From: Cytidiella melzeri
Lineage: Eukaryota; Basidiomycota; Agaricomycetes; Polyporales; Irpicaceae
Length of the DNA: 64,000 nt
NCBI GenBank assembly: GCA_022592445.1
Contig: JABYQR010000044.1
Coordinates: 1-64,000, forward strand
Reading direction: 5' to 3'
Made by a program: the position numbers and the translations under genes
The notes under the pieces: model-generated
Told to the model about the DNA's origin: nothing
The model's database searches: none
Seen by the model: the letters and a program-made list of their open reading frames with translations, nothing else
In this document: positions 1-64,000 of the stretch, one piece after another
How the letters are laid out: every line of letters begins with the position of its first letter
How positions within the stretch are numbered: position 1 is the first letter of the stretch

Positions 1-158
1 GAAGCTCCTCCACGTGATTGTCACACTGTGACAGAAGTAGCGGAGAGTGTACTGGGCCTATCTTACTTATAAAGTGCTAGCACGGTTTATGTGACCGCCA
101 TCACCATGCATAATGGGCGGGGATTTTTGAAACAGCATTGCGGCCAGCCTGAGCGCTG

Positions 159-187
159 ATTGGCGCCCTAGACGGATATATTTATAG
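159..187 (+). promoter_or_regulatory. Core promoter of the PY-tail membrane protein gene
   Basis: An ATTGG (inverted CCAAT) at 159-163 lies just upstream of an AT-rich TATA-like stretch at 177-187. The ATG follows about 70 bp downstream. This is a typical spacing for a TATA-containing fungal promoter. The assignment rests on sequence and position only. Confidence 0.45.
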
Positions 188-254
188 TGCGACGGAGAGC
201 AAGAGGGCATGGCATGCCGCGTTGAGGCACGCATTGAATTTTCAACGCCCGGCC

Positions 255-1470
255 ATGTCGAGCAACAGCGAGTGGTACGTCGTTGTGGACGACCAGAGTC
301 CGAAGATCGTGTACGAAGGAGCATGGTTCAACGAGAATGTCAAGAACGCGCGGAACGGCTCGGTCAGTGCCACCAGCACTGTTGGTTCTAAAGCCTCGTT
401 TACCTTCCAAGGTATGTTTTGTACTATACAAGCTGGGTTGCGTGCTCAGAAGGGACCATTCATGCAGGAAACCACGTCGCAGTGAATGGCCCGGTGCTGT
501 TCTTTGATGCAAAGAATCCTCCCGTGTCAACTTACTCCATTGACGGCCAAACCCCTGGCGTATTTGTGCCGTCTGTCGAAGCTAACAACACGTTCAAGAC
601 GTTCTTTGTCTCTCCGCAGCTGTCTGATGCGCAACACACTCTCGACATCACTCTAGCCAACGACGGGGTGCCTTTCTTTTTGGATTCTATCCTGTTCAAC
701 GCGACGTCTCTCGCGCAAGTGACCTCTGCTGGGCTACAACCTACGATTATTACGACGATCATTGTCGCGCCGTCAACGACGACAAGCCCGAAGGGAAAAG
801 ACGACGCTAGCTCTGCCAAGTCTTCTCTTGTTGCGCCGGTTTTGGGAGGCATTGTGGGAGGGGTCGCGATACTAGTCGCCGGGCTACTTGTGTGGTATTT
901 CTTGTACTTCAGACGTAGGAGTAGACACTACGACTATCGTCCGATGGGTGACGAAACCGGTGTGTAACGGAGTTCTATCTCGTGCATCAAATGCTGAATC
1001 GCTTACTACTTGCTACAGAAGCCAAGCGATCTAGGCAAAGCTATGGCATTTCGCCCTTCCAAACTACCACGTCCCCTCTACACCACACAGAGAGGTCGGT
1101 CTCGGTTTACTCAACCACGTCTTTTCATTCGGCAGATACGAGAGGTCCTCTCCCTCTCGCTGATTACTCTACGCCACCTACTGCGACCGCGCAACCCGTC
1201 TTTTCGCCCTCATATCCACCTACAGCCGGACCTGGCAGTGCTTCGGTATATGCACCGCCTCCCACTCCTCGCAGCAAAGCCCTAGAGGCTCGATCTCGGG
1301 CATTGCGGCACCCCTCTTCAAGAACTTCCGAACCTGTGTTGCACGCAGACTCTGGTTATCGGTTTACGGAGGGTGGATCGTCGGCATCGTCGTCGTCGTC
1401 CGGGCCTCAAGCTCCTTTGATAGATCCAGAGATACCTGACGAGCTTCCGCCTACGTACTCGGAGAGGTAA
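255..1470 (+). CDS. Single-pass membrane protein with Ser-rich, PY-motif tail
   Basis: Exons 255-411, 468-959 and 1019-1470 join in phase (both introns phase 1, 56 and 59 bp) to give 366 aa. The N-terminal half (about residues 1-180) is a beta-rich extracellular-type domain with N-x-S/T sites, of the kind seen in many agaricomycete membrane proteins. A hydrophobic segment (GGIVGGVAILVAGLLVWYF) at roughly residues 200-220 is followed by RRRSR, so the basic side is probably cytoplasmic. The tail is Ser/Pro rich and ends in LPPTYSER, a PPxY motif of the type bound by WW domains of Rsp5/NEDD4 ubiquitin ligases. There is no clear cleavable signal peptide, and the ATG at 255 is the first in frame after the TATA box. 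The function is unknown; similar proteins are annotated only as transmembrane proteins. Confidence 0.8.
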
Positions 1471-1829
1471 CGTTGTGCTTGTTTTTTTCGTTTTCCTTTT
1501 TCTTGGATTCTTTGCTTCTGCAAATTCTTTACGCTCGCTTTTTTCTGCCATCATTATGGACATTTCATTCGATTAGGGTTGTTGCATGCTGTATTAAAGT
1601 CACCTCTTGGACCTTGTATTGTTTTTTTGTCGCGTTGAGGCGTTGTATCGGCCGATATGGCGCGCCTGTTTGTTAAAATTTCAAGTACTCTGCACTGCCT
1701 GCCAGGGAGACCGGTCTTCGAGATGCGCGCCTCACTACCGTGGTGAGTCACTCCATAAACCTGTGCATGTTGAAACGAGCTCTTATTCATGCAAAACCAC
1801 TCTTACTATACAGATCAGCTTCCCATCCG

Positions 1830-2814
1830 ATGTCTCCAAAGTCTCTACCAATCTCCATCGTGAACGCCTTCACCACCGACGCCTTTAGTGGCAATCCCGC
1901 AGCCGTCGTCTTTGTCGACAAACAGCAAATACAAGACACGGGACTCCTGCGGGCCGTCGCAAAGAATCTCAACCAGCCGATCACTGCGTTCCTACACAGG
2001 CTTCAAGATGGGTCGTCGGACCCTGGAGTTGTCGCTTTCGACATTCGTTGGTTTACAGTCGTGCGCGAAAGACCGCTGGGCGGACACGGCATGATCGCCT
2101 CTTCTAGCTTGCTCTTCTCCCAACCGGAGGGGTCTGCTGCTGCCGATGCAGTGAAGCGCATCGTGTACAACACGCGATCGGGCATTGTCTTGACTGCGCG
2201 GAAAACGGTGGACGGGTGGACGGAACTCACGATGCCAGTGGCCACGCTCGAACCGCTCGTAGAGGACGACAAGCTGAAAGCTGTGGTGGAAGTTGTGAGG
2301 AGAGCGTTGGGGAGGGAGGTCCGGGTCAAGTACGCTGGTGTGGGAGTTGGCGTCTTTGCAGACCGGCTCTTTGTAGAGATCGACGTAGACGACGATTTGG
2401 CAGGGTGCATCCCCAAGCCGGAGCTCTTCGTGAGTCTTGTACCAGTTAACAGAACCCTTCGGGTGCTTGTTTTTGTTTGTTTTGCGTGCGGCTGATCAAG
2501 CTCGATTGAGCTAGGTAGAGACAGGATACGCCGTCAATATCATCACGGCTGCATCCAAGGATACAGACGTCGCGTTTGTCTCTCGAATGTTTGCACCGGT
2601 GAACGGCTTGCCAGAAGACCACGTATGTGGTTCTGCGCATTGCATGCTCACGCCTTACTGGGCAAAGAAGCTGGCGCGGGGTGACGGGGAGATGTTGGCG
2701 AAGCAGGTCAGCGTGCGAGGTGGAGATATCAGGACTGCGTGGTGTGAAGCCGAGGGAACCATCACGCTGTGTGGCCAGGCTAAAACAGTTCTGACGGGAG
2801 AGATATTTTTGTGA
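1830..2814 (+). CDS. PhzF-family (phenazine biosynthesis-like) protein
   Basis: Exons 1830-2429 and 2515-2814 (85-bp phase-0 intron) give 299 aa, the usual PhzF size. The start MSPKSLPISIVNAFTTDAF matches the family N-terminus (two-lobed diaminopimelate-epimerase-like fold). Hallmarks seen: FSGNPAAVVF near residue 19, RWFT followed by PLGGHGMIAS in the first lobe, and PEDHVCGSAHCMLTPYW in the second lobe. At the position of the PhzF catalytic Glu (motif N-L-S-E-T-A-F) this protein reads NQPITAFL, so the acidic residue is absent. Fungal PhzF-like proteins are mostly uncharacterised, and here a classical isomerase role is doubtful. The gene converges on the flavoprotein gene, with 95 bp between the stop codons. 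Confidence 0.85.
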
Positions 2815-2909
2815 AGATGAAAAGAAATGTAGCGTAACTTCAAACAGCGAAAACTTCGCATAAGAATCTGAGTCGAAATCATTGTTGTGCCTGTCAGCAC
2901 CGCGTAAGA

Positions 2910-4660
2910 TTACATGGTTGCCATATCCTGGAAAACGTGCCGCTCATGTAGCAGCTTCAGCGCAGCTTGGAAATCCTCATCTGGTTCGTGATGCCACACG
3001 AATGACCATATCCCTTCAAGATCTTGTCTTCGACCCTCGTTCGTGCTCCCGTGCTTGCCGTGGCCTTCGTAGATTTCAGCTGCGCGCACGCTCCCTTCCC
3101 AAACACTCTGGGCACGCGGCCGGCGAACAGTATCGTAGACTTCCAAAACACTCTAACAAGCACGGTTGAGTATGATCCCAACCATGACGTACATAAGAGA
3201 AGGGGGACGTGCCTCGAGGTTGTCTATGGTGGTCTGCGGATGAGAGAGCAATTGAGACAGTAGATATGCGTCCTCAATGCCCTGGCCTGCTCCAGCACCG
3301 AGGTGCGGAACCATACCATGCGCCTGCGAAAAGAGATAGTCAGTTTTTCAGGGGTCTCAATACCGTCAAAAGAACTGACCGCATCTCCGAGCAAGGCAAC
3401 TTTACCCTTCACGTACGACTGCAGGGGCGGGTACACCACGTTGATGTACCACTTGTTGGGATCTTCGACACAAGAAAGTATACCGATGACATCGCTTCCC
3501 CAGCCTTCGTATTCCTTCAACATTTCTTCTTTCGTCACTGGTACGACGAGCGGCTGTCCGCTGGGAAGGGTCACGTCGCCTATCTCGACTGTTCGGTCGA
3601 TGACGAACGCTACGATGTTGACCTACGCGGTGCGTGTTGAACACGAGTGTAGATAGCACCTAATGATCGAGCACGCACGACTGTTCCTCCTTTGATCGGG
3701 AATATAATCAAGTGCTGTGATACACTTTAGTCAAGGAAGTGACAAGCGTTGCATGGTCTACTTACTTTATCCTGGCCCATGAAACACGCGGGACGTGTAT
3801 AAATATCAGTCTTGACGCCATTTGCCTTTGCTGCCTTCGTTGTGATAAGACCTCTGTAGCACACCACATTGCTGAATGTGATATTATTCTTGGAATCTGT
3901 GCCCGTCACGGCTTCACGTCCGGCACCTCGAATCCCGTTGGCCAAAAGCACGACGTCAGCCTGTACAGAGGTCCCGTCGGAGAAATGGACAGTCGAACGA
4001 GAGTCATTTGTCGTGGGTTGCGTCACAGACGTACATCGCTTGTTGAAGTGTGTGTACTGAGGGTCCATGTGACCCACCAAGGCGTCCAGGAAGACGGACC
4101 TGGGACCGCCTCAGGTTCTTGGAACCCGACAGATAAGCTTGTGACTGACCTTGCGATACCGAAATTGCCTCCTTTGGGATCAGCGGGGTACTACAACCAG
4201 TAATCAATCTAGCTGCTAAGATCAAGCGCACTTGATGTCAATACGTACGTCGTAGACAAGCTCGTGTCCTTCCATACCCGACACAAAATTGAAGAATCGA
4301 CACGCCGAGCGAGCATCCTCGCCAGACTGCGTGAGGATGTCTTCCCAGAGGCCGATTTCGCGCAAGATACCGATGGCGTTATAGCCTGTGATATAAAATC
4401 TATAAGTACTACCCCGCTTAGTGCGATAGCTGCGTGAGACGTACCAACACCTATTCCAGCACCTATCTCACCGAACTTTGCCTGCAGTGTCTCGCAGTGT
4501 CAGTAGGCGGGGAGTGGGTGTTATGGAAGGTACCCACTGCGGCTTCATAGACGTGCGCGTGTATGCCGCGCTTCGCGAGGGCGATTGCGCACACCAAGCC
4601 GCACACACCGCCTCCCACGATGACGATGTCAAGTTTCTTTCCAGATTCGTCAGCAGACAT
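2910..4660 (-). CDS. FAD-dependent monooxygenase, salicylate hydroxylase-like
   Basis: Nine exons on the minus strand: 4660-4538, 4481-4445, 4385-4249, 4190-4150, 4099-3766, 3714-3679, 3622-3380, 3323-3213 and 3152-2910. They give 434 aa, the size of class A aromatic hydroxylases. Seen in order: dinucleotide fold IVIVGGGVCGLVCAIAL, the EAAAKFGEIGAGIGVG segment, DPKGGNFGIARSVFLDAL (substrate/FAD interface), and the second FAD motif GDAAHGMVPHLGAGAGQG followed by IEDAYLLS. The family hydroxylates or decarboxylates aromatic acids using NAD(P)H and O2; the substrate cannot be told. Start 4660 is preferred; an in-frame ATG at 4678 would add 6 aa. Intron 3212-3153 has a GC donor (GAG|GCACGT), which is the only way to join the LE|SVLEVYD frames. 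Confidence 0.88.
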
Positions 4661-5112
4661 CGCAGAGCTCGGGAGCATGGTCGCAGTCTTGTGAATATGA
4701 AGAGGTCAGGTAGAGCAAGTTGAAAGCAGAGTTGGCATGAGACTGCTCTGTCTGCGCCTGGGCCAGAGATAGGCTTCAACGGTGTGAACGTGAACAACCA
4801 TTGATGGGACTGCGTGCGTACTGTATGCCGAGAATGTCAACGCGGCAAGCTCGGACCATGAGAAGCTTCACGGAGGATGTATGGATGTATGCTATACTGT
4901 AAGCACATGCATATGAATCTTGAGTTACTCGCCTGGCCATAGCAGCGGAGATCCAAAGGCCTTTCATACATGAACGGCTGCGCAAAGTGTACCGTTTGTG
5001 TGGCCATTGCTCCTTTGTCCTCGCCCGTGACCAAAGGCTTGAGAGTGTCAGACAGCGCAAACATGAACTCGAAAGTCGACCCACCAGATACTATCGTCCT
5101 CAAGCTTCCCCG
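4661..5112. other. Shared 5' region between divergent genes
   Basis: This 452-bp stretch separates the divergently oriented flavoprotein (-) and Cys/His-rich protein (+) genes. The open frames inside it look like chance frames. It probably holds both promoters and 5' UTRs; I see no clear TATA box. Confidence 0.4.
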
Positions 5113-5756
5113 ATGCCTGGTCGCTTTCGTGCTGACTGGCCACTGTCGTCTCCTCGCAAGGCAGTCACACACACGGTTGTGGCATCGAAGGCGAAGGTAA
5201 GAACTGCAATATCGCGAGCCTCAAGAAACCTGACTAGGGTTTATGGGGATAGAAGCAGACACTCACAGAACCGGTACGAGAGACCAAGGAGCTGCATTGT
5301 CTCCGGTGCCACTCGACATTCTACGACGACGGCGGAGAGGACTGCAAGTCTGGATGTGTGATACCACACGTATACAAGGAAGAACCCAAGTATCTTATGG
5401 GAGGCAACTTCACCTATGAGTCGGACTGCTGCGGAGAGTCGTCCACGATCACAGAGTCTGGCACACACACGGGATGCTTCCAAATGTCGGGCAAGGAGGG
5501 CGAGCCATGTTTCGTGGGCATGCACACCATATATCCAAGCGACGTACAGTACAACAATGTAAACCTGCTCAAGTGTGTCAAAGGCGGCGCTGGGAGATGT
5601 ACGAGGGACGTCCTGGTGCAGAGAATGGGTGAGCCTGTGTTTTTGAATTGGGCAAGCAGCGGCAGTTCTAGCACCAGCGGGTCAGAGGGCCATTTCTTGG
5701 AGAGCGAGGGTTCAAGCACTCAGAGTGTCCATAAAGTGCGGCATAGACGTCGATAG
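5113..5756 (+). CDS. Cys/His-rich putative metal-binding protein (CxxCH family)
   Basis: Exons 5113-5196 and 5259-5756 give 193 aa; an acceptor 6 bp upstream (exon from 5253) would add two residues. The core has LHCLRCHSTFYDD, then SGCVIPHVYKEEP, then YESDCCGES and a CFVGMHT segment. This spacing of C-x2-C-H, C-x2-P-H-V and CC recurs in small uncharacterised agaricomycete proteins, as I remember the family, and suggests a zinc-binding fold. The N-terminus is short, basic and disordered; the C-terminus is Ser-rich and ends in an RRR cluster. No enzyme motif is visible. The start is uncertain, because upstream in-frame codons exist but no better ATG is seen. Confidence 0.6.
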
Positions 5757-5984
5757 AGATGTCCTCAAGGCCATGTAGAATATACCACAGATTATTGAAT
5801 CTCAACCTGAGTGGCAGAACAAAGTTGTTTCGTGGTTACTGTTCACCGTGACAAAATGTGATACTGATGTGACAGTTCGCGTTGGTCACTGGACCGTGAC
5901 TTGCGGCCTTGGCCATATAATAGCACCGCTGCTCTCTCTTCCTCCTCCACCTACAACCCACAGAGCGCGGCAGCTTTCACACAA

Positions 5985-7498
5985 ATGAGTAGAACCGTTG
6001 CTGCAAGCCACTCGTTTCTTAACACGCCCCCGCGCCTTCCCCTCGAGCTTGTCCACATCATCCTGCGCAACATCGACACCGCACATGACAAACCCACCAT
6101 CTCAGCATGCACACTCGTACACAGTTCCTGGTCCGGCTTTTCGAGGCGGCTTTTATTCCAGGCTGTCCGTCTCAACGCCCTGACGATGCGCCACCGGCCA
6201 CATGAAGACTACGCACACATTAACATGCCAGACTTTGAAGGTTTCCTTGCCTTCATGCGCGACAATCCGTCACTCTCGGGGAGCGTTCAGACGATGGAGA
6301 TTACAGGTTTTGTACCTCCTGCATATGAAAAGGCGGCCTCTGGAGATGGTGTCACTGATCAGGATGCGTGGCTTGGGACGGAGTTGGATGTGTACGACGA
6401 GTTTGACTGGGAGTGGGATTGGACACTGAAGGAGCTCGCAGGTTCCCCCACTGCATGTCGCTGGACGAAACTACCTCGGTCTATGCTTCATGCTCTAGTC
6501 TCCACACCAAAGCTCTTTCCTCGTCTTGAGTCTCTCTCCCTGAACTCTATGTTTGTGGAATACGGAACGATAGGCGCTCATGTTACCACTGGCACTGCGG
6601 AGGTCTCACTCAAGAAACTCGTGTTGCGGGAAGTAGGCACCACAGCAAATACTCACAAAGCTTTCATACAACTCATGAACATGTTCAATCCTGCGCACAT
6701 TACACTGGACGCGTTTCCTATGAAACCAGTTGACACCCCAGTCCCTCAAGAGCTTGCCTCCCTCATCAGCCACAAACGGACCACCTCCCTCGAACTCTCT
6801 GGCACACCCGACGTGTCATATATGATGGAAGTGCTCCGCACTGCGCCTTCTTTTGCAAAGAACCTCACAAAGCTGAATATGCACGTTCACCACGCGTGCG
6901 AGGTCGGCACACTCTCGAACCTACTCAAGACAATCGGACGGACGCTCAAGGAGCTGAGCGTGGACTTGCAGCCGTCATGTTACGTCGCAAAGCCTGAAGT
7001 TCACATGGATCGTACGTGCTTGTTCTTGTCCTCTTCCCAACAACACGCATATATGCTGATCTGCGCCGATTCTCTCATGTAGACGATACCTACGTTGCTC
7101 TCATGCGCAACTTCACACTCTTTCCGTGCATGGGGCTTCAAACATTCACCCTGGCCTTCTCCGTCTCGTTCAATCACTCGGGGTCTTCCAACGCCCTAGA
7201 CTGTGTGCCACAGCTCCTCGCGACGCTCCCTCCCTCCGTCTCATCCATCATCCTCAAGATGAACTTCGTCTTCGTCGTTCAAGCTGCTGCCCTCAACCTG
7301 AATTGGTCAGATGTACATTTTGCACTGGCGCGGTTAGGCAGACAGTTGAGAGGTGGCAAGGGAGCCGGGAAGATTGAAATCGTGATTGCGAACGAGGGTA
7401 TAGCGATTGAGCTTGAAGAAAGGAAAAGCGTCGAGGCTTTATTTAAGGAGAAGTTCCTCATGATTAAGGATATTCTCAAGGTGAACTTCTCTCCGTGA
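5985..7498 (+). CDS. F-box-like protein
   Basis: Exons 5985-7011 and 7083-7498 (71-bp phase-1 intron) give 480 aa. Residues about 17-60 contain PPRLPLELVHIILRNI followed by a conserved Cys/Leu/Trp pattern typical of an F-box (SKP1-binding) helix set. The rest is an irregular leucine-rich region without strict repeats, as usual in the expanded agaricomycete F-box families. Such proteins are thought to be SCF ubiquitin-ligase receptors; the target is unknown. A TATAATA lies about 65 bp upstream of the ATG at 5916-5922. The first ATG after it was chosen as start. Confidence 0.8.
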
Positions 7499-7641
7499 GG
7501 ATTCCTAGTAGTTTTGGGGACATGGATATATACATGGTCGCGCAGTGTACATTACTTGGGTATAATACAAACTATTCGCTGTTCACTATTCTTAATACAA
7601 GTACGTCTGTCTTCTCTTGGAATTTCTACGTGCCTGACTGT

Positions 7642-8556
7642 TTAGATCTGTCCTAGACGAGTGGGTCCCGCCTCCTGATAAGGACCTCCGACTTGACCAC
7701 CTGCCGACTCGAGTGGTGCAGTGGTCGCCGGTACCTCATCGGGCTTTGTCGCGTTGGATGTGGGGGTAGCGGTCGCATTGCTGATGACGCCCGAAAGCTT
7801 TTCAACATGGGGTTGAACGGTGGCTTTAGCGGTCTCGTAATGGGGTTGAACAGCCGCCACAGCCGTGTCGTAATGGGGTTGTGCTGCCTGTCGAGCAGTC
7901 TCAACATGTGGTGCGGCTGCGTTTGAGGCAGCAGCATAGGTGGACTTGGCAGTTTCGAGGGCTGTGCCGGCAGCGGATGCCAGGGTCGCCATCACATTGG
8001 AGCTAGTTTGAGACACGGTGGTGGAGGAAGTGCCGTCAGTGGTCGTACCAGGGATTGACGTTGGCATGTAGGACTGTGATATCGTAAGTTTTTGACTGTA
8101 GTAAAAGGGATGGGAACTCACTGCAGCAGTAGCGAATGCATTTCCTGCCAACTCCCGTGCCTGTTGGACGTATCCCTGTGTGTTGGCATGTCCTTCGGCA
8201 ACAGCTTCATCGGTCTTCTGAGCGAGCCCAGCCTCAAGATTGTCAATAGCTCCGCCGGTGCTAGCTACTTTATGCTGTGGCCCATTCTTGATCAGCATAC
8301 TGCCACACTCTGTCATTGAAGATAATTGTATATACCTGGGCAGCCTTGGCAGCTTCGTCGGCAGCACGTTGAGCCTGCTCGGCGTTCTGCTCGACAACGT
8401 TCTGGAGTTCGGCGGTGGAAGTCTCGGAGGCGGCCCATGCAGCGGTGGTCTCGAAGCGAGCGTCAGCGCTATGAGAGTCGCGAAACATGCTCAGCACCCA
8501 GCAACTGTAACCCGTAACGATTATGATGTACTTACGGTCCAGTAGCAGATGCCATT
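7642..8556 (-). CDS. Ala-rich amphipathic 11-mer-repeat protein (LEA/perilipin-like)
   Basis: Exons 8556-8537, 8468-8336, 8274-8122 and 8073-7642 give 245 aa. The N-terminal half is an Ala/Glu/Gln-rich predicted helix (ELQNVVEQNAEQAQRAAD). Residues about 154-197 form four consecutive 11-residue units of pattern xxx-P-H-(V/Y)-(E/D)-T-A-x-x (for example AVQPHYETAKA). Eleven-residue amphipathic repeats are known from LEA group 3 proteins, perilipins and synuclein, where they fold on membranes, lipid droplets or on drying. There is no signal peptide or TM segment. The first exon is only 20 nt but is fixed by phase and by the conserved GT donor. A TATA box and two palindromic CRE sites lie upstream, which suggests stress or cAMP-type control. 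Function is inferred from composition only. Confidence 0.75.
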
Positions 8557-8666
8557 ATGAATTGATTGGTTGAATGAAAATTCAAAGTGTGTGGTGTTGT
8601 GCGAGATGAAAGTCGTGCGTGCGAGGGAAAAAGCGATGTGAGAGGGTCAAAGTCTGAGGCGCGTCC

Positions 8667-8839
8667 TATATAAATTAAACCAAACTGGGGTGACGTCAGG
8701 CATCAATGGCCCATGGTACCCTCGTGTGGTGTGCTGGCTGTGTCACCCACGTCATCTCCATCCAGCCAAACGTACACGCAACGCCACAAAGTGGATCCTC
8801 CCATATTGGGAAGGCGTAGTGGTGCTGACCATGACGTCA
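8667..8839 (-). promoter_or_regulatory. TATA box and two ATF/CRE palindromes
   Basis: Upstream of the minus-strand gene at 8556 there is a TATA element (8667-8675) and two perfect TGACGTCA sites at 8691-8698 and 8832-8839. The second sits in a 10-bp palindrome ATGACGTCAT. A half-site ACGTCA is at 8749-8754. TGACGTCA is the known binding site of fungal bZIP proteins of the Atf1/CREB class. The link to the 11-mer-repeat gene is by position. Confidence 0.6.
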
Positions 8840-9295
8840 TTCAACAATTCATGTGCATGAAATTAAATCAATGTCGAGGTCGAGTTTGCTTAAGGAGAAG
8901 AAGTAAAGGGGGTATTTACAGCGGAACATCGAACGTTATACGAATGGAATAAACATGACTAAACAGGTGCAACAATTGGAAAAATGACACGAGCCTTAGG
9001 GGAACGGAGAAAAAGAGACAAACGACAGCTCCGATGCCTTTTCCAGGTTAAACACACGGAATGAAGATAAGAGAGACGGGTGGAAGGGAGAGTGAAAACA
9101 AACGAGGACAAAGGACTTGCAACGGAACAGGGACAGAACACATACAGAACGCGGTTAGACATGTTGCGTGACGCGAGAATGGAACAGAGACGAAATGAAC
9201 GGATGTCGCTCGACTATGCGACAGGTAAAAGTTAACATGGAGACAATGGTAGCGGGATAAACACAACATAGAAAAGAAGACGGTGAAACGCTTTA
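8840..9295. other. Intergenic, no gene seen
   Basis: This stretch holds the distal upstream region of the gene at 8556 and the 3' UTR of glycogenin, whose stop is at 9296. It contains only short chance frames. Confidence 0.5.
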
Positions 9296-12200
9296 TCACT
9301 GAACATTTTGTCGCTGCCGTTGCTTGCCTTCATCGTCGTCAAACGAGCCCATGCGCAAGAACCTGGAAAGCACTTCCTCCGACCCACGCTTGAAGACATC
9401 GACGCCGCGTGCAGGGTCCCACACACGAGAGCCTGTCCTGGAGCGACCCTCGACTGGAGTGTCACCAGGGGTGGAGATAGATTCGTTCGTAGCTGATGGG
9501 GAAGGTGCGACATACGTATCCGCTGACGGTGCGCGTTGCAAGGATGGTACGAAGGGAGAGGTGAGCGAGGACATGCGAGAATGTCTGGGAGACGGGGTGG
9601 ACTGAGCCAGCTTCGTTCTACTCCCTGTGGCTACCACGGGGGAGTGTGCTCGAGACGAATTAGGCACTGAAGACGTAGAAACTCTGCGGGGAGTACCAGG
9701 AGGACGAGGTGATCCCGTCGAACGCGACAGTCCAAGTTGCGGCGAAGCTGTCGGATGGAACGAAACACTACCTCGAGGAGACTGTACGACAGGGGATTGT
9801 GATTGCCCTTTCGACACTTGCAGTATGGGTGGATTAGGTGCCCTGACAGGCGAGGTTGCCAAAGGCGACGAAATCCGCGGTGGAGACGGACTTTTTGCAG
9901 GCGACGCAACTCCACGAGGCGAGTGCAGTCTGGGTGGCGAATACGTGCCAGGTGAGCCCAGTGTAGCCGGAGACCGCAAACCCGTCGGAGATGCCATAGA
10001 CGGGAACGGCATGCCAGATCTCGCAAACGTATTTACCAACGGAGTGCCAACAACCTGCTCAGGCTCAGTCATGAAATCGCGAGGGACCGCAGACGGCATC
10101 AGCGTAGAGCCAGGCGCGTACGGGGTGCCCTGCTGCCACTGCCGCCTGAGTCCCTGACTGGCCCTCTTGAGCGCCTCCGCCGCATGAGGCGCTGGTGCAG
10201 CGGACGGAGCTGCAGACGTCGAAGGGTCAGGTGTAGCTGCAAGCTCCGCAAGAGCCGTCTCACCCCCGACGGCGACAGATACTCGTCTAAGGTCTCCATC
10301 GGCCTTGATAATCTCCACTTGAACGTCCTTGTCATTTGTTTGCGGGGAGGCTTGCACACCGCGAGTTCTATACTGCTTCTTACTCTTGCTCGTCGTCTCT
10401 CGCCGCTTAGATGGGCCTCCCCCGCCACCGCGTCCTTTCTGTGTCGACTCTGACTGATGCTCCTCTTCGCTGTCGTCCTCGTCTTCATCATCTCCATCCA
10501 TACTACTGGCGTCATGCCTATCCTGCAGATCCTTCTCCCTCTGCTCTCTCCACTGCTTTCGCCAATTATCATCCGCTGGGGGTGGAGGCGGAGTCATGAA
10601 CAAGTGCGGGAAAATCTTTGGACTGCCTGCCAACTTTGATGCGTACTTCTGGATGCTCGGCACGGTATCCCACGCGTTCGAGAATCCTACACCCCACGGT
10701 ATACCTTGGACCGGCGAAGACGGGACGTGTGTTACCGCATGCACCTGCAGGGGAAGAGGAGCAGGGGGCGTCGAGACAGGCGAAGACGTTCGCTCGGACT
10801 CTATGTAGGTTGCTGCCGCAGGTGAATCTGAGCTTGGGAACACTCGTCGAGGGATGTGACGTGGCTTTTCTTCCCACGGGAACACAGCGTGCACCTTGCT
10901 CTTATCCGGAACAGGCGGTGACAAGGCGCCTTCTGTGTTGTGCGATTGCTCGGCGTACCCGAGTACGTTGGCATATTGCCCTTCGCGAATAAGTTGTTCG
11001 GGGATAATGGGTGGAGGGGGTGGACGGAAAAAGACGTCTGCGCGGCCGTCACAATCAGGTGAAGGGGATGACTGGTGAGTAGCGTCGTGAGGCTGATCCC
11101 AAACGTTGGTAAAGTACGTGTCTTCGGGGAAGGCAGAAATCGGGGGTAATTGTTTCGGAGGAGGCTCAATGGCGGGATTCCAAATCGATTTAGGAGGTGA
11201 ACTGGGCCGTGGCGGAGGTGGACGACTATGCTGATGCGGCTGGTGGTGCTGATGTTCGTGCATCCGTACAGGGTCAGGGCGAAAGTGGACATGCTGCTCA
11301 CTTTGAGGATAATGATGCTGACGCTGTCCGTGAGAGCGACTAGGTTCATGGTCGCGCTGACTTTCACGATGTCGTGCGTGATTACTCCCAAAAGTGCCCT
11401 GGGTAGGAGTATTCTCACCCGATAGGCTCTGAGGCTCAGGATGAGAATGACGAGGTTGACAACGATAGTCCTGCCGGGATGGCGTTGTGTCGCCTCGAGG
11501 TCGTTGCTGGCTGTCCTGCCTGCCATGTCCCTGATAAAACCGCTCTATCGAGTGCTGGGCACCGCTATGCTGTACCTGTTCCTTCGCCCTTTGCTCTACA
11601 CGATGATCGCCTGAAGCACGTTGCTGATGCTGATGCTGATGCTGGATATGATGATGCTGCCCGCTCTGAGGATGTGTATGATGATGCTCATGCCGAGGAA
11701 ACTGCTGTGACTGTTGCTGATGCTGCTGATGCTGTTGATGACGTGCGACGGAAGGAGAATACCAAGACGTAGGATGCGTAGGACTGTCTGATTCTGATGA
11801 ATCCTGAGGATATTGCTGTATATGCTTGAACGGGATTCTGTGAGGCTGCTGCTGATAGGGCTGTGCGTGGTCGTGCTCGTGCTGAGAGTGTGAAACTACG
11901 TTATACTCAGGCCCAGGTTCACTCTGGGTCTGAGGATGGTAAAAAACCTGTAGGCTATTGTTTAAGTGGGCAGCGCGCTGCTGTTGTCCGGAGCCTGAGC
12001 CAGAAGGCGGTCCGTAGTATGGTGTAGGCGTAGCAGTAGGTGGCAGAGAGTGGCCATGCATATATGGTGCATTGGGTACCTCGTGAGGGGCTGGCGTCGG
12101 GGGCATCGGACGGGCAAAGTACTCCGAATCGGCAGCGGGAGTGTGTGTATGCGATGACTCAAAAGTCGTTGCGACTCCTTCTTGCTGCTCCATGGTATCC

Positions 12201-13605
12201 CGACTGTGGTGTCCTCGAGCGGTGTTGAGTTCCGGGTCAGGAAGCTTCTGCGGACGCATGAGATCTACTCGACCATCCAATGGCATTGACACATATTCGC
12301 CGTGGCTCGAGCTAGAGCTCAAGGAGCTCGATGACGAGCGAGAAATCGTATTCAAACCCTCAATGGCGGCCTTTCGCAAGTCGTCAAGTCCTAACGCATA
12401 GCCAGATCCAGAAGCAGGCAGAGCGCCTGCCGCAGGGAACTCGGCACCAAGGGAAGTTCCATCATCCCAGACGGAGGAATATGTCGGGATCGAAAACTCA
12501 TTCTTTGGAAATGTGGGTTCCTGACGATAGTGCGTGTCGTAAACATCGTACCACCGGTCCACCAGAGCCTCGTAGTTATACACGCTTGTAGCGCCGTTCT
12601 GAGAATTGGCTTCGGGGCGCTTAATCCCAGGTGAGCGATACAGCAATCCTTTCCAAGGCTTTTCCTTTCCAATAAAGTGAATCGCCGCAATACCTGAGCC
12701 GAAACGTTCGTATGCAGGAGCATAGCTGGACTCGCAGAGCCATAAGCAATGTTATTCCATGGAACATGAGTGATAGGTGGGAACTCACGTGTAAGCTGCG
12801 GTGGGTGTGGTATTGTACACGAAGCTCAGCCTGTTCCAATCCGAGCCCCTCCACTCGTTCAATAGACCTTGGTCTCCTCCATCCCAACTTCCCTTGGTTT
12901 TCTGCAGCTTTATGAGCTCGTCAAACTTGTCCTGCCCGGGTGAAAGAACTAGCACGCCCGAGTTGAATATGTCCGGCCATCCCACATCTGGTACTGCTGA
13001 AAATTCGTGCGGCAAAGTGAATAGATGCGACATAGGCCGTATAGGAAGTACGTCGGCATCCAAGAATATCACTTTCGAGTATTGTGTTAAACGAAATGTA
13101 TGCAACTTCGTGAGAACGGTGCTAAGGTCAGGACGACCTAAGGAGATATAGCATATAGTCAGTCAATGGGTCGAGGGAGGTCGCCAACGAGACATTCCAC
13201 GGAACACATTGTATGCAACAGCGGTGGCTCAGAAGTGTCTTCGTGGCTCAAAGTATTCAACCACGTCGGAAGGAGTGCGAGGCGAGCATGCTACTCCGCT
13301 GCGCCATTGGGGAAGCACTGGTGCGAGTGTAACGGCTACGGCTACTCACCAAGCAAACGCAAGTTCATCTCGTCTTCCTGTTCTATAATCTCCACCCCAA
13401 CGACGACATTAAAAGTCCCCCGCAAAAGCTTTATAGACGCAACATCCACGGTCTCCGGGGTGACCAGACATACTGTCTGGAAGTCGACCTCGGGAGGCGT
13501 AGGCGGCGTCGGGTGCAAGTCCTTCAGGGCCGCGACGAGAGCTAGAGCTCCAGGCAGGTAAGAATCGGAGGTTAAGAGGGTTACAAAGGCATAAGGAGCG
13601 GCCAT
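9296..13605 (-). CDS. Glycogenin (self-glucosylating, GT8) with very long tail
   Basis: Exons 13605-13350, 13137-12789 and 12725-9296 give 1,344 aa. Glycogenin primes glycogen synthesis by glucosylating its own tyrosine with UDP-glucose. The GT8 domain (about residues 1-260) shows the start MAAPYAFVTLLTSDSYLPGA, FLDADVLP (DxD at 112-114), NSGVLV, GGDQGLLN and IHFIGKEKPW. Tyr201 in AAYTYAPAY aligns with the rabbit Tyr195 acceptor. After about residue 300 the chain is low-complexity, with a His/Gln tract encoded near 11590-11760 and Ser/Pro-rich stretches. The last 50 residues carry WDPARGVDVFKRG...EVLSRFLRMGSF, which looks like the conserved C-terminal glycogen-synthase-binding motif. Animal glycogenin is about 350 aa, so about 1,000 residues are extra. 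The single 3.4-kb last exon is unusual among these intron-rich genes. Confidence 0.93.
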
Positions 13606-14930
13606 CTGACGCAAAGCGTCGTCGAAGAGAGAACGAGAACCGGGGACGAGGGGTCGTCGTGCACGTCGGTGAGCAACCCAGTTGAATCGGACTCGGGAAG
13701 AAATTCCGCCAAAATGATAACAAGCGCTGGTGAATATCTGACCGGCCCGCGTGCAATCAGACGCCCACTGAGATCTGGTCTCGCGTCATAATTACGTACA
13801 GCAGCACTAACAGCCCAATACGGCATACAAGTTCTGTTGTGAACGAACCAAAGTTGTCTCTCATGTGGACACAGTATTCGAGCTGATACCAGTTGACTAC
13901 CCCAGTGCAGCGTGAATATTTGGCATCAGCATATTCTGCCAGAGACAATGTTATGTATACATTGATGGAATTGTAGATAAGGAAATATCGTCATTACTGA
14001 CAAGCTTCCGCAGCTCCAAGAAACTAGGTTGGGAGACTTCGTATCAAACTCAGATATGCCGAGAAATATACTTTATCTGCTCGGGCTCAGTAAGAAGTCG
14101 TGGCCAACGTCGTTGAATAACAGCGTGCCAAACCATCCACACACTTGTCTAGGTCGCTGACTTCAACATGCACATACCATCTACAAACAATGCAGCAGTA
14201 TTGTTTCAAGGGAGGGGAACTCGGCTACAGGGCCGTTATATTCTGTGAGCATGCTCAGGTAAATGTAATCTTCCCACATAATTAAGAAACGCGCGACTAC
14301 ACGGGGTAAGCTACTTGTAAATGATGAGAGTCGGATTCATTGTGTAGCCTATGAGTACCCGGCACTGTACGTAGATTTACCGACGTAAAATGTACGTTGT
14401 GACGGTGACTCTTGCCAACGGACATGTCATATGCCTGCGCTAGGTCAAGCGATATCAATAATGCAATTCCATAGAATCTGAGTCAGATCACACCGGTGCG
14501 CAGAAGAGTGTTCACATGTGTGCAGTCCAACCGTTGAACCCTCTGGAGGCCTATGTAGGCTTCCAGTGGAGATATTTCCGAGTCGAGGCCCTGGCAGGAT
14601 TCATAGAGACAGGTAGGGCTTCGCACGCAGGTGGCCCTTGTTCTCTCGCAGCAAGTAGTGGGGGCTTTCAGCCTCAACAACATCCTGCACAGCTACTAAT
14701 TGTGTGACGAGCGCACTATGTGATCAAGTAATAGCCGCACCGCCCGAGTCCTCGGATGAAGTACGTTCGGTAAGCGCCGTATTGTCCAAATCAGGAAGTC
14801 AGTGACATCAAACCTCTGCCGCCATCCGAAGTGCGACCCATACCTCTCTCTTCATACCTTTCGCTCACGGCATACCGCTCGTGAATCTACGCAACATGTC
14901 TCACAGCTAATTTTGTCTACAAATTCAAGT
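13606..14930. other. Large intergenic gap, no gene recognised
   Basis: This 1.3-kb region lies between divergent glycogenin (-) and the ADCK2-type kinase (+). It has only short frames without codon-like composition or recognisable motifs. No tRNA fold or repeat was found by eye. Confidence 0.4.
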
Positions 14931-17306
14931 ATGCGTGCCCGCTTCAAGGTCTTGCCCCCTGGTATCCGGCACACCGTTCTCTCTCATCTCTCGCCGTCGC
15001 TCCGAAATTCTCCCTGCAAGTCCTTCTTATGGTCTACTAGATTGCACTCGACTCTTCAGAACAATGCGCGAAGACCAAGTTATATACGGAGCTACTTGTG
15101 GGCCTTGCCAGTAGCAGGTGGTCTAGTCCTGTACCTCTTGCCGAAACCGCAGTCAATCTTTCCAGCACTTCTCGCTTCACCGACAATAATACCTTGTAAT
15201 GAAGAACGCACACCACTTCCAGAGCTTACCATCAATTCTCCTTACGAGCCCAAACGCTCTATCATCTCACTTCTCTCAACACTGCTGCGGGACAAGATAT
15301 GGGAACCAATCCTGACTGCTCGGAGGTTCATACATCTCTTGTATCTCTTTCTTCCGGTGCTCTTGTCGGCGCCGATGCTGCTCGTAGGGGAGCCTTCGCG
15401 CTCTCTCGGTGGCGACAGATGGGGTGCGGTTTGGTGGTACGGCTTTCTGACTACGCAGATGCAGCGAGCAGGTCCTACGTTTGTGAAGGTGCGTAAGCCT
15501 TGGTCCCATAACGACTTATGCTGAGTCATTTTCAGCTTGCACAATGGGCAGCTTCTCGCGCAGACTTGTTTCCAGCTTTGCTATGCGAACGTCTCGGAGC
15601 GCTACATTCTCGAGGAAAGGCACACTCATTCAGACACACGAGGAGAGTCATCGAACGCGTCTTTGAGAAACCTTTTCGTGAGGTATTTGAGGAGTTTGAC
15701 GAGACCCCCATCGGAACAGGAGCAATCGCTCAGGTTTGTTCGCTTTACATCAATCATGAACTTGTGTTGATGAAAGACTTGCAGGTGTATAGAGCTACTC
15801 TAAAACATGACTTAATACCCCCGTCACACTTGCCAAACCGCCAGGTCCGCACATCTGGTATACCTCTCCGACCAGCGATTTTGCAGCCGCCGCCTGTTGC
15901 GCCCACGAATGCCGTTGCCATCAAAATTTTGCACCCAAAGGTCGACAAGATAATCCGTCGTGATCTGCGTATCATGTCCTTCTTTGCGCATGCACTCACA
16001 TGGATTCCTGGTGTACAGTGGCTTTCGTTGCCTGAGGAGGTGGATGTGTTTGGGAAGATGATGCACGAGCAGCTAGACTTGCGGAACGAGGCGAGAAATT
16101 TAGAAGAGTTTGAGAAGAACTTTTCTCCTCGCAGGCTGCCTGTGATGTTCCCACTTCCGCTGCAGAATTTCAGCACGAAGGACGTCCTGATCGAGGAGTA
16201 TCAGAACGCGCTTTCTCTGGAAGACTTTATCCGGAATGGCGCTGGTCCGTATAGCGATGTTCTCGCAGAAGTGGGGCTCGATGCATTCCTAGTGAGTCGA
16301 GTGCTTTAATCACTCTCTTGCTCTGACGATTTCCAATAGAACATGCTCCTACTTGACAACTTTGTACATTCCGACCTGCACCCAGGAAACGTCATGATCA
16401 AATTCTCGAAACCGCTTTCCACCAGCGTTCTCCTCAAGAACGCATGGGACTCCTTGTTCCATTCGAAGATAAAGCCAAATTTCTCGGACGAAGCTGCCGC
16501 CCCTCCGCATACTGTAGACCCTACCACCGACTCGATCGTAGACGAGCTACGTGCATTGAAACGAAATCCACCCGCATGGCGCGACGCCCTAGACAAGATA
16601 CACACAGAAGGCTACCTCCCAGAAATAGTCTTCATCGATGCAGGATTGGTCACAACCCTCGACACCAGCAACCGCACCAATTTCCTCGACCTCTTTCGTG
16701 CCATCGCCGAATTCGACGGGTATCGCGCCGGTCAGCTCATGGTCTCCCGCTGCCGCACGCCTGAGCTCGCTGTCGACCCCGAGACGTTCGCGTTGAAGAT
16801 GCAGCACGTCGTGTTGAACGTCAAACGCAAGACGTTCTCACTTGGCCAGATCAAGATTTCCGACATCTTGCATTCTGTACTCATGGCCGTGCGAGAGCAT
16901 CATGTCAAGATGGAGGCTGACTTTGTGAACACCGTCATTTCGGTCTTGCTGTTGGAAGGTATAGGGAGGCAGTTGGACCCTGGCTTGGACCTGTTCAAGA
17001 GCGCGTTGCCGATTTTGAGGCAGCTAGGTAGGCAAATGGGTACTCAGGAGAATATGAAGCAGATGGAGCGGAGGAATATCGGGGCGTTCTTGAAGGTTTG
17101 TGATATCACGTCTGCACCATCGCTCGTGTTTCTTTGCGCTGAATATTGAACCACTGTAGGTATGGGTGTATATGGAGGCGCGTGAGCTGGCTTCCTCTGC
17201 TCTTGTAGATGCGGACGAGCTTGTTCGTTATGACTGGTGCGTATGGCTTACTGCATACAGGAGATACCGACTAATCGAGATTTGAAGGTTGACCCCTGCA
17301 ATTTGA
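14931..17306 (+). CDS. ADCK2-type UbiB/ABC1 atypical kinase (mitochondrial)
   Basis: Exons 14931-15488, 15536-15733, 15785-16291, 16340-17095, 17160-17236 and 17288-17306 give 704 aa. The N-terminus is basic and Ser/Arg-rich, as expected for a mitochondrial presequence, and is followed by hydrophobic stretches (about residues 60-80 and 130-150). Kinase-like signatures: KLAQWAASR (KxGQ-motif position, residues 186-189), PIGTGAIAQVYRA (Ala-rich nucleotide loop), AVAIKILHP (Lys), HSDLHPGN (catalytic loop, 431-438) and VFIDAGLV (metal-binding, near 520). UbiB proteins control coenzyme Q biosynthesis or distribution. The Gly of KxGQ is replaced by Ala. A broken copy of exons 3-5 lies at 40840-41744 in the duplicated block. 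Confidence 0.92.
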
Positions 17307-17601
17307 CATACTCGTACCTTCTCCGATAAACAATACCTGTGTCTTCCATTAGTATATCCTTCACAATCAGCAGCTGTATAGCATAGACATCACATTGTTT
17401 GATACTTCACTCGGTTTTCAAAAAGAGTTGCAGAATTCCAGTCAAAAAGGGTGGAGAATTGTGACAGGCACAAGAATTACGAGTCATAGTATTAGGGTAT
17501 TGATACAAGATGGTATAAATGAGTCATAACGGCATGGGTGTACAAACTGCTAGTCACAAGAAAGTTCATGTCGTCTCGAGCTGCAGCGCTGACATCAACT
17601 C
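17307..17601. other. Convergent 3' region
   Basis: This lies between ADCK2 (+) and the PY-protein copy A (-). From about 17520 on it is recognisably similar, in inverted orientation, to 32700-32850 downstream of copy B, so it marks the edge of the duplicated block. Confidence 0.5.
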
Positions 17602-18223
17602 CTAGATGCTGTCCCCAGGCATCAGACCAGGAGAGGAAGATCTGTAAAATGATCAACAAGAGTTCAGATAGAAAAACCAGGGATTACTAACTTCAAGGTT
17701 GTGTACACCCATAAGCTAACACTTGCCACGAGGCAGAGCGTGAAGAGGATGGTGATTATCTGGCATGTCACTGGCTAAGTGCATTGTCAGGGTCAAACTG
17801 AATGTATGGGTTGAAGAGATTCACCTCTATGGCAGGTATGGTAGGCAGTCTAAGCCCTGGAAGATACAACTCTGTACCAGCGCCACTGCGGAAAAACAGT
17901 GATTGGCGATCTGCGTTGCCGGTCTCGCGCTCAACTCCTCCGTGCAGGTCGGGGGTGGTCCCAGGGTTGCCCGTGAGAGGTGGTGGATCTGGGCTGGGAT
18001 GCGCGAGCTGCATATCTTGGCGTTCAGGGACAATCTCGGGGACAATGCTGCCAGTGGAGGGTTGTGTCGGTGTCGACATGTAGGAGATCTCATGGTCAAA
18101 CAGAATTGTAGAATTGGGTGTGGGTGTATAGGGCGGAGGGGGTAATAATGGTTGGTAAAGCCCTGACTCTAGGGTGTTCAGGTTGAAGGGGGTATTTTTT
18201 GTAGTCGGCATTCTGGTCGGCAT
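17602..18223 (-). CDS. Small PY-motif tail-anchored protein, copy A
   Basis: Exons 18223-17825, 17759-17692 and 17641-17602 give 168 aa (start 18223; a second ATG at 18211). The N-terminal part is Pro/Thr-rich with LLPPPPYTPTP (PPxY). A conserved middle block reads RQSLFF...GTELYLPGLRLPTIPAIE. Exon 2 encodes one hydrophobic helix (ITILFTLCLVASVSLWVY) and exon 3 a short tail SSSPGLMPGDSI. The layout suggests a tail-anchored membrane protein that could recruit a WW-domain ubiquitin ligase. Two paralogs exist in the window (32177-32738 and 40054-40612) with the same exon phases. No known family is recognised. The splice model is supported because all three copies keep the same intron positions. 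Confidence 0.65.
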
Positions 18224-18429
18224 TCTGGTGAGTGGCTGACATTGGATGGACACCAATGCAGCCAACCGGACCTATATACGAGCACACATAGGGGTGTCCT
18301 GTTTTGGACGATCCACTATTTGACGATCGGACAGCTTTCATAGTATGAGTAGGGATTTGCCATATTATGTACATGAGAGCGTACACAGTAGTATTGAAAC
18401 AAATGCAAAGATATGCCCATGATCAGCCA

Positions 18430-19955
18430 GTATGTTTGCTCATCCTTCATCAGCCCTTCCCGCTCATGCCCAGATACATCGTAATGGGGATCTGGTCTGC
18501 GCTGTCGCTTCGCGGGATCCACGTCGTCCCTCAGTTCTTGCGCGTCTTCGCCTCAGATCTCGAACACTGCTGCGTCGATTTGGGGCCGGGGCGCATCCGA
18601 CAAGGCGTAGCTGTATCATCATCGTCACATTGATACAATCCTTCTGCTTCAGGATGCCGTTCGAGTGCTCCATGCCATAGTCCTCGGTGTCCTATTGTCC
18701 TGAGCGAGCTCGTCAAGCATAGCTAGCGTGAATACACCTGTCGTCACTCAGAGTAAATTCAGAGAACACAGAGATAACTGTTGTTGGGAGTCTTTCGCCA
18801 GAGGTATGCGATGGTCATCAAATCCATGATGGACAGGAGGGAAAAAACCGTCAAGAGGCCAGCACTGTACCCTCCTGGATCTTGCGCCGTAATCTGCATA
18901 AAGACAAGTCAGTAGGTGAAAAACCTTTGACCGCCCGAGAGTTCACAGACTTTCAGAAAGTCGACTTGATAATGTCATCGACTACACGACGAAGAAAATG
19001 ACGACCATGAGGACCCGCATTATCAGGATCCGGCGCAACCATCTCGGCACTGCAAGTTAATGCTGCTCGCGGACCGCGAGTTGAAGAATTGTAGCTAGAT
19101 CTAATATGTCAGTAAAAAAAAAGCGGTACGACGTACGCGAAGACACTTGCCGTTCAAATAATACATTATCCAAAGAAGGAGACCGCTAAGGGTGGACACC
19201 AGCGGATTATGAACACAAGCAAGTCAAATGCTGAGGTGGAGTCCAGCTCCATCTCGACGATGCCAATAGCATATAGTACTGTGTAACGTCAATAGAGTGC
19301 ACTGCAATATGCTCAGATGAGTGTGCTCACCTCCGAAGACAAAGTGCGCGACAGCGAATAGCGGACCTCGAAGCATCGTTCTACCAAGCGACTCTCGCAT
19401 GACGCTGAGACCGAGTCAGACGACAAGAACCAAGAAGAAGGATCCCGCGTTACGGCCGGCGTCCATGGCAACTTGGTTGACATGAGCGACGTTGCTGACG
19501 AGATCCCAACTTTGCTTACCGACAATGAGAAACACGGTAGATGTCGTGCCTTTGCCATGTGCGTTGAATAAACAGTAGTACGTTAGTCGGTACCGTTACC
19601 AAACGCGTTGAATTGAGATGTGCAGATACTTTACCAAATTCGCTATCATTTCGACGATGAGGGAGCCCAAGAAAGTCGAGAGGTACAACTGTTCTCTGTG
19701 ATCAGAATGAAGCGACTGTCGCGCTAGAGTAACACTCACCTGAACCTGTAGAAGGCGTTGCATGTCGCGATAGCATTGCACACCCCAAAGAGCGCCAAGG
19801 ATAGTGTACACTGTGAACAAGGCGGCGGTACAGAACTACGAAGCATTGGCCTGACCTTGACCTTTGATAGCCGACAGCTGCGAGTTGTGCAGGGGACCTT
19901 TGTAAGGGGACAATTCCGCCGTAGCCTTGGATGCAACTCGGTGACGCTTGTAACC
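18430..19955 (-). pseudogene. Broken copy of the PTM1/GPR107-like gene
   Basis: The reverse strand matches 30440-32040 of the intact gene from exon 4 to the C-terminal tail. Examples are the exon-5 stretch around 19780-19840 (YTILGALWGVQCYRDMQ) and the end around 18430-18520 (DPAKRQRRPDPHYDVSG). The 5' part (exons 1-3) is missing, frames shift several times, and the stop region is altered. The copy ends abruptly near 19955, where fructosamine-kinase sequence begins. It precedes PY-protein copy A exactly as the intact gene precedes copy B. Confidence 0.85.
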
Positions 19956-19959
19956 AGTA

Positions 19960-20380
19960 CATGTTCACTTACTCACATCTCAGAGTCGTCCCGTCCCTCC
20001 TTGGCCCGCTTGACATACAACCAGTGTTGCTTCACGAAGATGTTCGGGTGTGGCTTCTCATGTCTTTCCATTTTGCTGAATTCTTGGCCTGTGCTTGTAG
20101 GGCTTTGAAACACTGGGACAAACACTGAAGCTGGTGACCTAATTATCTTCGACGTGTCATTTTGCTTGACGAGGCAGAGTCAGCTACTGTTCAAAGAGAC
20201 GTGACGTTGAGAACACTCACCTTATTGAGAGTATGCCATTGCCCGCATATTTGGCTTCAATGTCGTTCTTTATCACGTACGCGTACTGAAATACAAATTT
20301 GAGTTCCGCAGTGATTTGTATGAGCTGAATCAATAACGTTGCTCCGAAATCATGCAGGAAATTCGTCGGCAAAGATGGAG
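19960..20380 (+). pseudogene. Broken 3' part of fructosamine kinase gene
   Basis: This matches exons 2-5 of the intact kinase gene at 42490-43628 in the opposite orientation. The clearest piece is GPLDIQPVLLHEDV at about 19990-20045, where the HGDLW motif of the intact gene has become HEDVR. Intron sequences are retained, so it is not a retrocopy. Frames are interrupted and exon 1 is missing. Confidence 0.8.
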
Positions 20381-20384
20381 GCTT

Positions 20385-20730
20385 ATCTGGCTACAAATGG
20401 AAAAATCCTTCTGAATTGACCTGCAACGAGTTCGTCAGCGACCGCCGACGACCACCTCGTTTGTAGTCCTCATTGCCAGGTCTCACACCCTCGCCTTCAG
20501 GTTGTCCTGCTTTGGTCCCTGTAGCTTGCTCTGCTGTCTGTTTGGAAGTCGCTGTGCTGTACCTGCAACTGTCACACCTGCGCACCCCTCAAGATTTGCG
20601 CAGGTGTGACGGCCCATTTAGTTCTTGAGTCAAGAACTAAATAGGCCGTCGACAATGTGATTTCTGGTGTGCTGCTTTGTCTCCCCTTGCAAGTGGTTTC
20701 GCGTGCTAATACCAGTATCTCCGATTAGCA
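20385..20730 (+). repeat. Copy of the RPB2 upstream region
   Basis: This is similar, in inverse orientation, to 39571-39850 upstream of intact RPB2 and to 42034-42270. Shared blocks include the motif GTGTGCTSCTTTGTCTCCCC about 70 bp before the ATG and the GCGCAGGTGTGA block about 150 bp before it. In this copy the region is interrupted by a foldback palindrome. Confidence 0.75.
20571..20650. repeat. Two adjacent inverted repeats (foldback)
   Basis: A perfect 14-bp inverted repeat (GTCACACCTGCGCA at 20571-20584, complement at 20597-20610) abuts a near-perfect 43-bp palindrome at 20608-20650. The second has 20-bp-plus arms, one mismatch and a 1-nt centre at 20629. The other two copies of this region lack the insertion. 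Confidence 0.85.
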
Positions 20731-20943
20731 ATGGGCTTTGTTCAACGTAGTGCCGCGTACGCGTACGCCGATACAGGAAACGACTTTGAGGAAGAAAAAG
20801 ACGATGAGACCGAGGAGACTACAGAGAACAACTGCTGTGCTGTCATTCGCGGCTTCTTCGCGGAAAATGGTCTCGTGCGAAAACAATGCGACTCCTTTGA
20901 CGAAATCGTCTAGAACGTGATGTAGGAGCTTGTAGACGAAAGA
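20731..20943 (+). pseudogene. RPB2 5' fragment, inverted copy
   Basis: From the ATG at 20731 the frame follows the RPB2 N-terminus (AAYAYADTGNDFEEEKDD, then RGFFAENGLVRKQ) for about 60 codons. It then stops at TAG after DEIV. The sequence continues as RPB2-like DNA to ELVDE near 20943 and then switches to cullin sequence. It is a truncated, dead copy of the gene at 35419-39570. Confidence 0.88.
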
Positions 20944-21592
20944 TACATACGAGCAGCTCGATCGGTCCTACGCCGACACTGCACATAAGATCTTCCTCGG
21001 CGCGCCTCACAATGACGAAAGTCTGATTCGCTACCTCCTTCCTTCCTTTTACCGCTACTCTGCTAGGTCGCAGACAGTCAACAGGCTTATCAACTACGTG
21101 AACCGACATCACGTCAAACGGGCTTTCGACGAGGACAAGGGCTGGCTCAGGCTCGCGGACTTGTTCGACGCTGTCACAAAGTCCCTTCAAGAAGACGACA
21201 CGCGACAAGGCGGCGGCTTAAAGGAGCTGAAGAAGTGGGGGTACTATGACGGAATACCGCCGGGAATCCTCGCCCAGGCGTGCGCACAGGCAACGAGCTC
21301 GCTCGATAGAGTGGTCCTTCTCCCTTCCATGGCCCTACGACGCTTCCGGCATGAGGTGATTGTATCATAAAAGACAAGAAAGGTGGGAAGAAGAAACAAC
21401 CACCGGCGCAGAAAGGGAACAAGCCAGCTTTGCCGGGCGATCAACTAGTTTGGGCGGTGAGTGAGCTGCTAGAGTTGGAGGGGCATCCTAGGGACAAGAC
21501 AGCAGGGGAGTTGGCGGTGCTGCTCAGGACAGTAGGGGTCCATCCCAGCCACCCTTTCCGCAAAAAACTCGACTCCCCAGTTTCAGGGTGAA
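20944..21592 (+). pseudogene. Broken cullin-like gene, fused to RPB2 fragment
   Basis: This matches the intact cullin-like gene (34028-35062) from about its codon 115 to the C-terminus, in inverse orientation. An open piece at 21098-21370 reads RHHVKRAFDEDKGWLRLADL. There are frameshifts, in-frame stops (around 20990 and 21368) and a lost segment after EDDTR. Its head-to-tail fusion to the RPB2 5' fragment implies a deletion of about 4 kb relative to the intact RPB2-cullin pair. Confidence 0.85.
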
Positions 21593-21790
21593 TAAATTAC
21601 GGAGTTACGGACAGCGTCGAGATTTTGACGAGTGGAGTTTATTGCATACGAGGATTCTCTACATTACAACCGTTGTTGTCACAGATTACAGTAAGAGATG
21701 TCCGATACGTCCGAGACGCTTGAACGGTGTACAAAATAACCAGCTACAAATACAGCACGACGGTAGAATCAAAACAATCATAAATTATAT

Positions 21791-24700
21791 TCAGGTCGGA
21801 GGATAGCCAAGACCGTAATGCTCGTGCGGTGGGTTGAGGTGACGTTGCAGGGACATCAAGCTCGAATTCGCGGCAGCCTGCTGTTGCGGAAGTTGACCGG
21901 AAGGAGTTGGACCGTCTGCTTGACCACTAACAGCACCAACTTCCTGCATGAAATCGGACGTGAGTTGATTTTGGTCGAAAGTGAATAATCCCTGGGGAGG
22001 CACAAGCTGAGAGCCCATTGGCGAAAGTTGAAATGCTCCATAGTCCGGTGTGACATATCCTCCACCAGTACCAGGTCCGATCAACTGCGGCCACCATTCG
22101 TAGCCTGGTACGTATGACATGGCTGAAGAAGGGGGTGACTGTATGCCTTCGTCGGCAAACATGGCGTAAGGAGACGACAAGTTTTGAGGGGATGAGCTGG
22201 ACGGCTCGTTTGTCGCAATGTGCGGGACACTGTACTGATGTAGCAGTCCAGGGCTCCTATCTCCCCCGAGAACCTCCTGCAAACCTCGCTTCGGTCTTCC
22301 TTCCGAACTTCGGTTGTGGGCGGAGAGATCATCCATATCGACACAAGCTCCTCTGAGAAGATTCTTGGTACGGGTAGCCTCTGGCCACACGTCCTAAGGC
22401 AGGATGGAATCAGCCAGCCTCAGCTCATCGTGTTTGGAAGACGGGCATACCTCTATAACTTCCGCAGCGCGAATACTCTGCATCAGGCCAATAGTCGCTT
22501 GTGTATCTCTCGGGCGACGTGTCACTACGCATTTCACCGTCAATATGTCAGCATAGAATTGCAGCGAATTCAGCGATGCTCACGGGTAACGACATGCATG
22601 ATACTGTCAAATGAACATTAGACTACTTCGCAACCGAGTGTAAGGGGAACGCAACTCACCCAGAACTTTGCAAGTAGCTAGCAAGTAGCGGAGGAGCGCG
22701 CTTCAAACTGAAGATTTTATCGTAGGCATCAACTAGTGCAAGGTTCGCAGTCAGTACTCGAGTACCCACAATCTATCGTAGTGGTTGCGGACTCACTCAG
22801 CGAACTGATTCGCGTGGCAGCAGACTGGCACACATCTAGACACTGGCTGTGCATGAGGTTGTGATCTTTCTGCGTGCTCAATCGCTGTTGACTTTCAAAC
22901 ACACTTTAATCAATATCGTTTGGTCGACCAGCCAGACAAATGACGAAACTTACTCGCTCCAATTGGGCAAACTTCAAAGAATATAAATCAGCTCAGGATT
23001 CGCGGAGAAAAATCAGACTCTTACAATGCTCTGTGGAGCAGCAATATTGCCCCGTGATACTCAACATGCAAAATGAGTACATGCGGCGAAACTGGAGATT
23101 CGGTCACTCCTTCACGGTACGCCAGCTCCTCTGGCAAGTTGATCAACCATTGATGCAGTCGGTTCTCTAAATCGTTTCGCCACTTTTCCCGATATACCAC
23201 ATCATCATCATAGAGTTTGACTGGGTACAGCTTCGCCATGATCTCGCTCATAAGGATAGCTAACCGATATTCAGTCATGATTTCAGAATGCAATGGAAAG
23301 TAAAACGTACATAATTTGCACTGCATCTTGAAACAAACCATCACTCGAGCTGGCATGGGAGAAAACTCAGCTCCAAGTAGATTTCTCGGATATGGGCGCC
23401 ACATCGCTTCGTCGTCATTCTAAGCAGTGTCAACCATAGCTTCAAGTCAAAAATGTGATCACGTACAATATCGAAATCAGGCTCCGGGATGCTGAAGTCG
23501 CCTTTCTTGAACATGACTGGTCGACCTAAAGCACGTCAAGTATCGCATCAGTGACTACACTGTTCAGCTGCTCCGAGAAACTCACCAAGCCATACTGCTG
23601 ACATCCTAGAGATAGAGGCATGACAATTGTCAATGAATGCAGAGACGCAAAATTATATAGACAACGCACTTATCGGCGATACAACAAGACCACCAGATCT
23701 GCCTCCTGGTCTGCTTCTCGATAGCAGTGAACAGATCATGTCCACTCGCGTCCTTCCAGTTATCTGCATCACGGTTCATACCAAGGTCAATCGCCTGATC
23801 ACGCCTGCATGAATACAAGGTACGACGGGCTCAAAGATCTTCTCACCATTCGGGCTCCCATGCCAATGAACATCCATCCCTGAGAGAGAGACGCAACTCC
23901 AAGTTCCCTTAGGCCCAGAAGGACAAGTGCTTGACAGGTGGAGGGTCTACTGTCCGCATACAGGGTATCTGCGAAGCGACTTGAGCATATCATTGTTGCA
24001 CTGATTAGTCTCCGCTATTGAGACTCACTTATCAATCTCCGCGCGTCAACCGCGTACTTGTTTCCAGCTTCATGAGGTTTCATGCCCTCTGGGGGAGGGA
24101 GATAATGCGCAGCGAGCGCAAACATTGCCAACAGCAAAAGTTTGGTAACGGTCTGCAACGATTCACGTTTTCTGCCATCTTTCTCCGTTTTTCCTGAGTC
24201 AGGTGTTTCAAGAGTCCTATCAACGATGGTATCGATGAGTAAAGCAGTCGCACCGGACAAAACAAGTGATGGGCTCAGACAACAACTGTAATGCGAACCT
24301 TTCGTTATACATGGCTAAGAAGCTCGCCTTGTGGACGACGGGGTAAATATGATGGACGTAACTGAAGTACGCCATGATGAGTTGGTCCTGCGTCTGATAA
24401 TCAGGAAGCTGGATGTCATCGTTCACTTTATCGAACGACAGACAAAGGGAATCTGTCGTCATCTTCAAATCGTCAAACTTCCTGCACGCATTGTAAGATA
24501 GTTTGCGCTTTCCGCTATCTGAAAGAAGGGGTACTGCACCAGATACCGTTTTCCTGTTGCTGTGAATCATCTCTTCGGTCGCTCTTCGCCAGAAGGTGCA
24601 AACCGGCCGAACGCCCATGGTAACGGAACTAAGAATGTGTCAAGGAATCGTATGCCTCTCTAATAGAGACCTTCGCGTTTACCTCGTGGTTCTGGTCTAC

Positions 24701-25902
24701 AGAAAGATGACCAAACGCGTCCGTAGCCTCGTCGTATTCCTCTGCCGATTCATGGATGGATTCTACAGAACGAGCGAGTGTCATCTTTCGTGTGTGGGTA
24801 ACATGTAAAACTTGCAATCCTCACCTACTGACTCGCGAGAACGTCGTGACATGCCACGGTCAGTCTCAGGGATAGACGAGATAGGAGCATCGATCCTTCT
24901 TCGTCTAGCAGGCTGCCCTGAGTGGATCGACATATGAGTAGCAACAGCTACGGGACTAGGCTGACCTGATGACGACGAATATGAGGGAAACCTAGCATGT
25001 TCAGAGGATGAGGCTGTGGAATATTGTGTGGCCGGAGAAGCCATTCCAGACGATTGTATACTGGACAGTCTACGGTAGAGCTGCTCCTGCCACTCCGGAG
25101 TGGGCACAGCGGATGCGGTTCCATCTGTGGAGGTTGAATCAACTAATTCAATACAACACATAATCAACATACCTTGACTTGACACAAACTCGCGCGATTG
25201 CCTTGATTGTCTCTTCGAACGACGATCATCGCTGGCTGACTGGCTCATAATAGTGGTATAGAAGCCATCCTCCCCGGGTACTACTGCCTTTGTGGACGAT
25301 CTTCCTACTGATCCCTGTGCATATATGAGGCATGGTCATGGGAGTGAGCTGTGCGACACCTTACATATGGACCCGACTTGACCCGGTCCAGAATATCTTT
25401 AGCAAAACGGTCCGTTCGCAGGTCCACAACAATGTCCTGTGCCTTTGGAAGCGCCATTATGGTAGCAAGGACGCATTCTACTTGATGCCATCGCTGTTCA
25501 ATAGCATGGATATAACCTTTCGGAGGACCTCGCTTGAAACTAGGACCTGAATAACTAAGTTAGTAGGCGCATGGCGGGACCTTAGGCCTCAGCGTACCTT
25601 GAAAGGTGCACTCTGTTTGTCGACGTAGCTCAGCACCATATGTTAGCAAACGAGACAGCGACGACGTACGTGTTCCTGCTGCAAGGCAGTTTTTGCAGCG
25701 GTCGCCCTCAGTCCCTTCGCACTTGCTCTTTATTTTCCTGCAACGATCGCAAGCTTGAATATCATGTCAGAGAAAGTACAATGCGGTACTTTGAGCAGTG
25801 CATGCCTCTTGTCCCCCTCTTTGGTAGTGTCGACAACGCTGGACCAGGTTCACTCATGTCCTCGTCAGAAAACGCCTGGAGGGGCTGCGCTTGGTATTCC
25901 AT
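21791..25902 (-). CDS. Zn2Cys6 transcription factor with fungal-specific TF domain
   Basis: 22 exons give 970 aa: 25902-25806, 25753-25670, 25612-25598, 25546-25365, 25314-25173, 25124-24825, 24762-24683, 24628-24540, 24481-24299, 24216-24029, 23968-23847, 23794-23670, 23605-23586, 23525-23467, 23419-23311, 23259-23025, 22971-22954, 22891-22797, 22732-22660, 22603-22584, 22524-22451 and 22393-21791. Zinc cluster Cys34, 37, 44, 52, 55 and 62 (CDRCRKIKSKC) follow KRGTRA. Then come a linker (FKRGPPKGYIHAIEQRWHQ) and the fungal_trans domain (YPVVHKASFL, SRPSTCQALVLLG, RRQIWWSCCIADK), ending in a Gln/Pro/Ser-rich tail. It is probably a nuclear DNA-binding regulator; the target genes are unknown. 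The model has four micro-exons (15, 20, 18 and 20 nt) and one GC-AG intron (25805-25754), which splits the zinc-cluster start. All phases agree. Confidence 0.88.
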
Positions 25903-26206
25903 CTGGCGCGTTGACGTCGCCGTCGTCGTCGTCGAAGGAAAGGAAAGAAGGTGGTGAATGGTAGGCTATCAGCTTTTAAAGCAGCTTTACAATGATCGTT
26001 TTGTGACATCATGACGGTCAGTATGCAAAACATGTATGCAACCGTGACGGCAGCACCACAGTACGACGTGTGACATAGCGCTCTAGCCATCATCGGCCGT
26101 GTCACCTCACGCCGGCGAGGCCTACACTCACAACCAGCTTGCACGCTAATCGCACACCAACGCTCACAGCGGTCAGTGCGTCGGTAAACGAGTTCAGGGT
26201 GCGGCG
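25903..26206. promoter_or_regulatory. Bidirectional promoter between TF and REV7
   Basis: The two ATGs are 304 bp apart and head-to-head. There is no strong TATA box on either side, so both promoters must lie inside this stretch. Confidence 0.5.
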
Positions 26207-27339
26207 ATGTCCCTGAGAGTTACGCCGCTGACGTTCAACCGTAAGTGATCTCACGGTGGCGCGTACAGTGGAATTCACCGGCGAATCCTCTCTTATACTA
26301 GAGACAGTCAAAGGCATAACAGACTTCAGTGTGTACGAACTCATATTCTCAACACCGAAGAGATTGATCATCTTTCCCTCCCAGTCGAGGTCGCGATCCA
26401 CACCATTCTCTACGTACGACAGGTGTATCCAGCAGAACTCTTTGTCAGGCGCAAAAAGTACAACACTCCTGTATTCCAGTCGCGTCATCCACTTTTGAAC
26501 GAATACATATCTGGGGCTGTTAAAGCCGTGAAGGAGGAGCTTGTCCTGGTATGGCCCCATCATCGTTACTGCGATGGCGACTACCTTTAATTCGAATTCA
26601 CAACAGGGCAATGTCGATAAAGTAACTGTCGTCATTAAATCCTCAAGCGAGGACATCGCGTATGAAAGGTTCATATTCTCCGTCAAGAACATGATAGAAA
26701 TCAAATCTTACAACAAGGACACTGGGCAAGCTTTTCTACTATCCGACGCACGGTCTTCTAACTGCTACTTGGTGTAGGGTGGAGAATGCAATGGCAGCCG
26801 CCACGCTTGGCCAATACTTCCGCTCCTTTCTTGTCAAATTGTGCATGATAGAATCCCAGCTGGGGCCTCTTGAGCTACACGGTAAACGCTCAATGCGCTA
26901 TGGGTGCGCTCTACAACCCGCTGACTAGAGCTGCTGACTAGCAGATGATATCAGTTTCGCTATCGTCCTGGAGCTGAACGATAACAAGGCACCTTCTGCT
27001 ACGCACGACAAGGTTGGTCTCCGCGGACTGAGCCGCATGGCGGCAATTTCTGTCTGGGAACTCACACGAATATGAAGGAACCTCCTCCTTGGATTCCGGC
27101 TTCGGTGCAACACACCACGTCTGGTGCGTCTGGTCAAGCCGAATTGCATATGATACGTGCGGTTGATACAGGAATTATCAACGTGAGGACGGCTTTCTCG
27201 TTTGACAAGTTTATATCGACTGCTGATGATGTGCTGATACCTGTAGCTCTCTCTTGCGGTCCAAGAGTCGGAACAGAAGCTAAACATGATACAGGAATCA
27301 GAGCAGAATGATGTCAAGGGGAAAGGCAGAGCCCAATGA
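26207..27339 (+). CDS. rev7: REV7/MAD2B HORMA-domain protein (DNA polymerase zeta subunit)
   Basis: Exons 26207-26240, 26361-26548, 26607-26725, 26778-26881, 26945-27012, 27078-27182 and 27247-27339 give 236 aa (human REV7 is 211 aa). REV7 is the accessory subunit of the translesion polymerase zeta and a HORMA adaptor in the nucleus. Seen in order: VAIHTILYVRQVYPAELF, VRRKKYNTPVFQSRHPLLN, GNVDKVTVVIKSSSED, YERFIFSV, YFRSFLVKLCMIESQL, DISFAIVLELND, PPWIPA, AVDTGIIN and LSLAVQESEQKL. These cover the whole HORMA core and the C-terminal safety-belt region. Intron 26726-26777 starts with GC (GG|GCAAGC) and has a good CTAAC branch site. The first intron is longer (120 bp), so exon 1 is the least certain part. 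Confidence 0.9.
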
Positions 27340-27527
27340 CTATCATGAACCTACGTCGTAGGCTCTCCTATGCATTGAAATGACACAGTGAATTATCCGA
27401 AGAATCCAAAAATAAGGACGGAGATAACGACACTACAGTACAATATACATCATTGTTCAAGAAGACTAGCAAAGGGCTCGCAATAGCCACGTATCACGAT
27501 CAAGACTGAACAAACTTCCAATAATCC

Positions 27528-29341
27528 CTACACATCCACACGTATGCGCTGGATGATGGGCATGATTCTCTCCCACTCTTCCATAGCCTAAGTCATCACC
27601 AGACCCGCTATTAGCCTGCTGTCGAAGACACCTGACCATGTGTCGCACGCACCGACTTGTAGAACTCAATTTGCCCATCCGCCAGCGAACCCAACATCTC
27701 CTTCATTTCCGCATCCTTCGCACGTTGAAAGACCTTCTGCTCCCTTAAGGTTTCTTCGCTAAATGCGTCACTGGTCTCATGCGCTACGCTCACTGCGTCC
27801 GTTAGCTCCTGGATCTTCTTATCCAACTTCGTCCGCTTCTCCACTCTGCTGGCGTAATCATCTGCCCCGCGCAACGCGTCTACCCTGTCTTTCAGATACG
27901 AGCTCAACCCCAGTCCAGTGGCCCCTGCACGGCCGTTGATGACAGCTGAAAGGCGATCACGTTCGGAGGTAAGATTAGATAGGTAGTCAGACAGTTCTTC
28001 GAAATCCATTTGCTTTTGATCTCGCAAACGAAGTACTGCGCGGTTGGCGTGTGAGTATTGAAGAATGGAATGCAGGTGAACGTGGAACGGATCCGTGGTC
28101 GTCTGCGTCTGTTTCAGCTCTGTCAGAACTGTGCAAAGAAAGTAGGAACCACAGATTGAATTATTCACCAGATGGCGCAGTAAAGCGGAGAACTCTAAGA
28201 GCGTGTTTGAAAAGTGGTTCAAAGGGTCTGTAATACCCGACTCCAGGAAGCCAAGTCCCTGGACAGCGACGGCAAGGTCGTGATAGTCTCCAGTTAGATC
28301 TTCACCAGGATCGGCACCGCCATCTCATTCAGCCTCAGACAACTACTAGATGAACAGCTCTAGCAATGTACTCACCGTTTGTGCGATTCCGAACACGGTT
28401 CCAGAGGCGTTCGGAGACAACAAGACCTTCTTCGAACTTATCTACGCCTTCGCGCATGGAGAGGAACCGTTCGTCTGGCTTGCGGACTCGCGAGAAAGCA
28501 TTGAGGAGAGAGTCAGAGATACTGTCTATCACCCCAGTGGAGGTATCTCCTGGTGGGTGTGCCACATGCTGGTGCATGTGGACGTGCTGTGAAGTACTTA
28601 GCACAGAACATAGGAAACCAGTCATTATCGTGAGCGTACCCATTCCGTTGACTCAAAGAATGCACGGAGCAGCGTACTTCGCTGGAGCGTCGGATGACGT
28701 CCGAGTCGTTCTAGGAAGCGGTGTAGTCTGCCAGGAGCTCAGACGTGACAAGGGAGCGTTGCTGTGAGCTACTCACTCAAGTCGTCTTCGCTCCATGAAC
28801 TCGGGACTGAACCTGTCTCCGGTAACATACTCTATGGTAGGGACTCAGGAATGGTACGGATGTGCGGTATATTCGGCACACAGAGCGGAAGGAATGCAGA
28901 GACTCACCCATCCGATGCTTGTCTGGTAATGGCGGTACAACGCATGCCGGGAAGTCCTTCGCGAGATGGTCTCGCAAGAACACGAAGTCAGTGAACCGTC
29001 TCCTTGAAGACGGGGTTGGCGTGGAGAATATCGGAAGATTGGTCTATGCCACCACTTGAGTCGACGAGGAAGCGACGATGAGTACCGTTACACACCTTAG
29101 CAGTAACCAGATACGAAACATACGCATCCTTGGTCTCCGCCAACTCCTTGACTGGATCCTTCACGGTGGTTATAAGATAACCCTCCCACTTCGGGTCGTG
29201 TGGTCCATGTTCAGAATCGCCGTCTGCTGTACTTTGCCTGAAACCAGGTCCTGAGGGAACTGAAGGACCAGCGTCATATACCTGTTGCGCAGGCGACTCC
29301 CAGGTCACACTATCAAACACGTCGTCCTCATCTCCCAGCAT
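27528..29341 (-). CDS. snx4: Sorting nexin 4 / ATG24 (PX-BAR)
   Basis: Exons 29341-29096, 29043-28908, 28831-28777, 28727-28640, 28586-28376, 28299-28169, 28108-27653 and 27587-27528 give 460 aa. SNX4 binds PI3P on endosomes and autophagic membranes and acts in recycling and selective autophagy. The PX domain (about residues 50-165) shows SSRRRFTDFVFLRDHLAKDF with the PI3P-binding RRF, then PPLPDKHRMEYVTGDRFSPEF and FLERLGRHPTLQRST. A BAR-type helical domain follows (HVHMHQHVAHPPG, LLNAFSRVRKPDERF, DPLNHFSNTLLEFSALLRH, ADGQIEFYKSAMEEW) and ends IQRIRVDV. The N-terminal 50 residues are acidic and disordered. Length and motif order match the family. Confidence 0.93.
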
Positions 29342-29545
29342 TGTAGACTTTCGCGACTCGAGGGTAGTAGAATAAGGCAGCTGAAGTCAGTATAAGCAGA
29401 GAAACCAAGAAGGCGCAGTTAACCGTTGCAGTGGAAAGGAAGAACAGGTTCCATGCGCGTCTATATATAACGCAGCGTAAGCAGCTGCGGTGCACCTAAC
29501 ACAGTACACAGCACTCTCCTTTCACCTTTTACCACAACATCCACC
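29342..29545. promoter_or_regulatory. Bidirectional promoter SNX4 / PTM1-like
   Basis: The two ATGs are 204 bp apart, head-to-head. A TATA element (TATATATAA) is at 29462-29470, about 75 bp before the plus-strand ATG. Confidence 0.6.
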
Positions 29546-32001
29546 ATGTTGATGCGAGCACACTGGCCATGTCTTTCGCTACTATTAACATGGCTGGCCA
29601 TACAATCAAGCATCAACATAGTGGCCTCATTCGAAGTGCCATTCTCAGACTCGGACTACGATCGCGAAATATGCTCTGGAATGTGGGGAGGGAAAAATAC
29701 ATATATCAATGGTGAGGTTGCACTAGTGGACCAAAATCGTACAGTAAAAACGTACTTAATGAGTGTATAAAGTCACCTTTGGTAGCTCGTCGCAAGGACA
29801 GCTGTCTATGGTCATATACGAATGGCGAGACATGCAGTACTTGGGTAAGGTCACGTCCATGGTTGACGACCTATTGCCTGTGAGTACCGGTGCACCCTCA
29901 TCTCCGCCGTCAACCCCTGTAACGTGAGTGAACATAGCAGAAGACGTACGTTTGCACCTCTGACGCTGTGAGAGGCGGCTTCTGTGATAACTCGCAGCTT
30001 GGACACTTCATCATTGACTTGCCTCAAGACCTGTCTATGAATCAGACAAGTTTCTGGACGGCACGGGTCGGATTCGGTGACGGCTCATCTGCTCCGTCCT
30101 CCGGAGAGATTAGTTCAAATGGTTTCTGGGACAATCCTGAAGGGAACCCGACGCCTCCCGATGCACACGATGAGTATACATCGCCGTGGAAGCGGGCACA
30201 GGCCTCGACACGGGATTCTTTGGACTCCATGATCAAGCGTCAGCAGGGTGGCATTAACCCGAGTCCTAGTGGAATACTGTGGTACAAAGACCAGCCCATC
30301 CAGTACCTCGTACGCAAGACTGGCTATTACTGTGTTGGTACGTTTTCTAGTTGTTGACATGTGCGTGATTGTCTAGTAACATTTGGTATAGCTATTGTAC
30401 CAGTTACTGTTGTCCCAAGCGGCAATGCAAACGCGCCACGACAGGCCACTGAGTTGCATCCAGGCTACAGCGGAACTGTCCTTTTCCAAAATACGTTCCC
30501 TGGAAAACTCGCAGCTGTCGACTATCCAAAAGTTATTGTAAGCAAACACAGCTCAGAAAGGTTAATGTTGGGCTTATGCTTCGCAGTTCTATTTCGCCTT
30601 GTTCATCGTTTACACCGTCCTTGGCGCCTTTTGGGGCGTGCAATGCTATCGCAACATGCAAGACCTACTACCGATCCAAGTGAGTGTTACTTCAGCGTGA
30701 CAGTTCCGTGGTCCTGATCACAGAGGGCAGTATTACCTCTCAACTCTCTTGGGCTTCCTCATCGTTGAGATGATAGCACATTGGGGTACAGTACTTGCAC
30801 ATCTCAGTTCGACGCCTTGCTAACAGCGCTGAGTAGCATATTACCGTTATCTCAACGCACATGGCAAAGGCACGACATCTACCGTTTTTCTCATTGTCGG
30901 TAAGCAAAGTTGGAACTCGTCAGCAACGTCGCTCATGTCGATCAAGTTGCCATCTTGGACGCCGGCCGTAACGCGGGAGCCTTCTTCTTGCTTCTTGTCG
31001 TATCACTTGGTCTCAGCGTCGTGCGAGATTCGCTTGGTAGAACGATGCTTCGATGTCAGCTACTCGCTGTCGCGCACTTTGTCTTCGGAGGTGAGCATAC
31101 TCATTTGAGCATATTCCAGTGCACTCAATTGACGTTATGCAGTACTATATGCTATTGGCATCGTCGAGATGGAGCTGGACTCCACCTCAGCATTTGTCTT
31201 GCTTGTGTTCATAGTTCCGCTGGCATCTACCCTTAGCGGTTTCCTTCTCTGGATAATGTATTCTTTGAACGGCAAGTGTCTTCGCGTACGTCGTACCACT
31301 CTTTTACTGACATATTAGATGTAGCTACAATTCTCCAACTCGCGGTTCGCAAGCAGCGTTATAAACTTGCGATGTTTAGATGGCTGCACCGGATCCTGAT
31401 GATGACAGTCCTGATGGTCGTCATTTTCTTCATTGTGTCGTCGTTGACATTCTCAGGTCGCCTTTCTGAAGGTCTGTGAACCCTCGGGACGTCCAAGGTA
31501 TCTCATTGTTGATTTGTCTTCATCCAGATTACGGTGCAAGATCCTGGAAAGTACAGTGGTGGCTTCTCGACGGTTGGCTTTCCCTCCTGTTCCTCGTGGA
31601 TTTTATGGCCATCGCATACCTCTGGCGACCGACTCTCAACAACAGAAGATAAGTTATCTCTGCGTCTTTTGAGTTTTCTCCCACTGACAATGGGTGTATC
31701 TACGCTAGCCATGTTTGACGAGCTCGCTCAGGACGAAGAGGACGCCGAGGACTACGACATGGAGGCACTCGAACGACGAACCGAAGCAGAAGAATTGTAT
31801 AGACGTGACGATGACGATGCAGCTACTCTTGTTGGACGCGGCCCCGGCTCCATAAACGACGACGCAGTAGTGTTCGAGATTGGAGACGAAGACGCGCAAG
31901 AATTGAGCGACGACGAGGATCCCGCGAAACGACAGCGCAGACAAGATCCCCGTCATGACGGATCTGCCCATGAGCGTGAAGGGCTGATGAAGGAAGACTA
32001 G
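29546..32001 (+). CDS. PTM1/GPR107-type lung seven-transmembrane protein
   Basis: Exons 29546-29711, 29773-29879, 29941-30337, 30392-30537, 30587-30679, 30731-30785, 30837-30899, 30947-31090, 31143-31271, 31325-31471, 31528-31648 and 31704-32001 give 621 aa. A signal peptide (LSLLLTWLAIQSS) precedes a luminal domain with paired Cys (KTYVCTSD, GGFCDN). Seven hydrophobic segments follow (for example FYFALFIVYTVLGAFWG and STAFVLL-type helices), then the family motif LLDGWLSLLFLVDFMAIAYL and WRPTLNNRR, and an acidic cytosolic tail (AQDEEDAEDYDME). Lu7TM proteins work in Golgi/endosome trafficking. Intron 31272-31324 has a GC donor. Intron 31649-31703 fits the family frame only with AT...AC ends. 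A broken copy lies at 18430-19955. If that junction is not spliced, this copy would also be damaged. Confidence 0.85.
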
Positions 32002-32176
32002 ACATACTGGCTGATGTTGGGCATATCTTAGCATTTGTTTCATTACTGCGTATTCTCTCATGTAATAAAATTGAAAGCTGTCGGATCATCAAATCACTGG
32101 TCACTTAAAACGGCGATGCCCCTATATGTGTTGTGCGGCTGCATTTGCGCGGCTCTGATGTCAGACTCTTACCACA

Positions 32177-32738
32177 ATGTCAACTCCGAAAATCTTCCCT
32201 TTCAACCTGATTGCCCTTGATTCAGGGCAACCATCTGTACTGCTACCTGCTCTGCCCTATACATTCTCATTGAATTCTTCTAAACATGCAATGATCAACT
32301 CATTGACACCCGCAACACCCTTCCTTGATGACATGGCAGTCTCTGAAAGTAAATCTCTGAAGCTTGTACATCCCAGCAAAGAATTAACACCTTCCACAGC
32401 CAATTCTGGGACAACCCCCAACCTGCACAGAGGAGTTGAGCGCAAGACTGGCACCGCAGATCGCCAATCACTGTTTTTCTGCAGTAGCGCTGGTACAGAG
32501 TTGTATCTTCCAGGGCTTAGACTGCCTACCATACCTGCCATAGAGGTGAGTTTCTTGGAACCATACATTCAGTTTGACCCTGACAATGCACTTAGCCAGT
32601 GACATGCCAGATAATCACCATCCTCTTCACGCTCTGCCTCGTGGCAAGTGTTAGCTTATGGGTGTACACAACCTTGAAGTTAGTAATCCCTGGTTTTTCT
32701 ATCTGAACTCTTGCTGAACATTTTACAGATCTTCCTAG
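32177..32738 (+). CDS. Small PY-type tail-anchored protein, copy B
   Basis: Exons 32177-32545, 32611-32678 and 32729-32738 give 148 aa. It shares with copy A the block TADRQSLFF...GTELYLPGLRLPTIPAIE, the TM exon (IITILFTLCLVASVSLWVY) and all splice phases. Its N-terminus has diverged: the PPPPY of copies A and C has become ALPYTF, so the PY motif is lost here. The last exon stops after two codons (SS), shorter than in copies A and C. It sits 175 bp downstream of the PTM1-like gene, in the same order as copy A and the PTM1 remnant. Function unknown. Confidence 0.6.
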
Positions 32739-33433
32739 CATGGTCTGATGTCTGGGGACAGCATCTAGGAGTTGACGTCAGCGCTGCAGCTCGGGACGAC
32801 AGGAACTTTCTTATGACTAGCAGTTTGTACACTCATGTCACTGTGACCTGTCTATACTATTCTGTATTGGTATTAGAGCTGTCATGGATGGCCTGACTAG
32901 CCCTTAATTTTTGCAATTTACCTCTTGTTTTTATCTGTAAAACTCCGGGCTGCAGCTCAGTTGCAACCTTCTCTGCATAAACTCCCTTTTTACGTCTATT
33001 AAGCGCCCGTATCACGTGGCTTAGACGCTCCACACGGTCACATTACTTGCTACTACGTCACACTGGCATGTGACTTAGCTTAAGTAAGACCACATGGCTA
33101 CAAGCACATGGCTCAGCCCATAGCTAGGGTTTGACGTCATAGATACTGTCCACATGGGCTCCTTATTGTTCTTTCCTTATTGTTCTCTTTATGGAAGGAT
33201 GTTCTCACAGGTGTGGGAATGGAATACAATAGTTGGTCTCCTTTTAGATAGATTCTCTCACGGGTAGAGTTCTTGGCAAGGTCTAGACAATAGCTATTGT
33301 TCTCCTTTAGGTAGTTCTTTTGTTCTTCGTTCACATGGCTTCTTGCAAAGCCTGCCCTCAACATGGTCTGTGCGCAGGTCCCTGAAGTCTATATATACTG
33401 CTGCATGTACGCTCCTAGCCCCCATCTCGACCT

Positions 33434-33520
33434 CTTGGTCTTTACTGGGCTAGGTAAGCAATCCCCTCTTGTACTACATAGCTGGTAGTCACAATACTAA
33501 CTTGGTCTTTACTGGGCTAG
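33434..33520. repeat. Direct repeat, 20 bp, 67-bp period
   Basis: CTTGGTCTTTACTGGGCTAG occurs at 33434-33453 and again at 33501-33520. ATAGCTGGT also recurs downstream of each copy, so two diverged units of about 65 bp stand in tandem. Confidence 0.8.
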
Positions 33521-33649
33521 CTTTCTGAATAAGTTTGATAGCTGGTGAACGCATTGTGCTTCACGCCTGCCACCACCTCCTTGTCGTCATCCACATCGTG
33601 TCCCTGTTTGTCACGTCGAGCCCTGTCTCCGTGTCAAGAGCTGACAGGT

Positions 33650-33733
33650 GTACACTGTTACTGTGACTCTGGTATATCTCAACATTAAAGCTGTTTGATG
33701 CTCAGATCTACCAGAGTCACAGTAACAGCGTAC
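33650..33733. repeat. Hairpin with 25-bp arms
   Basis: The arms 33650-33674 and 33709-33733 are complementary at 24 of 25 positions (core TGTTACTGTGACTCTGGTA) around a 34-nt loop. It lies in gene-free DNA and could be a small foldback element or a structured RNA. Confidence 0.8.
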
Positions 33734-34027
33734 ATGTAGTAGTAGTGGCCTGGAGTTTGAGGGAACTGTACATGTCATAATCCTTATATGTTCTTGTTAG
33801 ACTCCATACATGACCTATTCCCACCGCACATGTAGTAGGATGCCCACAGGGCCAGATGGCAAAGTTACAAAGCAAAACACTCTGCCACACAGCATATCCA
33901 CAGTTTCATTCCACTCTGAGAAGCAGGATTGAACAGGACTAGCATACACAACATACAGCTTAATAAGTGCATTCTTGGACAATTGCCCATTCAAAATACA
34001 TTCAATACCTGGTAATGTATACTAGTT

Positions 34028-35062
34028 TCACCTGGAAACCTGGGAGTCGAGCTTTTTGCGAAGAGCATGGCTGGCATGAACCCCTACTGTCCTTAGCAGC
34101 ACTGCCAACTCCCCTGCCGTCTTATCCCTCTCATCTGGATCATGCCTCTCCGTCTCTAGCAGCTCCTTCACCGCCCGAGCCAGCCGACCTTTCGGCAGAG
34201 CTGGCTTGTTCCCTTGCGCCGCTGGTGGTTTCTTCTTCTTCCCACCTTTCTTGTCTTTCGAGATAGCGAGCAACGGTACAATCACCTCAGTCCGGAAGCG
34301 TCGTAAGGCCAGGGAAGAGAGAGGGACCACTCTATCGAGCGAGCTCGCTGCCTCTGCGCACGCCTCCGCCTGAGCGAGAACCTCCGGCGGTGCTCCGTCG
34401 TGGTACCCCCACTTCTTCAACTCATTTATTTTCCGCTCCTTCAGCCGCCGCTGTATCATGTCCCGCGTGTCGTCTTCCTTGATAGACTTTACGACAGCGT
34501 CGAGCAAGTCCGCAAACCTGAGCCAGCCCTTGTCCTCGTCGACAGCCCGTTTAACGTAATGTCGGTTCACGTAGTTGAGAAGCCTGTTGACTGACTGCGA
34601 CCCGGCAGAGTAGCGATAGAAGCAAGGGAGGAGGTAGTAAATCAGACTCCCGTCATCGTGAGGCGCACCGAGGAAGATCTCATGTGCAGTGTCCGCGTAG
34701 TACCGATCGAGCTGCTCGTATAAATCTGTGCCGCTCGGTTTGACGTCCTTGTGCTCCCTATACGGCCCATCTACAACGCTCTTCGGAGGGGGAGCAGAGA
34801 GTATGTCGACTTGTGAGGTAAAGTAATTGTAGACGGCAGTGTGCACGCCCATGTGGTAGGAGACCTCGATCGCTGGCACCTTCAAGGGGTTGTTCGTAGG
34901 ACCACGAACGATGTGGTCCAGTGCCGGCTGGAGGTAGCCCCAGAGAGCAGGAAGAGATGCTGAAGGATTCGCGCTGCCAGTCGAGGGATTTGGAAGGGGC
35001 TTCAGAGCGTCTTCAGACTCGCCAGTCGACGGAGCAGCCTTCGGTGACTTGTCTCTCGACAT
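34028..35062 (-). CDS. Truncated, intronless cullin-like protein (N-terminal cullin repeats)
   Basis: A single 344-aa open frame. Residues about 40-215 resemble the first cullin repeats of CUL1: LWGYLQPALDHIVRG, VSYHMGVHTAVYNYFTSQ, GTDLYEQLDRYYADTAHEI, SQSVNRLLNYVNRHYVKRA and DEDKGWLRFADLLDAVVKSI. Known cullins are about 750 aa and scaffold RING ubiquitin ligases. Here the cullin-homology domain, RBX-binding region and neddylation Lys are absent. The C-terminus is Lys-rich (GGKKKKPP). It could bind an SKP1-type adaptor through the N-terminal repeat and compete with real cullins, or it may be a relic. The ATG is 356 bp downstream of the RPB2 stop, on the same strand. A dead copy lies at 20944-21592. 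Confidence 0.75.
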   Translation of the reverse strand: MSRDKSPKAAPSTGESEDALKPLPNPSTGSANPSASLPALWGYLQPALDHIVRGPTNNPLKVPAIEVSYHMGVHTAVYNYFTSQVDILSAPPPKSVVDGPYREHKDVKPSGTDLYEQLDRYYADTAHEIFLGAPHDDGSLIYYLLPCFYRYSAGSQSVNRLLNYVNRHYVKRAVDEDKGWLRFADLLDAVVKSIKEDDTRDMIQRRLKERKINELKKWGYHDGAPPEVLAQAEACAEAASSLDRVVPLSSLALRRFRTEVIVPLLAISKDKKGGKKKKPPAAQGNKPALPKGRLARAVKELLETERHDPDERDKTAGELAVLLRTVGVHASHALRKKLDSQVSR

Positions 35063-35418
35063 ATCGCGGAGAAGTACACAGCAACGGCAAGAATTGAACT
35101 CGCGCGAGCTACCAGGGTGAGTGTATGCTTCGACGTCCGTGAGCTCGAGGACACAGGTGGCCAGTAAGAAAGGTCGTGGTCAAAAGTCGCGACGAAGCCG
35201 TATTCGAAAGACTTTATAATGAGCGCGGACCAACCAGCACAAACAGGGGCTGTTTGTGGGCTACACCGTATTGCGCGGAGGGAAAATGCGAACATCAAGA
35301 TTGCACGCAAACGACGGTATGGTGCGAAGCTCGCACCAGCGTGATATACATTAGGCTAGTAGTAAATACATTGCAAGACTCGTTTATCGACAAAGTCCAG
35401 CTCCCCAGAATAGAAGCT
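35063..35418. other. RPB2 3' / cullin-like 5' interval
   Basis: This 356-bp gap lies between two minus-strand genes. It must hold the RPB2 3' UTR and the cullin-like promoter. Nothing else is visible. Confidence 0.4.
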
Positions 35419-38400
35419 CTAGTCTCTTATGCGCCCTGTTGATACGGTATAGAGACGGGCAGCGATGTTCATACTTTGCAGTTCCTAGGGAGGACAAGTC
35501 AGAATTGTAACATGCTACAGGAATGACAGTAACGTGCCTGGAAGAGCAGCTTGGCTGCGTAAGGAATGTATAGCTGTGAACACGCTGTCTTATTTTTGCA
35601 CGAACGGCATTCGAACGTTTGCTTTTTCTACAAGAAAAAATGAGCAAGCGTCCATTTGCGCGCAAGTTGTACAATACTCACCAAATTCGCGATCGCCGTC
35701 AAACCGCATCTACAACCATTTGTTAACGCAAAAAGACTTCAAGGGAACAAAGACCCACATATCGCAGACGTGCAGCCGGTAAGCATCACTGGCCTCGAAC
35801 AGACGCTCCTTCAAGAACGCAGCGACTCCATGCGAGATCATGCAATCACGCTCCATCTCTCCGAAACGAAGACCACCGTCACGACTACGACCTTCCACCG
35901 GCTGCCTCGTGAGAATCTGCACAGGGCCTCGTGCACGAGAGTGAATCTTGTCGTCCACCATATGCTTGAGACGCTGATAGTACGTCGGACCAAGATAAAC
36001 TTGAGCTTGTAGCTTACGACCAGTGTGACCGTGGTACATAACCTCCAAACCTCGAGATTGATATCCTTCTGCGCGCAGAATAGCAGAAACCGATTCCACA
36101 GTTAGGTCTGTAAACGGCGTCGCGTCCCCCTCATTTCCGACGAGAGTGGCGACCTTGGAGAGCAGACATTCGACCAAGTGGCCGATTGTCATACGTGAAG
36201 GGATAGCGTGGGGGTTGATGACGATATCAGGCGTGATTCCCTCCGCAGTGAACGGCATATCCTCTTGACGATACGTGATACCGATAGTACCCTTTTGACC
36301 GTGACGCGAAGCAAACTTGTCGCCAATTTGAGGTATACGCGTTGAGCGCACTCGAATCTTCACAAACTTTTGGCCTTCCGCATTCGTTGTGATGAGGACC
36401 TGGTCAATGATACCGTTTTCTGTGCTCTTGAGCGGAGTAGAGACATCCCGACGACTGTGTGTCCGCGTACGCTGACCCAACTCTTCGCTGTCAGGTGGTA
36501 TAGGTGCAGTCTTGCCGATGATGATGTCTTCGCCGTTGACACCAGTCCCAGGAGCGATGAGACCGTCATCCTCAAGCTTGTCGTAAGTCCCATGTTTCAT
36601 GCGGAGCGTGGTATCCCGAGTGGGCTTCTCGAACTCCTCTAGCTGCTGCACACCGCTCTTCTTCTCCAGATCCATGTAGCTCCGGTAGTACATGCTACGG
36701 AACAGACCACGATCAATAGAGCTCTGGTTCATGATGACTGAATCTTCCTGATTATAGCCGCTGTAGCAAAGAATGGCGACAATTGCGTTCTGACCGGCTG
36801 GAAGCTCCCGGAATTTAAGGTACTCCATCGAGCGAGTGGTCGCAAGAGGCTTCTGAGGATAGTAGAGAATGTTGGCCATGGTGTCCATGCGGACCTGGTA
36901 GTTCGTCAGGTAAATTCCCATTGCTTGCTTGCCCATGGCGGATTGGTAAGTGTTACGAGGTGACTATCGAAACGTAAATCGCTGTTACCCAGCTACCAGC
37001 GGCCAACGTACCTGGTTATGGTCGGGAAAAGGAATAATACTAGCACAAACACCGAGAATCATGCTTGGGTGGATCTCACAGTGCGTGAACGCGTGTACCG
37101 CAGAGGGCGCCTTGATTCTCGCACCAGGGTCGAACTCGCCGTTGTTCTTCAACACGGGCTCAAGACCTGCAGCCTGCGCCCTCGCACTCTCCAAGTCCTC
37201 GGGCGACATACAAATCATGACCGTCTCCTCCTCTTCAGCATCCAACATCTCGATGACTCCGTCGCGGATGAGGTCGGTGAATGGATAAGGATCACTCAGT
37301 TGCTTTTCGGGGTTACTGGGATCCATTACCGGATTCCCGGCGTCGTCGTATATCGGCATGCCGTGCGCAATTTTTGCCACATGCCTCTTCTTGATCATGA
37401 GCTGCTGATTCTCAACTACGAAAAGAGGTCGACAGACTCGTCCCGCATCCGTGTACAAACGAAGCTCGCGCTCACGAATGTCACGAACGACGGACACTTC
37501 AGGACTGATATCGTCCTTGCGACGCAGCTTCTTGATCGTCTTGACCAGGTTTGACGCATCACGGTGAACACCTATCCAAACGCCGTTGACGAAGACCTTG
37601 GTGCAAGGGGTCGCCGAATGCGCGTTTTCTTCTAACGACTCCAAGCCCCACTCCTCCAAAAATTCAATCACAGGTGCGGAGATAGAGCCAACGGAGATAC
37701 AAGACATGAGCGATAGGTTCTTGACAAGACCACATGCTTGACCTTCCGGAGTCTCGGCGGGGCACACCATTCCCCAATGCGTGTTGTGCAGCTGACGGGG
37801 CTTGGCGATCTTGCCTTCACGACCCAAGGGAGTGTTGCATCGTCGCAAGTGCGAGAGGGTCGACGCATACGTGTACCTGTTAAGCACCTGAGAGACTCCG
37901 GCTTTGGCTGACATTGACTTTTTCTGATCTCCCCAGTTACCCGTGGCGAGGGAGTACTTGAGACCGTTGGTGATGGTATTGTGCTTCACGGCCAAGGACA
38001 GATTGAACTCCTTATGTGTTTCAACACACTGGTATACAGAATGAGCTTGATATAGGTACAATTAACAATAGAAGAACATACCTTCTGCAGATAGCGGTAC
38101 ACATCCCTGGTCAATTTCCGAAACAGCATACGGAAGAGGTTCGCCAAGAGAGGGCCAGCCAAGTCCAATCGTTTCTTCCCGAAGTGATCACGGTCGTCTA
38201 GATCTCTCCTCTCGAGGGCAGCGAGCATAAGTCGGTGTATCATGTAGCCAAAGAAATACGCCTTTTTCGACTCTGCGCCTTCAGCCATCGAAATATGAGG
38301 CAACATCTCCTTTTGCAGAATCTCTTGTGCGTAGCGCAACCGACGTTCGCGGTTAAGGCCTGTGGTGGTTCCACGGTTGCCGATAAAGTCAAGAGCAACC

Positions 38401-39570
38401 TGAAGTCACTTCAAAAGCTGGCACGAGTTGGCATGAAGGAGAAACAGACCTCTCGGTCTTGTATGACGAAACCATCGTCAATACAAGGCTTAAGCATTTC
38501 AAGCATTTGGGCGTCTTGCATGTCGTAGCAAATGTGCTCCAAAATATCACGGTCAGAGATGACACCAAGAGCGCGAAAGACGACCCAGATCGGAATGTCG
38601 ACCTTGATGTACGGGATTGTCGCCTTCATGACATTTCCCAACTACACATGAGTGCGACCGCATCAATAGGTCGGTACACGATCATAGCGTCTCCTCCTCA
38701 CTTACCGAACGCTCCTGGTTTCTGTGGTAGAGCTTGACCTGGAACTGACTGATAGTTTTTCCTCCCTTCTCCACCGCGCTACGAATTTCCGCGAGGAAAT
38801 TGATAGGGGAAGGCTGGGCTTTGGCGAAAACGTAGACATGGTTGGTAGCCATGCGCTCCTGGGCGATGAGCACCTTTTCGGAGCCATTGATCACGAAGTA
38901 TCCTCCAGAGTCATAGGGACATTCATTCAAGTCATACAGTTCCTTGTCTTTTAGGTCTCGGAGGATGCAGAACGTCGATTGGAGCATAATTGGAACCTTC
39001 CCAAGCAGTCAATACACGTTAGCATACGAATGTTGTAAGGTCGCCACTAACCTTGCCGATCCAGACTTTCCTAGTATCCTCCGGCGACTCATGTTGTTCG
39101 TGCTCCCATATCATATCTCCAGTCATACTGTCCGGATCCTCCCTGCCTATCAACACCCTCTTCTTCATCTCGACATACAGTGGCGACGAATATGTCAGGT
39201 TCCTCAGCCTCGCTTCCTGCGGGAAAATGGGCACCACGGAGCCGTCTGCCTCCGTCACTGTCGGTCTTGACAGGTAGATTTGTCCGAACTTGATCTCATA
39301 CCGCCTCGTCACGTCTGATTCGTGCCCGGTATGCTGGTCCGCCTGGTCAAGGATGAGGTCGGCGTTTTCGTCCACAAGCTCCTGCATCGTGTTCTGGACG
39401 AACTCGTCAAAGGAGTCAAGTTGCTGTCGAACGAGACCTTTCTGCGCGAAGAAGCCGCTAATGACAGCCCAGCAGTCGTCCTCTGTGATTTCCTCAGGCT
39501 CATCGTCGTCTTCCTCTTCGAAGCCATACCCTGTATCGGCGTACGCGGGACTGGTTGGATCGAAGTCCAT
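35419..39570 (-). CDS. rpb2: RNA polymerase II second-largest subunit RPB2
   Basis: Exons 39570-39052, 38996-38706, 38641-38450, 38399-38082, 38028-37012, 36963-35759, 35709-35682, 35627-35538 and 35484-35419 give 1,241 aa, the normal fungal length. RPB2 forms the catalytic cleft of Pol II in the nucleus. Seen: the acidic N-terminus ([11 protein letters not shown]), the protrusion and lobe ([18 protein letters not shown]), the fork ([20 protein letters not shown]), the hybrid-binding region ([28 protein letters not shown]), the [12 protein letters not shown] block and the C-terminal zinc site (HVCDICG...CRSC). The last intron, 35537-35485, has a GC donor (CAG|GCACGT); without it the conserved [16 protein letters not shown] cannot be joined. 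Two dead 5' copies exist (20731-20943 and 41745-42033). Confidence 0.97.
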
Positions 39571-39990
39571 TGCTGATTGCACATACTGTAATGAGCACGC
39601 GGATTCACTTGTAAGGGGAGACAAAGCACCACACCAGAAGCCATTTTCTCGACGGCCTATGCAACCGTTCAGGATGCGCAGGTGTGATAGTTGCGGGTAC
39701 GGTACAGCGCCTTTGAGCAGGATTCTACCAGACCAAGCTACAGATTGTCAAGCAGGGTGACTTGGAGGCGAGGGCGCGATATTTGGCGACGACGACTGCG
39801 AACGAGGTGGTCGCCGCTCACGAACTCGTTTGTGAGTAGTATCACCACAATTACTAAGGAACATAAGTCTATCTATTCCAATTTTGGTACGATAAGCCTT
39901 ATTTCGCAAATACTAATATCCATTCAGTATAATACATGTGGAATAGGCGGATGGTCCAAAACAGTCATACCCCTATGTGTTTAGTATGTT
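39571..39990. repeat. RPB2 upstream region, reference copy
   Basis: This promoter-side region of RPB2 is shared with 42034-42365 (same orientation) and 20385-20730 (inverted). The short frames seen in it (for example MRRCDSCGYGTAPLS) recur in all copies only because the DNA is duplicated. They are not convincing genes. Confidence 0.7.
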
Positions 39991-40053
39991 TGCTATATAT
40001 ATATTCTGCGGCGGGCTGCTTTGGCACACCTCCTCTATCAGCTACCTACCAAG

Positions 40054-40612
40054 ATGTCGACTTCGTCCGACATGCCTGACAACCTAAGTACCCTAGAGTC
40101 AGGGCTTCACCAACCAGCATCACTACCCCCTCCACCCTATTCACAGAAAGACTTGGAACTGGCACATCCCAGCCATGCAGATCCAACACCTTCCATGGCT
40201 AACCTTCAAGTTGGGGCCCGGGTGACCCACAACTTGCACAGAGAAGTAGAGCGCGAAGCTGGTACCTCAAATGGCCAGGCCATTGTCCGCAATAGACAAG
40301 TCAGGACAGAGGTGTATTACCTTCCAAGACTACCTGCCATAACTGTGAGTTTCCCTGAATGGAACACACATCTAAATTGTCCCCTGACTGCACCTTCAGA
40401 CAGTGACATGCAATTTTATGATTATTGTTCTTACACTCTGCTTTGCAGCAAATGTTGGCCTCAAAATATACATGGCAGTCATGTTAGTACCACCTTCATC
40501 TCTTGTCCATCCTTTGAACTGCTACTGACCATCCCATAGCTCTGATCATCCTGGTATGATGCCACCATCTAGGACAGCCTCTAGAATTGGAGTGCATACT
40601 CAGTTACAGTAA
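40054..40612 (+). CDS. Small PY-motif tail-anchored protein, copy C
   Basis: Exons 40054-40344, 40400-40482 and 40540-40612 give 148 aa. It shows the same plan as copies A and B: N-terminal LESGLHQPASLPPPPYSQ with a PPxY motif, a middle block ending in YLPRLPAIT, one hydrophobic helix (FMIIVLTLCFAANVGLKIY) and a tail SDHPGMMPP. The exon-2 acceptor has moved upstream compared with the other copies, since the ancestral CAG is mutated here; a new AG at 40398-40399 keeps the frame. It stands divergent from RPB2. Retention of all splice phases despite strong divergence argues that it is functional. Confidence 0.6.
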
Positions 40613-40839
40613 TTCAAATGTAATATCATTGTTATCCTTACATGACTTGCAATTCTTGAAGATTCTGTTGCAGTTACATACTGTCTCAAAGATTTGGTAG
40701 TCAGATTCAAAACTGTCTTGAGCATGTCCAATTTCTATAGTCTGCAGCAGCTGTGATCATATGGGTATTTCTCATTCAAGAAGTTTTGTCTATATTGTGC
40801 CTACATGCCAATTCATAAAACAAGCTTGTCTGTTATTAC

Positions 40840-41744
40840 AAGAGCAGTCAAAGCCAGCTCACGTGCCTCCATATACACCCATACCTACAGTTTCCCAGTA
40901 TTCAGCACAATGAAGCACGAGCGATGGTGCAGACGTGACCACAAACCTTCAAAGACGCCCCAATTTTCCTCCTCTCCATCTGCTTCATATTGTCCTGGGT
41001 GTCCACCTGCCTACCCCAGCTGCCTCAAATTGGCAATGCACTCTTGGAGAAGGTTCAAGCCAGGATCCAGCTGCCTCCCTATAGCTCCCACAGAGTCGGC
41101 CCCTATCTTCACATGATGCTTCTGCACGGGGATCAACACAGAATGCAAGATGTCGGAAATCTTGGTCTGACCGAGTGAGAACGTCTTGCGTTTGACGTTC
41201 AGGAGTGCTGCATCTTCAACGCGAACGTCTCGGGGTCGACTGTGAGCTCGGGCGTGCGGCAGCGGGAGACGATGAGCTGACAGGCGCGATACCCTTCGAA
41301 TTCGGCGATGGTGCGGAAAAGGTCGAGGAGGTAGTGCAATTGCTGGTGTCGGGGGCTGTGACCAGCCCTGCATCAATGAAGACGATCCCTGGAAGGAACC
41401 CTTCCTTATGTATCTTGTCTAAGGCGTCACGTCATGCGGACGGGTTCCCATTGCAACGCACGCAGCTCTTCAACGATCGAGTCAGTGATAGGGTCCACAG
41501 TGTATGGCGGGATGGCAGCTTCGTCCGGGAACTTCAACAAGAAGGCACATGCGTTCTTAAGGGTAACGCTCGTGGACGGTGGTTTCGAAAATTGAATCAT
41601 GGACATATCCTAGGTGCAACAAGTCGGAGTGTGCAAAGTTGTCAGGTTCTATGAAATTGTCAGATTAAGAAGTGATTGAGGCACTCCAGTCACTAAAAAT
41701 GCGTCAAGCACCACTTCTGCGAAGACATCGTATATGAGTCGGTA
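40840..41744 (-). pseudogene. Broken ADCK2-type kinase copy
   Basis: The reverse strand matches the intact gene from the end of exon 3 (EVVLDAFL-like, near 41700) through exon 4 to exon 5 (near 40870). An open stretch near 41160 reads NVKRKTFSLGQTKISDILHSV. The catalytic loop region (near 41620) reads HSDLLHLGY instead of HSDLHPGN. There are frameshifts and deletions, and exons 1-2 and most of 3 are missing. Intron DNA is retained, so it arose by DNA duplication. Confidence 0.88.
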
Positions 41745-42033
41745 CTGACAAGTATATTCGTCCGGACTTGATTTCATGAAGCCTCGTCATGTCTGATTTA
41801 TGCCCGGTGCCTGGCCAAGAATGAGGTCGAGGTTTTCGTCCACAAGCTCCTGGTTCCGTGTTCTGAACGAACTCGTCAACGGAGTCCAGTTGCTGTCGAA
41901 AGAGACCTGTTTGCGCGAAGAAGCCGCTAATGACCGCCCAGCAGTCGTCCTCGGGCTCATCGTCGTCTTCCTCTTCGAAGTCGTACAATGTATCGGCGTA
42001 CGCGTACGCGGAACTAGTTGGATCGAAGTCCAT
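41745..42033 (-). pseudogene. Broken RPB2 5' fragment, direct copy
   Basis: The ATG at 42033 opens a frame like the RPB2 N-terminus ([34 protein letters not shown]). It loses the frame after VQNT, at about codon 64. The DNA match continues to the equivalent of IYLSRP (about codon 100) and then changes to the ADCK2 remnant at about 41744. Confidence 0.88.
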
Positions 42034-42365
42034 TGCTGATTGCACATACTGGTATGAGCACGCAAATTCACTTGTAAGGGGAGACAAAGGAGCACACCAG
42101 AAGCCACTTTGTCGACGACCTATGCAATTACTCTGAGGATGCGCAGGTGCGATAGTTGCAGGTGCGGGACAGCGCCTTTGAGCAACAAGCAGAATAAGTT
42201 ACAGGGACTAAGTAGAATAATATATGGAGGCTGGGACGCGATACCTGGCGGCGACAAAACGAGAGGGATCACAATATTGATTACTAGAAAAACATCTGAT
42301 AAGTACAGGTATTCCAATTGTGGTACAATAAGCCTTATCGTACAAATAACAAGTAATAGTTGCCC
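42034..42365. repeat. RPB2 upstream region, second direct copy
   Basis: This is similar to 39571-39990 in the same orientation, including the GATGCGCAGGTG block near 42140 and the TCCAATTNTGGTAC block near 42310. It ends about 125 bp before the stop of the kinase gene. Confidence 0.7.
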
Positions 42366-42489
42366 TCCACACCGTTCCCCTTGCCTCTACCCACAATCTA
42401 TCAAACGTACTTTCGCTAGCGTACGGCAACATCAGTACGATGCGGTCTACAGCACGGCAGATCTCGAGCCCTTCCTACTCATCCACCAT

Positions 42490-43628
42490 TCATTCCGGGA
42501 CTGCTTTCAACAACTTGTCCATCTTCGCCGACGAAGTTCCTGCGTATGAACTCTGCTGCAGCATCAATCTGACGTTCAGGGCGACGTGGACGTAAACTCT
42601 TACCCCGAATAGTATTGTATGATTCAGATAATGATACAGCTCATACAACTCACCGCGGAGGTCGTATTGATTTTCCGGGTCGCTCTTTGGCAAGTGCTGG
42701 TGGTACGTGGTAAAGAACGACTTGGGAAATCCACCAAATATGCGGGCAATAGCAAGGCTATAGAGTAAGGTGAGTGTTCTTCGACGTCACGTCTCTTTGA
42801 GCAGTACTGACTCTGCCTCGTTGTGTCCAAAGTAAGATGACGCGTCGAAGACGATTGGGTCACCAGTCTCGGTGTCTGTCCCAGTGTTTCCGCTCTAGGA
42901 GAACAGAATAAGGTGTCAACAAGCTGGAAAGATATGAGAAGCCGCACCCAAAGATCTCCGTGAAGCAACACTGGTTGTATGTCAAGCGGGCCAAGGAGGG
43001 ACGAGATGACTCTGAGATGTGAGTGTGTTCAAGCACTGCTTTTGCTTCGTTCGCGATCCACTCACCTCTTCCGAATTAGCTTTCCCTTCGCGCATAGCTC
43101 GCTGTATGCTCCATCTGCCGCCAGTTTCGTCAACAGCCCGCCGATCATAGCATCGTAACACTGCTCCCAAGTTTCGTGCCACCCATTCTCCTGTCTCGTC
43201 TTTCCGCAATACGTAGGAACCGCGAAGCCAAATCCCTGTGTGCTTTTGTACTGGTGCATCTCCGTCGCCAACCTCTTCGCTAGTTTCTTTGCGGACGCAT
43301 CAGTCAGAGGGCCTAGGGACTTGTACTCTGATACAAAGTAAGGCTTCCCCACGTCCGACTGGTGTTCGGCCACTTCTTCGTCAATGATCCCGCATTCTAT
43401 CAGCCGAGGAGCAAGCCCTGGAGCTGCCTTGTGCATTGCTCTGAGTGTCTCGGCTTCTCCAATAAACTGCTCCTTCTCGTACGCCAATCCTATCTTGGTG
43501 AAGTACCCCTTTCCGCTTGAAGAGCGGACGTGCGGTTCGGTGGTATGAAAGCTGACGGTTGCTTCTCCGTCGTTGCGTACGATCGCTCTTGTAAGCACTG
43601 GGTGGGCATGCATGCTGGTGTGCTGCAT
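42490..43628 (-). CDS. Fructosamine/ketosamine-3-kinase family protein
   Basis: Exons 43628-43066, 43011-42948, 42894-42812, 42757-42604 and 42555-42490 give 309 aa, the size of human FN3K. The family phosphorylates sugar-derived lysine adducts, so that they fall off glycated proteins, in the cytosol. Seen: the N-lobe (GKGYFTKIGLAYEKEQFIGEA), YFVSEYKSLG, the catalytic loop LLHGDLW (HGD at 205-207) then SGNTG, the DPIVFDASSYFGHNEAD metal/ATP segment, IARIFGGFPKSF and a YHYLNH C-terminal helix. A GTGAGT inside exon 4 is not used, because the family sequence runs through it. A broken copy of exons 2-5 lies at 19960-20380. Confidence 0.92.
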
Positions 43629-43970
43629 TCGTTCTCTGTCACGTCCCTGGTGTGGCAGTGAGCTTCGAGCGTACGGTGAGTGCAAGATGGGTGGATTGCC
43701 TCCAGTTTCTGGAGCTACTGCAGGTCGTGAGTGCCTGCACTGCTGGTACTCTGCGACGAAGGCGATAGACTTGGCGCCTAGTGACGTCGGTGTCCTACTT
43801 TTCCGTATGATCAGCGACTCGACGCTATAATCACATTAGAATTTATAATCTAGGAAATCGTTAGGAAGGTCGCGACTAGTATATATAGTACGCACGGTCA
43901 GTCACAGCTGCTGGCTCAAGTTTTTCCTCTCTCTTCCTCCTTTCATTGTGCAGCCATCCACCTACATACC
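43629..43970. promoter_or_regulatory. Bidirectional promoter with TATA for the OYE gene
   Basis: The ATGs of fructosamine kinase (-) and the Old Yellow Enzyme (+) are 342 bp apart. A TATATATAG is at 43880-43888, about 85 bp before the plus-strand ATG. Confidence 0.55.
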
Positions 43971-45590
<1,620 letters not shown>

Positions 45591-45799
45591 TTCCGGATTG
45601 TAGGATTTCTTTTGGGCTATTCAGAGGCAACGCGTATAACACTTATGAGGACATGTGCTGATAATATCCGACCGTGGATCCTCTTGGATGCTTCTATGAA
45701 ACTGGCGATACAAATTGCTAGTACTTGCGTATGCGTATAGCGGTAATTAGTATTTTCATATTTCGTCTACTCTCTTCTGTGACTACCTCAAGTTGCATG

Positions 45800-46510
45800 A
45801 AGACCTCATAAAATCCAAAAAAAAACTCGTCGGTGGACTGATCACCAGACATCTCTTCTGCATCGCGTTTCCAAACTCTCTCTGTGAGACTCCGCCATGC
45901 GGAACGATAGACTCGAGACAGATGTGTCAGGAGGCGCACTTGTACGACAGTGACTCTTTAAAGCCTCTCAACGCGAACTTTGAAGCATTGTACATCGTTG
46001 AGAGCGGTAGGGGGACCATATACCTCCATCAGAGGATATCATGATGACCCCGCCGCCAACGTCCACGCGAAATTGAGGGAGAAATCCACGAGTGACATCC
46101 ATCAAGCCTAGAACATGCTTTTGGGAAGCGGTTGTGTTTGAAAATTGTAAAATAGAAACTCGCCGAAAACATTCACGTCGAATTAGGCCTGCCCTTGAGA
46201 TCGCTTCGAACAAGCCCTCCTTTCCGTAGCCGGCATTGTTCACGAGCAAGTCCACCCTGCCGGAATTGTCAATGGCCTGTTCAACAGCGGGGGCGATGGA
46301 GGTGTAGTCTTGAACGTCGAGGCGGATCAAAAAAAGACGATTTTTAGGCGAGAGTTGAGCGAGCTCAGCGGAGGCTTGAAAGGGGATTGGTATTGTGGCT
46401 ACGACATCCCAGCCGCGAGAGTGGAACAATGGAACACATGCGAGGCCGATCCCGGAGGAGGTGCCTTTGATAAAGACGGTTTGGGGTTTGTGGTGTGTCG
46501 CAGTTGACAT
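45800..46510 (-). pseudogene. Short-chain dehydrogenase/reductase, apparently broken
   Basis: From the ATG at 46510 the frame shows TVFIKGTSSGIGLACVPLF (cofactor loop), then LDVQDYTS and VDLLVNNAGYGKEGLFEAIS. The next conserved piece, FDVNVFG, is encoded in another frame (about 46160-46180), and the expected GT donor after it reads GCGAGT. Downstream, MDVTRGFLPQFR and VIMISSDGG are followed by the catalytic YNASK block, again in a third frame (about 45985-46000). Two frameshifts and one lost splice site suggest a pseudogene; assembly errors are the alternative. Its 3' end converges on the OYE gene. Confidence 0.65.
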
Positions 46511-47095
46511 GGCTGTGGCTTCTGTGCACGCTTGAAAGGTGGAATCGAGGACAGGGATAAGTAGCGATCCGAGGTTGGAGAGAGCAGTATATATATCCGC
46601 ACATCTACACGTACTGTACCCTACGATCTTCGGCAAAGGATGGTTCATGATGCAACGATAATGCAGTCTAGGTTACAGGTCATAGCAAGAGAGGATCTTA
46701 TTAGAGATGAGGGTGATTTGGTGGGTTCGGGCGGGCAAGTTGATCCTCACAATTGAACACAGGCGAGTTCGCAAGGACAATTGGTCCACAATGTAAGCAT
46801 ATTCTACCCAATCTCTTAGGTCAAATTGGTCTAACGCACAAGCACCACGAACTCACTAGCAAGGAAATTGGCCGTGTCTTCGAAGCTATGTGGAAGCAAG
46901 TAGGCTAATCAACGTCCATGGTGCTTGCTCGGAACAGTATGGTGTCATTAACAATAAATTAGGGCGTGAGCGTAGTGATCAATCACCCTACTGTGGTTGT
47001 ACTGGAGCGCACGTAGTCTATGATAGATGCTGAAGAGCTTGAGTCTTAGTTCACAGCAAACTTGACGGCTCCGCGAAGATATAGAGCCCTGCGGT
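46511..47095. other. Intergenic, no gene seen
   Basis: This holds the upstream region of the broken SDR (a TATATATAT lies at about 46588-46596) and the 3' side of the next minus-strand gene. No convincing frame is present. Confidence 0.4.
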
Positions 47096-48090
47096 TCACC
47101 CAAGTTCCGCCCATACGTCTTCAGCGTCCCTGTCCTCTACAGCTTGTACGGCACGCGGCATAGGAGTCATAGCTGCAGGCCTCTGCTCTTGGTCGGCATC
47201 GAATATCAATGGCCTACTCAACTCGCCAGCTGGTTCCTCCGCTTCCATGTCGATGTCAAGATTGAGATTTCGTCTTCGGGACAAGTCGATAGGTTTGGGG
47301 CGAGAGAATATTGACTGCCCAGACCTATCACCATCATGAGCAACCTTTTGCCACAAGCAACAAACGGTTGGCTTACTGTCTCATCACAGACGCGAGTCTC
47401 CCAAATTGCAGCACGTTACGGGCAACGAGTAACAGCGTATCCAGCAATTCCTCCTCTTTACTGGTGCTGCCGCACCCGGACAGAAATATGACAGCTAGTG
47501 TTATCACACAAAAGGCTGTGAGGACGAGGTCCATGACGTTAAACGGCGACTTCCAAAATTGCTGTGAGAATGCGGGATAGTAAGTGACCATGTACACATC
47601 AGCAAACTTGGCGCAACACGCACCCGACCAAAAGCTACGACCCGTATTGAGACCTCCAGTATCATCGCACCGTTGATGATGAGCTCAAGGATGTAGAACG
47701 GTAACGTAGGGCAGCCGTCCGTCAGACTAAGCACCACAGTTGCGACAGATAATGCAGCCATAACGAGGTAGAGGATAATGTACGATCTTGAGTGTACGAA
47801 TCGATTTGCAATGCCTTTCGCAATCTCATCTCGAGACATGGAGTATATTGAACGCGTTGGTCTGGTCACAAATAAGGATGCTAATCAATACGATTGGGAA
47901 GCATGAGCTGGTAAGACACCGCTGAAGTAACTGATACTTACGCCGCTAGAGACGGTGCACCGCTCTCGTACAGAGGTTCGCCCTCTCCCAGCTCCAAGTC
48001 GCTCTCGATGTGCTGTTCGTCGTTTGTGGCCATGGTGGATAGCGTCGTAGCCAGTCTGGTCGCCGAGCTCTTCCGACGCGAGCTCGCCAT
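47096..48090 (-). CDS. Four-helix membrane protein resembling an ion-channel S1-S4 domain
   Basis: Exons 48090-47942, 47861-47624, 47561-47377 and 47324-47096 give 266 aa. Four hydrophobic segments are visible: SYIILYLVMAALSVATVVL, a second around FYILELIINGAMILEVSI, a third in FNVMDLVLTAFCVITLAVIF, and a fourth amphipathic one (LLLVARNVLQFGRLASVMRQ) with three Arg. The order acidic residue in helix 2 (E in ILEV), NVMD before helix 3 and Arg in helix 4 resembles a voltage-sensor domain of the Ion_trans family. There is no pore loop. The N- and C-termini are acidic and disordered. Role and ion selectivity are unknown. A second in-frame ATG at 48033 is possible. Confidence 0.7.
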
Positions 48091-48266
48091 CGTAGCGGCA
48101 GCGCAGCAGTAATTGCAGGCCAAACAGGGACAAACATGGCTTACCTGTGGTATTGACGCCAGGGACCTCCACCTTCAGAACCGCGACCTCCTTCCTTGTT
48201 GATCTCGTCCTCGACGCATAAACTCACGCAAGCTTTTCATCACAGCTCACAACTTGGTCAGGCAAG
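48091..48266. promoter_or_regulatory. Short bidirectional promoter
   Basis: Only 176 bp separate the ATG of the S1-S4-like gene (-) and CWC25 (+). No TATA box is seen. Confidence 0.45.
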
Positions 48267-49617
48267 ATGGGTGGCGGTGACTTGAACATGAAAAAGTCGT
48301 GGCATCCGCTCCTGTTGAAGAATCAGGAGCGGGTGTGGTTGGAAGAGAAGAAGGCTGTGAGTACGGGACAATCTACTTTACAGCTTCCGCTGACACTCTG
48401 TTATAGCTTGAGGAGAAGAAGAAGCTGGACCAGCTACGGAAGGAGAAGGAGGAAGAAAGACAGCTGCAAGAACTTCAGCGGCTTCAAGAGGAGCAGACTG
48501 GGAAGAAGCGGACAGAGAAACTAGACTGGATGTACGCCACGCCTGCCACTGGCAGTAGTCAGAACGCGAATGAGCTCGAGGACTATTTGCTAGGTAAGAA
48601 ACGGGTAGACCAGATTCTCATCGGGACAGAGAACGAGAAGGTGAGCTCATCATCCTGCGCTTTCACTCCTGATACTCAGATCTCAATGAGACTTGCTAGA
48701 TTGGAGCTGCCCACAAGAATTTCATTGCCACACAGTACGCCAACACGGCTCGTGACACCGCCTCTAAGATTCGCGAGGACCCTTTGTTTGCCATCAAACA
48801 GCAAGAACAAGCCGCATATCAGGCCCTCATGTCCAACCCGCTTCGACTCCGTGAAATGCAGGAGAGGAACGGAATCAAACCGAAGAAAGAAAAAAAGAAA
48901 GAGAAGAAGAAACACAGAAAGGACAAGCATCGTGAACGCTCTTATTCTCCTCGCTCCGAAAGAGGCAGGCCTGCATCCTCAGAGCGCTACTCACGATCCA
49001 TGCGATCGCCGAGCCCTTACAGTCGACGTTCGCGTTCTCCTCTACGATCGCGAGGTGACTATGACTCTCGCCGTCGCGACGAGGATCGGTATTCGACTAA
49101 GCGTCGATACAGTCGCAGCAGGTCTCCCAGACCATCTCGCCGCAGAAGCCTCAGTCGCAGCCCTGATCCAAGACGTTCGAGCCGCAGAGACGTTGACCGT
49201 GTACCAGTGTATCCTAGGTCAGACGAATCCGACGAACAACGCATGCGCAGTCGCAGCCCTCGTCGTGGAGATGATCCACCCTTTAAACGGTCACGGATCA
49301 GCCCTCCACCACCTCCTCGTCAGCGTCAGCCAGTGGAGAGCATTAAGCCTGCCACTCATGCTGCCGAGGACAGAGCAGCTCGCCTTGCGGCCATGTCGTC
49401 CAATGCGTCTGAAATGACAGTGGAACGTCGCGAGAGGCTCACGAAGATGTTGGAGCAGGAGAAAATGGAGCATGAGCTAGAAGAGCGAGCTCGTGCCAAG
49501 TCCAAGGGAATGGGCGACTTCCTCAGTCTCGAGCAGAAGAAAGTCTTTGGTGGTGTGGGTGGCATTGAGGACCGCATTAAACGCGGCCGCGGTCAGATGC
49601 ATGTCGACGCCGACTGA
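48267..49617 (+). CDS. cwc25: Pre-mRNA splicing factor CWC25
   Basis: Exons 48267-48356, 48407-48640 and 48700-49617 give 413 aa. CWC25 joins the activated spliceosome and promotes the first transesterification. The start [20 protein letters not shown] is diagnostic. It is followed by a charged coiled coil ([18 protein letters not shown]), [41 protein letters not shown] and [13 protein letters not shown]. The C-terminal half is an RS-like region ([18 protein letters not shown]), ending with [20 protein letters not shown] and [17 protein letters not shown] inside exon 2 (LLG|KK) is not used. A long frame at 48530-49417 on the same strand is only its frame shadow. Confidence 0.94.
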
Positions 49618-49791
49618 TGGCTTACCTTAGTTTAGGTATTTGCGTTTCATACTGCCTTCATGATTTGCTATGCGGTAACATTGTGCACTCCTGTAGTCTC
49701 CTGCTTGCCCATCATATCACTTCTTCACGTGGTACATGACTGCGTTGTACATTGAATGTCATCAAGAGGATAATACCGGTACATTTCAAAT

Positions 49792-50479
49792 TCACAGATC
49801 TGCACTCCCAACTTGTCTGAAGGTTTCGCACAGCGACTTGCCCTGTCCAAAGAGGGATGCTGTGGGGCTCTCGTCCGAAGGCGTAGTTACGCAGGAGGAT
49901 ATCGCAGTTGAGCCGTTCGAGGATCCGTACGAGAACGATGATGCTCTTGTGAGCGACGTGCTGCTCGACTCGGAGGTGTGGCATCCCCAGGGCTGCAAAA
50001 ATTGACTGGTACGATGATTCCCGGCCTTTGGCTTTGCTGAGAGGTCTGTTAGGGCCTCGGACAACATCTCTCGAAGCATGGTTGGAAGACTGAGGGATGG
50101 TCCGCTCTGTGGCTTGACAGATGCCCTGCTCTATGTGGTACGGAGAACTTGAGGAATATGTTGACAGCGAAAGTGAATTCGTACGCACCTGGTCCATTGG
50201 GGAAAGGGTACCCTCGTCCTCAGCGCGATGATCCTCTGCCGTGACCGAACTCAGCGGGCGTTCTCCCCAGAAGAGATCCTCGTTCCCTCGTCTGTCCGCT
50301 TTGCATGTCTGTTGCGCTACTGAAGGGTATGTTGAGCCGTACTGCGGTTCGGGTCAGTGGGGTAAATTCTCAAATGCTAGCGAAAAAACGCGGAGATAGA
50401 GTCTTACCCTCTCGCGACCCGCCGGCGGAATCGATAACACAGCCTCGAAATGTACGACATGGTTCAGCGAGGAAGACAT
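49792..50479 (-). CDS. Hypothetical Ser-rich protein
   Basis: Exons 50479-50408, 50341-50189 and 50130-49792 (both introns phase 0) give 187 aa. It starts MSSSLNHVVHFEAVLSIPPA, continues through a charged segment (DRRGNEDLFWGERPLSS) and ends in a Ser/Thr-rich tail (ESSSTSLTRASSFSYGSSNG). A short helix LREMLSEALTDLSAK lies in the middle. No domain is recognised and no signal peptide or TM segment is seen. The coding call rests on good splice signals (GTAAGA, GTGCGT) and a codon-like Ser bias. The gene converges on CWC25. Confidence 0.55.
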
Positions 50480-52066
50480 TTGCGCAGCAACGTCTGGGCA
50501 GAGCAGAGAGTGGATTAGAGCAGGAAGCAAGCAGCGGATAAGCCGTTCCAATACGAACGTCGGCTACCTCTTGAATGCTGGCGACACGCGGCTGACAATG
50601 AAACTGTCAGCCTCTTCGGAGACTCGCTCAGATAGGGATATGTTTGTGAGACAACATTACTCCATTGCGGTCACCAACATCAATGCATTGGTGCGTCGTA
50701 GTCTTCCACATAGATTAGAAAAGTATTGCCCTCACAAGTTCACAGTACTTTAACTACTCCGCAAAGGTGAGTGTGTACCTTCTCGGAACAGCCCCTCGGA
50801 ATTTCGTGAACTTTGTGACTATGTAGGTTTCTGTTCTACGTGCCAGCGTACGGCCAGAGAGGCTCGCAAGGCGTCAAGGCAAGTAGCGGATGTCGTATCG
50901 TAGACCATGCTAGCGGTCAGATGCATGCTCCAGTCCACGGCAAGCAGTATTTCAAGCCGACGTCCGTCAGGTTGGCCACATAATTTAACGACACGACGTG
51001 TTAGTCAGACTTTCTCAGACGGCCTATGACTATGTGCTCCAGCATGTCTGTGAACACTCTTTCCTATGTGAGGTAGCCTGTTCTACATTCTGAGGCTAAA
51101 ATGTGGCCAGTGTGGAGCGTGGACCTCAAGGTACTCGGCTCATACTGAGGATAATCCTCATGTGGGAACTACTCGCGAGCATTTTGACGGACGCATTCGG
51201 GACAGCGACGTGTCGCACTCGGTGAGATTGTCGTTGAACGTTCAACTTGGTCAACTGGTCACCCTCATCATTTCTGTCAGACTTAGCTGCGCACCTCGAC
51301 TGGTCTCTTGCCTTTTGGAGACAATACCACTTGCGTGAAACGATCCGCCTCTACGTGTGAGGCACAAGCCTAGGCTGAGTCCATCGGCAAGCTAGACAGT
51401 ACAATTTCTCCACCGAAAATGGAGGTTGTTCTCTTCACTCGGACCATCCCCAGGTCCTCGACCTACATACACCTATAGCGTGGTTGATCCCTGGCATGGG
51501 TGGCTGCGTGAAGATAGCTTGAATGGTGTGGCGAGAGAGTCGTAATTGTTCTGCTCTGATACATTTTGTGCTAGGCAGTTGACCGACAGGCGGAAGAGCC
51601 GTTCGACTTGGTTGCCGCCGCAGAAATCACTCACCATTCTCAGCTCTTGTAGACGCCTGACTCATGACTTTCATCAACGTTGTTGTCTCTGAATTCAAGG
51701 TGTCTCATTCATGTTGTATTTGCTATCAACACAACCCGCCGAACAAGTCTAAGCTAGGTTCACACGCTGCAGGTTCCAGTGCTTTCGAAGACGAATTGAC
51801 AGTATCGACTGTGCAGTACTTTGTGACCGCAGACATCTACCACTTGAACTACCGGTACTGATACATAAGCACCGACGTACGAATGGACAACGTGTACGAA
51901 AACGCTAGGAGGCGGGGCATGCCTGATTTGGATGCACGGCGCGATGCGATGCGACCTTTATGCTGGTGACCTCAGCTGGTATCGACTGCATCTCCAAGAC
52001 ATTCTCTCCCCCTCCTTGGCCTCATCCTTCATCTCCCCCCGTTCAGGACAATATTTCTCTCGTAGC
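50480..52066. other. 1.6-kb region without recognisable gene
   Basis: There are only frames shorter than 70 codons and no motif is recognised. Some stretches have splice-like signals (50766, 50826, 51069), so decayed or UTR exons are possible. No RNA gene or repeat was detected by eye. Confidence 0.35.
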
Positions 52067-53267
52067 ATGTCGCCCAAAATTGTGGTCTGCGGTGCTGGTT
52101 TTCTAGGTACTGCTCATTTTCCTCGTCACACGCTTACACGTTGTTGAAGTCGGCTCATAGGACAAAATATCGCACGTACATTCCTTACTTCGACCCACAA
52201 ACCTCTTTGGCACGTCCAGCTCCTGTCTCGCGATCCAGAGAACCTCCAGCAAACCTTGAAGAGCTCCCTTCCCGCCGAGGTCGCTCAGCAGCTTCAACCA
52301 CCGCGCTCTGTAGACATTACCCAACCGGGGACGCTGCACCAGGCATTCGAAGGCGCTGACGTAGTAGTCTCTGCAGTTGGGATCATGCACGGTACTCCCG
52401 CCGATTTTGAACGCATCCAAATGAAAGGTGCGGAGAACGTGGCTCGAGCAGCGCGTGCGGCAGGGGCGAAGCTGGTGCATATAAGTGCTATTGGTGCCGA
52501 CGCGGAAAGTTCAATTCCCTATGCTAGGACGAAAGGGCTGGGAGAAATCGCAGTATTCAACGCCTGCCCTGATGCGACGGTTGTTCGCCCTAGTATCATG
52601 TTCGGCCCGGGCGACGGTTTCTTCGGTGTGCGTCATTCATTGTTAAACCTGTATGCTTTACGTCTGACATACTGTGAAGCGGTTTGCCGTCCTATCGAAA
52701 TTCCTCCCTTGATGCCTGTGTTTGGCGGCGGTACGACTCTATTCCAGCCAGTCTATGTTGGGGATGTCGCTCAACTGGTTGAGATCATCGCACAACAAGA
52801 ACCCACAATAACAAAGCATGTCAACGGTAAAATCATCGAAGCAGGAGGCCCTGATGGCAAGTCTTCGTTTCCAGGGTAGTTTATCTGCTATTGACAAAGT
52901 TGTTTAGTCCTCAGCTATCGAGAAATCATGGGGCTAGTCCTCAAACACACAAACCGATACCGTCCTATCGTTTCCGTACCTTTCGCCGTTGGCTCCTTAC
53001 AAGCCATGGTTCTAGAGAAACTCCCGCCTAGCATGTTTACACTCACTCGAGATCAGGTATGTCACTTCCGTCCCTGTCCAATGTTTCATCGGTAGTGATG
53101 TGTTCCCGTGACACCAGGTCGAGCAGCTTAAGATGGACAATATTGTTAACCCTTCCCCAACGCCGGCTGATCGATACTGCAAGTTCAAGCGTTTGATCGA
53201 ACAGCACTCAGGCTCGAGCTTGAAATCTGTTCATGAGATGTTACCTACGTACCTTCCTGGAATATAG
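52067..53267 (+). CDS. NDUFA9/COQ11-like atypical SDR (mitochondrial)
   Basis: Exons 52067-52106, 52161-52625, 52680-52856, 52908-53056 and 53118-53267 give 326 aa. The Rossmann motif is VVCGAGFLG (residues 6-14). Family features: GADVVVSAVGIMHG, AARAAGAKLVHISAIGA, YARTKGLGE (Y-x3-K), VVRPSIMFGPGDGFF, FGGGTTLFQPVYVGDVA and a C-terminal LTRDQVEQLKMDNIV. Members bind NADPH and act in complex I or coenzyme Q assembly. Intron 52857-52907 is best read as GC-AG (GATG|GCAAGT, giving GPDVLSYREIM). A GT-AG alternative adds a few residues. In exon 3 the peptide CRPIEIPP replaces what another frame encodes as the conserved RFAVLSKFLP, which points to a one-base deletion. Confidence 0.75.
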
Positions 53268-54173
53268 AAGACCTTTCCCTGCAAATAAAGAATTTGATGA
53301 CCAACAAGATTTGGCTAGTACTGCCTGCGACACCTTCGTGGTCTTTGCTGATGCTGCTACAAGGTATGTCGATTTCTTCCCAATGCCCAATGGGCATAAA
53401 TCTCGTCATCCGGCAGTAATGCGCAATGACTAATGTAAATTCCAAATGAAGTTTTGTGGCCATGCTGATGCTTTCGGCCAGCGAGAAAGTCAGGTATGTA
53501 CTTCATTTGCGGGCTATTTTGATTATTGATTCAATGCCGATAGACTTGCGCGGTAGACGTAGCAGTGATTCTACTGCTTCAGCGTCGCTACACTGCCTTG
53601 TTGCTCCCCTCCGTCTGTTATCGAGCGGCTCTGCCCAGCTTCCGCAGTCGAGCGGTTCGCCCTTCCTCTGTCATTATGCGCGGTCCAGCCCTCGTCTGCC
53701 AATGACAAAGTATATTCATAGGTGATGTGCTTCTGTCCGTTGCGACATGCGGAATCGGATCCAGCTGAAACGCAGCGTCAGCAACTTATCTTCACATTCT
53801 TGAAGAATAGCACGGTACGGGTGTTTTACGAAGTTCCGGAAGACGTGACTGACCTTCTACACACTACCGTCCATCGCTGGAGCCAGTACGGAGGCTTTGA
53901 GCTACCAGAGTAGATACATGCAGCGCTGAATATTGTGCGTGCAGCCGCGGTGTACGTCCACAATAGGTATAACTAGGTAGCTAGGTTCATCTCACGCGGA
54001 GTACTTACCTACGGGCGCTCATTTGCACTCACCACGCCTACACGCCTTCGGCCGAAAATCGGCACGCGCTTCAGTATGACGATCTCGGCGCGGGCAGCGA
54101 TAAGCAAGTCTCATCACTTCCCACCAGAACGTTATAAGCAGTACTCAGCCGTCAGTCTCTCTTCCTACCAACC
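53268..54173. other. Intergenic, possible unrecognised exon
   Basis: A frame at 53722-53913 ends in KNSTVRVFYEVPEDVTDLL and HRWSQYGGFELPE, which looks protein-like and could be a last exon on the plus strand. Upstream pieces at 53290-53500 could be earlier exons. I could not build a consistent gene or recognise a family. The remaining DNA is the promoter side of the MFS gene. Confidence 0.3.
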
Positions 54174-56223
54174 ATGGCTACTATTTCTGACTCGCTAAGC
54201 CAGCAAGACAGCCTCAACGAGAAAAGAGCCGTCTTAGCGACCAAGAAAGAGGAAACTGCCAGCGATGGTGGCGATGATGTTGGTATGAACTCATTAGTAT
54301 CGTACGCGGAGTTAGGCCAATCTTGAGCGTGAATCATATTCAGCACATCAAGGTCTCACCCAAGCTGAAGAACAGCCCAATGAACGGCCGTACAGCGTTT
54401 ACAGTCTTTCAGAGAAATGGGCCATCGTTGCCATATCCTCAATAGCTGGGATATTTAGGTTAGTAGTCGATCAATCATGCATGTCACTGTGGCTTAACTT
54501 TGTTTAAGCCCTCTCACAGCAAACATTTACTTTCCTGCTATACCGGAATTATCTAGAGTTTTCGGCAAGTCCGTAGAGCTGATCAACCTCACGGTGACCA
54601 TGTATATGGTACTGCAAGGTTTTTGTGAGTACCGGCACGCTCAAGATACACATGTCTTTCCGATCTCACGCCGCTTTCAATACCCGTAGCACCCATGCTC
54701 TGGGGTACATTAGCGGACCGCTGGGGTAGACGACTAATGTTCCTCGCCTGCATGCTGGTCCTCTCCTTAGCATGCGTGGGACTCGCGCTTGTGCCAACGA
54801 ACGCGTACTGGCTCTTGATGGTACTACGTTGTCTTCAGGCTGCTGGTTCAGCTAGCACTATTGCGCTTGGAGCTGGCGTCATTGGAGACATTGCGACACG
54901 GGCAGAGCGCGGAGGATTCTTTGGCTTATATAGCATAGGTCCCATGGTAAGAGAAGATAGCTGCGCAGGAGGTGAGTGGCACACTCACTGTCATGAATCA
55001 GTTTGGGCCTTGTCTTGGTCCTGTTATTGGAGGCGCTCTCTCGCAAGGTCTAGGATGGAGGTAGGTAATTTGTGATACGCGAATTTCGTTATCTGTTGGC
55101 TGGGAATAACCTCTACTCCTCAGATCAATATTCTGGTTCTTGTGCATCGGCTCGGCATTATGTTTTGTGGTTATGCTTTGGTGAGTGTCATACCCGCAGC
55201 GATCAGAAAAATTTCTCACGCAATAGTGATTATGTTAGTATTCTGCCAGAGACGCTACGTGCGATGGTCGGCGACGGAAGTATACAGCCACCTCCATTGT
55301 ATCGCCCACTCTTCCCTATCATCGGCCGCAAGCACGCTGGAGTGAACGTCCAAGACCAGCCTCCAAAGAAGAAATTCCAAAATCCTCTTCGTATTTTTCT
55401 CTACCCAGACATCACATTACTACTGATCTTTAACGCTACGCCGTACTGTGTGATGTACGGAGTCACCGCTTCTATCTCCACGCTCTTCTCAGAGATATAT
55501 CCGTTCCTCTCGCAGACGGATATAGGTTTATGTTTCCTCGCTATTGGTGGAGGCATGACGCTCGGCAGTGTCACCGGCGGGAAGATATTGGACAAGGACT
55601 ATCAGCGGATCAAGAGGAACTTGGAAGAAAAAGCGAGGAACGATCCAGATAGTAAAATCCGACCGGAGGACGTTGGCAAAGAGGAAAACTTCCCGGTGGA
55701 GTATGCGCGACTGAGGACGATACCCGTATTCTACGCCATCTTTATCACGGCGTGTGTTGCTTATGGGTGGTGTCTGGATAAGAAGGTAAACATCGCGGGG
55801 CCAATCATGCTGCAGATAGTCAGTGAGTAGCTTAGTTCTTGGCGGATCCAAAAGTATGGTCCTAACGTAGAGCTTCAGTCGGCTATACCATCATCATCAT
55901 AATGAACGCAATACAAACGCTACTCGTTGATCTGCTACCTACACAGAGCTCGTCTGTTACAGCATGTGTGAGTGTCCATCTTATCTGCGAAGTCAGTCAT
56001 TGTAACAGTCGTCGGTGTCTAGAACAACATCGTACGTTGCTCTTTCGGTGCAGCGTGCGTGTCTGTCATAGCCCTCATCATCCAAGCGATTGGCATTGGC
56101 TGGACATATGTCCTTCTTTCCGGTCTTTGTGTCCTCGTTACACCTCTGATGTTTATCGTCATGCGCATGGGTCCAAGATGGAGGGCGCAGCGTAGAGCGA
56201 AGCAAAATGCCGCCAAGTCATAA
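54174..56223 (+). CDS. DHA1-type MFS transporter
   Basis: Exons 54174-54282, 54344-54458, 54509-54624, 54690-54946, 55002-55060, 55124-55180, 55239-55822, 55879-55967 and 56023-56223 give 528 aa. The hydrophilic N-terminus (about 50 aa) is followed by twelve predicted helices. Signatures: SPLTANIYFPAIPEL in TM1, the loop WGTLADRWGRRLMF (MFS motif A), LRCLQAAGSASTIALGAGVIGD, FGPCLGPVIGGALSQGLGW (antiporter motif C-like), FLP-ETLR after TM6, a charged central loop, and a second half with SIGGGMTLGSV-like and LLVDLLPTQSSSVTACNN segments. It is similar to the yeast QDR/AQR1/DTR1 group of drug:H+ antiporters. The cargo is unknown. Confidence 0.92.
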
Positions 56224-56645
56224 TCATCAATCTCTGTCATCCAGTTCGTTGTGCATTTGTATATCCCTTTCATTTGATACCTTACAGGATGACGCTCAAC
56301 GCGCGCGATATCATTTATCTACCATTCCGGAAACTTGTAAAATCAGCATATCTTTTGCTCACCATACTACATGACTCTGGTCTAAAGCATGAGCAAACCG
56401 CAATGCCTGTGTCAATGTGAATTCCCTTTTCGTTACCAGCTCCATTGGACCTGAGACTGAAATTATCAGCGGTATACTATTTTCAGTCCTTCTCGACATG
56501 AGGTTGTTCACGCATGGTGGGACATAAGCACTGTTTGTTTGCGAGACTCTGCAACCTGTGATAGAGAACTCCGGAGACCGCCCATGTAACAGTGAGAAGT
56601 CATGACGATACTAGTACACATATAGAATCTTAGCACTTTCTTCCT
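56224..56645. other. Convergent 3' region
   Basis: This 422-bp gap lies between two convergent genes and contains no frame of interest. It probably holds the 3' UTRs. Confidence 0.45.
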
Positions 56646-57661
56646 TCACTTACTACCGGTGCGATTCCTCACCGCCCTCAACGGCATGACAACCCACTGT
56701 CGCCTCTTCTTCGCCTTCTCACCAACAGCACTCTCTTCCTCCTTCGTAAGACCAACTAGCCGCACCGGCCTATGTTTCTCAGGCGAATCATCTACCTCCC
56801 CTTCCTCCGACCTATCCGTCTCCAATATCTCGTCCTCTCGCAGGTCGATGTCGCCCGTGTCGAAGATCTCGTTAGGACGAGCAGGGGTCGTCGCGGTATG
56901 GCTACCAAAGAAAGACAGCGGGGCTGTTATCGCGCTAGAAAGCAAGTCGGACGCGTCGTCGATCATCGTGCGCGGCTTCCTCAGGGGTATGGCGGTGACG
57001 AAATACGCCTTGTCTTTCCAGCTGCTGAGCGCAGCTGCACGGCTGGCGGAGGTCGGATAGGTGGGGTCGACTTCAAAAGTGACGGTGATGTTTTGGGTTT
57101 CGGGATCGTAGGAGAACCGGGGGAGAGGGTGGGAGAAGGCGTTCGGGCAGGGATGGGATATAGGTCTGCGGTGGCGCAGGACGAGTTTGTCGTCTGCAAG
57201 TGGGTTCGCTCTTTAAACATCGTCGTCAGATGAACGAATAGCACGACGTACTCTCAACATCTATGGCATGGCCTGATGATCTTGAGCATAGTGCGCCGTA
57301 GATATCAATGAAGAACACCTGCCCCTGTGGTCAGACTCGAGAGGTGAGGAAGAGAGCATCCTGACTTACTTGGTTGTTGGCTTCCGGCTTTCTCATATCT
57401 GTAAATTTGGTCAAGAAACGCTACGTGCACCGTAGCAAATACCAGCTTCGTACCTTCAACCAGAGATGTCTCTGTCTCCGGATACAGTATCAATGGGGTA
57501 CTATCCTCGACCATGTCCGACTCGACATCGAGCAACCGGTTGGTAACGACGTTCTTGATAACAAAGTATCCAGAGGGAAACCCAAAGGTGCTCAGGTCGT
57601 AATCCATGGGTGTAGAGGTGAGTTGCATGTTGAAAGCTGTTTCGACGGGACTAAGGTGCAT
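56646..57661 (-). CDS. Beta-trefoil-like (ricin-B-type) protein with charged tail
   Basis: Exons 57661-57454, 57398-57370, 57318-57252 and 57193-56646 give 283 aa; ATGs at 57628 and 57607 are alternative starts (265 aa from the last). The first half has repeats of the trefoil kind: GYFVIKNVVTNRLLDV, ILYPETETSLVED, VFFIDIYGALCSRSSGHAI and DVENDKLVLRHRRP. The second half has FEVDPTYP, KAYFVTAIPLRKPRTMID, DIDLREDEILE and RRQWVVMPLR. Exon 2 is only 29 nt but is needed to restore the family segment MRKPEANNQ|VFF. The family appears in many agaricomycetes without known function; carbohydrate binding is inferred from fold resemblance only. Confidence 0.8.
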
Positions 57662-58239
57662 TTTGGCGCTATTTGCCTGCTGAGGCTATGTTACTTGTAC
57701 TCAGGCTACTGCACCGGCCACGTTACTGCCTGAGTAATGTGGCCATGTTCTTCGTTGCACTGCTCATCCTTAAGTATGTCGCTCTTATCATAGATGAGAA
57801 TGACAACAAGTTGAGGACTCTGCGGCGCAGCAGCTGAGCGCTGGAAGTTGAACCATGCGGCGGATGTCGAGCGTAACTCAGACGTTTTATAAGGGCACAG
57901 CAGGCTGCGGGGTTGTCATATAGGTGAAGAGATCAAGCCCACAGCAGGGGCGAACCCAACTACTTTTACGTACTCCACAGCTGCCCGCCATTGCATGAAT
58001 TTTATCGTACACGCTGCACTGTTCGAAAGCGGTAGATGGCCAGAATTCGTCTCCGAACTCGCAACACTCCGAGTGGGTGGAAAAACAGCTGAAATCGACT
58101 TCTGAGACATAGCCGTATTCATCTAGATGGATATGATATCGAAAAAAGGGAAGCAATGACATCTCTTCCATTTTGTCTTTCGATGGTTATCGACGACGTC
58201 GTAGGAGGGGGTTTCTCGAAGACTTCATGCTGGGTAGAA
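57662..58239. other. Intergenic, no firm gene
   Basis: A 94-codon minus-strand frame (57887-58171) is Cys-rich but has no recognised motif, and no splice link to the F-box gene upstream was found. It is probably 3' UTR and promoter DNA. Confidence 0.35.
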
Positions 58240-60221
58240 TCATGTACGATTGTTGGGGTTCGTCGCACGCTTCAGCTCCTGTCCGGCCAACGGATGGAAC
58301 CTTGTTGGGTCGCCTCGAGGGCTTCCTGTCCATCGCAGGGTTCCCTCAACCTGAGGCAATGGATACTTCTCGTCCCGTCGGATTTTCCAGCTCCAGAGAA
58401 CGGAACCACGGACGAGAGGAACCTGACCATACTGCCCTTCAGTGTGGAAGAACCACTCAAACTCTTCGAGAAGAGGACATTTTGAGGCGAGGAGCTGAAC
58501 CATGTGAGTCGCGTATGGCTGATTTCTAACTTCCCATGCTCGCATCAGTAGTGTTAGGTCTTCCTCGTCTAATTCGTCCTCCTGCGGTATATTCAAGACG
58601 TGTCTAATCCCCTCCCGAGCCTTTTCAACGTCACTAGAATCGAGTCGTTCGTAGTAACCCCCAGATTCGATGTAGCGAAGAGAAAGGGTCGTACTTCGGC
58701 GTAACCATCTGAAAGGAGGTCGCACGTCATCGAGGACTGGAATGACTTCAGATGCGCCTCTGATGCTGCACAGATCTTCTGGATGGCCCCAAGGTATAGG
58801 ACCTTTGGCTATCGTATCCCGCCAATAAAAGGCAAGCCTTCGGATACGCCCTAATGGATGAAGCACCTGATGCATAACTCCATGCTACATGATTCGTAAG
58901 TAGGCGGCCCCTCTGAGCCATATCTGTACTCACCATCCACAATAAAAAGTTGGCTCTATCTTTCGTATCGAGGACATGGACGCGCAGCTCTTCGATATGG
59001 GGATTTTCGCGGTAGATATACCCCAGCGCGTCCAGCACTCTGCACATGGTGTCGTCATCGCGATAGGGATGTTCCATCATGTGTTTGACGGTTAGCGCAG
59101 TGCAAGTGTAGCGAGGCAGTAATGATCCAACGGGTGAGGTCCACAGAGGTGCTTGGGGATTGAGGTGGATGCGTGTAAACGCAAAGGAGGAACAGGTAAT
59201 GAGAACATCGTGGACGATGTTAGGTGGGAAAAGATCCGCTATATCCTCTATGTCATCATCCAGGTGGCATAACCTGGTGCCAGCGTGGCTGGGGTCCGTT
59301 GGAATTGACCAGGTTCCCGTTCCATCAATGAGCTTGAGGACAGCCTCCACGCGCACCATTATGCTCTGGACACCCGTTTCGACGTTCACTTCCAATAGGG
59401 TAGGGTGTTCGTGGATGAACTGAAATAACTCTTCAATATTTGTCTGAATGCCTTGTACGACGAGCACGTGGATGTTCGGAAATCGGCATTTGTGGAAAAA
59501 TTCGGCGAAGTCGCGCTTATGGGGGGACAACCTGTCTTCATAGAGACCAAGCGTCGTGATTAATGTATACGACGTGATGTTTGTGCGGGAAAATGACCCC
59601 GAATATAATGTGAAGGAGGGGTCGTCGTCGTCGACAAAAGATACGCGAAGAGTGCGCAGCTTCGACAAAGAATTCAACACCGCCCGAGGCCATCCTTTGT
59701 CACACGCCGTCGTCAGCGTGTCCAGTCGCGTACAGCGGCTCAACACCCTAATCACGGAGTCCTCCAGAGCATACTTCTTGCACTGAAACTCGATTAAGTT
59801 GTCGAACGGGAGAGTGATGTCCCCATCCATCGCGGACCATCTCCCTGACCGAGCACGTATTGCTTTATGCCCTATCCGTATAGACCTTTTGGATTGTTAG
59901 TTCAATTATCACCTTGTGCAAATTGGTGTCTGCATTTGGAGTGACTTACTTTACCGCGTGAGCTAGGAACGCTCTCTCCTCGCCTGGCATGAAACTTGCT
60001 ATGGAAGCAATGAATGTCTCTGGATGCTCGAAGCTAAGCTCTCGGAAGACGAGAGGTAGTATGATGGCCCTGAGACGACGACAAACACGCGAGAGAGCCC
60101 ACGTAGACAAGAATTTTGAAGATTCATTCGTCTCGTATTCGTACAAGACCTCTCCAATCTCCTCAAGCAGTTCGTCCGGTAGTACATGTAATCCAGTGTT
60201 GTGGCCACGCCGCGTATTCAT
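58240..60221 (-). CDS. F-box protein
   Basis: Exons 60221-59950, 59885-58934 and 58884-58240 give 622 aa. The N-terminal F-box (LHVLPDELLEEIGEVLYEY then ALSRVCRRLRAIILPLVFRE) lies at residues about 11-62. It is followed by about 500 residues of Leu-rich irregular repeats. The third exon could also start at the later acceptor before VLHPLG, since both keep the frame. It is probably an SCF substrate receptor. The C-terminal region ends in a basic stretch. No specific ortholog is recognised. Confidence 0.78.
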
Positions 60222-60462
60222 GTCAGCTGCCGCGGTTGCCTTCAGACGACGTCAGTATCATACCTCTTGAAGGCAGACCGCGAGCAATGCAGACCTCGAT
60301 TCCGTCACGCATAGCGGAGGTTTGAACCACTGCGGGCAGGAGAATTATAGAGACTGAGGGACTGAGGTAAGCTGGCCTTTTGAGCGCTTATCTACTGCTG
60401 TGCGGAACGGGCCGCGCCACAAAGAGCGGCTTTGTCAGCCATTCACTGCAAATAAAATACTG

Positions 60463-60787
60463 TCTATGTGTTGGTTGCTGGGCCGATTGCTTCTGGATTG
60501 TAGAGTATGGCTGCGCCTGTTAAGAGAAAATCCCATGACAATTAAAAGTAGGTTGTACTTGTACACAGGATCATGAGAAAACAACGTGGTAAAAGGAGCG
60601 GAGCGGGCGAGCAGCCTGGTAGGGAGCAAGGGAAAATATAAGTGACAGAACGGTCTGGAGCAACGGGATAGATATTGTGCGAAATGCAATTGCGAAACGA
60701 GTATGTGGGGGGCGGCCCGAAGGGCCGTCAGACGTGCGAGGAGGACCACCTGACCAAACTAGCCTGGGGGATACGGTGAGTGACGAT
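60463..60787 (-). repeat. Split direct repeat B2 (325 bp)
   Basis: By eye it looks identical to 62203-62527 over its length. It contains the GC-rich block GGGGGCGGCCCGAAGGGCCG, itself a small palindrome (GGCCCGAAGGGCC). Confidence 0.9.
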
Positions 60788-61039
60788 GGGAGGGTGGGAA
60801 AATTCGCAGATTGTCTCCTCGAACGCCAGGAAAGAGAGGAAGGAAGAAGGGGGGGGGGGAGGGGGGAGGGACGCTCGCGAAACTGGCGCTTGGCGAGGAA
60901 GATAGGGGGGAGGTGAAACGCTCCGCTGTTCTTCCTGATTGCTGCACGTGTGATGTCAACCGTGGCGAGACCTGGTGATGGTTGGCGTATCAGCTGCCTG
61001 CAGGGAATGCTGGGCGTGCTCGTCCGGCGTTGGTCCAGG

Positions 61040-61633
61040 TCAAAACCCGGCGAACGGCGGGGGGGCGGGAAAAAGAGCACGGTAAGGCAAGCGCTCGCCC
61101 ACTCCGTGTAGCCAGTCGATGAGGCGCTCTCGCGCGGATAGTCTGGCGTGCTCAGCTCGGAGAAACAGGAGGGCAGTGGGCAATGTGGGGTCTCGAGTCG
61201 GCGTGGCCCACACGATCCGGCGGTCGGCGAGGGATCCGAAGAGACCCCGGATCAGATAAGATGGTTCGAAACCAATCTGCTCTGGGTTTCGGATCCGCAC
61301 TGTATCTCCGATGCCTACTCCCTGGCACTCTGTCAGGACCTCAAAAACTGTCCACGCACTCAAACCCATGGCGTCCCCCTCCCTGGCCCGAATAACCGCA
61401 CCTACCACAATCTCCGGTCGCCCAGCGGGCGCCGGCTGCCTGCCTCCACTGGAGGCCGCCTGTGGCCCTGCCTCCAGCGTATTGTGGTAGAGGACAGAGG
61501 GCCCGATCGTGGACAGGGAGGGGATGGAAGACAAGCTGGGCTTGTGTTGGGCCGCGGGCTGGCGCCGTTCGTGCGGTGTCGTTCTGTTCCCTGCTGGCAG
61601 GGTAGGGTCGTCTGGGGACAAAGGGAGTGCCAT
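61040..61633 (-). CDS. Hypothetical ORF in the spacer between the element repeats
   Basis: A 197-codon open frame starts at an ATG. The first 75 residues are Pro/Ser-rich. The rest looks globular, with AVIRAREGDAMGLSAWTVFE, GIGDTVRIRNPEQIGF and RRIVWATPTRDPTLP. No family is recognised. Its position between B1 and B2 is unusual, because the A2 segment of Ngaro-like elements is normally short. It may belong to a nested element or be element-specific. Confidence 0.4.
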   Translation of the reverse strand: MALPLSPDDPTLPAGNRTTPHERRQPAAQHKPSLSSIPSLSTIGPSVLYHNTLEAGPQAASSGGRQPAPAGRPEIVVGAVIRAREGDAMGLSAWTVFEVLTECQGVGIGDTVRIRNPEQIGFEPSYLIRGLFGSLADRRIVWATPTRDPTLPTALLFLRAEHARLSARERLIDWLHGVGERLPYRALFPAPPPFAGF

Positions 61634-62202
61634 TGAGCCACAGGAGGACAGAGCTGATGCTCCGGTGGTGGGGGGAGGCTGGGCCGGGTTGAGGGAATGC
61701 GGGAAAATAAATTGGGAAGCGAGGAAAGGTGCGAAGGCCTGAATGTTGTGTGCGACAACTTATACAGAGAACTGCACAGGTCGGGCAGCCAAATTGGTTA
61801 GCGTGCCTTCGGAGGGTGAGTGGGTGATAGAGGAAACAAAGGGCCGTAACTTAGGCCCTGCACGACGTCGGCTACGGGTGACGACGACTAGCGTTATCAC
61901 ACGGCGTGTTCTCGCTAACAATGACCCTGAACGGTAGGCACAGAAAACGGCTGACAAACGTTCGGACTGTGCCTGTTGTAGTCTGGGGCGTCGAGAGGGG
62001 ACAGAACTGAGAAATGGAGAGGGGAAACAAGGGAGGGTGGGTGTAAAAGATAGAGCCTGGGACCAGAGAGCAAGCTGCCCACTGGCAGGGGACGTGGCGG
62101 TTAGAGGAAGAGCGACTACCTCTCCTCAGCCGCCCGTCCTGCGCGCCTCCCATAGACCCCGCTCTGGGGTTGGCTCGTGCCTCGCCTCGCCCAGATCATA
62201 CA

Positions 62203-62527
62203 TCTATGTGTTGGTTGCTGGGCCGATTGCTTCTGGATTGTAGAGTATGGCTGCGCCTGTTAAGAGAAAATCCCATGACAATTAAAAGTAGGTTGTACTT
62301 GTACACAGGATCATGAGAAAACAACGTGGTAAAAGGAGCGGAGCGGGCGAGCAGCCTGGTAGGGAGCAAGGGAAAATATAAGTGACAGAACGGTCTGGAG
62401 CAACGGGATAGATATTGTGCGAAATGCAATTGCGAAACGAGTATGTGGGGGGCGGCCCGAAGGGCCGTCAGACGTGCGAGGAGGACCACCTGACCAAACT
62501 AGCCTGGGGGATACGGTGAGTGACGAT
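62203..62527 (-). repeat. Split direct repeat B1 (325 bp)
   Basis: This copy abuts the recombinase ORF side of the element, 93 bp after the stop codon at 62621. The matching copy is 60463-60787, at an offset of exactly 1,740 bp. Confidence 0.9.
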
Positions 62528-62620
62528 TCCCGACAATTAGGAGTTATCGACGCGTTGGCACGATCCGATCCCCCAACATTACTAGGAAGATAAGGACTTA
62601 CCGGATGTGCGAGATGACAT

Positions 62621-63943
62621 TTACCGTACGGGAGGCATTGTGAAACGAACAAACTGGGCGTGCGCGTCGGGGTTGGCCTGCATGTAAGGCGCCATAATCT
62701 CGGCGTGCTTCCGGAGGTACAGCTGGAATGAGTCCCCTGCCCAGCGCCCCTTGGATTTGACAACGTCAAACGGAACGCCACGAAGCAAGTACTCGAGAGT
62801 ACCACCCACGCGGAAAGCGTGGCCTTGGAAACTTTGAACGCCAATCGTCCTCGCCGCGCTGCGAAGCCTGCTCAAGAAAGCGTGCTTCGTTAGAGGCCGT
62901 CTTTCTACTTTATTGCCCTTGGCGAGATAATACGTGAAGAGATGTTCGCCGTCTTGCGGGTCGTTTACCGAAAGGTGGTTGGCGAGGTTGGAGGCGGGGT
63001 CAGTAATCCCGTCCTGCTTAGCCCAGAAGAGGGTCTCGCCCGTGTTTCCGGAACTCTTGGTCCAGGGAATGAACAGGGTTACCACCTCGTTCCCGTTTCG
63101 GTCCGTTGCTTGAGACAAATGCTTCCTCTGCACGTGTTTCGACGGATCGAAACTCTTCAGAGTAGGGACAGTGTGCTCTGCGGCCCTTCCTACGCCGTAG
63201 AATAACGACGATCCTGCCGCCAATACTGCGGCGTCGAGAGGACGCGTTTTGTCGAGAGCGATGAAAATTTTGGAAAGTAGATCCACCGTGTATGGCTGCT
63301 TCGTGGCCTGTTTGGACGATGATGGAGCCTTCAGCGTTGTTGCCTGGAGCAAGGCGCCCATCTGCGACGCGTCGATGTTCCACGGGAAACGGTGGATGAT
63401 GTGCCAAGCTCGTATTCCGGCCAGGTAGTTCTTGGCCGCACTTCCTGAATAAGCACCGACGAGTTGTGTGACGAAGAAAGCCAGGATGTCCTGACTTGCG
63501 GGGATGCGCTTGCCTTCTGGAATTGCGGCTACGTCGCAGATCTCGTGGAAAAGTCGAAGGCCAGCTCCGTACGTCGCACGTGTGTTGTCTGACCAGCTCT
63601 CGGATGTTGCCTCAGAAATCCTGTCTGCGTCGGCCTTCGATAGCGGTTCCGTGATTGGGGCCGCATGTGCCGGCCTCCACATCAGCAGCTGATCCGCTGC
63701 GCGACATGTTGGGCGTAGGATGGTGGTGTGGTCGACCCGTTCGGCTGCGTCTTGTCGGTGGTTTCTGTTCCCTTGTTCTCGCGGTTCTTTGGCTCTACTG
63801 ATCGCCATGGCGTATGGCGTCGAAGCTGGCGTCTTGCTCCTGGAGGGCCGTTTTCCTTTGCAGCCTGTCGCCTGGGTCACGTCGTGGTGTCGGCGCGCAG
63901 CTGTTGCTTTGGATAGGAGCGCTTGGTTCGTCAGAGGAGTCAT
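62621..63943 (-). CDS. Tyrosine recombinase of the retroelement
   Basis: A single open frame of 440 aa on the minus strand. An N-terminal SAM-like core-binding part (about residues 100-200) contains SWSDNTRATYGAGLRLFHE. Catalytic signatures: Arg253 in FYGVGRAAEHTVPTL (Arg I), HAFRVGG (His375, Arg378), GRWAGD (Trp401, in place of the second His) and nucleophile Tyr409 in FQLYLRKH. This pattern is that of DIRS/Ngaro recombinases in basidiomycetes. The enzyme would integrate circular element DNA without target duplication. The frame is uninterrupted, so it may be active. The first 90 residues are basic and low-complexity, and the true start could be within them. Confidence 0.88.
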   Translation of the reverse strand: MTPLTNQALLSKATAARRHHDVTQATGCKGKRPSRSKTPASTPYAMAISRAKEPREQGNRNHRQDAAERVDHTTILRPTCRAADQLLMWRPAHAAPITEPLSKADADRISEATSESWSDNTRATYGAGLRLFHEICDVAAIPEGKRIPASQDILAFFVTQLVGAYSGSAAKNYLAGIRAWHIIHRFPWNIDASQMGALLQATTLKAPSSSKQATKQPYTVDLLSKIFIALDKTRPLDAAVLAAGSSLFYGVGRAAEHTVPTLKSFDPSKHVQRKHLSQATDRNGNEVVTLFIPWTKSSGNTGETLFWAKQDGITDPASNLANHLSVNDPQDGEHLFTYYLAKGNKVERRPLTKHAFLSRLRSAARTIGVQSFQGHAFRVGGTLEYLLRGVPFDVVKSKGRWAGDSFQLYLRKHAEIMAPYMQANPDAHAQFVRFTMPPVR

Positions 63944-64000
63944 AGATGAGGGAGCTGAGGTCGGTGGGGATAGGAATTGGCGGAAGGCGAAGGTGTGTAG

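Follow-up and report, generated by a model that had tools for sequence, protein, structure and literature searches.

Gene content and repeats at the locus

The window, a stretch of 64,000 nucleotides of Cytidiella melzeri (contig JABYQR010000044.1, assembly GCA_022592445.1), was compared with itself using BLAST, and one gene neighbourhood proved to be present at 14.9-43.6 kb in several copies, some inverted and some direct (Table 1). Inverted duplicates in a left arm (16250-21592) and a right arm (30447-43041) flank an unduplicated spacer, and the self-matches fall where a first-pass annotation had expected off-diagonals in a self-dotplot. Control stretches of 14.9-30 kb each, taken from the same contig or genome (n=5, two of them inside the window), were nearly empty at the same cut-off, with 2, 0, 1, 0 and 1 self-matches of 85-325 bp each. 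Whole-genome DNA searches with the segments at 15.0-21.7, 29.5-32.9, 34.0-39.3, 39.0-42.5 and 42.4-44.0 kb as queries returned the window's own copies and, beyond them, only an RPB2-5'/PY piece on contig C719. ADCK2 exon 4, used as a whole-genome query, returned the intact and the broken copy only.

Table 1. Positions in the window of genes, dead copies, other features and repeat pairs
Feature	Position	Strand	Description
ADCK2/ABC1-type kinase, left arm (copy A)	14931..17285	+	intact, 5 exons, 714 aa; spliced model
PY-A	17603..18211	-	small gene, open, PPPPY motif and one hydrophobic stretch; spliced translation
PTM1 pseudogene	18300..19943	-	5'-truncated, 8 frameshifting gaps, 4 in-frame stops, introns kept
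FN3K pseudogene	19952..20400	+	5'-truncated, 5 frameshifting gaps, 1 in-frame stop
RPB2 exon-1 fragment and upstream region	20425..20941	+	1 frameshifting gap
Cullin-like pseudogene	20941..21592	+	5'-truncated, 3 frameshifting gaps, 1 in-frame stop
Spacer between facing arms	21593..29545	.	unduplicated, ~8 kb, without self-matches; gene predictions
PTM1 (lung seven-transmembrane family)	29546..32001	+	intact, 12 exons, 622 aa; spliced model
PY-B	32177..32740	+	open, without PPxY motif; spliced translation
Solo LTR	32880..33636	.	TG...CA ends, 5-bp target duplication AGAGC
Cullin-like gene	34028..35062	-	intact, single exon, 344 aa; one open frame
RPB2	35419..39570	-	intact, 9 exons, 1241 aa; spliced model
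RPB2/PY-C intergenic region	39571..39912	.	common to C719 copy, partly to A and second fragment
PY-C	40054..40615	+	open; spliced translation
ADCK2 pseudogene	40813..41734	-	5'-truncated, 6 frameshifting gaps, in-frame stops
Second RPB2 exon-1 fragment and upstream region	41738..42348	-	3 frameshifting gaps; direct repeat of 39260-39912
FN3K (fructosamine/ketosamine kinase)	42490..43628	-	intact, 5 exons; NCBI protein match
Inverted pair, ADCK2	16250-17233/41734-40813		78%; self-BLAST
Inverted pair, PTM1 and PY	17503-19943/32867-30447		80%; self-BLAST
Inverted pair, FN3K	19952-20335/43041-42629		75%; self-BLAST
Inverted pair, RPB2 5'	20425-20941/39830-39366		70%; self-BLAST
Inverted pair, cullin-like	20941-21592/34727-34027		80%; self-BLAST
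Direct pair, RPB2 5'	39260-39912/41738-42348		76%; self-BLAST

For each of the cullin-like gene, RPB2, FN3K, PTM1 and ADCK2 a single copy is intact, and these copies are spread over four places: ADCK2 in copy A, PTM1 in copy B, the cullin-like gene and RPB2 in copy C, and FN3K beside the second RPB2 fragment. The first-pass annotation had placed the five survivors each in a different copy; the single intact copies were confirmed, and the different copies were not, as the cullin-like gene and RPB2 stand together in C. RPB2 is indeed intact at that place only, the other copies in the window being broken fragments.

The ADCK2 model has one stop, which is terminal, and ABC1 Pfam matches on two exons. 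The RPB2 model likewise has a single stop, at its end, and an earlier model of the gene aligned with the PDB RPB2 chain 3h0g_B across residues 20-1190. The spliced PTM1 product is exactly the C. melzeri NCBI protein P0241, and the C. melzeri protein P0121 is contained letter for letter in the intact FN3K. The cullin-like gene is intronless and about equal in length to its relatives; its cullin match is weak (E 5.7e-4, under the cut-off of Pfam).

PY escaped loss and, with three open copies in the window, is alone among the genes involved in retaining extra open copies. PY-A is homologous to PY-B, PY-C and a fourth copy, which lies with an RPB2 5' fragment on contig C719; in self-BLAST, PY-C matched PY-A and PY-B at 61-62%.

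Predicted genes in the spacer resemble what we take, by eye, to be a Zn2Cys6-type regulator, REV7/HORMA and an SNX4-type protein. Ten single-exon pieces from neighbouring genes, scanned against Pfam, gave no match at E 0.001, and Rfam gave none in the window. The solo LTR has at least 39 other matches at 96-98% in the genome among the matches listed. The mating locus was also considered within the window and was rejected, as homeodomain and MIP matches sit on contig C115 instead.

Decay and relationships of the dead copies

The reading frame is broken in all six dead copies (1-8 frameshifting gaps each). Sharp joints were located at 20941, where the cullin-like pseudogene and the left-arm RPB2 fragment abut, and at 19943/19952 and 41734/41738.

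In five of the six intact-dead pairs (PTM1, cullin-like, FN3K and both RPB2 fragments) the ratio of differences at codon positions 1+2 to those at position 3 was 0.69-1.14, as expected for copies dead since birth, and judged from these substitutions most dead copies look non-functional from the start. The ADCK2 pair gave 0.43, which differs from the other pairs pooled (Fisher p 0.0009) but not significantly from each RPB2 pair alone (p 0.15 and 0.13), and which suggests for ADCK2 alone a phase with two selected copies. Reciprocal gene loss supposes both copies functional before the loss, and such a state was not seen in five of the six pairs. Of the complementary decay originally proposed, one working copy per gene stands; the ratios, ADCK2 excepted, do not bear out decay from two good copies.

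The intact and dead copies cluster apart from Trametopsis and Irpex in all three genes tested (support of 0.988 for cullin-like, 0.999 for PTM1 and 0.708 for FN3K), weakly so for FN3K, where the comparison covers 88 codons only. Dead branches are longer than intact ones, by ~4x in the cullin-like gene, ~15x in PTM1 and ~10x in FN3K. Informative sites were defined as those that distinguish the intact from the dead copy and have one state in all three nearest relatives; that state is the intact copy's at 25/32 cullin-like, 66/74 PTM1 and 24/30 FN3K sites, and the dead copy's at 3, 6 and 2 sites, respectively.

Exchange between the arms and the PY genes

PY-A and PY-B are identical over 153 bp (32561-32713 in PY-B), a run reached in 0/2000 permutations, whereas their 5' halves are 36% different; between PY-A and PY-C, 145/360 sites of the 3' half differ. 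The sequences thus show gene conversion between the facing arms for PY-A/PY-B, and the evidence for this process, which the first-pass annotation had not taken into account, is strong. Conversion is likely for PTM1 too, in which the tract at 30852-31255 has 27/400 differences (0/2000 permutations). No significant conversion tract was found in the cullin-like gene (p 0.11-0.2).

Since the arms have exchanged sequence, percent identity between them fails to date the event. Divergence is unequal among segments (45/166 in FN3K introns against 87/496 in PTM1 introns and flank, p 0.011), and conversion has overwritten parts; several events, and not conversion alone, could account for this. A division into two age classes, with cullin-like and PTM1 younger and FN3K, ADCK2 and RPB2 older, was judged unsafe because conversion tracts lower the PTM1 and PY distances. 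The duplicates may nevertheless differ in age, given that the cullin-like gene is without a significant tract.

In the PY 5' half, differences amount to 75/211 for B/C, 76/251 for A/C and 107/294 for A/B. This near equidistance weakens the view, suggested by overall identity, of PY-C as an older paralogue; even so, PY-A and PY-B are joined in a four-sequence tree (bootstrap 76). Copy C has its RPB2-5'/PY neighbourhood in common with C719, junction included, and self-BLAST detected neither FN3K nor PTM1 remnants in the interval that separates RPB2 from PY in copy C. If the C719 copy is an outgroup, the shared junction fits more readily with RPB2 and PY having been neighbours ancestrally than with their having been joined by the duplication.

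Proposed history and comparison with known systems

We regard as likely a lineage-specific local duplication in C. melzeri, in which inverted and direct duplication, truncating deletions to one working copy each and conversion between arms all played a part. The repeat orientations in self-BLAST bear out one inverted and at least one tandem (direct) duplication, as the first-pass annotation had it. An inverted duplication would have put copies of ADCK2-PY-PTM1 and FN3K-RPB2-cullin either side of the 8-kb unduplicated segment. The 39260/41738 repeat shows that the second RPB2 fragment came from direct duplication, at least once, on the right-hand side. Redundancy would have been removed mainly by gene-truncating deletions, of which the observed sharp joints are the putative traces, and truncation probably set, for the most part, which copy of each gene survived. 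The facing arms exchanged sequence through gene conversion; no new function need be invoked.

Around the spacer the order of copies is L-a-b'-M-a'-b-R, which is what an inversion with staggered breaks would leave, and such an inversion is a credible source of the facing arms, to which we give slightly less than an even chance. Against it, an extra duplication is needed to place PY-C and the ADCK2 pseudogene between RPB2 and FN3K. A plain inversion whose breaks fell precisely in RPB2/PY and FN3K/PTM1 was rejected by reasoning from the gene orientations.

The first-pass annotation had derived all copies from one ancestral order, with reciprocal loss after duplication. On this model a cullin-RPB2-FN3K-PTM1-PY-ADCK2 unit would have been present three times in tandem on the right and once, inverted, on the left. 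The right-hand copies do all run the same way, which allows them to be taken for three clipped units, and the second fragment and RPB2 of C pair as closest in a four-sequence tree (bootstrap 100), yet we consider this history rather unlikely. That ancestral order is probably not old, because in only 12/34 species counted does the cullin-like gene sit on the contig of FN3K or PTM1 (usually it is on a different one), as against FN3K and PTM1 on one contig in 44/46 relatives counted; these counts, from contigs and locus tags, record a shared contig and not gene order. Copy C, with its C719-type junction and nothing of FN3K or PTM1 inside it, also speaks against the unit, as do PY 5' halves in which B and C are no closer than A and C or A and B. 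Copy A might instead stem from replication template switching, with several jumps in one event, or from insertion of an FN3K-PTM1 block between RPB2 and PY. This is improbable in our view: A is a patchwork of right-arm pieces whose joints, by eye, share little sequence, it holds a small local palindrome (43 bp, 20608-20650, inside the RPB2 fragment), and C and C719 suggest RPB2-PY as the older neighbourhood, but the joints in A are equally explicable as later deletions and its ADCK2 is whole rather than a fragment.

Still less credence is given to a reading in which RPB2 upstream DNA and the divergent PY form a repeatedly copied cassette; conversion between the arms would feed a fast-changing PPxY membrane-protein family that originates on an essential gene's promoter side, with the cargo genes being shed. 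Copy C and C719 share this piece, and further RPB2-5' fragments beside both FN3K copies bear on the reading. The assembly is in 731 contigs, so that assembly error or unmerged haplotypes had to be weighed; error is very improbable, as the window has no N and the copies, all on one contig, differ by ~15-38% and carry gene-breaking lesions, and on this divergence and the lesions haplotypes were rejected. Processed retrocopies have nothing in their favour and virtually no chance of being the explanation, being refuted for PTM1, FN3K and ADCK2 by the introns present (392, 166 and 105 intron positions, respectively, align in the dead copies). RPB2 upstream DNA was duplicated along with the exon-1 fragments, and the earlier claim of duplication at the DNA level is upheld by both observations.

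After polyploidy in yeast, reciprocal loss left redundant genes with a single working copy apiece. The C. melzeri genes likewise survive singly and in different copies; unlike in yeast, the whole case is confined to 30 kb of one locus, the copies that lost out are truncated, and a choice between good copies is suggested for ADCK2 only. Gene conversion between facing inverted repeats is known from mammalian sex-chromosome palindromes, which the near-identity tracts within otherwise diverged inverted arms resemble, except that the tracts here are short (~150-400 bp) and the arms each carry working and dead genes.

In Drosophila mojavensis, as excerpts of PMC3355041 describe, inversions 2h and 2q have inverted duplications at their breakpoints from staggered breaks, and at 2h an intact copy of 7.1 kb stands against one that several deletions have cut to 2.7 kb. 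As far as those excerpts go, formerly single-copy DNA lies inverted on both sides of a segment in both species (the segment itself is inverted in the fly); in C. melzeri the spacer spans just 8 kb, dead copies occur at both ends and belong to different genes, direct duplication and arm conversion are added, and the inversion is suggested by the layout of one genome. The description of the locus as a rare snapshot was too strong, given that these parts of PMC3355041 describe Drosophila inversion breakpoints at which inverted duplicates have suffered deletion on one side. No description of the C. melzeri locus was found in the literature searched, and the portions of PMC11766841, PMC10607315 and PMC8970355 checked for the gene names hold nothing on its gene order.

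The locus illustrates clearly a process already known. Sections of PMC11433599 and PMC3564976 report that in other mushrooms the A mating locus has RPB2, a glycosyltransferase-8 gene and the kinase YPL109 nearby, so that the locus described here may bear on rearrangement of that neighbourhood. One 30-kb stretch shows the undoing of a duplication that included part of the essential RPB2, with sharp truncations and surviving arms still exchanging sequence. The locus lends itself naturally to working out in what order duplications, deletions and conversions occur, and it cautions against using arm-to-arm percent identity as a clock for such an event.

Layout of the repeats and the working copies

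Self-comparison of the window, which occupies positions 1-64000 on a contig of 200,927 bases in a genome of 49.7 Mb and 731 contigs, gave inverted matches between two facing arms and one direct match within the right arm, as the inverted and direct duplication proposed in the first-pass annotation had it. The 8-kb spacer that separates the arms (21593-29545) had no second copy in the window by this comparison, and five other stretches used as a control gave 2, 0, 1, 0 and 1 short self-matches. Genome-wide DNA searches with arm pieces (15.0-21.7, 29.5-32.9, 34.0-39.3, 39.0-42.5 and 42.4-44.0 kb, jointly almost all of both arms) found, beyond the window copies, a single match on another contig, C719.

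Features of the window and of two other contigs (psi, dead copy; gene orders run away from the spacer)
Feature	Position	Description
Left arm (copy A)	16250-21592	cullin-like psi, RPB2 5' psi, FN3K psi, PTM1 psi, PY-A, ADCK2
Right arm	30447-43041	PTM1, PY-B, solo LTR, cullin-like, RPB2, PY-C, ADCK2 psi, RPB2 5' psi, FN3K
Direct match	39260-39912 / 41738-42348	within right arm
PY-B	32177-32740	open
Solo LTR	32880-33636	TG...CA ends, 5-bp target duplication AGAGC
Palindrome	20608-20650	43 bp, local, inserted in RPB2 upstream region of copy A
Palindrome	33649-33734	86 bp, arm match 84%, directly right of solo LTR, between PY-B and cullin-like gene
Direct repeats	60463-60787 / 62203-62527	325 bp, 100% identity, adjoining frame 62621-63943
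RPB2 5' fragment and PY gene	C719:16987-17889	PY open, 106 aa
Peptidase-M3 (MIP-type) matches and two opposed homeodomain matches	C115:20796-25758	

PTM1, FN3K, the cullin-like gene, RPB2 and ADCK2 each had one working copy in the splice models, and the genome searches found only the window copies and the C719 piece, which bears out the earlier claim of one intact copy per gene. Intact PTM1 splices exactly to an NCBI protein named Cytidiella melzeri (P0241), which fixes an intron with AT-AC ends (ATAAGT...TAC) at 31649-31703; the intron at 31272-31324 has a GC start. FN3K likewise splices to its NCBI protein. As queries, FN3K and PTM1 had their best matches in proteins named after this fungus (100% over 98% of the FN3K query, 97% over 100% of the PTM1 query). 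The cullin-like gene is a single exon of 344 aa with 496 homologues above threshold (55-76% identity to 119 others among the matches listed), and its match to Pfam cullin is under the curated cut-off. RPB2 has nine exons, spliced to 1241 aa; an earlier model (1196 aa) aligns with PDB RPB2 chains, presumably from yeasts and animals. Further second-subunit matches on two other contigs (C141 and C645) were weaker and are probably the Pol I and III paralogues. ADCK2 gives a spliced product of 714 aa, and its fourth exon as a whole-genome query found the broken copy as the only other copy.

The solo LTR has at least 39 other matches in the genome (96-98% identity among the matches listed). The frame beside the 325-bp repeats resembles a tyrosine recombinase by eye, and together they are perhaps a young mobile element.

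Conversion between copies and loss of the spare ones

Over alignment columns 1-400, PY-A and PY-B differ at 107/294 sites; over the following 400 columns they differ at 21/382, and PY-A and PY-C at 145/360. The run of 153 bases identical between PY-A and PY-B spans one exon and extends part-way into the introns on either side of it; 0/2000 permutations reached this length. PY-B is open and lacks the PPxY motif, which is present in PY-A, PY-C and the C719 copy. Other tracts were found in PTM1 (27/400, weaker than in PY; 0/2000 permutations), between RPB2 of copy C and the second RPB2 fragment (16/200; 0/2000 permutations; exon 1 differing at 17/194 sites, the upstream region at 79/323) and, more mildly, in ADCK2 (p 0.006). 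Since the permutation is blind to uneven selective constraint, a tract in a gene that has a single working copy counts for less as evidence than the PY tract. No significant tract was found by permutation in the cullin-like pair.

Frameshifting gaps numbered 8 in the dead PTM1, 3 in the cullin-like copy, 5 in FN3K, 6 in ADCK2, 1 in RPB2 of copy A and 3 in the second RPB2 fragment. Several dead copies stop at one joint (cullin-like/RPB2 at 20941, FN3K/PTM1 at 19943-19952, ADCK2/RPB2 at 41734-41738), where by eye there is scant common sequence. The ratio of differences at codon positions 1 and 2 to those at position 3, intact against dead, was 0.78 for PTM1, 0.86 for the cullin-like gene, 1.14 for FN3K, 0.69 and 0.80 for the RPB2 fragments and 0.43 for ADCK2 (Fisher p 0.0009 for ADCK2 compared with all other pairs together, 0.15 and 0.13 when compared with the two RPB2 pairs one at a time). 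By these ratios most dead copies were probably useless from birth, and ADCK2 may have had a period with two working copies. Of the 'complementary decay' described earlier, the loss of redundancy down to one working copy of each gene is borne out, but most copies probably had no function to lose; truncation and arm-to-arm conversion explain the locus better than slow complementary decay.

Order of events and age of the duplication

On C719 the RPB2 fragment and the PY gene lie head to head as in copy C, and the alignment runs across the junction. This PY gene, the fourth, adjoins a gene resembling SCO1 by eye. In the four-sequence tree of the RPB2 upstream region, copy C and the second fragment stood together against copy A and C719 (bootstrap 100); in that of the 5' part of PY, PY-A and PY-B stood against PY-C and C719 (bootstrap 76). 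With C719 taken as the outgroup, both trees would agree with RPB2 and PY having been neighbours ancestrally. An inversion with staggered breaks, then one direct duplication of PY-ADCK2-cullin-RPB2, would also produce the right arm; against the new RPB2-PY joint in that derivation stands C719.

With its length serving to identify each contig, FN3K and PTM1 shared a contig in 44/46 species counted. Their locus tags differed by two or three in Hermanssonia, Steccherinum, Ganoderma adspersum, Jaapia and Piloderma (those of the last two being JGI numbers, which may not track position) and by about 600 in Marasmius oreades, where both genes lie on one contig. The cullin-like gene shared a contig with FN3K or PTM1 in 12/34, 11 of these on contigs of at least 2.6 Mb, after six cases mixing assemblies, none with a sign of a common contig, had been left out; its tag in Taiwanofungus is 763 away from that of FN3K. 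It lies with PTM1 on a 476-kb contig in Irpex lacteus, and so the two may have drawn nearer before the duplication.

Protein trees with 38 (cullin-like), 48 (PTM1) and 43 (FN3K) listed relatives clustered the dead with the intact copy, apart from Trametopsis and Irpex, with support of 0.988, 0.999 and 0.708, the last for an alignment of 88 codons in which the branch of the dead copy is very long. Given this grouping, the duplication, or the last conversion, probably postdates the split from those genera.

Mating-locus background and parallels

We take ADCK2 of the window to be YPL109, and positions 7642-13605, also read so by eye, to be glycogenin-like. The homeodomain and MIP genes on C115 are likely the A mating locus, on another contig than RPB2. 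In the Agrocybe chaxingu genome paper, a glycosyltransferase-8 gene adjoins the MatA homeodomain genes and Rpb2 is marked in the MatA figure (PMC11433599); the Serpula paper places the kinase YPL109 within the MAT A map of the other species compared (PMC3564976).

The closest precedent found is in Drosophila, where staggered breaks left inverted duplications at two inversions and where, for one inversion, a 7.1-kb intact copy has a counterpart cut to 2.7 kb by deletions (PMC3355041). The local duplication in Cytidiella melzeri is real and fairly recent, and its redundancy is almost completely lost; the event is instructive and is not a new kind of event.
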